Assembly (NCBI GenBank): GCA_030272155.1
Contig: CP126202.1
Location: 2,666,001 to 2,730,000, forward strand
Direction: 5' to 3'
DNA length: 64,000 bases
DNA from: Tetradesmus obliquus
Taxonomy: Eukaryota; Chlorophyta; Chlorophyceae; Sphaeropleales; Scenedesmaceae
A model generated the notes under the pieces. It was given only the letters and a program-made list of their open reading frames with translations, did not search any database and was not told the origin of the DNA. The position numbers were made by a program, and so were the translations under genes. Of this stretch, positions 1 through 64,000 are shown piece after piece (positions within the stretch are counted from its first letter, which is position 1; each line of letters begins with the position of its first letter).

Positions 1-208
1 CATGCTATGGTGTCTAAACACGGCAGCTGCTTGCCAGCAGCGCCTGCGCTGCAGCCACAGCCATGCCAGGAGGATGGCAATCCTGTCTGATGCAGCCAGC
101 CCTCTGTGCTGCCCTTGTGTGGTGCCAACCCCACCTGTGCTGCATTTGTGAGTCAAAAAGCCCACGTTGTGTGCCAGGGTAAGAGATGTGACAACATGCA
201 AAGCCCAC

Positions 209-2035
209 CTGTGCTGCCCTTGTGTGCCATGGAGTACACGCTCTGCGCGCCAGCACCGCCAAACTTTGTGAAGGCAGCTAGCTCCTGGTAGCCATCATAT
301 GCAGACTGCAGCAGCAGCAGCGGCAGCGGCAGCAGCAGCAGCAGCGGCGGCAGCAGCAGCAGCAGAAGGTGGAGCCACAGCTGACGCCATGCTATGAGAG
401 CTAGCATGCCGTACTGGTCGCTACAGCCGGATGCCGCTGATGCCACCCACAACTCATCATCATCAGCAGCCATGTGTAGTGTCAAAGCTCCTGCTATTCA
501 GTCGGCGGAGCATACATCAGCAGTATGGCAGTGGCATGATCATTGCTTTGCTGGTGTACATCAGCACGCACCGACAGCTGCTCACAAATGCCGCTTGATG
601 CCAGCAGCAGAGCAGGCACGAATGTTACAAGATTGTCACAAGAGATGTTACGAGACTGTGACAAGGGATGTTACAAGACTGTTACAAGCAGCACTCACCG
701 ACAGCTGCCCATAGCTGCCGCTTGTGGCCATGGCATGGATCTCATTGTAGGAGCCTGAGTCACTGGCCCTGCAGCAAAGCAGAGCAGGCAGGGGTGTCAC
801 AAAACTGTTACAAGCCTGTTACAAAGTACACACAACAAAGGTGCAGTTCTTTGGCGTTTGCGGTGCAGATGGGCACTGATCGTTGCATGATTACTCACTC
901 AGCCTCCTCAGCGATGCCCTCCTCTGTATCTCCTGGCCTTGTGCAAGCAGCAAACGCCACAGCCTTGCCACTCAGTGCACGGCTGCTGCTCCTGCTGCCT
1001 TACTGTAAGACATGCAGGCAGGCAGCCCCCAAGACAAGCAGGCAGTCACGCACAACGCATACATCGCATGCACCTTTTCAACTAGGCACACGCTGATGCT
1101 GCCTGGCGGAAAGACAAAGAGCAAACACGAGAGAAAAAGCACACTCACTCAGCCTCCTCTGCGATGCCCTCCTCTGTATCCCCTGGGCTCGTGCCAGCAG
1201 CAAAGGCCACATTCTTGCCACTCAGAGCTCCACTGCTGCTCCTGCCGTTGCCGTTGATCGCTAGCTGTGCTGTACTGCCCAGCTGAGGCTCTGCTGCTGC
1301 GGCGTACGTGACAGCAGCATTGAGCTCCTGGGCAGCTGCCATCAGGGAGTCGTAGTGGCTGGAGTAGTCGAAAACACCCTCCGCAACCCTGCAGCCGCAG
1401 CCGCAGCAGCAGCAGCAGCAGCAGCGGCAGGAGCTGTGGCATCAGTATAGGCAGAGAAAGCATGCATGGTTGCACTTCTGCAGAGAAAGCATGCATGGTT
1501 TCACCTGTAGATCTGCAAGACGATGGCAACGCAATGCACTGGACACTGTGACAACATGATCATACATGCTGCCACCAGTGTGTTTGTTACTGTTACGTTA
1601 CATAACAGTTTCATGGCATAACCCACTAACCTGCAGATCTGGGTACTCCCTGCGCAACGTCTCCGCGCCCAGCAGGATGACACGCAGTACTAATGTAATG
1701 AAACCTGACACTTCATTCAATGATTTGATGTGTTTGTTTACTGGTATTGTTTATTGTTTCGACTCACTAACCTGCAGATCTGTGAGATGGTCTCCACGCA
1801 GTGCACGGGGTACTCCCCGCGCAGTGTCTCCGCGCCCAGCAGGATGCCATCCACGCCATCCAGCACAGCATTGGCGATGTCTGAGCAGCAGCAGCAGCAG
1901 GAGCAGCAGCAGGAGCAGCAGCAGCAGCAGCGGCAGCGGCAGCAGCAGGAGCAGCAGGCATGCATTGCATTAGTTTGCAGCAAGCCCAGCAGGATGCCGT
2001 CAACGCTGTCAAGCACAGCATTGGCAATGTCTGAC

Positions 2036-2077
<42 letters not shown>

Positions 2078-3875
2078 GCAGGCAATGCATCAGTCCATCA
2101 TGGACCATGATGGTCAACTCAACGCAGCAGATCAGCAAACCCAGTAGCACACCCAGAGCCAACTGGCAGCTGCCTGCAGTCCTCGCAAAAGCAGTAGCAG
2201 ATGCAGCATCAACCGCAGCCGCAGCATCTGGGGTATCAGTTGTTGGGATGCACAAGCGTGCTGTTAGCACCTCCACCGCCGAGCTCACCGGTTGCCTCTG
2301 CCCGCGTGGGCCTTGGGTTGGACACCATTGAGTCCACCACGCGTGTGATGAGCACGGGCTTGCCCAGCAGGTTGCAGTGGCTGATCAGCTGCTTCTGCAC
2401 CAGCGCCATCTTCTCAGGAGCCACGTCCAGCCCGATGTTGCCCCTGTGGCAGACAACACAAAGGCACAAAGCAGCTGGGCCATTGTGGCTGACATGACTG
2501 TGGCAGACCCAGACATGGTTTGTTCACTAGTCAATCACCACCAGCAAGATGCTTGAATGTGGTGTTGCTATGTGCTTTGACGACAAAACAACGTAGCAGC
2601 AGTGCCAAACTCAGTCTGACACGCGCAGCAATGCGCTGTGGCCTTCCTAGTGGCGCTTTCTGCACACCCGCCTTGAACACTGCAGCCAGCGGCTGCTGTA
2701 TCAGCAATCACCAAGTGCAAAAAGCAGCTTCTCACAAACTATGCCATGCAGCTATTCACAGCAGCAGCAGCAGCAGCCTACCTGCTCATCACGATGCCAT
2801 CTGCTGCTGCTGCCGCCACCTTGAACCCACAACACAAACAATGTGCAGCAGCCTTTCAAAACCCTGCAGCAGCAGCTTACCTGCTCATCACGATGCCGTC
2901 TGCTGCTGCCAGGATGCCTCGGAAATTGAGCAGTGCCTGCCGCGTCTCCACCTTGGCCAGAATCTTGGTGTGCGTCATGCCCAGTGAGTCCAGGAACAGC
3001 CGCGCCTCACGCACATCCTCGCTGCAGGACACAAACAGAGAAACCACGCACAGGCAGTTGGGAACAGGTGAAGCACAGCAGGCTGAGGCCCAAGGAGCCC
3101 AGGAACAGCCGCGCCAGAGTCGCACATCACTTATTATACCCCGCTGCTGCTGCAGCTTCTGTAAAGCTGGCACACAGTTGAGTTTGGTGTACCGCCCTTA
3201 TCCCCCCCGCCTCACCGCGTGCGCGTGTAGGCGAGGTTGACGTAGTCGATCTCAAACTCTGCGCCCAGCGCCGCGATGGCCTGCCTGTCGTACTCGCTGA
3301 ACAGCGGCAGGTTGTTCTGCAGGTTGAGCAGGCTGTCAGCGCTGCGCTCCATGTGGAACACCTGGCGGGGGGGGGGGGGGGGGGGGGCAGCGGCAGCAGC
3401 AGCAGCAGCAGTGGCAGCGAGCAAAGTCAATATGCAGGTCAAAGCTTTCAGAGATAGAACTGCGCAAATTACTCACAGAAGCAGCAGCACAGGAAAACAC
3501 AGGCAAGATAAGCTTGTTCTACTGTTGCACCAAGTGCAGGTTGCTGACATGCTTTGTGACATTGTAACACATTTCAAAACTACCCCATGACAGCTCACCG
3601 TCATCAGGCCGTCCATGACTGCGCTGTTCTGCGCCTCGCAGATGATGTCCTGCCCCTCCACCTGCAGCACGGTAAGGTAGAGGCTGGCGCTGTCTGAGCC
3701 GCACACCAGGTACCTGAGATCAAGCAGCAGCAGCAGCAGCAGCGGCAGCAGAGTGTTCAGCAAATACACAGCACACAGACCGCCAGTGTCTGCTGAGGTA
3801 GAGGCTGGCACTGTCTAAGCCGCACACCAGGTACCTGTGGGTGCAGTCGTGGCAGCGACATAACGGGGCAAGATC

Positions 3876-3919
<44 letters not shown>

Positions 3920-4627
3920 GCGGCAGTGGTTCAGCAAATACCATACGAACACAGAGCAGCAGGACAGGCAGCAGAAGACATCAGCAGACAGCAGGAGCAG
4001 CAGCAGCACCAACAACAAATAGAAGTACACCATACAGCCCCCACCTGCCAATGTAGATTGTGTCTCCCTCCTTCACCATGTTGTGCAGCAGCGGGTACGT
4101 CACAGGCAGCACAGTAGGGGATGCCTCCACATCCTGGCGTGTGGTGATCATCAGCGTCTGCAGGCAAAGCAATGTAACAGCAGCCAGTGTTCGGCAGATT
4201 CATACAGTACAATGTATTTTGAAATAGTAGGGGAGGCTTCCACATCCTGGCGTGTGGTGATCATCAGCGTCTGCAGGCAAAGCAAATGAACAGCAACTAT
4301 TGTTTGGCAAGTTTATGGACGTCAACTTCAAAGTAGTAGGGGAGGCCTCCACATCCTGGTGTTTGTGATCATCAAGGTCTGCAGGCAGCAACAAAATCAG
4401 AAGCAGTTGCAGCCACTCTGGCACGGATCATTATGATCTCAACACCAAATCACTCTCACAGTTTGATAGTTGCCGCAGCCCCACCTGCCCTGCCGTGACG
4501 TTGAAGGGGTCTGGGTGTGCTGGCCAGCCATCGTCGCCGATCACGCACTGCCGCCGCACCATGACCTCCCGCCCCAGGCTGCTCAGCACCACAGCACACA
4601 GCTTCTTGGTGTTGGCCATGGCCGCCT

Positions 4628-4674
<47 letters not shown>

Positions 4675-4757
4675 GGTTTGAAGGTGCACCATGACCTCTC
4701 TCCCCAGGCTGCTCAGCACCACAGCACACAGCTTCTTTGTGTTGGCCATGGCCGCCT

Positions 4758-4836
<79 letters not shown>

Positions 4837-5641
4837 TTGAAGGTGCACCAGCAGCTCCTTTTCCAGGCTGCTCAGCACCACCACACACAGCTTTGTGGGC
4901 TTTTGCCTTGGCTGCTCTCAGCATGCAGGCGCAGAATCAGCATAGCCCGTACGAGTGCAGTGTACAACGCAGCGTTCGTGCCAGCTGCTGAGCATTGCTG
5001 CCTGTGAGATTACCCAACGCCGCACGCCGCATGCATCATTGCCTAGCTCACGTTGAGTGCTGCCAGCGTTGCGCGGTGGAAGTCCAGGCCACCCCACGTG
5101 AGGTCGATGCGTGCAGTCACCATGCCTGCCCGCAGCATCTCCTCCAGCACCTCCACATTGTGGCTGCTTGGACCCAGGCTGCAGACCAGCTTGGTGGCTG
5201 CAGGCAGAACAGAGAGAATAAGAAAGTCAGGTAACGTTTGAGGTTTTGTGTGTGCTGTTTGCAGTGTGTTGTGAAGCTAGGTGGCGCACGGGGGCAGCAT
5301 CTGGTCCAGCACTTCCACATTGTGGCTGCTTGGACCCGAGCTGCACACCAGCTTGGTGGCTGCAGGCAGGCAGAAATTGGGCAGCAGGTGGTGCATAGCA
5401 GACGCTGCTGAGCACACCTGACTTTGAGCAAGCACTATGCATCCCTTCTACCACGCCACAAGAATTTCACAAGACAATTGTGGCTCAGGACAGTACATAT
5501 GCGCCGTTGTGTGGTGCTCTCACCTGTGAATGCTCCTGGCGTATCATCTGCTGGCACCATCACCTCCGTCAAGTCAAGCGACTTGAAGAAGTGCGTCTTG
5601 GCCTTGACATGCATCCTTGGGGCTTTGCGTCCAGAAAACAT
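209..5641 (-). CDS. PYK: pyruvate kinase, plant cytosolic type, copy A (3' end off window)
   Basis: Transfers phosphate from phosphoenolpyruvate to ADP at the end of glycolysis. Minus-strand exons, 5' to 3': 5524-5641 (start ATG at 5641), 5052-5197, 4485-4625, 4045-4157, 3599-3713, 3216-3361, 2881-3021, 2289-2443, 1772-1880, 1149-1388 and 209-305. One or two small exons between 1149 and 305 were not resolved, and the rest lies left of base 1. Motifs seen: [35 protein letters not shown], catalytic-Lys segment [39 protein letters not shown] and GAETLRG. RGN and TRVVDSM are the plant cytosolic forms. All splice phases agree with copy B at 38670-51735. Exon 3 (141 nt) equals exons 3+4 of copy B, so one intron is absent here. 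Several introns hold partial exon copies. The family call is very secure; some exon edges are less so. Confidence 0.9.
893..1010 (-). repeat. copy of the donor end of PK-A exon 10
   Basis: Bases 893-975 repeat the 3' part of exon 10 (1149-1240) with its GTGAGT donor, downstream of the real exon. It is one of many exon-edge duplications in this gene. It would add a second donor to the same intron. Confidence 0.7.
1626..1681 (-). repeat. partial copy of PK-A exon 9 (donor end)
   Basis: The segment repeats the donor-proximal part of exon 9 (1772-1830), including the CAG|GTTAGT-like donor and the bases for the GAETLRG region, with small deletions. A shorter trace of the same donor is at 1501-1530. 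It lies in the intron downstream of exon 9. Confidence 0.7.
1978..2036 (-). repeat. partial copy of PK-A exon 9 (acceptor end)
   Basis: This repeats the first ~50 bases of exon 9 ([16 protein letters not shown] region) with its CAG acceptor, upstream of the real exon at 1772-1880. A CAG run (CTG in the sense direction, 2036-2077) feeds this acceptor too. Confidence 0.75.
2775..2815 (-). repeat. partial copy of PK-A exon 7 (donor end)
   Basis: It repeats the last ~25 coding bases of exon 7 (ADGIVMSR region, real copy 2881-2910) with the GT donor. Copy B has four comparable copies of the same junction at 42750-43135. Confidence 0.65.
3367..3387. repeat. poly-G run (poly-C tract of a splice acceptor)
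   Basis: Twenty-one G on the plus strand form a pure C run on the sense (minus) strand just 5' of the acceptor of PK-A exon 6 (3216-3361). The same place in PK-B has an 18-C run at 42072-42089, so the tract is shared by the paralogues. Confidence 0.95.
3788..3845 (-). repeat. partial copy of PK-A exon 5 (acceptor end)
   Basis: It repeats the acceptor and the first ~45 coding bases of exon 5 ([13 protein letters not shown] region; real copy ends at 3713), upstream of the real exon. Confidence 0.75.
4160..4385 (-). repeat. two partial copies of PK-A exon 4 (acceptor end)
   Basis: Segments near 4228-4277 and 4337-4385 repeat the acceptor and the first ~50 bases of exon 4 ([15 protein letters not shown] region, real exon 4045-4157). 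They lie directly upstream in tandem, so the acceptor is present three times. Confidence 0.75.
4626..4847. repeat. CAG runs between exon-3 copies
   Basis: CAG runs at 4626-4672 and 4756-4840 (CTG on the sense strand) lie immediately 5' of the acceptors of PK-A exon 3 and of its copy at 4690-4755. They act as the pyrimidine-rich tract of those acceptors. Confidence 0.85.
4690..4755 (-). repeat. complete 66-nt copy of ancestral PK exon 3
   Basis: The copy is bounded by a CAG acceptor (right) and a GTGCAC donor (left), is 66 nt long and phase 0-0. It covers the same 22 codons as PK-B exon 3 (40368-40433). In PK-A the working exon 4485-4625 runs through this donor position without an intron. A third, frameshifted copy is at 4847-4917. 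Because the 66-nt copy keeps frame and both splice signals, it could be included as an extra exon. Confidence 0.7.
5285..5358 (-). repeat. partial copy of PK-A exon 2 (acceptor end)
   Basis: It repeats the acceptor and the first ~65 bases of exon 2 ([16 protein letters not shown] region; real exon 5052-5197), upstream of the real exon. PK-B has an equivalent partial exon-2 copy at 39705-39760, also upstream. Confidence 0.75.
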
Positions 5642-6830
5642 TGCGAAGGATGCGACACAACAACAGTCTGCGCGATGATCGGCAGAATGTGCACGGTGCG
5701 GACACTCTCAGGCACTGCCTTGGCGGGAGGCACGTACGGAGCATTGACGCCCACTTAGGCAATCAACAAGGACAAATGAAGATACACAGCTGATGCGTTG
5801 GAAGAATGAGCGAGTATTCTGGCTGCTGTGCACACTAGGGTTGCTGGGCACAAGCACATGGCTCACGTGGTGAAGCGCAGTACCCTGCTTGGCAAGACGC
5901 GCCGATTCAACCGTAATCAGTTGGTTAGAACCAGGAGGTAAGAGGCAGATGAAGAGGACGACGAGGGTTTCCTTCACAGCGTGTGGAAATGTGGCTCTGC
6001 CTGCAAACAACCACTGCCGATGACTATGAAAGTGAATGAGGTGAATAAAGCTTCGGATTGCTCACGTCATCTGCTGTGAGTGGTACGGGAAAAGCAGGGT
6101 TGGTAGGGCTTAGTCTGCAAGGCAATCCTGCCAAGCGAATGACGAGGCACGATCGCGTCCTTGATCACGATAGCTCATTGTTGATTTCAACCACTTGGAA
6201 ACGTCAGAGCAGGTTTACACACCGTTGTCTCGTAGAATTGTTTGCAGTGAGGTGAGCAGTACTGCCCAGCAACAGCACACCATCGTGGCCACCTACCAAG
6301 TAGCAAACGCAATTCAAGTTGACAACCAGCAGCGTAGCAACCCAGCAGACACTCCGCAGCCCGCCGATCGGCCACAACACACCAGTCTACTCCACGGCCC
6401 AGGAAAAGACCAGCCACCAGCCGTGATGCCACGCGCCAGAAATGCACAGTGTTGGGCATACAGCATGCGTGCGCACAGCAGCAAAGGCTGAGTATCGATG
6501 CTGGTAATATTCAATTGAGGCAACCTGCCTGTAGCCATGTGCCAGTGCCTATCATCGCCTTGATATCACGTCACCAACCAAGCCATAGCAACAGCGCCAA
6601 TCGTCAATGCCTGTGGCGTGCTACGCACCACCTCCTGGCCCCTGACCATGTGACCATGCAATCATCCCACTGTCCTCATAAGGTCCACACATGGTGCCCA
6701 ACCCCAAATGTAACCAAAACCACTTCTACAGCACACCACAGTGCTGGAATGAGATGAACATTCACACGCACACTGTTTGCATTTAGTGTTTGCTGTCGGG
6801 CCGTGTTGGCTTGCCAAATCACATCAAAAA
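5642..6830. other. region upstream of PK-A; no gene seen
   Basis: About 1.2 kb between the PK-A start and the SDS22 3' region. Short ORFs are present on both strands, but none has recognisable domains or a convincing exon structure. It should hold the PK-A promoter and 5' UTR; no clear TATA box was identified. Confidence 0.5.
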
Positions 6831-6833
6831 GAG

Positions 6834-7300
6834 CGCAGTTGCTGGTCAGCAGGCACAGCTCGCGCGCTTCCCGCTCCCGCAGCAAACTTGCATCCAGCTG
6901 CGGCAGCAGCACACCACATGATAAAGATACAGCAGCGCCAGATCGCTGCAAGTCGGGCGCGGCTGAAGGTGCGCTGCTTGCAGCCTCAGCAGGTGTCAAA
7001 CGTGGCTAAACAGCTGCTTGAAGCACCCAAGCAATCGTGCTTCTTCAGAGCTCAAGCCTGTTCCCGCTCAGGCAGCACACATTGGCATCCAGCTGCTGCA
7101 TCGCGTGCAGCAGCTACAGCAGCCGCACACCAAAAGGAACAGCACCATACCACTGCAAGTCGGGCGCGGCTGAAAGTGCGTGCTTGCAGCTTCACCAGGC
7201 GTAAAAAGCATCCATGCAACCGTGCTGCTTCAAGACTCAAGCTTGGTCCCGCTCCGGCAGCACATTTGCGTCCAGCTGCTGCAGCTTGGGCAGCAGCTTA
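6834..7300 (-). repeat. three copies of the SDS22 terminal coding end
   Basis: Copies near 7240-7300, 7052-7100 and 6850-6910 repeat the last codons of SDS22 (LPKLQQLDANVLPERE region, real copy 7380-7440) downstream of the real stop. The outermost has changed the tail to PQLDASLLREREARE and reads open for a further stretch. The middle copy is frameshifted. Confidence 0.75.
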
Positions 7301-7368
7301 GGCAGCAGCAGATGCAGCAGCCCACCAAAGGAACAACAACTGGCAGCGCCAAGCTAATGCTCGGTGGC

Positions 7369-9572
7369 TCAAGTTTGTTCCCGCTCCGGTAGCACATTGG
7401 CATCCAGCTGCTGCAGCTTGGGCAGCAGCGCCAGCAGCCGCTGCTTGTAGTCCGGCGCTGCTGCTGCTGGGTTGTGTTCCAGGTAGATGGTGGTCAGGCT
7501 GTCAACCTGGCGGCAGCAGCAGCAGCAGCAGATGGGTAAGCATATGGGTAAGCACGGTCTGTCTGCTGCTGGGTTCATTTCAAGTCTAAAGGTAGAAGGT
7601 GGTGAGGCTGTCAACCTGGCGGCGGCAGCAGCAACCGCAAGCAAAGGCTTGATTACTACATGACAAGATCAGCATAGCAAGAATTATGTAACACTTGCAA
7701 ATAGCAAGGGTGGCACAAGGCGCCGCAGGCAACCTGTTCTATGAGCGCTTCCTTGATGACGTTCAGCCAGAGCTCCTCCATCACCGCCAGACAACAAAAA
7801 CAAAATAGATAGTTGCCCACCTGATCTTCTAGCGCTTCTTCTATGCCATCCAAGCTGGGCATTTGGTTGTCATTGAGCCACAGGTCCTCCATCACCGCCA
7901 GATAACAAAAGCCAAATAGATAGGTGCCCACCTGATCTTTTAGCGCTTCCTCTATGCCATCCAAGCTGGGCATTTGGTTGTCATTCAGCCACAGGTCTTC
8001 CAGCTGGCTCAGGCCCTGCAGGTGCTCCACCTTGCTGATGCGATTGTTGCTCACATCAAGCACCTGCAGCAGCAGCAGCAGAAGCAGCAGCAGAATCACA
8101 GCTTAGGCCCTGCCGATGCTGCACCTTGCTGATGCGGTTGTTGCTCAAATCAAGCACCTGCAGCAGCAGCAGCAGCAGCAGCAGCAGAAACACAGCTTAG
8201 GCCCTGCAGGTGATCCACCTTGCTGATGCGGTTGTTGCTCACATCAAGCACCTGCAAGCAGATGTTTGCATGTGCGCATGAGCTCCTACTTTTCAGCGCC
8301 TCACCGCAGCGCCTGCAGCTGGGCCAGCTGCTCATCAAGCACAAGTGGCTGCCGATGCAAAGCATTCAATTGAATATGCTGCCAACGGACGTTGTTCATT
8401 GCCACTTTGCAGCGCCTCAACCGCAGCGCCCTCAGCTGTGTCAGCTGCTGGTCCAGGCTCCAGATGCTGCCAACATAAAGCATCAGTTGCGTCTACAACT
8501 GATGTGTTGCCGACTTATGTATTGTACTGCCATTTAGCAGCGGCTCACCCGCAGCGCCTTGAGCTGCGTGAGCTGCTGGTCCAGGCTCCAGATGCTGCCA
8601 ACGCAAAGCATATGCGTCTGCAACTGATGTGCTGCCGACTTATGTATTGTGCTGCCAGTTAGCAGCGGCTCACCCGCAGAGCCTTCAGCTGCGTCAGCTG
8701 CTCATGAATACCACAAGTGCAGGTGGCTGCCGCATGCCAAGCTTCTGCATTGGCAAGCCAGTTGCCAAGAGTCTGCAAAAGCATGTGCATTTCCTGGCAC
8801 CTTGAGTTTATACTAGCAAGCATGCCACTCACCCGCAGCGCCTTCAGCTGTGTGAGCTGCTGGTCCAGGCTCCAGATGCCGTTGTGGCTCAGGTACAGCT
8901 CCACAAGGGAGCTGCAGGCAGCGATACCGCACATGCTCTCAAGCCTGCAGCAGCAGCACGCATGAAGCAGGTGTGGCTTCTGTGGCTACTGCTTACTATG
9001 ATGAACTTTGATGTTTTGTCCCTGCCGGCTATCGCAATCGCCGAGAAAAACTCCCTTGCTGCGCAAGCATACGCTCATATCTGCTCCTCTGACCGGCAGT
9101 TGCCCTGCAGTGTCGCTCTGCACAGGCGCACCTGCTTTTGCTGCTGCTGCTGCTGCCAGTGACAGCCTGTTGCCGCGCACCTGTTGCTCTGCAGGGACAT
9201 GCGACGCAGCGCAGTCAGGTGGCCCGGCACAATCCTGCTGCTGCTGCTGCTGCCTGTGGTAGGCTGCTGCCGCGCACCTGTTGCTCTTTTGTTCATATTG
9301 AGTTGGTTACAAGGGCTGGACCTAGCAACCATGCACTCGTTTCATAGACATGTCCTAGGACTCACAGGCTATGAGAGGATGAGGCAACTTGTCCCGACAC
9401 TCTTCCCACAGCCCACCAGACACCCACCCCACCTGTTGCTCTGCAGGGAGATGCGCCGCAGTGCGGTCATGTGGCCAAGTGCTGCTGCTGCTGCCTGTTA
9501 CAGGTTGCTGCTGTGCGCACCTGTTGCTCTGCACGGAGATGCGCCGCAGTGCGGTCATGTGGCCCAGGTTTA

Positions 9573-9624
<52 letters not shown>

Positions 9625-10986
9625 TCTTGAAGCCTGCTGCTGCCCACCTGTTGCTCTGCAGGGAGATGCGTCGCAGTGCGGTCATGTGGCCCAGGTTTTC
9701 GATCTTGGAGATGCGGTTGCGCCCCAGCCACAGCTCCAGCAGGCACGCCTGGCTCTGCAGCAGCAGCAGCAGCAGCAGCAGCAGGGGTGACAACAACCGT
9801 AGCAGCACTACAGTGAGCAAGGAGCCAGCAAGCAGCACCTGCCAGGAAGCCCAGATCTGCAGCAGCAGCAGCAGCAGTACTGCCAGTCCTGGCTTGCGTC
9901 ACACGGCGCCTAACTGAAGGCAACAATGTGCAAACACAGTGACAAACGTGACGTCTCCGCTCACCCCCAGGCCTTCTATGGTGCGGATGCGGTTGCTGCC
10001 CAGCTCCAGCACTGTGAGCTTGCTGAGGCCACCCAGTGCCTCAATGGCTGTCACCTTGTTGGCAGCCACAAACAGCTCAAGGAGTGGTGGGCTGGCAGCT
10101 GGGTCTGCTGTCAAGCTGCTGAGCGGCGCAAGGCTGCGGATCTGCACAAAAATGAGAGAAATGAACAGAAACAGTGAGTAAAAGCGAGGTTGGAGGGTGC
10201 CAGCAAAAGCAAGTTGCAGGAGAGGGATGGTGCACACAACGGAATTTTCAGTGTGTGTCAGCCGGCCGAGGCCTTCCAGTGCCTCAATGGCTGTCACCTT
10301 GTTGGCTGCCACAAACAGCTCAAGCAGTGGCAAGCTGGCGGCTGGGTCTGCGGTCAGGCTGCTCAGAGGGGCCAGGCTGCGGATCTGCACAGAAGTGACA
10401 GAAATGGACAGAAAGAGTGAGTAAAAGAGAGGGTAAAGGGTGCCAGAGAGAGCAAGTTGCAGGAGAGTGATGGGTGGGCACAACGAAGATTATCAGTGTG
10501 TGTCAGCCGGGTCAGGCCTTCCAGTGCCTCAATGGCTGTCACTTTGTTGGCAAACAGTTTAAGGAAACAGCTCAAGGAGTGGTGGGCTGGCGGCTGCCAA
10601 GCTGCTGAGAGGAGACAGGCTGTGGATCGGCGTGAGGCATGCAAACGATGAAATGATGATATGATGATAAGTTATTGGTAACGTGGGGCTGGGAGGTGAT
10701 GGCCGCCAGCAACAGCAGCCACAGCGGCGGCGGCACGTGGGAGTGCTGCACCCTGCACAGCCATCTACCCCAGTGGTGACAAGCAATGCTTGAAGGTGCG
10801 CAAATTTGCGCTTTCATGTTAGACTGTCCATCCTTACAGGGCATGGGCACCTGTACCTTGCTACCTGTACGATTTCCAAGCATTGGGAGCTGTGCAAGCA
10901 GCAAACAGTCCACCTGATTGCATCAGAACTCCAGCCAGGTCAGCTTGGCACAGCCATACACAAAACCTGGCAAGCAGTTGTGCTAT

Positions 10987-11066
<80 letters not shown>

Positions 11067-11666
11067 TGCCAGCAGCCCACCTGGTTATAAGAAAACTCCA
11101 GCCGCGTCAGCTGTGAGAACCCCTCCAGTGTCGGGATCTGCACAGGCAAAGAGCAAGCAGGCAGACGCGGAGTCAGCAGCAGGTACAAAACGCCACAGGA
11201 GGCCAGTACAGCCGCTGCCGCTGCTGCCCACAGCCTCGCTGCAGAGAGCAGATTGCTGCATGCTGTCCACAGCCTCTTCGCACTGAGCAGCCGTTGTCTG
11301 CAGCTCTGATTCCTCTGCCGTTGCCGTCGCCGCCGCCGCTGCTGCTGCTGCTGCTGCTGCCCCTTCTTGTCAAAACCAGTACACAAGCTAAGTGCCCGCA
11401 AACATACTGCAGCCTCACCGCAGTGAGCAGGTTGCAGCCGCTATTGCTGCTATTGCCGCTGCTGCTGCCGCCGCTGCAGCCTCGCCTCAGTGAGCAGATT
11501 GCCGCGCAGCTCCAGGTCCTCCGCTGATGCTGATGCTGATGCTGCTGCTGCTGCTGCTGGTTCCTCTTCTTAAACCCAGCACACAAGAGATGAGTGCCCC
11601 AAACTTTAGTGCAGCCTCACCTCCTTGAGCACGTTGTGCCTCAGCTCCAGGTCTCCAAGCGCTTCT

Positions 11667-11697
<31 letters not shown>

Positions 11698-12433
11698 ATA
11701 ACTGATTTTGAACATTACAGCAGCCTCACCTCAGTGAGCAGGTTGTCCCTCAACTCCAGGTCTTCCAGGGCCCCTTTGCAGCAGCACTCGTTCACGCCCG
11801 CTGCATCAGCGATGATGTTCTGGCGCAGGTTCAGCGCACGCAGTCCTGCAGGCAACAATGGCATACATGTGCTAAGGGTTTACAGTTGTAGCTGTTATGG
11901 ATAAACCCTACGTGATGTTCTGGCACAGGTTCAGCGCACACAGGCCTGCAGGGAACACCAGCACACCAGCAGAGCCAGCCAGCGGATTGCTGCGTCAAGA
12001 CGCCAATAGGGGTCGGTTCTGCATTGCAGCTGCTGTTATGTGTGACTAACAACCTCCAATGCCGTTATACAGCCATTCGCTGCTGCTGCTTCAGGCTCAA
12101 AGGTGCTGGTGGCAACGCTATTGAGAGAGCTGACAGCTGCTGCAGTCCGGTGCAATCCACAGGCAGCAAGAGGCTGGTTGTAGCAGGTGCCAGCAGTAAA
12201 CCCCACCTGTCAAAGCTACAACCCTAGGGTCTAATGTTTGCAGGCGGTTTGCAGTAAGGTCTAGTGCCTGCAGGGCCAATGAAGCAGTGCAGCAATCAGC
12301 AGCTGTTGATGAAGAATGGCAGGTGCTACATTGCAGCTGGGCTACTGCTGCAACGTACAGTGAGCGTAGGTGATATCTCTACGGTGGAAAGGTCCCTCAG
12401 ATGCGAATTTGTCAGATCCAGAACGTCCGCCAT
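7369..12433 (-). CDS. SDS22: SDS22-like leucine-rich regulator of protein phosphatase 1
   Basis: Nine minus-strand exons: 12359-12433, 12207-12267, 11730-11845, 11081-11137, 9965-10141, 9648-9754, 8833-8944, 7932-8063 and 7369-7506. They sum to 975 nt with agreeing phases, giving 324 aa and TGA at 7369-7371. The protein is almost entirely ~22-residue SDS22-type LRRs, for example LDLTANRLQTLD, LELGSNRIRTIEGLG, LWLGRNRISKIENLG, LYLSHNGIWSLD and LDVSNNRISKVEHLQGLSQL. It ends with an LRR cap (LTTIYLEHNP, then a QRLLALLPKLQQLDA-type close). Family members bind the catalytic subunit of PP1 in the nucleus and cytosol. The start at 12431-12433 gives MADVLDLTNSHL directly before the first repeat. The gene is divergent from the neighbour at 12920. 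Introns contain many partial exon copies. Confidence 0.92.
7735..7897 (-). repeat. two donor-end copies of SDS22 exon 8
   Basis: Segments at 7820-7897 and 7735-7790 repeat the end of exon 8 (WLNDNQMPSLDGIEEAL region, real copy 7932-8005) downstream of it. The first is nearly intact; the second is degraded. Confidence 0.75.
8104..8257 (-). repeat. two acceptor-end copies of SDS22 exon 8
   Basis: Segments at 8104-8162 and 8198-8257 repeat the first ~55 bases of exon 8 (LDVSNNRISKV region) with a CAG acceptor, upstream of the real exon. Exon 8 is therefore flanked by copies of both of its edges. Confidence 0.8.
8301..8712 (-). repeat. four donor-end copies of SDS22 exon 7
   Basis: Segments near 8668-8712, 8546-8600, 8415-8470 and 8301-8345 repeat the end of exon 7 (IWSLDQQLTQLKALR plus the GTGAG donor; real copy 8833-8885). 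The spacing is 110-130 bases. Confidence 0.8.
9110..9570 (-). repeat. donor-end copies of SDS22 exon 6
   Basis: At least three clear copies (9520-9570, 9427-9476, 9177-9230) and weaker ones (about 9270, 9110) repeat the end of exon 6 (GHMTALRRISLQSNR plus donor; real copy 9648-9700). They are interleaved with CTG runs. Confidence 0.75.
10250..10640 (-). repeat. two long acceptor-end copies of SDS22 exon 5
   Basis: Segments 10250-10392 and 10495-10640 repeat ~130 bases from the start of exon 5 (IRSLAPLSSLTADPAAS through FVAANKVTAIEALEGL; real exon 9965-10141), upstream of it. The nearer copy is almost identical in protein sequence and keeps its acceptor. The farther one has an internal rearrangement. 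Confidence 0.82.
10980..11065. repeat. (GCAA)n tetranucleotide microsatellite
   Basis: About 20 uninterrupted GCAA units lie in the SDS22 intron just downstream of exon 4 (11081-11137). They are not coding. Confidence 0.95.
11225..11670 (-). repeat. donor-end copies of SDS22 exon 3
   Basis: Segments near 11610-11665, 11470-11525 and 11413-11450, with weak ones near 11230 and 11275, repeat the end of exon 3 (LEDLELRDNLLTE plus the GTGAGG donor; real copy 11730-11790). An acceptor-side copy of the same exon (LRALNLRQNI region) is at 11912-11955. Confidence 0.72.
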
Positions 12434-12919
12434 CGTGTCTAGGGCAGGACGCTGCACACAGCGTCACTGTACTGCCTCTGTCCTTCAGCAAGTCCAACTA
12501 TTCACTCAAATGCACAGATATCAAGGTTAACGAGTAGGTATAAATGCGGCAACAGCTTTCCGGGTTTTGCCTGGGAGATGCCGGACTGGAAGCAGAAGTG
12601 ATCAAGCAGCAAGTGTCCCGTCAACACGCAACAGCTTCCAACCAGTTATTTTTACTGTTTCATAAAACATCATGACGAGCTACAGGGTGCAGAGCACACA
12701 TGGAAGAACTAACAGATACACCATGGTACAGGGTTTCGTGTGTGGTGGATGAAGCGATTAGCCAAGCTCCAGGCGACTCCGCGATGTCGCTATATCATCG
12801 TTGCCGGCAGATCGCTGGCATATCAAGGCCCTTCACGCCTTGCTTTCGCTCAGCCCCCAGACATCTTGTGTGTGTATTTGGTTTGAAGTCAGTTTCTACA
12901 GTCGCATTCGTAGTTCAAG
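12434..12919. promoter_or_regulatory. shared divergent promoter region
   Basis: These 486 bp separate the start codons of SDS22 (minus) and the PAM2/SpoVS gene (plus). Both promoters and 5' UTRs must lie here or overlap. No specific box was recognised. A short ORF (12700-12948) has no supporting features. Confidence 0.55.
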
Positions 12920-15372
12920 ATGTTGCCACGCGTTACCATAACGCCTGATGTTTCTGGCCGGACTGTTTCTAAGAACTTCTCCTCCAAGGCCAAGCCACAG
13001 ACAGACAGCAGCAGGAGGAAGCCAGTGCACGCTGCGTATGCCCCAGCTGCAAGGTATGCTTAGTCTTCATCAACTGCATCAGCGTCCATCGCACATGCGC
13101 ACTATGGGGTTGTGCCATGCAGCCTGACCGGCCTGTCCGCGTGCTGGGTGACCTGGCCTGCCGACCCTGCTATGCATACGATAACCTGCTGACTCATATT
13201 GTTGTCCATGCATGCAGGTCGTCCGCACCCAAGGCCCTTGCTAATGTCACAGTCGAGGGCGTAAAGAGGCGCAGCTTCGAGAAGCCTCCTCTGCACAGCG
13301 CGCTCGAAGCCCCTGGTATTCAGTCATGCCTTATTGACGCCGATAGCGCAGGCAGCACGCAGGATGTGGCCTCGCAGCAAGCCCTCTCACACACCACAGA
13401 GGCCAGCAGCTGCCACATCAGCAGCAGCACAGCCACACCATGCAGCAGCACCAACAGCCTCGCTAAGAGCGACAGCGAGCTCGCGCTGCTGCTAAACAAC
13501 GCTGACCTGTCACGTCCAGGCATCACAACCATCAACATCGGCAGCATCCCTATCCAGGTGCCCCTGGCAGTTGTGGATGTCCCTGCTTCTGATGCTGCTG
13601 CTGCAGCAGCAGCAGCCCATGCAGCAGCACCAGCTGCTGCTGCAGCAGAGCAGCCTGAGGATGCAGCAGCAGCAGCAGCAGCAGCAGCAGCTACAGCCTC
13701 CAAGCTCAAGGCCACATCAGCTGAGTTTTACCCTCAGGCCTACCTGGCTGCAGCAGCTGCTACTGCCATCGCTGCCACCTCCCTCAGCAGCAGCAGCAGC
13801 AGCCACTCCAATGCTGCTGCAGCTGAGCAGCAGCAGCAGCAGCTTGCAGATGCTACTGTACTTTCATATGTTTCAAATGATCAGCAGCAGCAGCAGCAAG
13901 AGCAGGCTCCTGCTGCTTACGCAGCAGACGCCCAGCAGCAGCAGCAGGTTGTGGCCGCAGCAGACCCCCAGCAGCAGTACTGGCAGCACTGGCAGCAGCA
14001 GTGGCCGCAGCAGCACTGGCAGCAGCAGCAGCAGCAGCAGATGCCCATGGCAGTGCATATGTTCTTCCCTGTGCCGGTGCCAGTCCCTCCTTACATCATG
14101 CCAGCCTACCCCTTTGCATACCACCAGATGCAGCAGATGCAGATGCAGCCGCTGCTGCTGCCGCACCCGCAGCAGCAGCAGCAGCAGCAGCCTGCTGCGA
14201 TTGCTGCAGATGCAGACACCAGCAGCAGCAGCAGTGTGCCTCCCACACCAGCACCCAGCAGCAGCAGCAGCAGCTATGTGCCGCTGTCACCCGCACCTAG
14301 CCTGCCAGCTGATACAAGCAGCCTCATGTCAACCCCTAGGGGCCTTTCCGGCTGGGCGTTGGCTCACAGCAGCAGCATCTATGGTGGCAGCAGCAGCAGC
14401 AGGCCCGGCAGCAGCGCCAGCAGCATCGCTGGCAGCAGCTACAGCACCGCGCGTACCGGCCGGCAGCAGCAGCAGGCGCTGCGCGATGCCGGCACAGTGA
14501 CAGTATCCGCTGCAAGCTGTGTGAAGGATGCTGCTGGTGCATTGGCCAAGGTTGTGAGCAGGCATGGCAGCTGCCTGCTGCTGTCTTTGGCACGCGCAGG
14601 CGATCAGGCAGCCCAGGCAACGCATGTTGCAGCTAAGTCGCTCGCAGTGGCGCGGTTCTATGTGAATGCACACATGTCGGCTGCAGGTGCAGCTGGCATT
14701 GATGCAGCAGCAGCACTCACAGGCATGGAGCCTTCTACTCCCGCTGCTGCTGCATCAGCAGATGAGGAGGTGGTGTTTATGCCCTTCAACCGCAGCGCTG
14801 TAGCAGCTGGCAGCAGCAGGGCTTCAGCAGCAGGAGATGCGGAGCCTGCGCTTGGCTTCATTGTAGCAAAGGCAGGTGCTAAGGACTTGCCTGTTGCACT
14901 TCCGCCACCAGTCGGCATCCCAGCATGCATGCAGGAGCGCCAGCAGCAGCAGCAGCAGCAGCATGATGCTTCTTCCACTGCTGCCGCCAGCAGCAGCAGC
15001 AGCACCGCAGCAGCAGTGTGGGCAGCACCGCTGCTGAAAGCTGGTGCTAACACAGATGTAAACAAGCTTTCCAATGCCATCATCCACAATGTGTTGGGCT
15101 GCAACCACGTAGCTCTGCAGCTGGCAGGTGCTGCTGCATGTCACGTAGCAATGCAGGCTTTGATTAAGGCCCGCTCTCGGCTGCAGCGCAAGTTTGGCGC
15201 TGACATTGTGGCCACAGCCAGCTTTGCGAATGAGGACACCAGCCGCAGCATCGGGCGCAGCACGGTGTTTTTGCGGCTGGATGTGATGCGCAGCAACCTG
15301 CTGCAGCAGCTGGCGGCCGGCATGGCTGGGCAGCAGCAGCAGCAGCAGCAGCAGCTTGCTGGTGCTGTGTAA
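12920..15372 (+). CDS. Gln/Ala-rich protein with PAM2-like motif and two SpoVS-like (Alba-fold) domains
   Basis: Exon 1 is 12920-13053 and exon 2 is 13218-15372; the intron 13054-13217 is GTATGC..TGCAG. Together they give 763 codons (762 aa, TAA at 15370). Exon 1 ends two bases into a codon and exon 2 restores an Arg, so the join is clean. The middle is rich in Gln, Ala and Ser runs (residues ~170-460). Near residue 206 the segment SKLKATSAEFYPQAYL fits the PAM2 pattern that binds the MLLE domain of poly(A)-binding protein. Residues ~471-595 (VSAASCVKDAAGALAKVV.., then FMPFNRS, FIVAKA) and ~659-736 (KLSNAIIHNVLG.., then ADIVATASF, TVFLRLDV) both resemble bacterial SpoVS, a member of the Alba-like nucleic-acid-binding superfamily. 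A role in mRNA binding is inferred. No exact family name is known to me. Confidence 0.85.
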
Positions 15373-15875
15373 GGCTGTGGGGCTGTCTGGCTTTGCTGCT
15401 TATTGTATGTTTCCATTTGAAGGCTGCAGCGCAAGTTTGGCGCTGACATTGTGGCCACAGCCAGCTTTGCAAACGAGGACACTAGGATGGCTGGGCAGCA
15501 GCAGCAGTTTGCTGGTGCTGGTGCTTGTGCTGTGTAAGGCTGTGAGGTTTGCTGCCATTGGTATGTGTCAGAAACCTGCTGCAGCAGCCGGTGGCCGGCA
15601 TGGCTGGGCAGCAGCAGCAGCTTGCTGGTGCTGGTGCTGTGTAAGGCTTGCGAGGATTGCGGCCATTGGTATGTTGTGCAGCAACCTGCTGCAGCAGCTG
15701 GCGGCTGGCATGGCTGGGCAGCAGCAGCAGTTTGTTGGTGCTGGTGCTGTGTAAGGCTGTGAGGCTTGCTGCCCATTGGTGTGTTGTGCAGCAACCTGCT
15801 GCAGCAGCTGGCGGCTGGCATGGCGGCGGCAGCAGCAGCAGCAGTTTGCGGGTGCTGTGTGAAGCTGTGAGGGTG
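15373..15875 (+). repeat. tandem copies of the 3' end of the PAM2/SpoVS gene
   Basis: After the stop codon, pieces of the last ~150 coding bases recur: 15421-15484 repeats the LQRKFGADIVATASFANED segment. Then about four units (15485-15545, 15580-15650, 15680-15760, 15790-15870) repeat the QQLAAGMAGQQQQ...GAV-stop end. Most units keep the sequence GCTGTGTAAGGCTGTG around the stop. Confidence 0.85.
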
Positions 15876-16361
15876 TTGCATGATGGTATGTTGCCATTTG
15901 AAGAGTGACTGTATGGTAGCAGGTGTTGCTTTGGATTTGCTGGCAGTGAGTTGCCGCACGGTGCAGGCATGCGGCTGTGTGCCTGGGTTGTGCAATGCTT
16001 GGTTACAGGCTTTTGTCAGGCAGGTTGATTTTGCAGGTTGTCCACATCTGACACAGCCGGACAGAGGCATTGAGCAGGTTGGGTGAGCTCCCATGTGTCT
16101 GTTGTGCACTACTTTGCCCGGCCTGATAGCAAGAGAACGTGGCTGAGAAGTTGGCTGCCTTGTGTGTCATCTGAAAAGCAGGCTTGTGTGTTATATAAAA
16201 AGCAGGCTTGAATAGAACGTACAGCGGAGCAGCGTGTGGAGAGCTTTCTTTACCAGTCTGTTTAAGCACCTCCGCAGCATCTTTGGCATGTGTATGTTAT
16301 GTCTGGAAGCATGGTGCAGTGGCAGCAACCGGCTGGCTGTCTGCTGGCGGCGGTTGCGCTT

Positions 16362-16441
16362 AGTAGTAAGTAAGCCACACACCATGCTTGTGTGTGGCCT
16401 ACTAGCCACACACCATGCTTGTGTGTGGCCTACTTACTACT
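16362..16441. repeat. 80-bp foldback element
   Basis: The ends AGTAGTAAGTA (16362-16372) and TACTTACTACT (16431-16441) are inverted repeats. Inside are two direct copies of a GCCACACACCATGC..GTGTGTGGC unit, each near-palindromic. The whole can fold into one long hairpin. Confidence 0.85.
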
Positions 16442-17195
16442 GGCTTGAAGATAATTTATCAAAACAAACCAAAACAGTGTAACATAGCAGCATGGGATTG
16501 CAGGGCATGTACAACGCGGCTGGAGTTTGCAGGCAGGTTGGCAGGTGGGCAGGTTGTGTCTGTGCAGAGCAGCTGAAGAGGCAGGTCTTGTGGCGCCTTT
16601 TTGGCTGGCTGTCGTGCACGTGTATGAATGGCAGGACACATATACTGCATGGCAGGTATGTTGCCTAGCGCGCACTAGTGTGTCTGCACACTGCATGAGT
16701 GCACTAGTGAGTGCTGGTTGTTTCTGTGGAGCCAAGTTGGCTACCCAATGTCTATCCTCATGTTGTTTTACGTCTTGATGTGCTTTGTCCTGCAGTTGTC
16801 ACAGGTCTGGCCTTCAAACCCCTCACCGTACATTTTCATGTTTTTTTGAGCTGGGATATTTAGAGCATGTTTGGTCCGTCTGGCGCGCTCGTGGTGCCTA
16901 GTGATGGAGGGCTTGGAGCAACTTTTGCTTGGAGTAACATGCTGCAGCATGGCGATGGTGGCAAACGCTCACCTGTCACAGCTTGTTGAGCAGCTTGAGG
17001 TACGAGCAGCAGCTGATTGTGTCAGTAAGAAGCTGCAGGTTTCTGTCTGGGCCGTTGCCGCACTGCTGTAGCTGGTTGATTGTAGCACAGCTTATGGAAG
17101 GCTAGGCTTGCCGATACTTTACCTTGGCGCGGCACTTGCATGAAGATGAGGTGCATCGTCATACAATACAACATCATATGGTGTGTGCGTTTTGT

Positions 17196-17272
17196 GCAGC
17201 AGGGACGTTTGTTGTACGCAGCAGGGATGGACGTTTGTTGTACGCAGCAGGGACGTTTGTTGTACGCAGCAC
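17196..17272. repeat. three-copy ~24-bp tandem repeat
   Basis: The unit is close to GCAGCAGGGACGTTTGTTGTAC, three times in a row, with a 4-bp insertion in the second. It is intergenic with no apparent coding role. Confidence 0.85.
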
Positions 17273-18134
17273 TGGGATGGTTGCGAAAGCAGCTGGTAGG
17301 CTGCAGTCGGTGGACTGCATGCAGCCGCATGGCAGTGCAGGTTGTGAGAGGGGTTGCAAGGAGTAGGAGTGATGGCGTGCATATTGCTTGGGCACCCGGT
17401 GCGGCGCATCGTGCGTGTGGCTGTTGCATGCTATGTAACACAATATGCACCTTGAGGCATGCACTGCGGCGAATCAGGGTGGCGCAGAAGGGACGGGGGC
17501 GATGGGTGTACTCTGCTGCTGTGTGCTACAGGAAGTACAGGGTGCACCCATGGGTGCACACAATCAGTCCAAAAAGTCTGCAGCTGCTTGAGCTCAAACA
17601 AACATCTCTGTGTTTGTACTCCGCTGCTACTGCTCATGAACGTCCATCCGTCCGTGAAAGCAGCTATTTTGCAAACAACTATGTCTCGTCTGCGCGAGCG
17701 CTGCATGTGCCGTGTTTTCCCCTACTCTGAGGTGAAAGCTTGACTCTGCCAGCCACGCTCAACCCCATGCAGACACCGCTACTTATGGCAATCAAGGTTT
17801 TGATGGTACGAAAATCAAGGTTTATTTATGAATAGAAGCTTGGTTGAGTGCCGAATTGACAAAAGAGGCGGAGGGTCACTGCAAGCGCGCATGGACCGCT
17901 AGCAAGAAGCCGCGCATCTGTCCAGAATCCAGGCCCTCGCTAAGTTCTGGTGTAGTCGACCACTGCATGATCGCAGTCTGCGTCAGTGCTCATCTCCGGC
18001 ATATTTAATGCATATACGCAGCTGAATGATCAAGAACCCCAACCGCTTACCTACCTGCTACAGCTGCAAGCCCGCTGCAAAGGCGTGCATGCATCGATTT
18101 CACAGCAACCTAGACGATCTGGCATCCTGGGCAT

Positions 18135-18845
18135 ATGGCGTCGACGCCTGTAGTGGCCCTCGTGGCACTAGTGCCAGTACTGCTGGCGCTGTTGGCATCG
18201 CCCTCTGCAGCTGCTGTCATCGTCCGTACCCAGGTGAGGTGCTTCGTGCTTGGCTTCGTTCAAGGATGAGACCACACCTGTGCGGGCAAGGGTGCTGAAC
18301 AGCGATCTGGTCCTGTACATCAAAAAACATGTGGCCCACCTGTTCAGACGTTGTGAGTCAAACAGTATGTACAAGTATTTGTCAGGCAGTGTGTCAAGTG
18401 TGACTTTTTTGAAGCAGTCCATTCTTATGGAGAAGAGCAAAACCACTCTGCGCAACGCCTAGCAAACTGCTTGCACTGCTTGGGTGTTACCACAGGCACC
18501 AATTGCAAGTCCTCGTCATCGCTTGCTGCTGCAAGGCCTTTGCTGCACAAGTTGAGGGCACTGGGAATGACATCCGAATCCATGATGGCTCGCCCCAAGG
18601 CAGATCTGCTGGCGCTGCAGCATCACGTGCTGCAGCAGCCATTCAGACAAATTACATCGCTGCACCGCACACTGCTGATGCCCCTTTCGCCTCGAATGTG
18701 CCAGGTAGGAGCAAAGGGGCAAGTCCAGTCGGGTATTTACTGCATGCTGGCACAAGCAGCACAGCTGTGCCGCATTGTGCTGCATTGTACACATGCGCTG
18801 TTCCGTACTGCCACTTTTGCTAGGCAATGGCCTTGCTGCTGCTGG

Positions 18846-18877
<32 letters not shown>

Positions 18878-21800
18878 TTGTTAAAGCGCGAGATGAAGTA
18901 TGTGTTGCTTTGTGTTGTTGCTGGCGACATGCAAGTTATCTGGTAGTATTGCAGATTATGTGTGCGCTGCAGCAGATATGGTGCTGTAAGCGTGCAATTT
19001 GACAGTGTTGGGCATTGTGCCATCGTGGTCAGGGTTCCTGGTGCCAGCGGGTTGTCAGGGCAGACACTGTGCACTGGAGCTGCTATGCATAACTATTGCA
19101 CATGCTGAAACGCTATCAGCTCCCACTGAACCCAGAGCAAAGCAGCACCACATCACTGCATGCTTTCAAATGGGCCTGCCTGTCGTACGCGCTGTTGCCG
19201 TGTGACAGTGAATGCATGGCGTGTGACTTTTGTCGACAACAGTAGCTACAGTCAGCCAAATATGTTGAATTAACCATGTTGCCGCTGGTGCCACTCGTGG
19301 GCCCAGTGCACGTCTGACTGCACTGCTGTGCTGCCTTCTGCTACTTGTGCTGGCTCCTGCTGCATGTGCAGCCCATATAACTATATATGAGCGCTGCAAC
19401 TATCAAGGCAGGGCTGCGCGTGGCTATGTTGGTCCTTTCCCATCCCTACCAGCTGAGGTGAGGCTGGCCCCTGGGCTGTGATATTGTGACCGGCAGCAGT
19501 ACCGCATGTAATCTGAACATAATCTGCACGTCATCTTCAGACTCTTGTACATGTAATTGTCAGACCCGTGTCAGTTGTTTGCACAAACAGCCTGCCGCGA
19601 ATGCGCTCATGGTAGGGGGTTTTGTTACAAAGCTACAGCGACGGTCTTGGCTCACACACCCTCTTGAGCAGCAGTACGCACGTTGGGAAAAGCCGGGGAT
19701 GCTGTAGATTTTGTAACTTGTAACGTCAGACCCTCGCCCGCAAGCTGGCGGCGTGTATGTGCTGCGTCCTCATTTGCAACATACCTCAGTGTGCTGATCT
19801 GATCACAGCACGTATGCTGTCTTGAGTCAGTCAGTTACAGCATGCTATGGCGGGTGAGTTTGTACACAACTGCAGGTGCCCATGCCACCGTACATAAACC
19901 TGTTGGCCCCTTGTCACCTGTCCGCGTGCTTGTCAGCATTCGACAACTTGCATGCTCGCATCTGCCTGTTGTCACCCTGCAGTGGGGCAACCCAATCAGC
20001 TCAGTGCGTGTACCTATTGGCATGACAGTTATTTTGTATGAGCACGCAAACTATGCTGGGAACAGCTGGTGCATTCGGGCCGAGCAGACGTGCCATGCCT
20101 CCCAAGACCTACTACCTCTGGGAAAATCAGTAAGTGATATGCTCTGCCGCACGCTGCGACAACATGTGCCTGTCGAGTGGTTGACAAAGCAGCACAGCAG
20201 GCGGCCCCTAACAAACTCTGCAAAGTTTGCAACAAAGCATAGTACCGCATAACGCATCAAGAGCCGCGCTCAGCAGCTGATGCTTGGTTTCTGTGTTGCA
20301 TGCTTTGCGTGGACAGCATTTCCAGATACGGTGTCTGCACGCACTTCGCAGAAGCACCCCTGAGCTACCCTGTGAGGTTGCTGGGCAACAACCATCATCT
20401 TTGTCACATGGGCATGGTGGTGTGTACTGCTGTTGCAGTCTTTGATGCGCCAGCTGGCGATGTGCACGTGTTGCTGGCACTTGCCAAGTCACTTGACCCA
20501 ACAAGCACTGCGCTTCCAAAGTGGCAAGCAGACAACACCAAGGATTGGTGTAAGGAGTGGCTGGCAGTGCGAGGTTGCAGCTCACAAACTGGCAGACTCT
20601 GGATGCTGGACATAAGTCAGGCGGGGCTCAACGCGGCAGCAGCACTGCAAGGCACGCTTCCCCAGCAGCTGCCAGGCCTAGCCACGCCCCTCAACTTCAC
20701 AATGTTAAGCATATCTGGCCCTGGGATCATTGACAGCTTGCCGCCATGGGTGTTGCAGGTGGCAGACAACGTACAAATAACCGACACGCCTTGAATGGGC
20801 CCACTGCCGTCACTGGCGCCTGGTGGAGTTGTACGGGCGCTGCAACTGCGGATCTCGGCAAACCCCTGGCTGTCCGGCACACTTCCGGCAAGCTGGGCCA
20901 CCTCATTGAGGCTGCGCAATGTTGACCTGAGCGCCAACGCCTTAACTGGCACCCTGCCAGACACCTGGTCAGAGTCCTCCACATTGGAGCAGATCAACCT
21001 TGCCGGCAACAAGTTGTCGGGCTCACTATCACGCGCGTGGGCCAGGGACCCAAATGTCTCACCGCTTCGTCTGCTCAATGCACCCGGCAACGCTGGCATG
21101 GCTGGATGTCTAACTGATGCGATAGGACAGCCCTGGGAGTTGCTGCCTGTCATCGACGCACGCGGGACGCCACAGCCAGGGTGCTTGGAGCAGCAACCTG
21201 CTCTGACTCAGTTTGGCGCACCACAAATGCAAGATGCCTGGTCACCTGCTTCATGTGCTGTTGCAGGCTATGAGTTGAAAGTGCGCCAGTCCCCCACACA
21301 GTGGAACTGGATCCAGCGCTTGACCCTGTACACCATCCTGCCGCCAAATGCTGCTACTAAGACACCCTTTCCTCTGGCATCGCTTGCACAAACAGCAACC
21401 GCATGTGATGCCTTGGATGCTTGCGTAATGTTCACGTCCGACGGCTATCTCATCGGAGCGTACAGATATGCCACAAACATCACTGTCATGACGGAGTTGC
21501 TGGAAGCCGAGAAGCGAGTGGGCCCATGGCAGTGGCGCACCATGCACTACTGCCCGGGAGAGTGCTGCGGCACATGGGTGTCAACTGGGTACAGCACCAC
21601 ACCGCTGGCTGTGGCTGCTGCACAGTCACACACCCCAGCAAGCAACGCTATGGGTGCATTTACTGAGCCGTCTGGCGGGCCAGGCCTGACTGGTCTAGTC
21701 GACTCGAGCATGGAGCGCTTGTACACGCTGTGCAGAGCTGCGCGCTGGGGTTGTCAGCAGCTTTTCATGCCCTAAACGCTGCAGGGTCGCCTGCTGTGCA

Positions 21801-22830
21801 AAAGCAGATGTACAGCATCTTTCAGCGGGCATGATACCAACCGCTCCCATGGTGTCCAGCAAGTACTTTGCCCAATGCTCTGTCGGAGCTTGCAGCAAGT
21901 CTTGTGGCTTCCCAATCCTCCAGCAGGTGGTGGCAGCACAAGCGCAGGTGTCTATCGTGTCCGTGGCAGGCCAAGCGTACCTAGCACACATGAGCAGGGG
22001 GCAGGCAGCCAGGGCAGGCCCAACACCCATGTGCTCGTGCACACCCGGCGCGCCTGTGCGTTGCACAGTGTGCTGACGTTGTTCATCTGTGTCACTTGGC
22101 CAATGTTTCTGCAATAGACACATGCGTCTGCAGTCTGCAGTGTGCCTAGGCAGGCCTGCAAGCAGCACCAGCAGGAACCGCATAGGGTTGAATCGTGCCC
22201 TTCAGCTGTGTTGTCTGCTAATGTACGCGCTGACAGATTGCATTGTGATACCTTTGTCATCACATCGGTGTGCGTTACTTGTCTGCATTGAGAATGTGCT
22301 GTCTACACAGGATGATGCAGTGAAGTCACATGCGAGCGTCGTGCTTCACTGTGCGGCCGCAACTGCAAGAATGTAAGTAGCCAGCCAACAAGCTCTTTCA
22401 ACAAAGGTGTGATACATCAATCCGTCGGCAGACGCTGTTGGTTGGCTCACTGCACATCTTTGGTATTGTCCTTTCACATGTGGTGGGTGTTTTTGCTTCG
22501 GCTGGTGTTCACGTATGTAAGCATATGTTGCACGTTGACGACGCATGATGAGTCATGCGCGCGCATCTGTCCAACCGACGTATGTCTGCCCACATGCATG
22601 CGGGCTGTGGATGCCTGAAACCTGATTTATTGACGACGGTCACCGTGTTTGAAGTGAGGACAGAGCCATGTGTGGCCGGAATGCTACAGGAATGTTCAGC
22701 CGTCGACGGATCCTGATATGCACCGCGACTCAACACCAGTAACAGTTGCTCCCGTAAACCTGTCTGGCTCGCCAAGCAGTGCTGGCAGCACATATCCTGC
22801 AGGCCCACTAAGTTGTAGTCAGTATAAAGA
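18135..22830 (+). CDS. secreted beta/gamma-crystallin-like + LRR protein (interrupted; 3' part unresolved)
   Basis: Exon 1, 18135-18233, encodes a signal peptide (MASTPVVALVALVPVLLALL..). Exon 2 is 18536-18704 (acceptor AAG, less usual). Exon 3, 19372-19457, has ITIYERCNYQGRAARGYVG. Exon 4, 19983-20129, has WGNPISSVRVPIGMTVILYE and HANYAGNSW. Phases agree across these four, and exons 3-4 look like beta/gamma-crystallin Greek-key repeats. From 20439 to 21775 one frame encodes an LRR N-terminal cap (HVLLALAKSLDP..WCKEWLAVRGC) and plant-type LRRs (LSGTLPASW, LTGTLPDTW, LAGNKLSGSL). A Cys-containing segment with DACVMFTSDGYLIGAY follows. An in-frame TGA lies at 20792-20794 inside the LRR block. 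The join from exon 4 to 20439 is out of phase, so an exon is missing from this model. Cys-rich pieces at 21784-21926 and near 22700-22830 may be the tail. Confidence 0.6.
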
Positions 22831-23790
22831 ATTGCAGGTAACACACATTGCAGTATCACAATGCAGCCTATTGCGTCACTCACATGTCTAGAAGTGGTCC
22901 CCCCAAGTGGCCACCATGGCTGTTGAACCACAGTTGTGCATGCGTCATCTGTACAGTGCCACACGTGATTGCCACAATCTCGGTCTGTCTGTCTGTGTGC
23001 ACAGCACAGGCTGCACTGCAACCCCGCAGAACTTTGCCATACAGGGCTGCCCAAACTTCGCATTGACGCCCAGCAGTTGCAAGCCTGCTGCTGTCATCCG
23101 ATGCACGATGAGTCATCAAACAGTGTGGAGGGCCATGCACGTGTTCTGACACACATATAGCAAAGCTTGATGCAAAACACAGCATCCACCTAGGGTCTGC
23201 CTGCCTGCCTGCAAGCCTGGTATATGAGTAGCATGCTGCCGCTGCTGTTCCGTCACATTCCCCCAACATCTGCTCCTGCTACTGCACACAGTCAAAATGT
23301 TGCTGCACCGCTGTCGCCAAGACCAGTCTGGGAAGCTGAAAAATTAACATATCAGAGTCCTGCGTGCAGCTGGTTCTGTTCCACAACACTGAAAGTCAAA
23401 TGCCATTGCTGAGCGCCGCTGCTGGCGCTTGCTGAAGGAGTTGGCGCAGCACAGGCATCCACTGCCACCTGTGTTGCGCGCACTCTGCTGCTACAGTCAA
23501 CAGTCCGAATCTTCAGCTGATATGCAGCTGATCAGTTTGAAAAAAGACACTGGCAGTATTCACAGCAACCACTCCTCTTCGACATGGGCGATCCCTGCAA
23601 GCCGCAGGAAGCTCCACCTTGCGGCCATGCTTCTGCTTCTGCTGCTGTTGCTGCTGCTGCTGCTGTGAGCTTCTCCACAAACCCCACGCAATTTGCGCTG
23701 CTGCCACCCCCAGTTGGGTGTGAGTTTCAACATGACAACGCCGCTTTGAGTTGAATGTTTTTGGAATGGTTGCAACGTCAAGGCGTGCAG
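22831..23790. other. convergent intergenic region; no gene recognised
   Basis: This lies between the 3' end of the LRR gene (plus) and the 3' end of lipase A (minus). It should hold both 3' UTRs. Short Cys-containing ORFs at 22850-23160 could be further LRR-gene tail but could not be joined in frame. Confidence 0.45.
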
Positions 23791-23880
23791 CTACTGTGGT
23801 GCGTAGCGGTACAGCAGGTCAACCAGGTCCACTGCATGTCGCGCATTCCTGTCCCATACAAAATCCATGTGAGCGTACTG

Positions 23881-23920
<40 letters not shown>

Positions 23921-24316
23921 GCAGGGCAGCAGGCAGAGGGGAAAAGCATGGAACTTTGTGAAGGGGACGTGTGTGGAAACTTGCATCATTTTGTAAAGCA
24001 GGTGTGCCTCATTTGCAGATGTGCAGATTCATACGGCACCAGCAGCAGGGGTGCAGGCCGAGCAACCGCAACACACGTGTGCCAGTCCAGCTGTCCACTG
24101 AGCCATGCATACCGGGCGGCAGCAGCAACAACGGCGCTGGCTTGACACAATAGCCTTTTTTTGTAAAACTAGAGATCAACAGCCAGCAACACTGACTCAC
24201 GTTCTGGTATATTGTTTCTCCTGCAAAGGCCTCTGGTCTGAGCCGCCGCTTCTGCTCCGCTGCGTCTTCGTTGGTGGCCATCACATCCATCTCAGCCGCA
24301 AACAGGTACTGCATGG

Positions 24317-24362
<46 letters not shown>

Positions 24363-25588
24363 GACCATCATGCAAACATGGTGCCGTAATGTTGCAGAAT
24401 ATCCTGCTAAGATTACTAATCTGTGGTACAGGCTGCTGGAGACCAGCCCTGCCACACACAACCCCGAAAACACCAACACTGGACAGTCAACACGTCACAA
24501 GTGGTTCACCTGTGGCGTCGTGATCTGGCTCAGGTCATATTCCGGCGGCTGCAAGCTCCCGTACCGCTGCTGGTTGCACGTCTCATCATATGGCCGGTTG
24601 CGGTGGCTGCAGCTGCGGGGGCAGACGGCGCAAGCGGTGAACAACCACAACGGCAGCACCAGCAGCAGCGGCAGCAGCATAACCTTGAGCATGCAGGGGC
24701 GACGCCATGCTGCACATGACTTTGCATTGCAAGCTGCACTCCTGCAAATGTCTGGGGCCTTAGCATGATTGCACATACAGACTGAAAAGCCATTAGCAGC
24801 TGCAATCCTAAGTGGCAGCTACAAACAAAAGCCACAACTGTCTGTTCCCTTAAATATAACCCCAAAGTCCTATGAACTCAGTCAAGCCTCACACACTTTG
24901 TGCCATGGTCGAATCTTTGGAATCGCAGCTGTCCATCTGTCAGCATCTGCGCCCAATGCGCCATGTTGCGCCCTGAGACAGACGCGGGCCATGTCTGGAA
25001 GATGACCGGGTTGTCATCTGGAGAAATGAACGCGCTGGGGCCTGCAGCAGCAGCAGCAGCAGCAGCAGCAACGGCGGCGGCGACTATCAGCTTTGACGAC
25101 AGACTTGCACATGCAGTGATGCGCACCTTCAGCACGCCAAGGCAACCAACACACCAACACACCAACAAACCAACAAACAGCGCACCAAAGAACATGATGT
25201 TGAGCGTTGACATGCAAAGATCGCTCCAAATGGTCTGATGTACTCCTATACATTCTGCATGCTTGCAACCCACTGGCACACCATGCCTCCAGCACAGTAC
25301 AGCGCAAAATAATACAGTACACTACCGGCTGCTGCTGATGCTGCGCACCATAGAACGTGATGTTCAGTGTCGACATGCACAGCTCGCTTTATATGTACGC
25401 TACATATGCTACATGCTTGCGACCCACTGGCATGCAGTACAGTGCAGCACAGAATCGCGCACCGTAGAACATGATGTTCAGTGTCGACATGCACAGCTCG
25501 CTCCATATGTACTCGGTGCATGTCTTTACGTATGGCGCCAGCATGCGGTACCACAGGAACTCGCCCAGCCAGGAGTTGTAGAAGAACT

Positions 25589-25684
<96 letters not shown>

Positions 25685-26467
25685 CAAAGTTATGATAGTA
25701 TGATAGCAGTATAAGACCGCGCATGCAAATGATGCCATGCAAGTTGACGTGTCCTTGGCAGCACAATGGGTTCATTCCAGAAAGCTCGCATGACGACCCA
25801 TACAGCAGAAGCAAAGTGCCAGTTTGGTGGAAAAGCAGACGTTGACACCGTGCAGCAGTGCAGTCTCACGTTTGGCTAGGACATGCAGCATGCTGCTCAG
25901 CCGCTGGGTCCGCAAAGCACAGCATTACTGGCCTGTTTGCGCTCACCTTATCATTCCGCACTTCCGCAAAAGCTTTGAGCACAGGCGCTCGAAAGAAGTC
26001 CAGGAACACGACAGCACCTGGCAGCAGGCGGCAGTGGCACGGAACACAACACACGCAGTAGGTGACCCGATGAGTCAGCGCTCTGGCTCTGGGCGTGGCT
26101 CCCAACAAACATCCAAAACTCGTCATGGCCTGCGCAGAATGCCTCTTTCATTAATCTGCAGTTGTGCTTGACGGCTTGCTGCCAACAGCAACGCTGACCC
26201 TGCAGCTGGCAGCTGCCCGGCTGATGCTGCAGCTGATTGCATCCATGGCAGCCGCTGCACATGCCTGCAATTCGTGTTAAATGCTGCAATCTGTACTAAA
26301 TTTGCTGTGCACGCAATCACGTGCTACTGTAGGCAGGCGACACATATCAGAGGCACTATTGGGTCACAAGACAATCAGCAGCAGCTCACCTAGGTGTGCC
26401 ACCACAGACACCTTGTCATTCATCTCAGGCATCACAGACAGCATGGCATACACCAGCGAGCAGCCCT

Positions 26468-26546
<79 letters not shown>

Positions 26547-28093
26547 AAACAACACGACAGCAGCGATCGAATGCCTCCACATTCAGGTGTGAATGACATC
26601 CAGCTGTCACCTAAAAGGGTCAGCACCGCAGTGCTCTGTCAGCTGTGCTGCCACACCTGGCAGCACTCTGCGAAAACACGCATGATTGGCCCTGCCTTGC
26701 AGCTTCAATCTCTGCCTGCTTTGTCAGCAACAGCCCTGCTCTGCAGGGCCAAGCTGCTCTTGCTGCACCAAGCCACAGCTCTGTTACCTGTGAATGTCCC
26801 ACCACAGCCAGCTTAGGCGCGCCTGTCTTTGCTAGCGCGGTGTTAATCTGTGCTGGCAGGTCGATCAGCGCGTATTCGTCCATGCTGTGGTACCTGCAAG
26901 AGGAGGCAAAAAAGGCAACACACCGCAGTGGGTGGCCCAAATGTATGCGCCAGTAAGATCTGACTCAAGTATCACTGCGGCACGATGGACAGGCATGCCG
27001 AAATTGGGTTCGGCACGCTTCGCAGTGCCTAGGGCCGTGCTGATAGCGCCGGCGCTGCACTTGCTGCACTGCTGCTGCTGCTGCTGCTACCCCTCACCAG
27101 TACTCCCAATGCGCTGCCACTGCTGCTGCTGCTGCTGCTGCTGCCGTGGTCACCAGAACTCCTATTGTGTTGCTGCTGCTGCCGCTGCTACTGCCGCTCA
27201 CCAGTACTCCTGGTCCCTGTAGCTGTGCTTGTAGTTGCCCCTGCTGAAGGTGTTGCTGCGCGTGTTGGCCATCCACACGTCAAAACCTGCACACGCAAGC
27301 AAAGGAACAATGATCAGTTGGCTGGAAAAGCCACCAGCAACCATCACTGTGCTGTAGCAAGCATCAGGCTTTGACATACACCAACAATCAATCAGGCACC
27401 TGGTCAAAACCAGAAAGAACCGCTCTGCAAGTGTCAAGTTGCTGCTGCTGAGTCAGACAAGCTATCGCTCACCAGCATCTGCCAGGATGTACGCTGTGCT
27501 CTCATTAGCGTTGAGCAGCGTCCAACAGGCACTGCTCAGAGTGATGCCATGGTGCAGCAGCACCACGGGGCGCGGCCCGGGCTTGTTATTGCGGTACTTG
27601 CCTGCAGCAGCAGTTGAAAAGTAACACTTTTATCAAGTAACAGATTTGCAACATATGTTGCACATTAAACGGTGGCTGGTTTGGCGCTGAACATGTGCAG
27701 CAAGTGCATGGCCGCATGGTGGCATGCTGCAGCAGCACTGCCCTGCGCCGCAAGTGTTGTCGTTGATTGGAGTGCACAGTGACACCACATGCTGGTAGCA
27801 AAACTGCTCAGCACACGTTGTTGCTGCTGCTCTGTTGCCGCTGCCCCGTCGCTGACGCTGCTGCTGCTGCTGCTGCTGCTGCTGTCGAGCACAGCACTCA
27901 CCGTGTGGGATGCGGTACATGTTGAGCACCCAGCCATCCTCAGTGTTCACTCTGTGCTTTTCAATGGGGTAGCCCTCCGGCACCATGTCTGGGCAGCAGC
28001 AGAGATGAAAACAATGCAGACATACGTCATATTTGTTAGGGATAAGTGCGATGCTGCGCCTGAGACGAATCTTGATGTGCCCCTGCTGGTTGC

Positions 28094-28129
<36 letters not shown>

Positions 28130-28167
28130 ACCTAGGCAGCTGTGTGCTTTGCTGCAGCAGCTGCTGC

Positions 28168-28199
<32 letters not shown>

Positions 28200-28780
28200 T
28201 TGCTGCTGCAATGGAACCGTCGTATACCCCCGTGTGAACCAGTTGTATATCTACCAGCTGTTAAGTGGGCTGCCGGCATGCATGCAGCAGATGGTCCTCA
28301 CAAGCCACGCTGGCAGTGACCCCAGCTACTGCACCACACTCATTGCTGCCAGTGCTATGGCACTTCCACGGTGCAAGCAAGCTGATGATGACGATAAACA
28401 CGTGTTGAGCATCACGGAAGCTGCATGCGGCAGGCGTCCTGCTAGTGACACGGGTGCCGTGTGCTGCTGCTCTGATGACCGACGGTGATTACGCACGCCA
28501 CGGAAGCGCTTACGCACGCCACGGCAGCCCGCTTACCTTCCATTTTCAGGCCACCGTAAGGATTAAGGGCTGGTACATCTGCGTTCTGCTGCAGGTTTCG
28601 CATACGCATTGCCTGCAGCCCAGCCTGCTCGAGCTCAAGTTGCTGCTTCCCGATGATATGCTGCCAAGAGCTTGATGCTCGATTTGAATCTCCCATACTG
28701 CAACATGGGTAAATTAATAACGCTACCAGTGCTAGCACAGCTGCTCTCCTGCAAGCTGCAGAAGCTGGTCCTGCCAGCAT
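23791..28780 (-). CDS. lysosomal-acid-lipase-type alpha/beta hydrolase, copy A
   Basis: Hydrolyses acyl esters (triacylglycerol or steryl esters in known relatives), normally in the secretory or vacuolar compartment. Twelve minus-strand exons: 28537-28780, 27902-27988, 27473-27601, 27202-27286, 26788-26893, 26390-26465, 25947-26017, 25463-25586, 24897-25041, 24510-24606, 24201-24308 and 23791-23877. The total is 1359 nt, 452 aa, TAG at 23791-23793. An N-terminal hydrophobic segment (AAVLALVALLIYPCC) suggests a signal peptide or anchor. Family motifs: PEGYPIEKHRVNTEDGW (lipase N-terminal region), VVLLHHGITLSS (oxyanion region), WMANTRSNTFSRGN, nucleophile GHSQG split by an intron after Q, MDVMATNED (candidate acid) and HMDFVWD (catalytic His). 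The exon-9 donor could instead be at 24893, which breaks phase with exon 10. The gene is a tandem paralogue of 30554-36706. Confidence 0.9.
25185..25420 (-). repeat. two donor-end copies of lipase A exon 8
   Basis: Segments 25348-25415 and 25185-25245 repeat the end of exon 8 (ELCMSTLNIMFYG plus donor, real copy 25463-25520), downstream in the intron. Confidence 0.8.
25590..25682. repeat. 31-copy CAG run at a splice acceptor
   Basis: Thirty-one uninterrupted CAG units (CTG in the gene's sense direction) lie directly 5' of the acceptor of lipase A exon 8. This is the longest pure triplet run in the window. Confidence 0.95.
26469..26543. repeat. 25-copy CAG run at a splice acceptor
   Basis: Twenty-five uninterrupted CAG units (CTG in sense) lie directly 5' of the acceptor of lipase A exon 6 (26390-26465). 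Confidence 0.95.
27090..27170 (-). repeat. short donor-end copies of lipase A exon 4
   Basis: Two short segments near 27095-27115 and 27150-27165 repeat the last bases of exon 4 (QEYW region) with a GTGAG-type donor, separated by CTG runs. Confidence 0.6.
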
Positions 28781-30393
28781 CCTGCTCCTGCTGCTGCGCG
28801 CGCGCCTTCTAGTACTCTAGAGAACACACTGATGATTGAACGATATCATTGTGTTTGCCCTGCTAGAGTGTGTGCTGCAGAAAAAGCAGGAAGCACGGAG
28901 TGCAACATACTCTTCTCCAGCATATCATTATCAAAGCATACGGCGTCTTTGTCGAGCGATCAAATGCAAAACATATTCACAGAAAATTACAAGAACAATA
29001 ATTTGCGATTTGCATCGTCCCCACACCGCGCAAAATGCATCCACGGAAACACGTTGGGAAGTGACGTCACATGTCGACATGTGCCACCCACCTCACACTG
29101 AGCAGGTGCCTGCGGTGACCAGCAACTCAGGCCGCACGTAACCACACAAACAACTGCAACTAAATGCATGCGCCGCTTGCTGCACATGGCACTGAACATC
29201 TGCACTCAACATGCGTGAAGAAACAGCGTACCACTGGTGACCATCATGGCATGTGTCAGTGACACCACGAGCCACACGCCGTGACGGAGCGCCCTGGTTG
29301 CAGGCACACCTTGCCATACTGTGAAATGATACAGCAAACCCACTGACATTTGTTTTTTCAGCGGTCGAATCATTGGACACCAACATTATCGCCGCCATCT
29401 GACGTCTGACATGCCTGCACCACCCGCACATGTAAAGAGAAATTTGCCGATTGCACATGTACACGCATATGGATTCATATCCGGATTGCAACTTTTGCAG
29501 CCAGTGAAGGCCCTCACTTGACGATCATTAAATGATAGTCTTGACAGCTGTGCATGCAAGGAAACCACACAGGATCACCGTGGCTGCAGCTGCAAGGAAA
29601 GACCATGGGATCACCATGCTTCAGCTGCTGCAGCCTGGGATGCGCAGCCACATGCACAGCCAAGAGTTGCAGGCCGTGCAGTGCACACGACTTGCCTCAC
29701 CGTCATCCCATAGATGCATGCTTTAAACTTTAATGTATAGTGCACATGTGGCACGCTTTGAGCAGCTACGCTCCTGCTGTGCGTACTGCCACGCCGCCGC
29801 GGCAAGCGACACTGCAGAAGTGACACTGCACAAGCGACACTGCACAAGTGACACTGCACAAGTGACACTGCACAAGCGACACTGCACAAGCGACACTGCA
29901 CAAGTGACACTGCACAAGTGACACTGCACAAGCGACACTGCACAAGCGACACTGCACAAGTGACACTGCACAAGTTGATGCTATGGCTTGATGAGTAACA
30001 TGATGATGACTGCACAAGTGACACTGCACAAGCGACTCTGCACAAGCGGCTCTGCACAAGTGACACTGCACAAGTGACACTGCACAAGTGACACTGCACG
30101 AGTGACACTGAACACGGGAGCATTAACAAAGCCCGGGACCCTCCAACAGCATTGCTTGCAAATGCCGATTGGCACTGATCAGCCCTCGACCCTTCCCCAT
30201 CACCAACAAAACCTCCCCAATCACCAAAAAGAGAACCGAAGGGACCTGCCCCGTCTGCAGCTGATCCGCAGCTGATCATAATTAGGCAACAGACTATATT
30301 GATGAACGCCTATCATTTAAGATGACATCAAATCATTTGACTGCGCTCCCTTGCAAACTGCCTGGAAACTGCAGGAAGCCTCACCATACATGC

Positions 30394-30428
<35 letters not shown>

Positions 30429-30553
30429 GGAGCCGCCAACTAACCCCTCGCATCGTGCGCTAGCGCCACCTGAGTAGGGCGTGCGGCCGCCGGCGATGTT
30501 GGGAAACAACACCCAGGCGTCGGCAATGGAGCATGGCGAGCTTGGAACAGCGG
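28781..30553. promoter_or_regulatory. upstream region of lipase A, partly duplicated upstream of lipase B
   Basis: No gene is seen. Bases ~29095-29140 match ~36958-37005 upstream of lipase B (shared GGTGACCAGCAA-TTCAGGC-type block). Bases ~29620-29800 match ~37500-37665 more loosely. The duplication that made the two lipases therefore included upstream DNA, and the conserved blocks are candidate promoter elements. A minisatellite occupies 29806-30112. Confidence 0.5.
29806..30112. repeat. 14-bp minisatellite with higher-order pattern
   Basis: The unit is GACACTGCACAAGY, about 11 copies (29806-29974). A 36-bp interruption follows, then about 7 more (30010-30112). The variable Y position follows a near-regular TTCC cycle in the first block, suggesting expansion by four-unit (56-bp) steps. 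Confidence 0.93.
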
Positions 30554-30642
30554 CTACTGTGGCGCGTAGCGGTACAGCAGGTCAACCAGGTCAACTGCAT
30601 GCCGCGCATTCCTGTCCCACACAAAATCCATGTGGCCGTACT

Positions 30643-30703
<61 letters not shown>

Positions 30704-32129
30704 CAGCGCAGCAGGGGAAGGACAGGAAGAAAGACACAGCATGAGTGTGTTGCACAATCATGTGCATCGCTTGCAGCAGTTCATCATGCACACAATCATG
30801 TGCGTCGCTTGCAGCAGTTCTAACATCAATTGCGCCGTTTGCAGATGTGCCAACTAACACGGCAGCAGCAGCAGAGGTGCAGGGCAGCCAACCAATGCAT
30901 ATGTGCCGGCTCAGCTGTCTACCAAGCAACGCATTGGACAATCTACCAAGCAGCCAAAGCAGCAGCAGCAGCAGCACACTATCAACGCCTAGATATCAAC
31001 ATGTAGCACAGCAGCTTGTGTTCTGGTTAGAAACAGCAGCAGCCACAGCAGCAGCAGCGGCAGCAGCAGCAGCAGCGCCCCAGGTCTTGAGCAGCAGCGC
31101 AACTTAAATCAACAAGAGGTTTGCTCAAACTGAATCAACAAGAGATTTGCAAGCAGCATCGGCTCACCTTTTCATATATTGTTGCGCCTGCAAAAGCGCT
31201 GGGGTTCAGCCGCCGCTTCTGCTCTGTGATGTCTTCATTGGTGGCCATCATGTCCAGCCCAGCCTCAAACAGGTACTGCAGCAGCAGCAGCAGCAGCAGC
31301 AGCAGCACATACAGCAGCAGCATCATTGGTGGCCATCATGTCCAACACAGCCTCAACCCGGTACTGCATGCAGTAGCAGCAGCAGCACTAGGTGCGGCAC
31401 AAACTGAATGGTGCTGAAGAGGATATTGCAGTGATTTAAGCGAGGGTGTTGTACTCGGGTGACTGCAGGATGTTGCCACTAGCTCACTGTGTACACAGCA
31501 TGCACGAGACAACCAGACACGTATCACATGCATCAATCCCCACACACCTGTGGCGCCGTGATCCTGCCCACATCAAATTTCAAGCTGCCAATGATCAGCC
31601 CGCAGCACACCAAATGAACACCAACCTTGAATCACCAATATCTTCGAGGTATCGCACCTGTGGCGCCGTGATCCTGCCAAGATCATAGTCGGGCGGCTGC
31701 AGGCTGCCAGTGATCAGCCCAATGCAAAGCAACCCTGGACAACTAGATCAAAGTATCGCACCTGTGGCCTCGTGATCCTGCCCAGATCATAATCAGGCGG
31801 CTGCACACTGCCAATGATCAGCCCACCCCACACCATTCAGAACACAGCAACATACATTAACACATAGACAAACTTGTCGTATCTGTGGCGCTGTGATCTG
31901 GCTCAGGTCGTACTGAGGAGCTGCAGGCTGCCAATGATCACTCCACAACCAACCTTGGACAAACACTGTCTTCATATCATCGCACCTGTGGCGCCGTGAT
32001 CTGGCTCAGATCGTACTCAGGAGGCTGCAGGCTGCCGTAGCGCTGCTGGTTGCACGTCTCGCCAAACTGCTGGTTGCGGCTGCTGCAGCTGCGGGGGCAG
32101 ACAGTGCACAGGGCGAAGTGCAGCACACC

Positions 32130-32168
<39 letters not shown>

Positions 32169-32708
32169 GCAGTTAAGCCCGGGCTACACAACACCAAAGT
32201 GTAAGTGCAGACACATGCATTTTTGGGTCTTTAAATGTCTCACGCCATCAGTGCCATGGTCAGATTGCTGCCTGCCTCTTCTGCTACATTTTCCTACAAA
32301 GCAAACATATGGCAGGGCTTACCACCTCACGCACTTTGTGCCATGCTCAAAGCGCTGGAAACGCAGCTGGCCATCCCCAAGCAGGCATGTAGCATGATAC
32401 AACACAATATAACATAACATGGCATACTGAGTCGCACACGCTTTATGCCATGGTCGAAGCGCTGGAAGCGCAGCTGGCCATTTGCAAGCAGGCATGTGGC
32501 GTGATATAACATAACATAATATAATATAACATGACATACTGGGCCGCACACACTTTGTGCCATGGTCGAAACTCTGGAAGCGTAGCTGGCTGTCTGTTAG
32601 CATCTGCGACCAATGCGCCATGTTGCGCCCTGAGACAGACGCTGGCCATGTCTGGAAGATGATCGGGTTGTCATCCGGGGAGATGAACATGCTGGGGCCT
32701 GCGGCAGC

Positions 32709-32752
<44 letters not shown>

Positions 32753-33273
32753 GAGGCAACATACGCGTAAAGACTGGCCAGATCTGGAAGAAGCTTGGAG
32801 AAATGAACAGGCTGGGGCCGGCGGCAGCAGCAGCAGCAGCGGCAGCAGCCCCCAGCCGGTTGGTTCAGCAACATATTTGCAGATGCAGGGCTGCTTCAAT
32901 GAAGTAGACAGCGAATGCTTTTTTCGACAAGGTTTGCGGCAAACAGAGAAGCAGGTTGGCTGTTGTGTTGAGCTTTGCCATACACGCCTTGCTGTAGATG
33001 ACCGCTAGTGAAACAACCAACAGCGTTCATGCACTGGCATGCCGCGCCTGAAGCGTAGCGCAGTACAGCGCAGTACAGTGCAGTGCAATCCAATACAACA
33101 TAGTGCAGCACCGTGCAGCATAAAACAGGACAATGTCCGCTGCAACCTACCAAAGAACGCCGTGTTCAGTGCCGACATGCACAGCTCGCTCCATGCGTAA
33201 TCACGGCAAGTATGTACATACGGGGCCAGGTACCGGTGCGGCAGGAGCTCCCCCAGCCAGTTATAGAAGAACT

Positions 33274-33333
<60 letters not shown>

Positions 33334-34348
33334 CAGAGTTGCAGCAGTCCAAAAGCAGAAGAAACGGCACCACCTGCATACAAAGGCTTGTGAGGCTGGT
33401 CACCTGACAGCAACCATGATGGTTGGTTCAACCTGAACACGCTAATGATGAAAAAGCAGCAAACACAAAGTGGCCGGCCACACTTGAAACATGCACAGAG
33501 CAGTCTAGCCATGTGACTGCTGGGACAAGCAGCAGCGCCTGCGTCAATGGAAGGCTCAATACTGCTGCAGTGTCAAGACCGCTCCAGTGGGGCGCAGGGC
33601 CGATGGCGACACTTCTACGGCTTTCAATGGTACCATGATTGTCCTGATTCCTGAGTAGAGATGCTGATGAGTACTGCTGCTGACTCTGTGTGTGTGACAG
33701 CTCACCAAGTCGTTCCGCGTTTCTGAGAAAGCCTTCAAAAAGGGCGCGCGCAGGAAGTCCAGGAACACCACGGGACCTGGCAGCATGCAGCAGCACATCA
33801 CACAGTCAAAACCTTGTGCACAAGAGCCCGCAGGAAATCCAGGAACACGATCGGACCTGGCAGCACGCAGCAGCGGCACAAACATCACACATCACAAGCA
33901 AAAGCCGTGAGCACAGGAGCCCGCAGGAAGTCCAGGAACACAACAGGGTTGGGCAGCATGCCCGACAGGGCACAACAGCAAGCAGCACAAACAATGAGTG
34001 CTCTGACGAGTCAAACGATGAGTGCTCTTGCTCCTGGCGGCATTACAGCAGCAGCGACGCACGGCATGCAGCGCAGCCAAACACTGCTCTGCTCTGGTGC
34101 ATTTTTGTGTCGTGCATGGCCTCATCAACCGACATATGCACGCCAACACTGACGCCACTCGCAAGGTGTGCTACCGATGCAGCCGGCACTATCTGACATC
34201 ATTTTCAACATGATACATGCTTCGATTGTAACATGTTACAAATTTCGAAAAGCAGCTCACCAAGGTGTGCCGCCACAGACACTTTCTCATTCATCTCCGG
34301 CATCGCTGCCAGCATGGCATATGCCAGCGAACCGCCCTGCAGCAGCAT

Positions 34349-34384
<36 letters not shown>

Positions 34385-35731
34385 TGCCAGCAGGACAGCG
34401 ATACCTTCAACCAGTACTCATGGTGTGACTGTGCTACAAGCGGCATCCAGCTGTCCCCACACAAGGACTAACTATATTGCAGTGCGCTGGCCATTGTCAC
34501 CCTGAACTTCAGCACTTACTGTCTTTGCACCTCTCTGCACCGTCCGCCATTCTCTACTAAAGCAGTTGCCTGCTGCACCAGCACAGCCCTCACCTGCGAG
34601 TGTCCCACCACAGCCAGCTTGGGCGCGCCTGTCACTGCCAGCGCAGTGTTCACTTGCGCAGGCAGGTCAATCAGCGCATACTCGTCCATGCTGTGGTACC
34701 TGCCAAAAGGAGGGAGTGAAGCAGCACAACACAGTGAGTGCATGTGGTGACATCAGCAACATCTGACTCTAAGTGTTTCGTGGCTTGCTGCCGCATGATG
34801 CAACTGACATGCCGCAAATGGCTGGCAGCCGTCACATCGTCCTCTGCAGCGGCACGCCCAGAGAGATGAGAGTGCTGCCAGCGCAGCACTGTTTACACTG
34901 CTGCCGGCGCGGCACCTTTGCACTGCTGCTGCTGCTGCCGCTGCTGCGGCTGCTGCTCGCCAGCAATCCTGCTTTGCCGCCGCCGCCGCCGCTGCTGCTG
35001 CTGCTGCAGGAGCGGCGGTCACCAATTTGTGATGCGCTGCTTCCGCTGCTGCTGCTGCTGCTGCTGCTCACCAGTACTCCGGGTCCCTGTAGCTGTGCTT
35101 GTAGTTGCCCCTGCTGAATGTGTTGCCGCGCGTGTTGGCCATCCACACGTCAAAACCTGCAGGCACACAACATACACTGTTATAAGCAGCCCGGCAAAAG
35201 CTGTTGCATAAACACCACTCTGCAATGAGCAGCTATGGTTGATCGTGCTGCTACGGGCTTCAACCAGGCACCCTTAGATAGCCAGCTGCACTGCACTGCA
35301 GGCGTCATTCTGTCAAGAGTCAGTTGCTGAGACTATATTTGACTCAGACAATACACATTGCACAGAACGCACCCGCATCTGCCAGGATGTATGCGCTGCT
35401 CTCGTTGGCATTGAGCAGCGTCCAGCAGGCGCTGCTCAGAGTGATGCCGTGGTGCAGCAGCACCACGGGGCGCGGCCCGGGCTTGTTATTCCGGTACTTG
35501 CCTGCAGCAGCAGTTGCAAAGTAACACTAAATATAACAGGTTTGTAACAGATGTGACACAGGCAATGCCTGGGATGTAATGGGCTGGTGCTGCCGCCTGA
35601 CATCTAAAGCGAGTGCACAGCAAGATGATGGTATGCTGCAGCGGTGATGCCCTGCTCTGGGTACTGGGTTACTAACCCAGTACAACGGCAATGGTCGCCA
35701 TATGTGCTGGCACCAGCACTACTGAGCACAA

Positions 35732-35785
<54 letters not shown>

Positions 35786-35874
35786 CTGATGTCGCTGCCA
35801 TTGACTCGGCTATGATGCTGGCACTGCTGCTGCTGCTACCCTCCTTATGCCACTGCCACTGACTGGGCTACAAT

Positions 35875-35940
<66 letters not shown>

Positions 35941-36706
35941 TCAGCACAGCACTCACCGTGTGGGATGCGGTACATGTTGAGCACCCAGCCATCCTCCGTG
36001 TTCACTCTGTGCTTCTCAATGGGGTAGCCCTCCGGCACCATGTCTGGGCAGCAGCAGGGGAACCTTTAGCAATAGAGCAACATTTTGCTCCTGCAGGTGC
36101 TGGCAAGTCAGCTGGCTTACAGGATTGTAGGGCTTCTTGTGTTGGACTTGCACCAACTGTTCTGCTGGCGCTGGCTGTGACAGCAGAGGCATCACTGCAT
36201 GCAGTTCAATGCTGCTGGCTGCTGCTGAGGCAGGTTATAAATACTTTTATATAATCTTAAATGCCGCTGGCTGCTGCTCAGCCATGGTATGCCTTCTGTA
36301 ATGGGACCAAACGCATGTGACAACGCAGGCTAGGGAAGGTGCTGCTGAGCTGTGGTACGTGCTGCATGTGAGCCCACGCACCCTCCATTTTTAAACCACC
36401 GTATGGAGTCAGCGCTGGTACATCTGCGTTCTGCTGCAAACGCCTGCCCTGCTGCCTAGCCTGCTCGAGCCCAATTTGCTGCTTCCCGGTGACATGCTGC
36501 GACGAAGTTGTTGCTGGACCAGCGTCTGCGATACTGCAACACTGATGTAACAATATTACTAATAGTGCTATTGCAGCCACTTTGTTGCGTGCTGCAGCTG
36601 CAGCGGCTGATCTGCAAGTGGCCGTGCTGCTGCCTGTGGGACCTGCAGGGCCTAATCTTGCCAGCAGCCTGCTGCATCTGCTGCGCATTGGGCTTCTAGT
36701 ACGCAA
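30554..36706 (-). CDS. lysosomal-acid-lipase-type alpha/beta hydrolase, copy B
   Basis: This has the same architecture as the lipase at 23791-28780. Twelve minus-strand exons: 36382-36706, 35957-36043, 35373-35501, 35072-35156, 34594-34699, 34261-34336, 33706-33776, 33151-33271, about 32554-32698, 31986-32082, 31168-31275 and 30554-30640. The total is 1437 nt, 478 aa, TAG at 30554-30556. All phases match copy A; exon 8 is one codon shorter and exon 1 is 81 nt longer if the first ATG is used. Motifs: PEGYPIEKHRVNTEDGW-type N-terminal lipase region, VVLLHHGITLSS, GHSQGGSLAYA (nucleophile Ser), LDMMATNED (candidate acid) and HMDFVWD (catalytic His). The hydrophobic N-terminus (AAIALLVILLHQCC) suggests a signal or anchor. 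The catalytic set looks intact, so both copies should be active. Confidence 0.9.
31325..31370 (-). repeat. acceptor-end copy of lipase B exon 11
   Basis: It repeats the start of exon 11 (YLFEAGLDMMATN region; real exon 31168-31275) with its acceptor, upstream of the real exon. Confidence 0.7.
31545..31950 (-). repeat. four donor-end copies of lipase B exon 10
   Basis: Segments near 31880-31945, 31755-31815, 31655-31715 and 31545-31600 repeat the end of exon 10 (GSLQPPEYDLSQITAPQ plus donor; real copy 31986-32045). The spacing is 100-125 bases. They lie downstream of the real exon, so the intron offers five donor-like sites. Confidence 0.85.
32320..32505 (-). repeat. two donor-end copies of lipase B exon 9
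   Basis: Segments 32429-32490 and 32325-32375 repeat the end of exon 9 (QLRFQRFDHGTK plus donor; real copy 32550-32605). An acceptor-side copy of the same exon is at 32770-32822. Confidence 0.8.
33272..33332. repeat. CAG run at lipase B exon 8 acceptor
   Basis: About 20 CAG units (CTG in sense) abut the acceptor of lipase B exon 8 (33151-33271). This is the same place as the 31-unit run in lipase A, but shorter. Confidence 0.93.
33815..33960 (-). repeat. two acceptor-end copies of lipase B exon 7
   Basis: Segments 33818-33863 and 33908-33958 repeat the acceptor and first ~40 bases of exon 7 (GPVVFLDFLRAP region; real exon 33706-33776), upstream of it. Confidence 0.78.
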
Positions 36707-38669
36707 AACACAGTTAAGAATACTACAAGGTGCTGTTTGCGTTGCAAGAGTGTCTTTTAAGCAGCAGGGAGCTCGGACACCAACAGCCTACTGTATTCCG
36801 CATGGTCGCACTGTCAAAGCGTTGTCGTTCTGTTGGGTGATGAAGATTATGTGATAAGGTGGATAAAATGCGACTTTTACACACATCACCGCATCGTGCG
36901 CAACTCATGGAATCACGCTGGAAGGTGCCATGGTGCCATATAACACACTGACGGTCACACTCAGCAGGTGACTACGGTGACCAGCAATTCAGGCAGCGCG
37001 TGCCCACCGAACGTGAACTATACCAACTGTGGTGCTGCACATCGCAGTCGACACGCATGGAGACAACGGTGTGCCACCATGAGACACTGAGCATGCTGGT
37101 TCGCACCCTTCAAGGCTTCAAGGTGCTACAAGGCTTGTAGCACTGCGGCACACCTTGCTTTTCAATTTGACAAGACGCAGCAAGGCTACCAACATCTTCG
37201 TGGCAAAGTCATTGAGTTGATATCTCCAGCCAATCTTTTTGGAAATGCAAGCATCGCCAGCACACTCATTGTCCACACGGACTGCATGCTAGCATCAACA
37301 ATGCTGTGGTGCGAGCCAGTAGGATTCCGTCCCCCCTGGTAACAAAAAAACCTCATTCGGGCTGTTTGGTGCCGAGGTTTGGGCTGAGTGCTGTTGCTGT
37401 TGATGCCCAGCTGTTGATGCCCGGCTTGACTGGCCCAGTCAATGCTGTCACTTGCACTTATCTTGACAGCTAAAAACATGAGAAGTCACAACTACTTATC
37501 CTGCAGCTGCTGCAGCCCGGCATGGGGTAGCGATGTACGTATTTATACGATGCAATGATGCAAGCAGTGCAGGGCACGGGCCGTTTGGGGCGAACAGATG
37601 CATGCTCCTGTTGGTGGCACACTATGTGCAGCTCCTGCTGCGCGCACTGCCACGCCACGATGGTAACAATAACAACTCTCAGGAGTTGAAGATTGCCTTG
37701 CAAGCCTCATGGCAGTGCTGAGCACTGCTGAGGGGGCGGTTTAGTTGTAGCTGAGACACCCAGTTCATCTGTGGAGGGGTGACAATCGCTTACCGGGGGT
37801 CAGCTAGGCAACAGGGGTCGCCTTAAAAAGTCGCTTGCCGCTTCACCCCCCTCCCCTTTGAGGCTTTCACTGTACTGTTCAGTGTGTTGACTGGCAGTGA
37901 CCAGTTCGCTTTCCGCTTACCCCCCCTCAAGCACAGCAAGACCTGCCCTCGCTGGTCGCTTACCCCCCGTACAAACGAACTGGGTGTCTCAGCTTCAACT
38001 AAACCGCCCCCTGACAAGCTGTGTGTCATGACGGTTATGACAATGGCATTGGCAGGTGACAACCCTTCTTTTCATGGAGCTCCGACGCTTACACTAGCTG
38101 AACTGCTTAAGAGGTGATCAAAAGCTTTACTTGAACTCTACACACCGCTGATGAAGCTTTCAACGACCTTTTGAACACTGTTGGTGGGCCAACATCAGGC
38201 AGCTGCACCCTGTGCATGAGCTTACGTCATAGTTGGTTTCAAGAGCTTACTTGAATAGTCGTCAGCTGCAGTTTGAGCTCGCGGTGTGTGGTCCGGCCTT
38301 TGTGTCGGGAAGGCGGGCTCTCAAGCTTGCAAGGTGAACCACGCACAGCTTATGTCGGGATCATTTCATTCACTGCGTTGATTTCAAGCAGTTGCTATCG
38401 TTGACGCCTGCCACCAGCATCGTTGAAGACCCCCGTCACATCATGCGAGACTGCGTGTCCGGTGCACACACCGCGCCACGTCACAGACGCTGGACTATTT
38501 TGATATAGTGCACCTACCTCCTTTCAACTCAAGCTGTTTCCAACAGCCGTGATAGCAAGGATGTTCGCAGCAGCTCCTTACTGCTGCTGCTGTCCGGGCC
38601 TTTCTTGCTTGCAGGCGTCCCGCGTCGCTGTGCGCAGCCTCTTGCAGCAATAACAGCAGCAAGAACGAC
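36707..38669. promoter_or_regulatory. head-to-head intergenic region of lipase B and PK-B
   Basis: These 1.96 kb lie between divergent start codons. No gene is recognised. The left part shares blocks with the region upstream of lipase A. A 280-bp TIR element sits at 37732-38011. The rest (38012-38669) must hold the PK-B promoter and 5' UTR. Confidence 0.5.
37732..38011. mobile_element. MITE-like element with ~35-bp TIRs and TGA target duplication
   Basis: The left end GGGGGCGGTTTAGTTG.. and the right end ..CAACTAAACCGCCCCC are inverted repeats over ~35 bp with one mismatch, continuing through GCTGAGACACCCAGTTC. The element is flanked on both sides by TGA (37729-37731 and 38012-38014), a 3-bp duplication. 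It is 280 bp with no ORF of note, so non-autonomous. Inside, a CGCTTACC motif next to G/C runs recurs. The G-rich ends and 3-bp target duplication suggest a PIF/Harbinger-like or CACTA-related family, but this is uncertain. Confidence 0.85.
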
Positions 38670-39475
38670 ATGATGGGCTATGGCAAGCGCTTGGGCTTCG
38701 CAACAAAGGCCAAGCAGCACTTCTTCAAGTCATTGGACTTGCAGGAATGCATCAAGCCAGCAGAAAAGCGCGATGGCCTGTTCACAGGTGATGTTCTGTA
38801 CTTAGCACGCTATTTACCATCTGCAGTGTATACTGTATCATATACAGCTTCGCGTGCATGTGGGCAGGCAGGCAGGTTGGCACATTCCTCAGCAGCAAAA
38901 GGGGCCAAGGTTTTCATAGGACGGCCGCGCCAGTCATCAGCAGTGACAGCTGCTGCTGTTGGATGCAGATCATGCATGTGCATGGTCTATCAAAGGGAAG
39001 GGCGGCAGCATGCACATCAGAAGGCCGTGCATACTGCCAGGGGTATAAGCTCCATGCACAGCAGCTGCAGATCGGCCAGCAGCAGCGCAGCACACACTTT
39101 GAATATATGTTTTGGATGTTGGCTGTTTGTCAGCGTTGCTTGGGAGCATCTGCTCATCACTGCAACCGGATATGTGTTGATGATCATCACAAACCATCCT
39201 CAGGCCCCACCATCGGATGCAGCTGTCATCTGTCATCATGATGCAAGCAGCGAGCAGCGTATGGCCCGCTGCTGTCCAGCTTGATCGGAAGAAACCAGGA
39301 TCATCACATCTGTATGCCAACAGCAGCTGCTGTGCATCTGCTTGATGCTCCAGCACGTGTTGCATCGTTGGTTGCATGCTCTCTGGGCATTGCTCTGCCC
39401 ACCCTCTCACATGCACGCGTGTAGATCTCACGCCTGCACTTCTGTTCATGTTGACAGCATCTTTCAAAGCTGATC

Positions 39476-39526
<51 letters not shown>

Positions 39527-42480
39527 CTGCTGCATGTCTGCTGCGTGCTGCTCTGCTTGATGCTTATCTCTTTTCAGCAGCACACAGCAAACATCACTCT
39601 CACCGCAGCCATGCGCTACCTTTTTACAAGCCTCATGCCTCTTCTTGTCCCTGCATGACTGCAAGCCTGCCCTTTGATTTGTGCTGCTTGCTGCTGTCCT
39701 GCAGGCACCAAGCTTGTGTGCAGCGTGGGCCCCAGCAGCCACACTGCAGAAGTGCTTGAGGCACCACTTCCCCCTGCGCCTCTTCATGCCCCACACACCC
39801 CCAACATGAAACCTCAAACACTCCCATTGCTTATGCCTGATAGCCCCTTCTGCCCCTGCACCTCTACGCTTTCTGTTGTCCTGCAGGCACAAAGCTGGTG
39901 TGCAGCTTGGGCCCCAGCAGCCACACTGTAGAGGTGCTGGAGGCAATGCTGCGGGCAGGCATGGTGGCTGTGCGTGTGGACCTTACGTGGGGAGGGCTGG
40001 ACTTCCACCGCGCAACACTGGCAGCACTCAACGTGAGCAAAAAAAGGGACAAAAGAGCGTGGGCCCGTGCATCGCTCGTGTCAGTGTAACTGGCAGTGGG
40101 GCGGCAAGTGTGTCCAGCCTGGTGCTGCATAAAACAAATGCTTGTGATATTTGCTGGCCGCTGCAAACAGTTGTCACAAACAGGAGTGTGCAGCTGTGTG
40201 GCGGCCTGATTAGTCATGCTGATGTTACTGATGTTGCCTGCTGTCAGCAGCCTGGCGCGTTTCCTGCCTTGTATTCGCCGCTGTTTCACTCCCTGCCTCC
40301 CTGCTTCAGTCTTGCCTGTGCTGCCCTGCCTGTTGTTGTTGCTGCGTGCTTTATATCAACTATGCAGCAAGCGATGGTCAACTGCAAGAAGCTGTGTGCA
40401 GTCATCCTGGACACCCTGGGCAGGGAGATCATGGTGAGGCTGCAATCGATGTGCTGGCTGCTGCAAACTGATTCAGCTAGCCACTGTTTCTTGATGTAGC
40501 TGGCTGCTGTGATTGGTCTGGGTGGCCACTGTGATTGAATCAGTCGGCTGCTGTGCTTCTGTTCAGCGGACCGCTGTGATCGGCGTCCACCAATGTCCGC
40601 GTACAACAGACACTGCAGTCATGCCCATCCATTTTGGCATACGAACAGGTCAGCTGGATAGGCACGACTCCAATGATCATTGCATGATGGCTATGAACTG
40701 TATCAAAGTGCTGCGGCTTTGCATCTTGCACAACTTTGCAGGTGCGCCGGCCATGCGAGTTTGGACCAGACAGCTGGCCAGCCCACCCAAACCCGATTGA
40801 CGTGGCTGCAGGACAGGTGCGGCTGCTTGTAACCTGAATGGTGTGCTGATCGCCACAGCATGTGATGTGGCACGGCATGTGGCAATGCGTGGCAGCTGCA
40901 CTGTATATAGTAAAACACTGTGGTTGCTGATAGTGCATTGTGTGTGCAGGAGGCAGGGCTGCAGGGCAGCAACTTGTTGCGGCTTGAGCAGGGCGCATAC
41001 AAGCCGGGACTCAACCATGAGTTGTGCGGCTTGCATTGCAGTGCTGCATTTTGCTGTGGAGATGCACTGTGTCTGTTCGGAGGGGGCTGGCTGTAACTGG
41101 CGTTGTGTCAACAACTGCGCTGTTCAGTGAAATTGTGCACGCCCTGCTGTTGCTGCTGCTGCTGCTGCCAGACCATCACGCTGACGACAGCACCTGACGT
41201 CGAGGCAACAGCTGACGTGTGGCCTGTGACATACCCTCACCTGCACAACATGGTGGAGGAGGGAGACACAGTGTACATCGGCAGGTGAGGGTCCTGCTGT
41301 TTTCTTGTGGTATGCTTGTTTCCTTCAATGTGTACTGCATGTGATTTAGCCTCACCTGCACAACATGGTGGAGGAGGTGGACACAGTGTACATCGGCAGG
41401 TGGGGGCGCTGCTGTTGTTGCTGTCGTGGCTGTGCTGCTATACCTTGTTCTCTGCTGCTGTTGTGTCTGCACGCTGTCAGTATGACTCATCAACCTTACG
41501 ATGGAGACGTTGATGCTGCATGTGCATTTATAAGTATGATGACGACTGAGCTGTGGCAGTTACACCCGTGGCTCTTCGTACACCATAATGTACGTCTTAA
41601 ATGCAGGTACCTGGGCACTGGCTCAGACAGCGCATCGCTGTACTTGCGCGTGACGCGCATCGAGGGCGCCGACATAATCTGCGAGGCCTGCAACGGCGCT
41701 GTCATGGACGGCCTCATGACGGTGAGCTGTCGAATGCAATTTGAACTGTGTTCAATAATCAATCAATTACACGTTTTGCTAGCAAGAGATGGTACCTAGA
41801 AAGGCAGCCACTCCCAAACCACCTCAGGTGATTCCTGACCAGACGGGGCAATCCCACAAGCCAGGGCCAGATACGGCCAGAACCTTCAAACACAGAAGAA
41901 TAAGCAGGTCTCTCAATCGCTGATGGCCCTGAGCTGGACCACCGCGTCAGTGCACTCCCGTGTTGGATGAATCCTTCCACAAGGGCACTGCCAACCCACT
42001 GCCTGCATGCTGTCTTTGCTTGCTGACCTGCTGTTGTACACCTGCTTGACAATTTCTGCTTTCCGCGGCTGCCCCCCCCCCCCCCCCCCTCAATCTGCCA
42101 GGTGTTCCACATGGAGCGCAGCGCTGACAGCCTGCTCAACCTGCAGAACAACCTGCCGCTGTTCAGCGAGTACGACAGGCAGGCCATCGCGGCGCTGGGT
42201 GCGGAGTTTGAGATCGACTACGTCAACCTGGTCTACACGCGCACGCGGTGAGCTAGGGGGCCAGAAAGGGCAGCAAACTATAGTTGGGATATGTTTTGAC
42301 TGCAACGGGTCAGCGCGGCACTTCATTGCACCAGCATGGCGTGGCTGGTCGGCTGTGCATGCGCTTAACCAGTAGGCATAGAAGTGTATGGACACACTAA
42401 TCAGGTGTATGATGACACCAATCAAAGTTGTTTCATAAGTTGCTGCTGCTACCTCCGCTGTTGCTGCTGCTGCTGCCTCC

Positions 42481-42521
<41 letters not shown>

Positions 42522-45500
42522 GTTACATTGCACGTCCGGCAGCGAGGATGTGCATGAGGCGCGGCTGTTCCTGGACTCACTGGGCATGACTGCCACCAAA
42601 GTGCTGGCCAAAGTTGAGACGCGGCAGGGGCTGCTGAACTTCAGGGGCATCCTGGCGGGTGCAGACGGCATCGTGATCAGCAGGTGGGAGCAGGGTTTCA
42701 AGCCATGGTTTTGGGCTGCAAATGGGTTTGGGTCAGGGTTTTGGGGCTGGTTAGCTGGGCATTCAGCAGGCGCTGCTCAGCTTCAGGGGCATTCTGGCAG
42801 GTGCAGACGGCATTGTGATCAGCAGGTGGGCTGCGGCTGCAGAAATCCTTTTTAGAACCCTTGCACACTGTTTGTGTTGTGGTTCAAGGTGATGGCAGCA
42901 GCAGCAGACAGCATTTCGATCAGCAGGTGGGCTACGGCTGTGGGTCATTTCCACGTACTGCTGCACATTGCTTGTGTTGTGGTCAAGCGTGGCAGCAGCA
43001 GCAGCAGCAGCAGACTGCATTGTGATCAGCAGGTGGGCTGCGGCTGCAGAAAAGCTTCAAGAATCCGTGCACATTGTTTGTGTTGTGGTGAAAAGTGATG
43101 GCAGCAGCAGCAGATGGCATCGTGATCAGCAGGCGGGCTGCGGTTGTGGCATATCTTGGAGTGCTGCTATACTCACAGTTGCAGCCCACGTGCTGAGCAA
43201 CCGCATGATCAGCAGTTGAGAAGTGTGACAATCTGCTATGCAGGTTGATGGCTTGTCAGTTGTTGACTGCTCCCCCTTACTGTACTACACCTGCTGCCTT
43301 GCTGAAAAGAATCACGCATTGCTGATGCTATGGATCTCCTGCTAGTTGTTACTAAACAACCCACCCTGTCACTCTGCAGAGGGCACATCGGGCTAGACGT
43401 GGCTCCTGAGAAGATGGCGCTGGTGCAGAAGCAGCTGATCAGCCACTGCAACCTGCTGGGCAAGCCCGTGCTCATCACACGAGTGGTGGACTCCATGGTC
43501 ACTAGCCCGCGGCCCACGCGCGCAGAGGCGACCGGTGAGAGTTTGTGTTGTCTGCTTGCTCTTTTGTAAAGCAGTCCTGCCTGGCTACACTGCATTGTAC
43601 ATCCCTGCGTTGCACGCGTTGCACGTGTGCAGTGGCAACAGGTATGCTTGGCGGTAGCGGAAACAGCTGCTATGGGTTGACGTGTGTGTTCGTGCATCAT
43701 ACGGTGGACTCCACGGTCACTAGCCCAAGGCCCATGCGCGCACGGGCAACCGGTGAGGATCTGTCGATCTCTGCTTGGTCTACTGTTGTGAACAGTTCTG
43801 CCTGCCACTGCATGGTGACCAGCCCAAGGCCCACACGCGGCCCACACGCAGAGATGCGACTGATGAGCTTGTGGGAAGCGCGCTGGAAAGCACCGTTTGA
43901 CATTCCAGCATCTGCTGCGGCTACTGCCCTTGATGCTGTTGGGCCATTGTTGTGGACAGTTGCCGGTAGCTGCCAGGGGCGAAAGCTTCCGTTCTGCTAC
44001 ACTGAGTCGTCTGCAAACTGATGCGACGCCTACTGGCAACTGCTGCTGCTGCTGCTGCTGCTGCTGCTCAGACATCGCCAACGCTGTGCTGGACGGCGTG
44101 GACGGCATCCTGCTGGGCGCGGAGACGCTGCGCGGCAGCTACCCTGTTGAAGCTGTGGCCACGATTGCAGAGATCTGCAGGTGTGTTACGCAACGGCATT
44201 GTGTTTGTTGACATCATGGACTGCATGCTTGCTTTGTGGTAATGCCTGCGAGTGATGTAGTGGAGGCTGAAGAAGTGCTGATTTGACAATGACAGTATGT
44301 CACCAGCAATTTTCAGCTGTTACAACTGTCACTTGTGTCTGCCTGCAGGGTGGCGGAGTCTGTTTTTGACCACACCTCACACTATGACCACCTCATGAGT
44401 GCAGCGGAAGAGATGGAGGACGTGGTGGTTTCCTTCTTATATCAGGTTCAGTTATGTTACGAACATGTCACAACTGTTACTTGCCTTTGCCTGCAGGGTG
44501 GCGGAGTCTGTGTTTGACCACACCTCGCACTACGACCACCTCATGAGTGCAGCGGAAGAGATGGAGGACGTGGTGGTTTCCTTCTTATATCAGGTTCAGT
44601 TATGTTACGAACATGTCACAACTGTTACTTGCCTTTGCCTGCAGGGTGGCGGAGTCTGTATTTGACCACACCTCGCACTACGACCACCTCATGAGTGCAG
44701 CAGAGGAGATGCAGGAGGTGGTGATTTCCTTCTTATATCAGGTTAAGTTATGTTACAACTGTCACTTGTGTTTCCCTGCAGGGTGGCGGGGTCTGTGTTT
44801 GACCACACCTCGCACTACGACCACCTCATGAGTGCAGCAGCGGAGATGCAGGGCGTGGTGATTCCCTTCTTATATCAGGTTAAGTTATGTTACAACTGTC
44901 ACTTGTGTTTCCCTGCAGGGTGGCGGGGTCTGTGTTTGACCACACCTCACACTACGACCATCTGATGAGTGCAGCAGAGGAGATGGAGGACGTGGTGATT
45001 TCCTTCTTATATCAGGTTATGTTGTGTTACAAACATGTCATAACTGTCACTGTTATCTGCCTGCAGGGTGGCGGAGTCTGTGTTTGACCACACCTCGCAC
45101 TACGACCACCTCATGAGTGCAGCAGCGGAGATGCAGGGCGTGGTGATTTCCTTCTTATATCAGGTTAAGTTATGTTACAACTGTCACTTGTGTTTCCCTG
45201 CAGGGTGGCGGGGTCTGTGTTTGACCACACCTCACACTACGACCATCTGATGAGTGCAGCAGAGGAGATGGAGGACGTGGTGATTTCCTTCTTATATCAG
45301 GTTATGTTGTGTTACAAACATGTCATACTGTCACTGTTATCTGCCTGCAGGGTGGCGGAGTCTGTGTTTGACCACACCTCACACTACGACCACCTCATGA
45401 GTGCAGCAGAGGAGATGGAGGACGTGGTGCGAGCAGCAGCAGGCAGCATGGCAGCAGCAGCAGCAGCAGCAGCAGGCAGCCGCGCCAGCACATCTGCTTC

Positions 45501-48500
45501 AGGCCACAGCGGGGAGGGGGCAGGCAGCGGGCTGCGGGGCACTGCTGCTGCACATGCAGCGGAGCTTGATGAGGACATGATGTGAGTGGCTTGCTGCAGT
45601 TCTGTTGTGGGTGCTCATCACAACTGCTCTGTTGTATTTGCCTCATCTGCTCCAAAGCGGCCGAGGCTGCATGCAGCCCTAGTTGCAGGCAGCGCGCGGT
45701 GCCACTGACAGCCACGTGTGTATTGTAGCAGTCTGCCACGCTTCAGCTTTGGCATCAGCTGCTTTCGCTGAAGTGATGTGAAACAAACGCAGTAAGCGAC
45801 CTGTTGCTAAAGATACTGCTCCTGCTGTTTGTCGTGCTTGCTGCTGCGTAGCCCCAGCAGCGGCGTGTCTCCTGCCAGTCACATTGCAAGCCCCGTTGTC
45901 ACTTTCGTGATGTGCTTGCTGCTGTTTTGCTCCGCGCAGCCCCAGCAGCGGCGTTCACGCTGGTGCTCGTGCTGCTGGGGTTGCTGCTTCTTGCTGAGAT
46001 CCATATTAATAAGTCAATTAGTGCTGTGCTGCCTGCTGTTTTGTTCGACTGTGCAGCCCCAGCAGCGGCGTGTCTCCTGCCGGGTCGTTCAGTGACGTGC
46101 AAGGGTTGGGCGCAAATGGCGGCAAGAGTGGCTCGGCAGGCAGCTTCTCCAACCTGCGGGTGAGCCAGGCGCCATCAAGTATTTGGAAATAGTTTTTGTG
46201 TGGCAACACATGCCAAAGTGTACATTGGTCATTCCCTTTTTGTGGCTAACTGACGGCAAGATGGGCTCAGCGGGCAGCTTCTCAACCTGCGGGTGAGTAT
46301 TCATACAGCCAATGCAATCATTCATTGTTATGTGGTATGCTGACACATGTTACACTGGTGATGATTCATGTAGTCATGTGGCGGCAAGATCGGCTCAGCA
46401 GGCAGCTTCTCAAACCTGCGGGTGAGCCAGGCGCTGCGAACCAGATATCTGCTAACAGCATCACACACGTGTGGGATGACGCATTTGATATTGCTGATCA
46501 TTGCCTGATTTGTCTGAATGGCGGCAAGATGGGTCCGGCACGCAGCTTCTCCAACCTGCGCGCGAGCTAGGGGCAGAGGCCTACGCTTAGCTTTTGCATG
46601 ACTCCATACCAGCTACTGCCGCCAGGCTCTCGTGTTGCTTGGTCATTGAGCTGCCTGTACAGTCATGACAGAAGGGCATGTGTTTCTTGCATGAAGCAAA
46701 AAACAGCCGACGATGTTGACGCCCGGGCCTGTGACGCCTGTTTTCCATTGAACTAAGTGCTGCCTGCCATGCGTGTGCTTTCTGTGCTGTGCAGGGCCTG
46801 ATGCAGTCAAGCAGCTATGCCAGCCTGCAGGTGGGGCTGTGCAGCATGCATATGCTGCATCTGTCTTACAGCTGTGTGTGGTTTGCACCTGCTGCTTCAT
46901 CATGCTGCTATGCTTGTCCTCCTCATGCTGCTCATCATGCGTTGCTGTCCTTGCTGGTCCACACATACAGCTATGAGCAAAAGCTATGAAACAAGCACAT
47001 GGGAAGCAGTCATGCTGGACATGTGTATTGGGCAGTCTCTGCTGCCTCTAGCCTTTCCTGCAGCGTAACAAAAGAAATATGTACTTTTTCCTTCTCCTGC
47101 TGCTGCTGCTGCTGCAGGCGGCCTACCAGGAGGTGCATTCCTTTGCCATGTTTGGCGGTGCGGGCTCACACAGCGTGGCCGCAAACCTGCACACCCTCAA
47201 GGCCAGCACAGGTGGGGTGCTGTCAATCTTGAAACAAAAAAGCCTGAGGCTGGCCTGAATAGCTGACTTGCTGGATTTGGCGGCGCGGGCTCACACAGCG
47301 TGGCAGCCAACTTGCACACCCTGAAGACCATCACAGGTGCGGCGCTGCCATTGTGAAATGGGACTGTAGGCGGCCAGCTGGACTTTGTGTTTCCATGGTT
47401 GGTGCGGCTGGCTTACACAGCATGACACCAAACCTGCAACCTGCAACCTGTGAGGCGGCATTGGCTGCTGCAGCGTGCATCAGGCTAGCTGGACCTGTGC
47501 TGTTCATGGCTGATACAGCGCGGCCGCAAACCAGCACGCCCCACAGGGCAGGGCTGGGTGCTGCTTGCGTTCATGATATGCGCAAGGCTACTCACACCAG
47601 ATTGTGCGGCTTCTCCAGTGAAGTGGCATACCGTGGCAAGGTTTGGTGTGCCTGGTCATGTTTATGCACGCATCTGCGGCAGCGCAAGTCCTCTGTAGGG
47701 CTAGGTGGCAATGCTGACCTGCGTTTTATGAATGCTTACAAATGGTGCTATCAGTAAGCCTTACCACTTGTGTCAACTCGCAGGTGCCGGGGGTGCGGCC
47801 AAGTCTTCGCTAGGCCCCACTGCCAAGGACAATGCCGACCTGCCCTTCATGAACATGCTGGAGAGCCTCGCCAGCTCAGCGGCGCCCACAGCAACACAAA
47901 TCACACCCTGTCGGATTGCAGGTGGAGGCGGCTGTGGCAAGCCCTTGCTTGGGCCTCGACACATAACTCTGTGTAGCTGGTTGAAGCGTTGAAGTAAAAG
48001 CAACACTCGTTGCACTGCACCAATCTGCAGGTGCCACAGGCGCAGGCAAGTCTTCGCTAGGCCCCACTGCCAAGGACAATGCGGATTTGCCCTTCATGAA
48101 CATGCTGGAGAGTCTGGCGAGCTCAGCGGTGCGAGCAGCAGGCAAGGTGCAGGCAGACCTCATCATCGTGTACACAGCGACAGGTGAGACTGAGATCATG
48201 TAGGGTTGTGGGCGGTGCTGGCATCAGAACCTGGTACACGGCAACAGCTGCTCGCCCGTACGGCAGACATTTACGGTTGTGAGCTATGCTGGCAGAGTTG
48301 TTTTGGTGCGCGCGGCTGGCAAGGTGCAGGCAGACCTGATCATCGTGTACACAGCGACAGGTGAGGCACTGTGCGGTTTGATCACACACATGTGTTATTG
48401 GGCCGCACACATGTGTGCACTGGATCACACGCATTTGCGGGTAGGATCACATGCATGCGTTGGTTGTGAGGCGTGCTGTGTTGTGCTTGCAGTAGTGTTG

Positions 48501-50674
48501 TGGTGGGCTGGCAGGCAAGGTGCAGGCAGACCTGATCATCGTGTTGTGCACACGGCGGCCAGGTGAGGCCAGGCAGCCGTGCTGTGCTGTGTGACTGTAG
48601 GGGTGCAAGGCAGCGAAGTGCACGCAGGCAGCCCACATGGCTCACAGCAAAGCCTTTCACAACAAGCCACCGCCCCAATGTGTCTATTGTATCCTGCTGC
48701 CTGTGCTGCAGGGCGCACTGCTCAGCTAGTGGCCAAGTACCGGCCTCCCATGCCCATCCTGACGCTGGTGGTGCCGCGCCTCGTCAACGACGGCATACGC
48801 TGGAGGCTGGAGGGCAAGTGAGTGCGGCGCGGTGCAAATTTTAGCAAGTAATGACCGTGCAGCCTGCTGCAGAGGTTTGATTTTTCAGCAATTTGCTTGA
48901 TCATGTTTGCTTGTGGATTTCACTGCACTGCTGTACTGCCGGTCTTGCAGCATGCCACACAGCACTGCACCAAGCCAGCCGCCTTCAAACCAAACTGAGT
49001 TGCATGTGTCATCAGCTGCTAGCTGGTGCTAGGACCCACATGTAACTGCCTCTCTCTCTACTATCCTGCACAACCCCGCACAATCAACTGTGCGCAGGGC
49101 CACCGCTCGCACCTGCCAGCTCACAGGCGCCTTGTACTGCAACAAGCAAGCCACATCACATTGAGATGTGTTTCGTCTCCCTTCTGTGTGCCGCAGGGTC
49201 ACCGCCCGCACCTGCCAGCTCACGCGCGTTCTGTTGCCCATGCTGGCCAAACTGTGAATGTTATCTCATCACACATCATCATGTAATGTATGTTATGTTA
49301 TGTTATGTTATGTTGCAGGGCCACCGCCCGCACCTGCCAGCTCACGCGTGGTCTGCTGCCCATGCTGGCCACGCCGGGGCCTAACGGGGACGCGGTGCTG
49401 GAGGCGGCGGTGATCAACGCGGCACTGGCGGGGCTGGTTGCTCCGCGGCACCACGTGGTGGTGCTGCAGCAGATCCACAACGACCTGTGCGTCAAGGTGA
49501 GCTGATATGGTTTTGGTCATCAAGTGTAGGAGAGGGTTACTGCAGCTGGCTGGTGGTCTTTTTGTACTGCTGCAGCAGATCCACAACGATCTGTGCGTCA
49601 AGAAATGTTTCATCAAAGTTCTAGTTACGGCACGGGTGGGGCTGGTAGCACCGCGGCACCATGTGGTGGTGCTGCAGCAGATCCACAACGACCTGTGCGT
49701 CAAGGTATGTCTGATGCCATCTTGTGAGAAAACATCTGGACGTTGGATTAAACACAACGGTTGTGTTGGCTTGACGGATGGTGTTTGGGGTAGTAACAAG
49801 ATGCAAGCAATGACATGATCACTTCTATGAAGCAGGCACCTGCTTTGGTGGCTGCCTTTGTGCACTGCTGCTATCTGATGCGGTGTCACCCGGACACTGA
49901 TCCTGAGGTCCTTCTGTCTTCTCAGGCTGTTGCTCAAGCTATTGATGATGCTGTTGAGTGCTTTTCTGCGGTTTTTTTCTGGCGTTTTGGACGACGATGT
50001 GTTGTTCTTCGATGTTTCCTCCCCCAATGAGCCTCGCGTTGGCTCCTGACTGGGGTTCCCACTCCTCGTTGAGTGGAGCATGTAGTGTAATGTGTGTGAT
50101 GTATGCAGTGTCTATGCATATTGTGTACGGAGGTGTTCAGGCTTTTGAAAAGTGAGGAGTGCTGGCTGAACGTGCTGTTGTACTTCTGTATGTGCAGATC
50201 ATGTCGCTGGACTCTTCTGGCAGGCGCATTGCAGGCCCACGTGTGGCTCGTGCTGCCAAGGGCACCGGCATAGGTGAGTGACAGCTGCCACATATATGAA
50301 GACGTCCAAGAACAATATGTGGCACATGCTCATCAGTCGGTCACTGGCCAGCAGCCGCACACAAGTGCAGATGCAGTAGGGCAGTGCACTTCATCCCTCT
50401 CATGCCATTGCATGTTGGGTTTGCACTGTGAAGTGGCCTCCTTGCAGCCTGTGCCGCCCAGTCCGTGCTGTCCTTGATGACTCGCTGTGTGGCCATGTTC
50501 GGCAACGGCTGCAACGCGCTGCTGCTGCTGCTGCTGCTGCTGCGCTGCAGGGCCATACATCAGCGCGCTGCACCCCAAGAGCCCAAACCCCAAGGCGCTG
50601 ACGCGGGCCATGGGCGCAAGCACAGGTGCATTGCGCCTGCTGTGTGGTGCTGCTTTGAAGCCTTGCTTGCTTGC

Positions 50675-50727
<53 letters not shown>

Positions 50728-51561
50728 CCCTTTGTGTACTGCCGATCTATGTCTTGTTACTATGTCACTCCAGGCAGCATGATGAACGGCGATGCTGATC
50801 CACAGTGCCGTTGCTGCTGCTGCTGCTGCCGCTGCTGCCGCTGCTGCTGCAGGCGATCTGGTGGACAGCGATGCGGATGATGACGATGAGGGGCCTCGTG
50901 GCAGCGCTGCAGGCGGCTATGATGAGGGGCTGGTGCCGCTGCTGGTGGGGCTGCCGGGTGACCTGCAGACCTCAGCCAGCATGCTGTACGATGATGAGGT
51001 GGGGCTCCATATTCAAGATTCTTGCAGAGCCTTGAAATTTGTGGGCTTATGGCTCTGTGATGCTGCCATGCTCCTTGCTATTGTATCCCCGTACGCACAT
51101 GTCGTGACCGTACTTCTGGTCATGTGTGTGTTTTGTTGGGCCTGGTTGTTTTGTGTGTGGCGGCTACGATGAGGGGCTGGTGCCGCTGCTGGTGGGGCTG
51201 CCTGGTGACCTGCAGACCTCAGCCAGCATGCTGTACGACGATGAGGTGGGGCGCTGCTGCTGCTGCCGCTGCTGCTGCTGCTGTATGTTTGCTACGTGAT
51301 TTTTTTTATTTTTTTTCTGTGACTGTTTATGTATGTGTGCTGCTGGTGGGGCTGCCGGGGATTTACAGACCTCAGCCGGCATGCTGTACGACGACGAGGT
51401 GGGGCACTGCTGCTGCTGCTGCTGCTGCTGCTGCTAGCCTGACATATCTGATAGGAGGTGTGTCACTGATGCGGCTGTTGCCACATGGTGTGATGCCAAC
51501 AAGTAGTTGGCTATGTGCGCACACCTGCTGGCGGGACCAGCTCAACTCGTCCACCTGGCCA

Positions 51562-51612
<51 letters not shown>

Positions 51613-51735
51613 GGTCATCAGATGTCGCGCGCTATTGCAGCAGCCATGAAGGGCTCAGCCTCGCCAGCTCCAGCGCCTGCCAGGGAGGTTGATGTGGCTG
51701 CACTGAAGCCAAGCATAGGCGTGATGTCACCCTGA
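38670..51735 (+). CDS. PYK: pyruvate kinase, plant cytosolic type, copy B (complete)
   Basis: Plus-strand exons: 38670-38787, 39887-40032, 40368-40433, 40742-40816, 41172-41284, 41607-41721, 42102-42247, 42543-42683, 43380-43534, 44072-44180, 45351-45581, 46057-46159, 46795-46830, 47118-47211, 48031-48183, 48712-48817, 49319-49496, 50198-50273, 50551-50625, 50853-50998 and 51622-51735. All 21 phases agree; 2496 nt, 831 aa, TGA at 51733. The order is that of plant cytosolic enzymes: PEP/ADP region ([14 protein letters not shown]), B domain (exons 3-6), catalytic-Lys AKVETRQ (~residue 281), [30 protein letters not shown] and GAETLRG. The C-terminal domain has [18 protein letters not shown] and [15 protein letters not shown]. 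An Ala/Gly/Ser-rich insertion (~residues 410-520) and an acidic tail (~720-831) make it longer than the usual ~510 aa. RGH replaces the usual RGN. Confidence 0.93.
39705..39762 (+). repeat. partial copy of PK-B exon 2 (acceptor end)
   Basis: It repeats the acceptor and the first ~55 bases of exon 2 ([18 protein letters not shown]), 182 bases upstream of the real exon. PK-A has a partial exon-2 copy in the matching place (5285-5358). Confidence 0.8.
41349..41402 (+). repeat. donor-end copy of PK-B exon 5
   Basis: It repeats the end of exon 5 (LHNMVEE.DTVYIGR plus donor; real copy 41239-41284), 116 bases downstream. Confidence 0.8.
42072..42089. repeat. poly-C tract at PK-B exon 7 acceptor
   Basis: Eighteen C in a row lie 13 bases 5' of the acceptor of exon 7. 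The paralogous acceptor in PK-A has a 21-C run on its sense strand. Confidence 0.95.
42750..43140 (+). repeat. four donor-end copies of PK-B exon 8
   Basis: Segments near 42780-42827, 42893-42929, 42993-43034 and 43098-43132 repeat the end of exon 8 (ADGIVISR plus GTGGG donor; real copy 42660-42683), each about 105 bases apart. Later copies incorporate a GCAGCAG stretch. Confidence 0.8.
43695..43860 (+). repeat. two donor-end copies of PK-B exon 9
   Basis: Segments 43702-43757 and 43800-43858 repeat the end of exon 9 ([17 protein letters not shown] plus donor; real copy 43480-43534). The first keeps a GTGAGG donor; the second is degraded. Confidence 0.78.
44349..45350 (+). repeat. array of seven extra acceptor-end copies of PK-B exon 11
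   Basis: The start of exon 11 ([25 protein letters not shown]) with its CTGCAG acceptor begins at 44349, 44497, 44645, 44782, 44919, 45067 and 45204. The full exon begins at 45351. Unit lengths are 148, 148, 137, 137, 148, 137 and 147. The 137-bp units lack 11 bases in the intron part. Each unit also carries a TATCAG|GTT donor-like site. Confidence 0.93.
45845..45965 (+). repeat. two acceptor-end copies of PK-B exon 12
   Basis: Segments starting at about 45852 and 45941 repeat the acceptor and first ~25 bases of exon 12 (PSSGVSPA region; real exon 46057-46159). Confidence 0.72.
46250..46572 (+). repeat. three donor-end copies of PK-B exon 12
   Basis: Segments near 46253-46296, 46380-46424 and 46518-46570 repeat the end of exon 12 ([14 protein letters not shown] plus donor; real copy 46118-46159), 125-140 bases apart. 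The last has lost the GT donor. Confidence 0.8.
47270..47445 (+). repeat. donor-end copies of PK-B exon 14
   Basis: Segment 47276-47338 repeats [21 protein letters not shown] with donor (real copy 47150-47211). A weaker copy lies at 47395-47445. Confidence 0.75.
47784..47965 (+). repeat. acceptor-end copies of PK-B exon 15
   Basis: 47784-47890 repeats the first ~100 bases of exon 15 ([20 protein letters not shown] region) with acceptor, 247 bases upstream of the real exon (48031-48183). A degraded shorter copy is at 47920-47960. Confidence 0.82.
48290..48564 (+). repeat. two donor-end copies of PK-B exon 15
   Basis: Segments 48300-48361 and 48508-48562 repeat the end of exon 15 ([17 protein letters not shown] plus GTGAG donor; real copy 48130-48183). 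Confidence 0.82.
49095..49258 (+). repeat. two acceptor-end copies of PK-B exon 17
   Basis: Segments 49098-49132 and 49197-49250 repeat the acceptor and start of exon 17 ([15 protein letters not shown]; real exon 49319-49496). Confidence 0.8.
49560..49706 (+). repeat. two donor-end copies of PK-B exon 17
   Basis: Segments 49567-49604 and 49633-49704 repeat the end of exon 17 ([20 protein letters not shown]; real copy 49432-49496). The second keeps a GTATGT donor. Confidence 0.82.
51158..51402 (+). repeat. two donor-end copies of PK-B exon 20
   Basis: Segments 51160-51246 and 51338-51400 repeat the end of exon 20 ([27 protein letters not shown] region; real copy 50920-50998), each with a GTGGGG donor. 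Confidence 0.82.
51564..51611. repeat. 16-copy CTG run 5' of PK-B exon 21
   Basis: Sixteen CTG units end about 10 bases before the acceptor of the last exon (51622). Confidence 0.93.
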
Positions 51736-51779
51736 GTTGATACCCGACTGAAGGGGCAAGGCTGCACTCCAGCCCAGCA

Positions 51780-51990
51780 GGCACAGGCTGCGCTTGTGAG
51801 GGAGATTGACGTGGCCGCGCTGAAGCCGAGCATCGGAGTGATGTCGCCCTGAAGCATGTGTTGATGTCGCGCTGAAGTGAACGGAGCAAGGCAACATTTC
51901 AGCCCAGCACAGCCTGTCAGGGAGGCTGAAGTGGCTGCCCTGAAACCCAGCATCAGGGTGATGTCACCCAAGAGTGATGTGTCACCTTGA
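51780..51990 (+). repeat. two copies of the PK-B terminal coding end
   Basis: Segments 51787-51852 and 51905-51972 repeat the last ~65 bases ([17 protein letters not shown] and stop region; real copy 51680-51735) downstream of the real stop. The first copy keeps the stop; the second has lost it. The same happens after SDS22 and after the PAM2/SpoVS gene. Confidence 0.82.
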
Positions 51991-52426
51991 ATCCTTTCCG
52001 TGTCATGATGTTTGCTGCTGCGGCTTGGACGGCCTCGTGCTGAAAGTGTTGCGAGTATTATTCTAGCATGAGAATTGCCCAGCAGCTTTCAAGGGCACTG
52101 TCATGTGTGAATTGGCCCTTGTGGAACCCAAGTGCGCAATAGCGCAGAACTGTAGAACTGCACACAGGGCCTCAGAAGCCTTCAGCTTGTTGCTGAGGGC
52201 GTCCGTGTCTGCTGCAGCGCAAAAAAGCAGCCTGCTGCAAGGCCTTCGTGTTGTACCTCCCTCTGCGTCGCATTGATATTGCAGTGCGGGTGCTGCAACT
52301 GCACCGCGCACATGTGTCAGGAAGAGTATTGTGCATTTCAGGCTGTAGCTTTGTAGCTGCATATAGGTGCTGCATGTTTTGGCTGTGGTGTGCTCTGGTG
52401 TACTCTACAGCAAAGCGGTTGCTCTC

Positions 52427-52465
<39 letters not shown>

Positions 52466-53762
52466 GCCTTTTGCGGCGTGCCTGTTGTCAAAGTCTGTAC
52501 CTTGCATCTCGCATTCACAGCTGGAGTGGCACAGAGGAGCACACCAGCGGCTGTGCAGCTGCAGCAGGGGGCTTGTTTCATCCACAGCATTGATGAATGC
52601 ATGTTTGTAGGCACGTTGTGTGAGGCCATTGTTTGTTACACCTGAGCCATGGCTTATATTGGCAGCGTCTTTGGTTTGTTCCAGAGGTCGCTTGCTGTGC
52701 ACTTGGGTGTGTTTTGCACCGTTAGCATGTATCGAACGGCCTGAGAGATGCCAAATCAGAGTTAGCACGCCAGTCTCACACTTTGCACCTTTTGTGCTAC
52801 AGCAGCTGCCATCTTTGCGGCACCGTGCTTTGATTTTTTGCTGGCTGGCTGTGCAGAATTGTTTGCGCAGCATCTCGCATGCTGTTGATTGCGTTGACTG
52901 CTGGTGTAGCTGCTGATTGAACTGCTGTGGCACGCGACAGTCCATACGCAGCGACTCGCAGCCGGCGGCCGAACAAGGAACCATTTTGTTTGGAAGGCAG
53001 GTGCTCTGCATGGGCGTGTGATTTTTAGCAACGCAGCACTGTTCTTTCTGTTGTAGTGCAGGCCCTTTTGTGCATGCCCCAGTGTTGATTGTATGAGCTT
53101 GGGGGAGACGGTGCATTTGCAACTGCGTGCCAGTTGTAGGCATGTGTGAATCCTGCATTGCGCAGTGACACTCTGCAGCAGCTTCCATCCTCAGAGGCTG
53201 TTAAATGGTAACATGATGATGATGATGATCCTCAGAGGCTGTACCACTGTCACTGCCCAACTACAGGGGTAGCTACTATAGTAGATGCTGCATCCAAGGG
53301 TCGTTCATAGCGTGTACGCATCTTAGCTGCATGTGTGCTGCATTGCTTTTGTGCCGATTTGCTGCTGGCTGTTTATCAGTCAATGCCCCTGCTGTGCTGT
53401 TGCTTACAGGCTCTGCTGGCACGCCCTTGTTAGACAGGCCTGCATGCGTGACAGAGCCTGCGCCGCGCCTTTTGTTTCCAACTCATGTTGGGTTGATTTG
53501 GCACCCTGCGCAGCACGTTGTAATTATTTATATTGCAGCAATGCGGGTGAAATAATCACTCTGTCGACACCACAATCGGCATGCCTTGTGGAGTTGGTGG
53601 GGTAACGTGATTGCAAGCATGTACCAGCAGCGACTCAGCAGCGGATGATGTAGTACTACGTTACAAGATAATGGAAGCTACGGCACCCTCTGCTGTATAA
53701 ATGAGTACAATGCTCTCGTCACCTTGCCCAACGTGCATTAAATAGTACTAAATCAAAGATAG
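51991..53762. other. 3' flank of PK-B; no gene recognised
   Basis: It holds the PK-B 3' UTR. A 338-codon minus ORF (52172-53188) has no domain or regular composition and is judged spurious. A TGTAA motif occurs near 53517, far from the gene. An ATG/ATGATG run is at 53210-53230. Confidence 0.5.
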
Positions 53763-53810
53763 CCTTGCACCGCCTGCTGAGGGTGGACTGACTCAGCAGG
53801 CGGGGCAAGG
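53763..53810. repeat. isolated 19-bp inverted repeat (hairpin)
   Basis: Arms 53763-53781 and 53792-53810 pair over 19 bp with one mismatch (CCTTGC.CCGCCTGCTGAG) around a 10-base loop. This is a very stable hairpin in DNA or RNA. Confidence 0.9.
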
Positions 53811-53899
53811 CACCCACTACTAGTTAGTAACAGTGTCAGTAACAGCAAGCAGCCGGCACTCCCTAGTGGCCGCCGCTTGCTGAAGCAGTCATCAGACAG

Positions 53900-55236
53900 A
53901 TGCTGCTGTCTCAGGCAATGTAACTAAGCCCAAACAACACCCGCCATTGACGAATCCGCCATGGCAAGGAACCCACTGGTTTGAAAGTGCGATCGGCTGG
54001 GTTTGTCCGCCAGCCCAATCAAAACAGATACGCGAGAGCAAACGAAATGCACAGCACAGGGAGAGCAGTACTCCCATGGCCCCCCTGTATGACCACACGT
54101 GCAGTGTGCAGGAAAAGCAGCAGTGCTGCTAATGCAAGTGTACCAGACGGCCTTTCAGCAGCCTGCGTTTAGCTTGTGCAGCGCTTTTCCCACCCCAGCA
54201 ACAATGAAGACCGAAGGTCACTGCAGTCTGCTCAGCAGCAATGACACCCTTGCCATTGCAGGATCCCTCAAGGCGGTTGGATAGTGGTTTAGTGCTGGAG
54301 GCCTGCCGGTGGCGCAAAAGGCGGCAACAGCTGACACCACCCACAGGCCAACAGCACGCCACCAAACACTTGCAACACAACTAGCAGCAAAAATGTGGCT
54401 GCTGCTGGCGGAAGCATTGTAGCTTGCAGGCACTGCGTCCAGAATGGGGCAGCTGTTGCAGTGCTGGCACCAGCAGCACCGGCATCCACAATTGACTGCA
54501 ACAGCAAACGTCCACAAATACTTCCACAAGCATGAATCAGCAGGCACCTGTGCCTGCTGTGCCTGCAGTTGATACAGCAGCATTAGGGCTGCATGCGGCA
54601 GCTGCAGCAACTCAAACCCTGGACAAGTCAAAACTAACCACGAGCATATGATACGCGCATATGATAGCAGCTAACGCGCTGTAGTCAAACCAAGACGCAA
54701 CACGCAGCAACAGATCACAACCACACTGTGCAACAAAACTGCACACCGCATGATCTGGCCACCTAGAGTGCAGGGTATGAAGCACTTCCAGACAGCACCA
54801 AACGCGGCATTGCCACACCTGAAATCAGGCTGCAGGTGCTTACCTGGTGGCAGCACTCCACACAGAACAGCAGCACCTGAATGCTTTGCACAAAGCAGCA
54901 CCTGTTCAAATCGCGCATGTGCAACGCACGGCACTGTTTACTCAACACAGCAAGCCACCCTGCGCGTGCATGTGTGCTGCGGCGTAGCTACTGCACAGGT
55001 GCAGAGTAGGTGCTCCGCGCTGCCATTTTTGCGAGAGCTGTAATCTCAACACACACCCCTGCAGTATCACCCTCAAAAAATGATTGCCTCCCAGGCTGTC
55101 ACTGCACATAACAATTGAGATTTGTACCAAACCTCCTGGGTCAAGTGCAGCAGCCTGAAGCAGATTCCGGTGCAGTGCTGCCACTACCAACCTAGCAGAA
55201 GGGCTGATACAAAAACCCCCAATGTAAAGCCTGCAC

Positions 55237-55268
<32 letters not shown>

Positions 55269-58200
55269 TGCTTTGCCAAAGCATGTGTGCCGCCTTTTCA
55301 CGTTCTCATGCTGCTGCTGCCTTGCGCACAGGGCCCAAATTGAGGGGTCAATCAAATGCACGATATGACTCCTAGTGGTAGGGCACAGCGCTCGTTCTTT
55401 CTGATGCAGGTATGCATGCAATGCGTGTTGGCCAGCTGCACTGTAGGTGCAGGGCTGGCAGTGCAAAAGAGAGAAAAGGAAGGCCCCCACACAAGAAGCT
55501 CTGCAGTCTGGCGACCGCCCGGAGCCATTCAAGACACCCAAACCCTGAATTCAAACCCCCTGAACAGCACCCCCACCATCCATAAACTGCTGCCAGTTGC
55601 GCACTGCGCTGTGGGCATGCACATTGACCACATTGACCAACAGTAGCTTGCAAAGGCTGACTGCATGTCGGCCTAGCAGGCTGCCGCGCCGCCGTCACGT
55701 GCAACGGAGCTCCGCTCCAAAAGGCATCAAATCAATCCCAGCACAATCACCAGGTGTGCTGAAGGAATGAACAATGGGCGCAGCTGCAGCGGCTGCTCAG
55801 AAGCTTTTCAAAGGAAGGCTACACACATACACAGCATACACAACATGCGGCAGAAGTTGCACCCGCAACAACATACACAGCATGCGGCAGAAGGTGCACC
55901 CGCAACGGCAGCAGCATGCCGGCTTCAAGCGGTGACCGTCGCAACAGCAGCAGTCAATGCCAGACTGCAGAGCAGTGCAGGCAGCAGCAGCAGCAGCAGC
56001 AAAGTATTAATACGCTGCAGCATACAGCGCCTACTACTGCTGGCTAGACTTGACAGTGTATGCTGGCCGCTCTTGCGCTGACATTCCAGCTGCAATCAGG
56101 CACAGCATGCGATCAGCCAGGGCCCGTCTGCCCAGGGGTTTCAGCCATGCAGCTATGTGGTTGCTGAGTGGGGTTTGCGCTCCCATGCGGCGACGCGCAG
56201 ACGTGCCCAGCAAAGTGCTGCTGCCCCAAAAGCAGGCAACATCAAACCCTGGGCAACACTCGGCACTCATCACGCCTCTCCACAATCACAGCCTCCCTTC
56301 ACACCAACCCAACCAGCATGGAGTAGTTAGACTGGCAGCCGGCACAAGCAACAGACCTGTATGTAGTAGATAGGCCCGCCACGCGCATTGGTTCCACACA
56401 ACATAAAGTTTATCCATGGCCCGTGTGAATCCAAACATGCATGCGCTGGACCTGCAGCATGAGTTTCCATTGCCGCACCCGCCACCATGCAGAGTGGACA
56501 AACAAGCAACACCAGGCTGCTGTGTCAGACAGCATGGGTGGCGCCTGCACCGCCATGCGTATGACAACACCCCGTGCTGCTTTGTTGGCAGCAGCAGTGC
56601 TGCAGAAGTCCATGCACAGGTTTTGTGTGCTGCTGCTGCTGCTGCTGCTGCTATGAAAACAGCCTGCAGCACAACCAATCATGCCAGCAAGTCGGTGGAT
56701 GTTTTGCGCAGGTTTGATACATCAGGCAACAGCGCCTGCTGTACACACAAACACCCAATACTCACAGCAACTAAAGATGCACCTGAACGGCACCGCTCTA
56801 TACATATACACAAGGTGCTAGAGCATTGCAAGTTAGGTGTGCCGCATCACGGCATGCTGCAGCGCTGCAGCATCTGGTGCAACTGCCAACATGTCTGCCA
56901 CACACAGCAGCAGCGCCTGACGTGCAGCACAAACCGGCCAGGAGATACATACATAAGCCCCTCCTGTTGCCGCAAGTGCAAGCGGTTCTGCGAGGCACAG
57001 GCGAGGCTGCTGCCGCATCAGATGACAAAACTCCCAGAGCCGCAATAAAACTAGATGACACCAACAAAAGGATGCTGGCCAAAAAGTGCAAAGCAGGGCA
57101 GGGCTGGCCAACCATGTTGGGCAGCCAACACCCGCTGGGTTTGCAGCAGCAACACAACAGCACGTGTTGGCACATATATATGCACTTAGCCATCAACTAG
57201 ATGCACTGAAACGGCCGATGCTGGCTCCAAAAGCGCTGCGTGAAAACAAAAAAGAGCCTCGGGATGTGCCTCCTCAGCCCTCACCCAAAGTTGCATGCAG
57301 CGCAGGTGCTGCACCAAGTGTCTCGTGCATTACGTAAGCAACGCACATGCATAACAGCAGACAAGAAGCTACCGTAGGATGCATATGTAACGCACTGCCA
57401 CGCTGCAGTGCACGCGGCAGCTCCTGCCGTCTGCATAGTGCGCTGTCCTCCTTGGTGCTTAGGTTCCAGTTTCATACACAAATCCCCAGACCCCAGGCTC
57501 CCAGGCAGGCAGAACGGCAAACCCTACACGCAGGACAGCACACAGGTGAAGCAACACAGCTGTCCACAAGATTCAACTGCCGCTGGCAGTTGATGAAAAG
57601 GCAGCGCGGCCACCACAAGAACAACACATGCCAGAGGAGCCAGCACATCAACCAGGCGCAAGCAGCAGCAGCAGCAGCAGCACACATGAAAGCCAGGCCG
57701 GAGCCAATGCAATACACACAGCCGTTCACGAAGTTCTCCTGCCTCCTAGATTCCCACAGCATGCATCCACCCACAAGCACACAGCCGCGCTCACAGCCGC
57801 ATACACACTATAACGAAACTCATAAACAAAAAGAAACACGGCTGCCCTGACCATCCAGGCTGTAATAGGTACCAGAACTGGGCCTGCTGTTTCCATGAGG
57901 CCTTCTCACTGTGGTGTGTGCAACCAAATGCACGACCGCCTGCAAATGCTGGGTTCTGCAATGTGTACACAGCAGTGACGCTCACAAAAACCTGTACACC
58001 GAGAGGCGCACAGAGCCAGGCACCTGACACATGTGACAAGGCAGGCAGATCTCGCAAACACCAGGGACAACAGGACTGCAGCAACGCGGCGTGGCAGTTG
58101 GGTATGTAACAAGAGAAAGGTGCTCCAGGCAATGCATGTGCCATTCCAAAAGAGAGTGCGCTGGCACAGCAAGCGGCATAAGCCTCGCAAGGTGCAGCAG

Positions 58201-59250
58201 ACACACAACTATGGCAGTCATTACTGCACTGCCCAAGTATCGTATGAAGTATGTAACACGTAGCATTCGAGCAGCTACTAGGGTGCATTCATCCAAGCTT
58301 TGCAACACAACACATCAAACAGCAGCACACATTCAAACGGCGCGTTGCAGTCAAGCTCCATCCCAAGCAAGCCATCCTACTGCCTCAAGCAAGCCTCGTG
58401 TTGCACATTGTGCATCAAATGCCAAGCGATGCTGCGTGCCTGCCACACCCCAAGAGCCAGATGCGATGTCAAAAAGGTACTGCACAATGCAACCAAAAGA
58501 ATCAAAGGCAACCGAGGGACAGTGCTCTGGCAGAAACACGTGTTATTTCGCTCCTTCTGCACTGCCTGCCAGCGCTTGCAAAGCAACGCACAATCAGCCG
58601 CCTGCCACGACAGCAGCTGCAAACAGTCGGCCGTGGAAGAAGTATGAATGTGGGACACTTGATCCACACGGCGTTGTAAGGATGCATGGTGTGGCGATGG
58701 GTGGCGGATGCAGGCTGACCTGCCAGCACCCAACCTGGCCTGCCAAGGGTGAAGACACAAGAAGCACAACTGCTGCTGCTGCTGCCGCTGCTGCTGCTCG
58801 TGCTGCAGTTTGCTGCAATCATGCTGTACTGCCAAGCTTTTCTGTTCAAAACCCCTTGCCAGCATCATGCCTGCAGCTGCAACATCTGCTGCTGCTGTTG
58901 GTTGTGCTGCCGCTGTAGCGCTGCTGCTGCGGCTGTGCTTGGTGGTGCTGCAGCTGCTGCTGGTCGAGCCGGGCATACCTTGCTGCACAAAGCTGCACGC
59001 TGCTCCAGCTGACGCTACAGCAAACACCAATACAATTGCTGCTCCTGCTGCTGTTGCTACTGCTGTGAGCTGCAGCATGTCCTTCAGCAACTGATGGCAG
59101 GCCCAAAGCACTTGCACCTCAAACCAAGAAACTGCGGGTGCGCTGGTGATGACACCAACAGCTGCAGTTCACAGTGTGAACTGCAGGCTGCCTGCTGAAC
59201 TTCTCAGTGTCAACTGCATTCTGCCTGCTGAACTTCACGGTGCAGTGCAC
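53900..59250 (-). other. possible 3' membrane-region exons of the Cys-rich gene (unresolved)
   Basis: Minus-strand pieces encode hydrophobic segments bounded by splice-like sites. 58979-59069 reads LTAVATAAGAAIVLVFAVAS.., a good transmembrane helix. 58024-58077 reads VLLSLVFARSACLVTCV. 54290-54500 reads LPPAAATFLLLVVLQVFGGV... These could be the membrane and cytoplasmic part of the gene starting right of 63739. Frames could not be chained, so no CDS is proposed. Stretches between them show nothing recognisable. Confidence 0.35.
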
Positions 59251-59255
59251 GCCAC

Positions 59256-62200
59256 CTGCCCGGTCAAGTTCTTGGTTGTGTATGTCGGGTTGACCGTGCT
59301 GCAGGGTGTGCAGTTCAGGTTAGCGGCACCTGCAGCAGCAGCAGCGGCAGCAGCTAGAGTCACAACAGCTTGAGTGCACATGTTGTCGGAAAGAAGCCGG
59401 CATACGCAGGGCCGAGTGAAAAGCAATGGCGCATGCAGCAGGCGTTGTGCAGGATGCCTGCTACCAACATGTGCAGATGCTGTGGCTTCAAAGCATTGGA
59501 GGAAATGCTCACTGCTTGGTTGCATGCAGGCATACCGCAAACATCAGCCGACTGAGCATAACTGGTCACGTTGAAGCGCAACCGCTGCACAGCAGCGCTT
59601 GCTTGATCCACGTGTCATGCTGTTGCGCTTCCAGCTAACCAACACAGCCCCAGGCAACACTCCGGCAAGGAACAAAACAGCTCCGGCACACCCTTACCTC
59701 CTTGGCTGAAGGTGTCGACTGGGCACGGCTGCACAAACACCTTTGTCACTTGGTTGTTCACCGGACCATACGTCATATTGACCCACCCCCAACCAGGCTG
59801 AAGCACGCAGGCGCCGACGCCCCCATACGCCTTGACCACCCCATTCTCATCCTTTGCTGCTGCTGCATCGAGTGCAGCAGTGCAGCTAGCCAATGCCGCG
59901 ACAGCTGGCACGCCGGCGCAGCTTGTGACCATGTTTGGTGAGCAATTGAAGCAGGGGATGAGTGAGACCCCGTAGAAGTCATTGGAGAGGCCGTAGTATG
60001 AGTCGCCTGTGGGGCAATAGAGTGCCTGCAAGCGCCAGATGCCTGTCGAGGCCTCAAAGACGCGCTGCGAGGCCATGCCTTTGCGCAGGTCTGCATGCAG
60101 TGAATTGTTTGGATAGTTTGGATAGTGGCAGCGGCGGTGAGCAAGAAGGATAAAAGGGGACAGTCAGGCGCAGCAATGGGCAATCAGGCCCAGGTCTCAA
60201 GCGATGTGATGCACTGCAGTTGGCAGGGACGACTGGCGCATACAACAGGCATGTACAGCAAGCAGCAGCCAACCAACACACTGCTGATCAAAGTGCCCAT
60301 TAAGTCAGCATCCAAAGCAGACAGCAATACGCAACTACTTTAAAGCACACACACGCTGTCCTGCGAACCAGCCACCCCAGCCCCACTCACAGCAGCAGTC
60401 AGGGCTTCCCCGCACAGCCTCCCGCCGCATGACCGTCCCAAACGAGGGGTCCAGCACATCTATGGTGACGTTCCTGTTGCTGCGCCAGCCAGATGCCGAG
60501 CCATCAACAACCCCGCCGAGACCATCAGGCTCCTTGAAAGGGTTCATGCCACACTTGAGACAGGTCGAGCTGCGGTCCCAGGTTTCTTTGTACCAGCCAT
60601 CTGGGCACTCTGCGACTGCAGCCATGCCTGGTATGTTCATCATACCTGGTATGATGTAGAACCCGGGAGGCGCCACTGCAGGCGGCAAAGGCAGGGAGAC
60701 ATGCAGGCAGCGCTGGAGTAGTACATGTGTATTGAGAGATGTGGCTATACAGGACAGGGGCAGCAGCAGCCATCATGCTGGGGACGATGTAGAACCCGCG
60801 AGGCGCCATTGCCAGCAGCAGATGCAAAGGGCACACAGAGAGAGAAGTGTCAGTGATATGCGTGTGTTGACGGCGGCAATAGTGTTATTAGGCGGAGCCG
60901 TAGCAACTGTGACGTGGCCAGCAGGCGAACGAAACTTGGAGGGGCCGCTGCAAGGTCAACCATGGCTGTAACTCACCGCACTGGTCGGCTGAAAATGCGC
61001 CCTCGTACTGTGTGCGCAGGCCCCCAGGACAGCGTGTGGGCACGCCTGCGGCGCCATCAAAGGGGCTGCCGCCAGTGCAGTAGTGGTCCTGAGGGCAGGG
61101 CTTTGCTGCTGCAATGATGCTGCCTGCTGGAGCTCCTGTCAGGTAGACTTGCGCCTTGTCACTGACTGCTGCAAACCCTGGCTCCACCCCTGTTAGCGTG
61201 CAAAAGTACCAGAAGAAAGTAACATGAGTAACAGAAGTCAGGGAGCCGCAGCAGCAGTACGCAGCTTGCAGGACATGCAGCAGCAATGACAGGAGACGCC
61301 ACACCACGTCGCGTTTGGTTCGAAACTGTGCAATTGATGCAGCCGTAACCACCGCTCTATCTACAGCTCAAGCAGTCAATCCAGCACTACTGCGCAGCCA
61401 CACGAGCCAGCCCGCTTACATATACAGCTCTCAACAGAAGCAACTCATCAGCATATGTGTGCATGCACAGCTGGCCGAAGTCAACAATCCATCAAGCCAT
61501 CAAGCAAGGGCAACCAGTTGCACGCAGCAGCGCCACCTCTCTCACATGTGCAGCTCTCTGGCGCTCCTGCAGGTCGCTCTGTCTACGGTTGAAAGAGTAC
61601 AGTAAAACCAGTGCCAAAACACGGCAGCAGGGGCCTGCCCACTCACATGTGCAGCTCTCAACAGAAGCCGCTCCTGCAGACTCCGTGGTGATGCCTGCTC
61701 CTTTGAGGCTAGAGCACTTGGTGCAGGGCACATAGTTGTCACTGTAGCTGCTGCTGAAAGTGCCCTTGCCGCAGGGAGCCACCATGCTGGAGATCATGAG
61801 GAAGCCCGGCGGCGCGACTGCAGGAAAGTTTGCAGGAAAGTGTGCAGGAACGCAGAGGTGAGTTTGCATGCCGTTAGCGACAGCAGATGGTGAGGTGCAG
61901 CAGCAGCGTGCGGCAGGAAATGCGCTAGCTGTCAAGGCTGTGGGACAAAGAAGCAGGAAGCGCATTTTGTGGCAACTGCCCGCAAGCTTTAGCCAGCTTG
62001 CAGGACAGCATACACACGCAGCACCCAACACATCATCATCAGCATACTACACGGAAAGCATACACACAAGCAGCTGCTGCTACCGGTACTCACTGCACAC
62101 AGCGACACTGTTGCTACAGGTACTCATTGCACCAGCGACACTGCTGCTAATGGAACTCACTGCATACAGAGACGCTGCTGCTACCGGTGCTCACTGCACG

Positions 62201-63739
62201 CAGCGACGCTGCTGCTACAGGCGCTCGCTCCACAAATCAACGCTGCTGCTGATGGTACTCACTGCACACAGCGACGCTGGTGTGGCTGCCTAATGCATTG
62301 TTGGGGCTCGTGGCAAAACCGCTGGGGCAGGGCGTGCACTCGGTTTGGAATCGCTGGCCCAGCGAGTATGTATCCTTCCCACAAGGAGCCATGGATGGAT
62401 TTGACACACTAGGCACGTACTTGAATCCCGGTGGGTTGGCTGCAGGACAGCAGTAGACACAGGCAAGACAGGGAGGGAGGAAATGAGAGATGGGCGCAGC
62501 ATGGACACCATAATTAGCAGACTAGGACGAAAATGGACAACTGGCGTTGACGTGTTGCAGCAGTTGCCGGCTGCAGTAAGCTACTGCGGCGCCGTGCGCT
62601 GCAGCTGTCATGTGCCCTGCGGCGCTTGGGGGCACAGAAGGTCACTTTTACACTGGCCTCAACTGCTGCTGCAGCTGCTGCGGCTGCTGCTGCTGCGGGG
62701 CGCTGTTACGGCTGCTGCTGCTGCTGCTGCGGCTGCTGCTGTGCCCTGCTGCGGCTGCTGCTGCTGAGTGCTGCTGCTGCTGCTGCGGCGGCTGCTGCGG
62801 CTAGTGCTGGGCGCTGCTGCTGGCCGCTGCTGCGGCTAGTGCTGGGCGCTGCTGCGGCTAGTGCTGGGCGCTGCTGCTGCTGCTGCTGGGCGCTGCTGCG
62901 GCTGCTGCTGCGGCTAGCGCTGGGCGCTGCTACGGCTGCTACGGCTGCTGCTGCGGCTGGTGCTGGGCGCTGCTGCGGCTGCTGCTGGGTGCTGCTGCTG
63001 CGGCTAGTGCTGGGCGCTGCCACGGCTGCTGCTATGCGCTGCTGCGCCCTTAGCGCTCTCTGTCAGCAGCAAGCTGAGTGTTTGATTAGCACTGATGGTC
63101 CAGCCATGGGTTGACCTTTTGTGGGGGTGTTTGACTCGCAACTGCAGCTGCTCACTGTGTTGCACCCAGCGCTACAGCTGCTGTTGCTCAACTTGCTACT
63201 GCTGCAGCTACTGCTGCGGGACACACGCTGCCACTGCTGCAGCTACTACTGCGGGACACCTGCTGCCACTGCTGCATTGTGCTGATGACACTCTCATGCT
63301 GCTAACTACATTGACTGTGAGAATATCTACTGCAATGGCACTCTGCTGCTCCTTGTGCCGAAACTGCCACTGCACGCTGCCGCTGTTGCGCTGTACTCAG
63401 CGGCAGCTGCTGGCCTGCCTGCAACCTTTCTTGCTGCTTGCCACATTGGCATGTTTCGAACCACCTGCGCATTGCTAGTGTGCGAGTGCCCTTTGCTGCC
63501 TGCTGCACTACTGTTCCTACCTGCTGCAACCCAGCTGCTGTTGGCCACACTGCACATCGTAGCGTTTGCCTAACACGCTGGTCTATCACGCTGCTGCTGG
63601 TGCTCACCGCACTGCTTCAAGCTGCCTGCTCCTGTGCCTGTAGTGATAAGCTTGTTTGGGCATGGCACTGGGTTGGCTCCGAGAGGGCAGTACATATTCA
63701 AAGGGCATGCTGCACAGCCCGACACTGAATTGAACTGCC
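59256..63739 (-). CDS. Cys-rich surface protein with GCC2/GCC3-like repeats (5' end off window)
   Basis: Minus-strand exons: 63608-63739, 62263-62439, 61647-61817, 60977-61189, 60391-60675, 59698-60090 and 59256-59329. The first six each start and end in phase 1, so the chain stays in frame; the last ends in phase 0. Exons begin with a PPGF-type stretch (ANPPGFKYVP, IAPPGFLMIS, VAPPGFYIIP) and contain paired Cys such as GCAACPLNMYCPLGANPVPC, CTPCPSG and PCPQDHYCTGGSPF. This resembles the ephrin-receptor-like GCC2/GCC3 Cys-rich repeat seen in large algal surface proteins. It is presumably extracellular, with N-glycosylation-type sites (NVTI, NMTY, NLTG). No signal peptide is visible because the start lies beyond the right edge. 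A hydrophobic exon at 58979-59069 may follow as the membrane anchor. Function is unknown. Confidence 0.75.
60750..60815 (-). repeat. acceptor-end copy of Cys-rich gene exon (60391-60675)
   Basis: It repeats the start of the exon (APPGFYIIPGMM region) with acceptor, upstream of the real copy. Confidence 0.7.
62085..62262 (-). repeat. array of ~33-bp donor-site repeats
   Basis: About five units repeat the last ~15 coding bases (SVAVC) and the GTGAGT donor of exon 62263-62439, followed by GCTGCTGCTA-type filler. They are directly downstream of the exon in tandem, and at least four keep a usable GTGAG. Confidence 0.82.
62640..63060. repeat. degenerate GCTGCTGCGG / GCTAGTGCTGGGC tandem array
   Basis: About 420 bp of CTG/CGG-rich sequence lie in an intron of the Cys-rich gene. 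A ~22-bp unit near GCTGCTGCGGCTAGTGCTGG recurs several times. Any ORF through it is low complexity. Confidence 0.88.
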
Positions 63740-64000
63740 CTGCAGGACAAACTGCAGCAGCGCAACAACACAGCGGTACGGCTCAGCTTGCAGGAAACAG
63801 GTGAGGGTGCTATGAGCTGGTGAAGTGGTGCGAGTAGTGCCATTGGTGCGGCTGCATCATTGCTTTGCAGGATATTGGCTGGTATGGAGCAGCGTGAAGC
63901 GCTGAACGGGTTCTGTTTTGTCGCGTCATTGCCCAGGCAACTGCGCCCCATGGTCTGATTGTGCTGCTTGTGGCACCTCTCAATCATACTGAATTAGAAC

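Follow-up and report, generated by a model that had tools for sequence, protein, structure and literature searches.

Concerted evolution by gene conversion usually takes place between whole genes. The exon-edge copies that we describe here for the green alga Tetradesmus obliquus may resemble it, in that similarity within a gene goes beyond what their duplication history would lead one to expect, but the partners of each pair are an exon edge and a truncated copy of 22-129 nt, mostly 80-250 bp away. The closest published case that we found is the RdRp gene of potato where, according to the passages dealing with the event, a single tandem duplication across an intron-exon boundary created a new intron, as treated under the AGGT model (PMC4974935). 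As in T. obliquus, the duplication crosses the boundary and carries splice signals with it; however, the potato case is one intron-making event, whereas the 85 copies counted at 50 junctions of T. obliquus are intronic and no new intron was seen at the positions compared. Novel introns of Drosophila are attributed, in the portion of the report that treats them, to tandem duplication of proto-splice sites (PMC2891723), where coding sequence and its splice motifs are again duplicated locally, but within exons, whereas the T. obliquus duplications straddle the exon edge. Small tandem duplications, given as <100 bp in the introduction of the report, form where breaks were induced in mouse and human cells (PMC8355091); they are likewise short and head-to-tail, but that text describes neither an association with coding edges nor the loss of one duplicate half. 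Among the top-ranked titles of a literature search none described exon-edge copies in Tetradesmus.

Copies of exon edges in the window genes

The window, i.e. the whole stretch of 64,000 nt that was analysed, spans positions 2,666,001-2,730,000 of contig 12 of the T. obliquus genome (104.7 Mb, 17 contigs). Exons were placed by a purpose-written spliced-alignment program with homologous proteins as templates, which was used on PK2 and afterwards on PK1, SDS22 and both lipases, and these alignments confirmed the names that a preliminary description of this DNA had given to five genes (two pyruvate kinases, SDS22 and a lipase pair). In PK2, exons 2-10 and the end of exon 1 were identical across three templates. 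The best of these, P0001, has a label that in our reading resembles a transcript assembly, and its protein is free of any copy-derived sequence. Two spliced lipase models show 98.9 and 99.5% identity to T. obliquus proteins. The genes and the most prominent copies are as follows.

209..5641, minus strand: PK1, pyruvate kinase gene with 12 modelled exons and 11 introns, from spliced alignment to P0002/P0001; its 3' end leaves the window
5294..5369, minus strand: copy of the start of PK1 exon 2 with acceptor (original 5132-5207); a homologous copy and spacer are present in PK2
4686..4893, minus strand: two copies of the start of PK1 exon 3 (original 4556-4620)
4226..4387, minus strand: two copies of the start of PK1 exon 4 with acceptor, of the contiguous tandem type
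893..995, minus strand: one copy of the end of PK1 exon 10 with donor (original 1143-1245), intron part unalignable; a genome search with its spacer finds only the spacer itself
7372..12433, minus strand: SDS22 gene, PPP1R7-type LRR, 9 exons and 8 introns, from spliced alignment
6868..7310, minus strand: copies of the SDS22 coding 3' end in the 3' flank, two of three stopping exactly at the stop codon
7762..7891, minus strand: contiguous tandem copy of the end of SDS22 exon 8 with donor, period 111
8101..8247, minus strand: two copies of the start of SDS22 exon 8 with acceptor
9164..9568, minus strand: three copies of the end of SDS22 exon 6 with donor
10256..10631, minus strand: two copies of the start of SDS22 exon 5 with acceptor, contiguous tandem, period 243
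12973..15372, plus strand: ORF of 799 aa with a SpoVS domain, its 3' end copied downstream at 15422-15819
23794..28543, minus strand: lipase A gene, from spliced alignment; copies only in the intron after exon 25586-25463 (at 25180-25398)
30557..36044, minus strand: lipase B gene, copies in introns 5, 7, 8 and 9 of the modelled part
38670..50273, plus strand: PK2, second pyruvate kinase gene, 16 exons to 48818 plus 49319-49496 and 50198-50273
39686..39763, plus strand: copy of the start of PK2 exon 2 with acceptor; position and spacer as in the PK1 copy, yet it groups with its own exon
42766..43149, plus strand: copies of the end of PK2 exon 8 with donor, the first bearing an intron flank common to PK1
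44318..45350, plus strand: seven tandem copies of the start of PK2 exon 11 with acceptor, units of ~137-148 bp
48305..48567, plus strand: two copies of the end of PK2 exon 15 with donor
49089..49710, plus strand: PK2 exon 49319-49496 with both edges copied, the start at 49089-49249 and the end at 49568-49706

Repeats were also noted at 60638-60826 and 62073-62282, in a gene called Cys-rich in the preliminary description; these were seen as repeats only.

With probes that combined up to 60 nt of an exon edge and 10-12 nt of the adjoining intron, 60 copies were detected in 29 of the 54 introns of the five genes, 32 on the donor and 28 on the acceptor side, while identical probes run against other introns gave 10 matches in 162 control tests. 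The copies of exon edges claimed in the preliminary description are therefore real. When the probe was made stricter (exon only, the copy ending no more than 12 nt from the junction), copies were still present in 27 of the 54 introns. The accompanying statement that most introns hold them is correct for PK1 (9 of 11), PK2 (9 of 15) and SDS22 (6 of 8); lipase A (1 of 10) and lipase B (4 of 10) do not conform to it. Local repeat pairs (<1.2 kb apart, score ≥50) were direct in 98 cases and inverted in one. The expected arrangement, with exon ends (donor) copied downstream and exon starts (acceptor) copied upstream, was found for 65 half-exon copies and the wrong side for 2, a count that includes one gene outside the window. 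This direct, right-sided layout is the topology of tandem duplication across the exon edge. The copies are truncated inside the exon, the copied exon part having a median length of 50 nt (range 22-129 nt) and a median spacing to its exon of 125 bp. They are ~10% different from the exons and differ from one another as well.

Coding edges in and beyond the window

Twelve gene models on seven contigs were available for a census, namely the five window genes, one PK and three partial lipases from elsewhere, and CWC22, DDX41 and SPF27. The latter three came from 10-kb stretches at fixed coordinates and were modelled because they were recognisable: of 11 such stretches six hold 36 families and the other five none, and inspection of five of the six family-holding stretches led to these three models. 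Families were counted in both orientations within 150 bp of the modelled span. An exon was taken as secure if it measured ≥30 nt; CWC22, DDX41 and SPF27 were modelled with six mini-exons (2-12 nt) that are doubtful. Copies ending >12 nt from the junction were excluded from the multi-copy, codon-position, 3'-end and 12-model counts. Fifty of the 53 local direct-repeat families overlap a secure exon; two others are located at doubtful mini-exons (11-12 nt) of CWC22 and SPF27 and one is a 29-bp minisatellite in DDX41. Over all 12 models, L030 and L031 included, 43 of 95 introns contain copies. Ten models, without these two lipase models (seven introns, no copies), together hold 85 copies at 50 junctions, and the same ten were used for the analyses of 3' ends and of capped intron lengths. 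Two lipase models have no repeat families. Tandem-type duplications are abundant at coding edges of genes on five contigs, and their coding half is preserved.

Copying is not restricted to splice junctions, because it also affects coding 3' ends, where there is no splice site. Copies were found for three of six coding 3' ends tested, three for SDS22, two for the PK gene on contig 8 and four for the SpoVS-domain ORF; none were detected at the 3' ends of lipase A, lipase B and PK2, the tested point of PK2 not being the true gene end. In two of the three SDS22 copies similarity stops at the TGA, and of the two copies of the contig-8 PK one has retained the flank and the other has lost it. The factor shared by the copied sites is the edge of the coding sequence. 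A splice-specific mechanism, involving for instance U1-bound ends, was set aside as some coding 3' ends behave alike. A genome-wide process, as envisaged in the preliminary description, is supported by the 50 of 53 families at secure exons and by the three genes from fixed-coordinate stretches, but its characterisation as one that duplicates splice junctions was too narrow.

Tests made without gene models were weak. Donor-like sites fell within local repeats 1.2-2.3 times as often as random positions did in the 11 fixed stretches (2.1-2.7 times in the window), and a test for motifs at alignment ends gave small excesses. A weak codon-usage predictor, which caught 60% of exon bases at the cost of 10% of intron bases, assigned a coding-like copy to 27 of 50 families (54%) in stretches without gene models, compared to 38% for shifted positions; the 23 families for which this predictor called no coding copy count against an explanation based on coding edges.

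Origin and fate of the copies

The intron part that accompanies the exon edge has met with different fates. In 11 of 33 junctions it is clearly alignable (z>3), as in a plain head-to-tail duplication, though at least in PK1 exons 3 and 9 this is due to triplet runs; where the intron part is still alignable, origin by tandem duplication is seen directly. In 17 of 33 it scores no better than unrelated introns (z<2). Exon identity is nearly the same in both classes, 0.913 in the 11 pairs of the former and 0.886 in the 17 of the latter, and exon and intron-part identity are related with a Spearman coefficient of 0.20 (p=0.27). The coding part of the copies is ~89-90% identical to the live exon. 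On the donor side identity is 0.82 at +4-6, drops to 0.47 at +6-10 and is 0.29-0.35 past +15, so that the loss starts at +6. Acceptors of the main set show a more gradual profile (0.74 at 4-6 nt, 0.61 at 6-8 nt, 0.48 at 10-15 nt), and those of the three fixed-stretch genes fall from 0.94 beside the AG to 0.38 at 6-10 nt (8 junctions).

We tentatively favour, with a probability of roughly 45%, the explanation that short duplications at coding edges are tolerated and that the exon is subsequently re-copied onto its copy. Short head-to-tail duplications with a spacing of mostly 80-250 bp would be frequent in the T. obliquus genome, and those straddling a coding edge, either a splice junction or a stop codon, would be tolerated since the gene goes on using the intact outer exon and the truncated copy ends up in the intron or 3' flank. 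Later the coding part of the copy would stay ~90% identical to the exon while the non-coding part would disappear. We infer from the sequence comparisons that the exon may re-copy itself onto the copy, by gene conversion limited to what is still homologous, that is to constrained sequence, and duplications at coding edges could thereby remain recognisable well beyond the time at which purely non-coding ones fade. A boundary of similarity near the limit of constraint fits re-copying because only constrained sequence stays homologous. Observations that count in favour are the nearly equal exon identity of pairs with and without an alignable intron part, the drop at +6 of donors, the SDS22 copies ending at the TGA, and the grouping of the exon 2 copies of PK1 and PK2 with their own exons.

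In this last case a copy and spacer are common to both genes (the spacer score was reached by 1 of 1000 shuffles and by none of 973 other intron stretches), and seven informative sites group the copy with its own exon, as opposed to one that groups copy with copy; in our reading the former include silent sites. Against re-copying, the PK2 exon 2 copy is 0.85 identical to its own exon over 66 nt, and the same value of 0.85 separates the PK1 and PK2 exons. In 19 of 23 multi-copy junctions the copies are closer to the exon than to one another, an outcome that a shared exon template and plain constraint on the exon would both give. Differences are 2.8 times as frequent at third as at first and second codon positions (95% 2.0-3.9), somewhat high with respect to the roughly 1.75-2 that we expect for a freely drifting copy, which again counts against re-copying, as does the gradual acceptor profile of the main set. 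In a PK cluster on contig 7 with 36 families no local pair is common to paralogues, which suggests fast turnover of copies and likewise speaks against re-copying. Gene conversion between repeats of 50 bp is moreover unusual.

A doubtful alternative is break repair in which duplication of the coding edge and insertion of unrelated filler are a single event, the intron flank mostly never having been duplicated. It would account for the 17 of 33 intron parts that resemble unrelated introns and for PK2 exon 8, where the flank beside the exon is new and unlike that of PK1, and the copy keeps the old PK1-like flank (scores 15 and 43 versus PK1), a pattern better matched by insertion of new filler than by re-copying. 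Other paralogue flank comparisons, beyond exons 8 and 2 of PK2, mostly gave no clear signal, with the last four lipase B junctions left out. Two spacers searched in the genome, of 32 in total, match only themselves, as filler would. On the other hand 11 of 33 pairs are alignable through the intron part, insertion of filler leaves unexplained that similarity ends close to where constraint ends, at donors as well as at a stop codon, and no source of filler emerged from the comparison of the 32 spacers with the window and further loci, which gave only own-gene, paralogue or triplet-repeat-like matches. An origin of the spacers from introners or other mobile elements was also rejected on the basis of the two genome-wide searches, in which common words are skipped.

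Ordinary survivorship requires no special process: tandem duplications would occur at random, selection would purge those inside exons, and the exon half of the remainder would be easier to recognise. Junction-straddling duplications are indeed the harmless class and short-period non-coding arrays exist, but we consider this explanation disfavoured and unlikely. Simulations of neutral decay, run with random indels of small or large size, mostly failed to reproduce the data. Donor-type simulations retained an identity of 0.73-0.76 at +6-10, at odds with the observed donor profile, and left the intron part clearly alignable in 63-88% of cases; simpler simulations left it alignable in 80-97% in three settings and failed there on flank alignability. 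Only the harshest setting (15% substitutions and 6% indels per site, mean 8 bp), with 45% alignable and 35% not, came near the flank data, but with far more gaps than the real copies, whose coding part has 22 gaps in 3,286 aligned bases. The number of purely intronic families is the second point on which survivorship can be judged, a random tandem duplication doing no harm when it lies wholly within an intron or spans a single coding edge. Based on the observed spacings of detectable families, these should account for 43% of families if introns are capped at 308 bp, 34% at 250 bp, 12% at 150 bp and 4% at 120 bp, while at most 3 of 53 were observed. The excess of coding-edge families is strong unless introns were ~120-150 bp long at the time of duplication; with introns of ~120 bp geometry alone could explain the missing intronic families, which favours survivorship and counts against tolerated and re-copied duplications.

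Splicing, coding capacity and intron length

Selection of the copies as splice decoys or regulators, the idea put forward in the preliminary description, appears improbable. That coding parts are kept better than the flank would agree with it, and the codon-position ratio of 2.8 could mean constraint on the copies. The splice dinucleotides, however, are kept no better than the rest (GT survives in 30 of 37 copied donors and AG in 30 of 35 copied acceptors, about what the identity of the exon part predicts), 20 of 22 gaps shift the frame, copies of coding 3' ends have no splice site and could not act in splicing, and the exon 2 copies of PK1 and PK2 group with their own exons, silent sites included. 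Of 33 periods 10 are divisible by three. The proposed role in nonsense-mediated decay found no positive support either. Use of the copies as translated exons was rejected on account of the frame-shifting gaps and mixed periods, and tandem exon duplication with mutually exclusive exons on account of the truncation of the copies (median 50 nt) together with the same gaps. The copies look non-functional and, as far as the sequence tells, are non-coding in effect. The creation of introns, also suggested before, is unsupported, though weakly tested: spliced coding sequences fit the proteins of relatives, and the compared intron positions of PK1/PK2 and lipase A/B are shared bar one PK2 intron, which holds no copy. 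An assembly artefact is scarcely credible, given copies ~10% off their exons and mutually different and families in modelled genes on five contigs.

Coming back to tolerated and re-copied duplications, it is possible, if a shade less probable than that explanation itself, that exons act as local templates which repeatedly overwrite truncated edge copies in adjacent introns and 3' flanks. Coding-edge duplications would then persist, build up across the genome and make introns longer, against a background of rapid turnover in the rest of the intron sequence. If re-copying is true, it would amount to exon-templated homogenisation at the 50-bp scale within a genome and to a route by which introns grow from exon debris, and it would call for caution in gene annotation and in the dating of duplications. 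Should the ordinary reading apply instead, the genome would still offer a natural test bed for splice-site choice, since decoy-like splice junctions occur in close to half of the introns examined.

Introns with copies are longer than those without, with medians of 512 bp (n=43) and 297.5 bp (n=52) in the 12 models and of 475 and 322 bp in the window genes alone, a difference of ~150-215 bp. The mean intron length of 462 bp in T. obliquus is, in the comparison reported, the longest among five green algae (230-302 bp in the others; PMC5966456), which is in line with growth by such debris, other causes being possible as well.

Possible exon exchange, intron difference and tandem duplication in PK1 and PK2

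One exon of the two pyruvate kinase genes (PK1 3216-3361, PK2 42102-42247) shows 97.3% identity, with 94% at third positions, whereas the other seven exons compared are only 67-91% identical, which suggests, at the level of sequence, an exon-sized exchange between the paralogues. The spliced models also differ by an intron at PK2 40434-40741, which is absent from PK1, where exon 4625-4485 spans the site. A search for an exon-edge copy in this intron found none, and its presence in PK2 only may reflect either gain in PK2 or loss in PK1. The start of PK2 exon 11 is surrounded by a tandem array:

44318-45429: eight tandem units of ~137-148 bp each

Every unit carries a CTGCAG acceptor-like end, and the remainder of the exon is joined solely by the last of the eight.

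Pyruvate kinase loci on other contigs

Two further loci lie outside the window:

Contig 7, 216001-246000 (loci L010-L012): a cluster in which several sets of pyruvate kinase exons lie
Contig 15, 1372433-1376628: pyruvate kinase-like locus

The contig 7 cluster contains 36 local repeat families within its 30 kb, none of which was found in common among its paralogues. On contig 15 a single domain stretch is matched several times consecutively, in some matches with in-frame stops, and these serial matches are perhaps of the same type as the exon-edge copies of the window.

A relative's lipase translation and repeats outside modelled exons

P0138, the translation of a lipase from a relative (label GHRQ01007145), departs from the conserved protein after the segment matching window exon 26465-26390 and continues as low-complexity sequence, in what looks like intron retention.

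Repeats outside modelled exons include:

29803-30114: minisatellite, 22 units of 14 bp, separating lipase A and lipase B
16373-16434, 34873-34929 and 55831-55906: two-copy tandem repeats, periods within 26-37 bp

The three two-copy repeats show that small duplications do occur also in DNA of the window that appears to be non-coding.

A SpoVS-type domain

12973-15372, plus strand: 799-aa ORF with SpoVS-type domain

The ORF is rich in glutamine and alanine runs, and its match to the Pfam profile PF04232 scores 26.7 bits against a cut-off of 24. SpoVS takes its name from bacterial sporulation; the domain is here encoded by a green alga.
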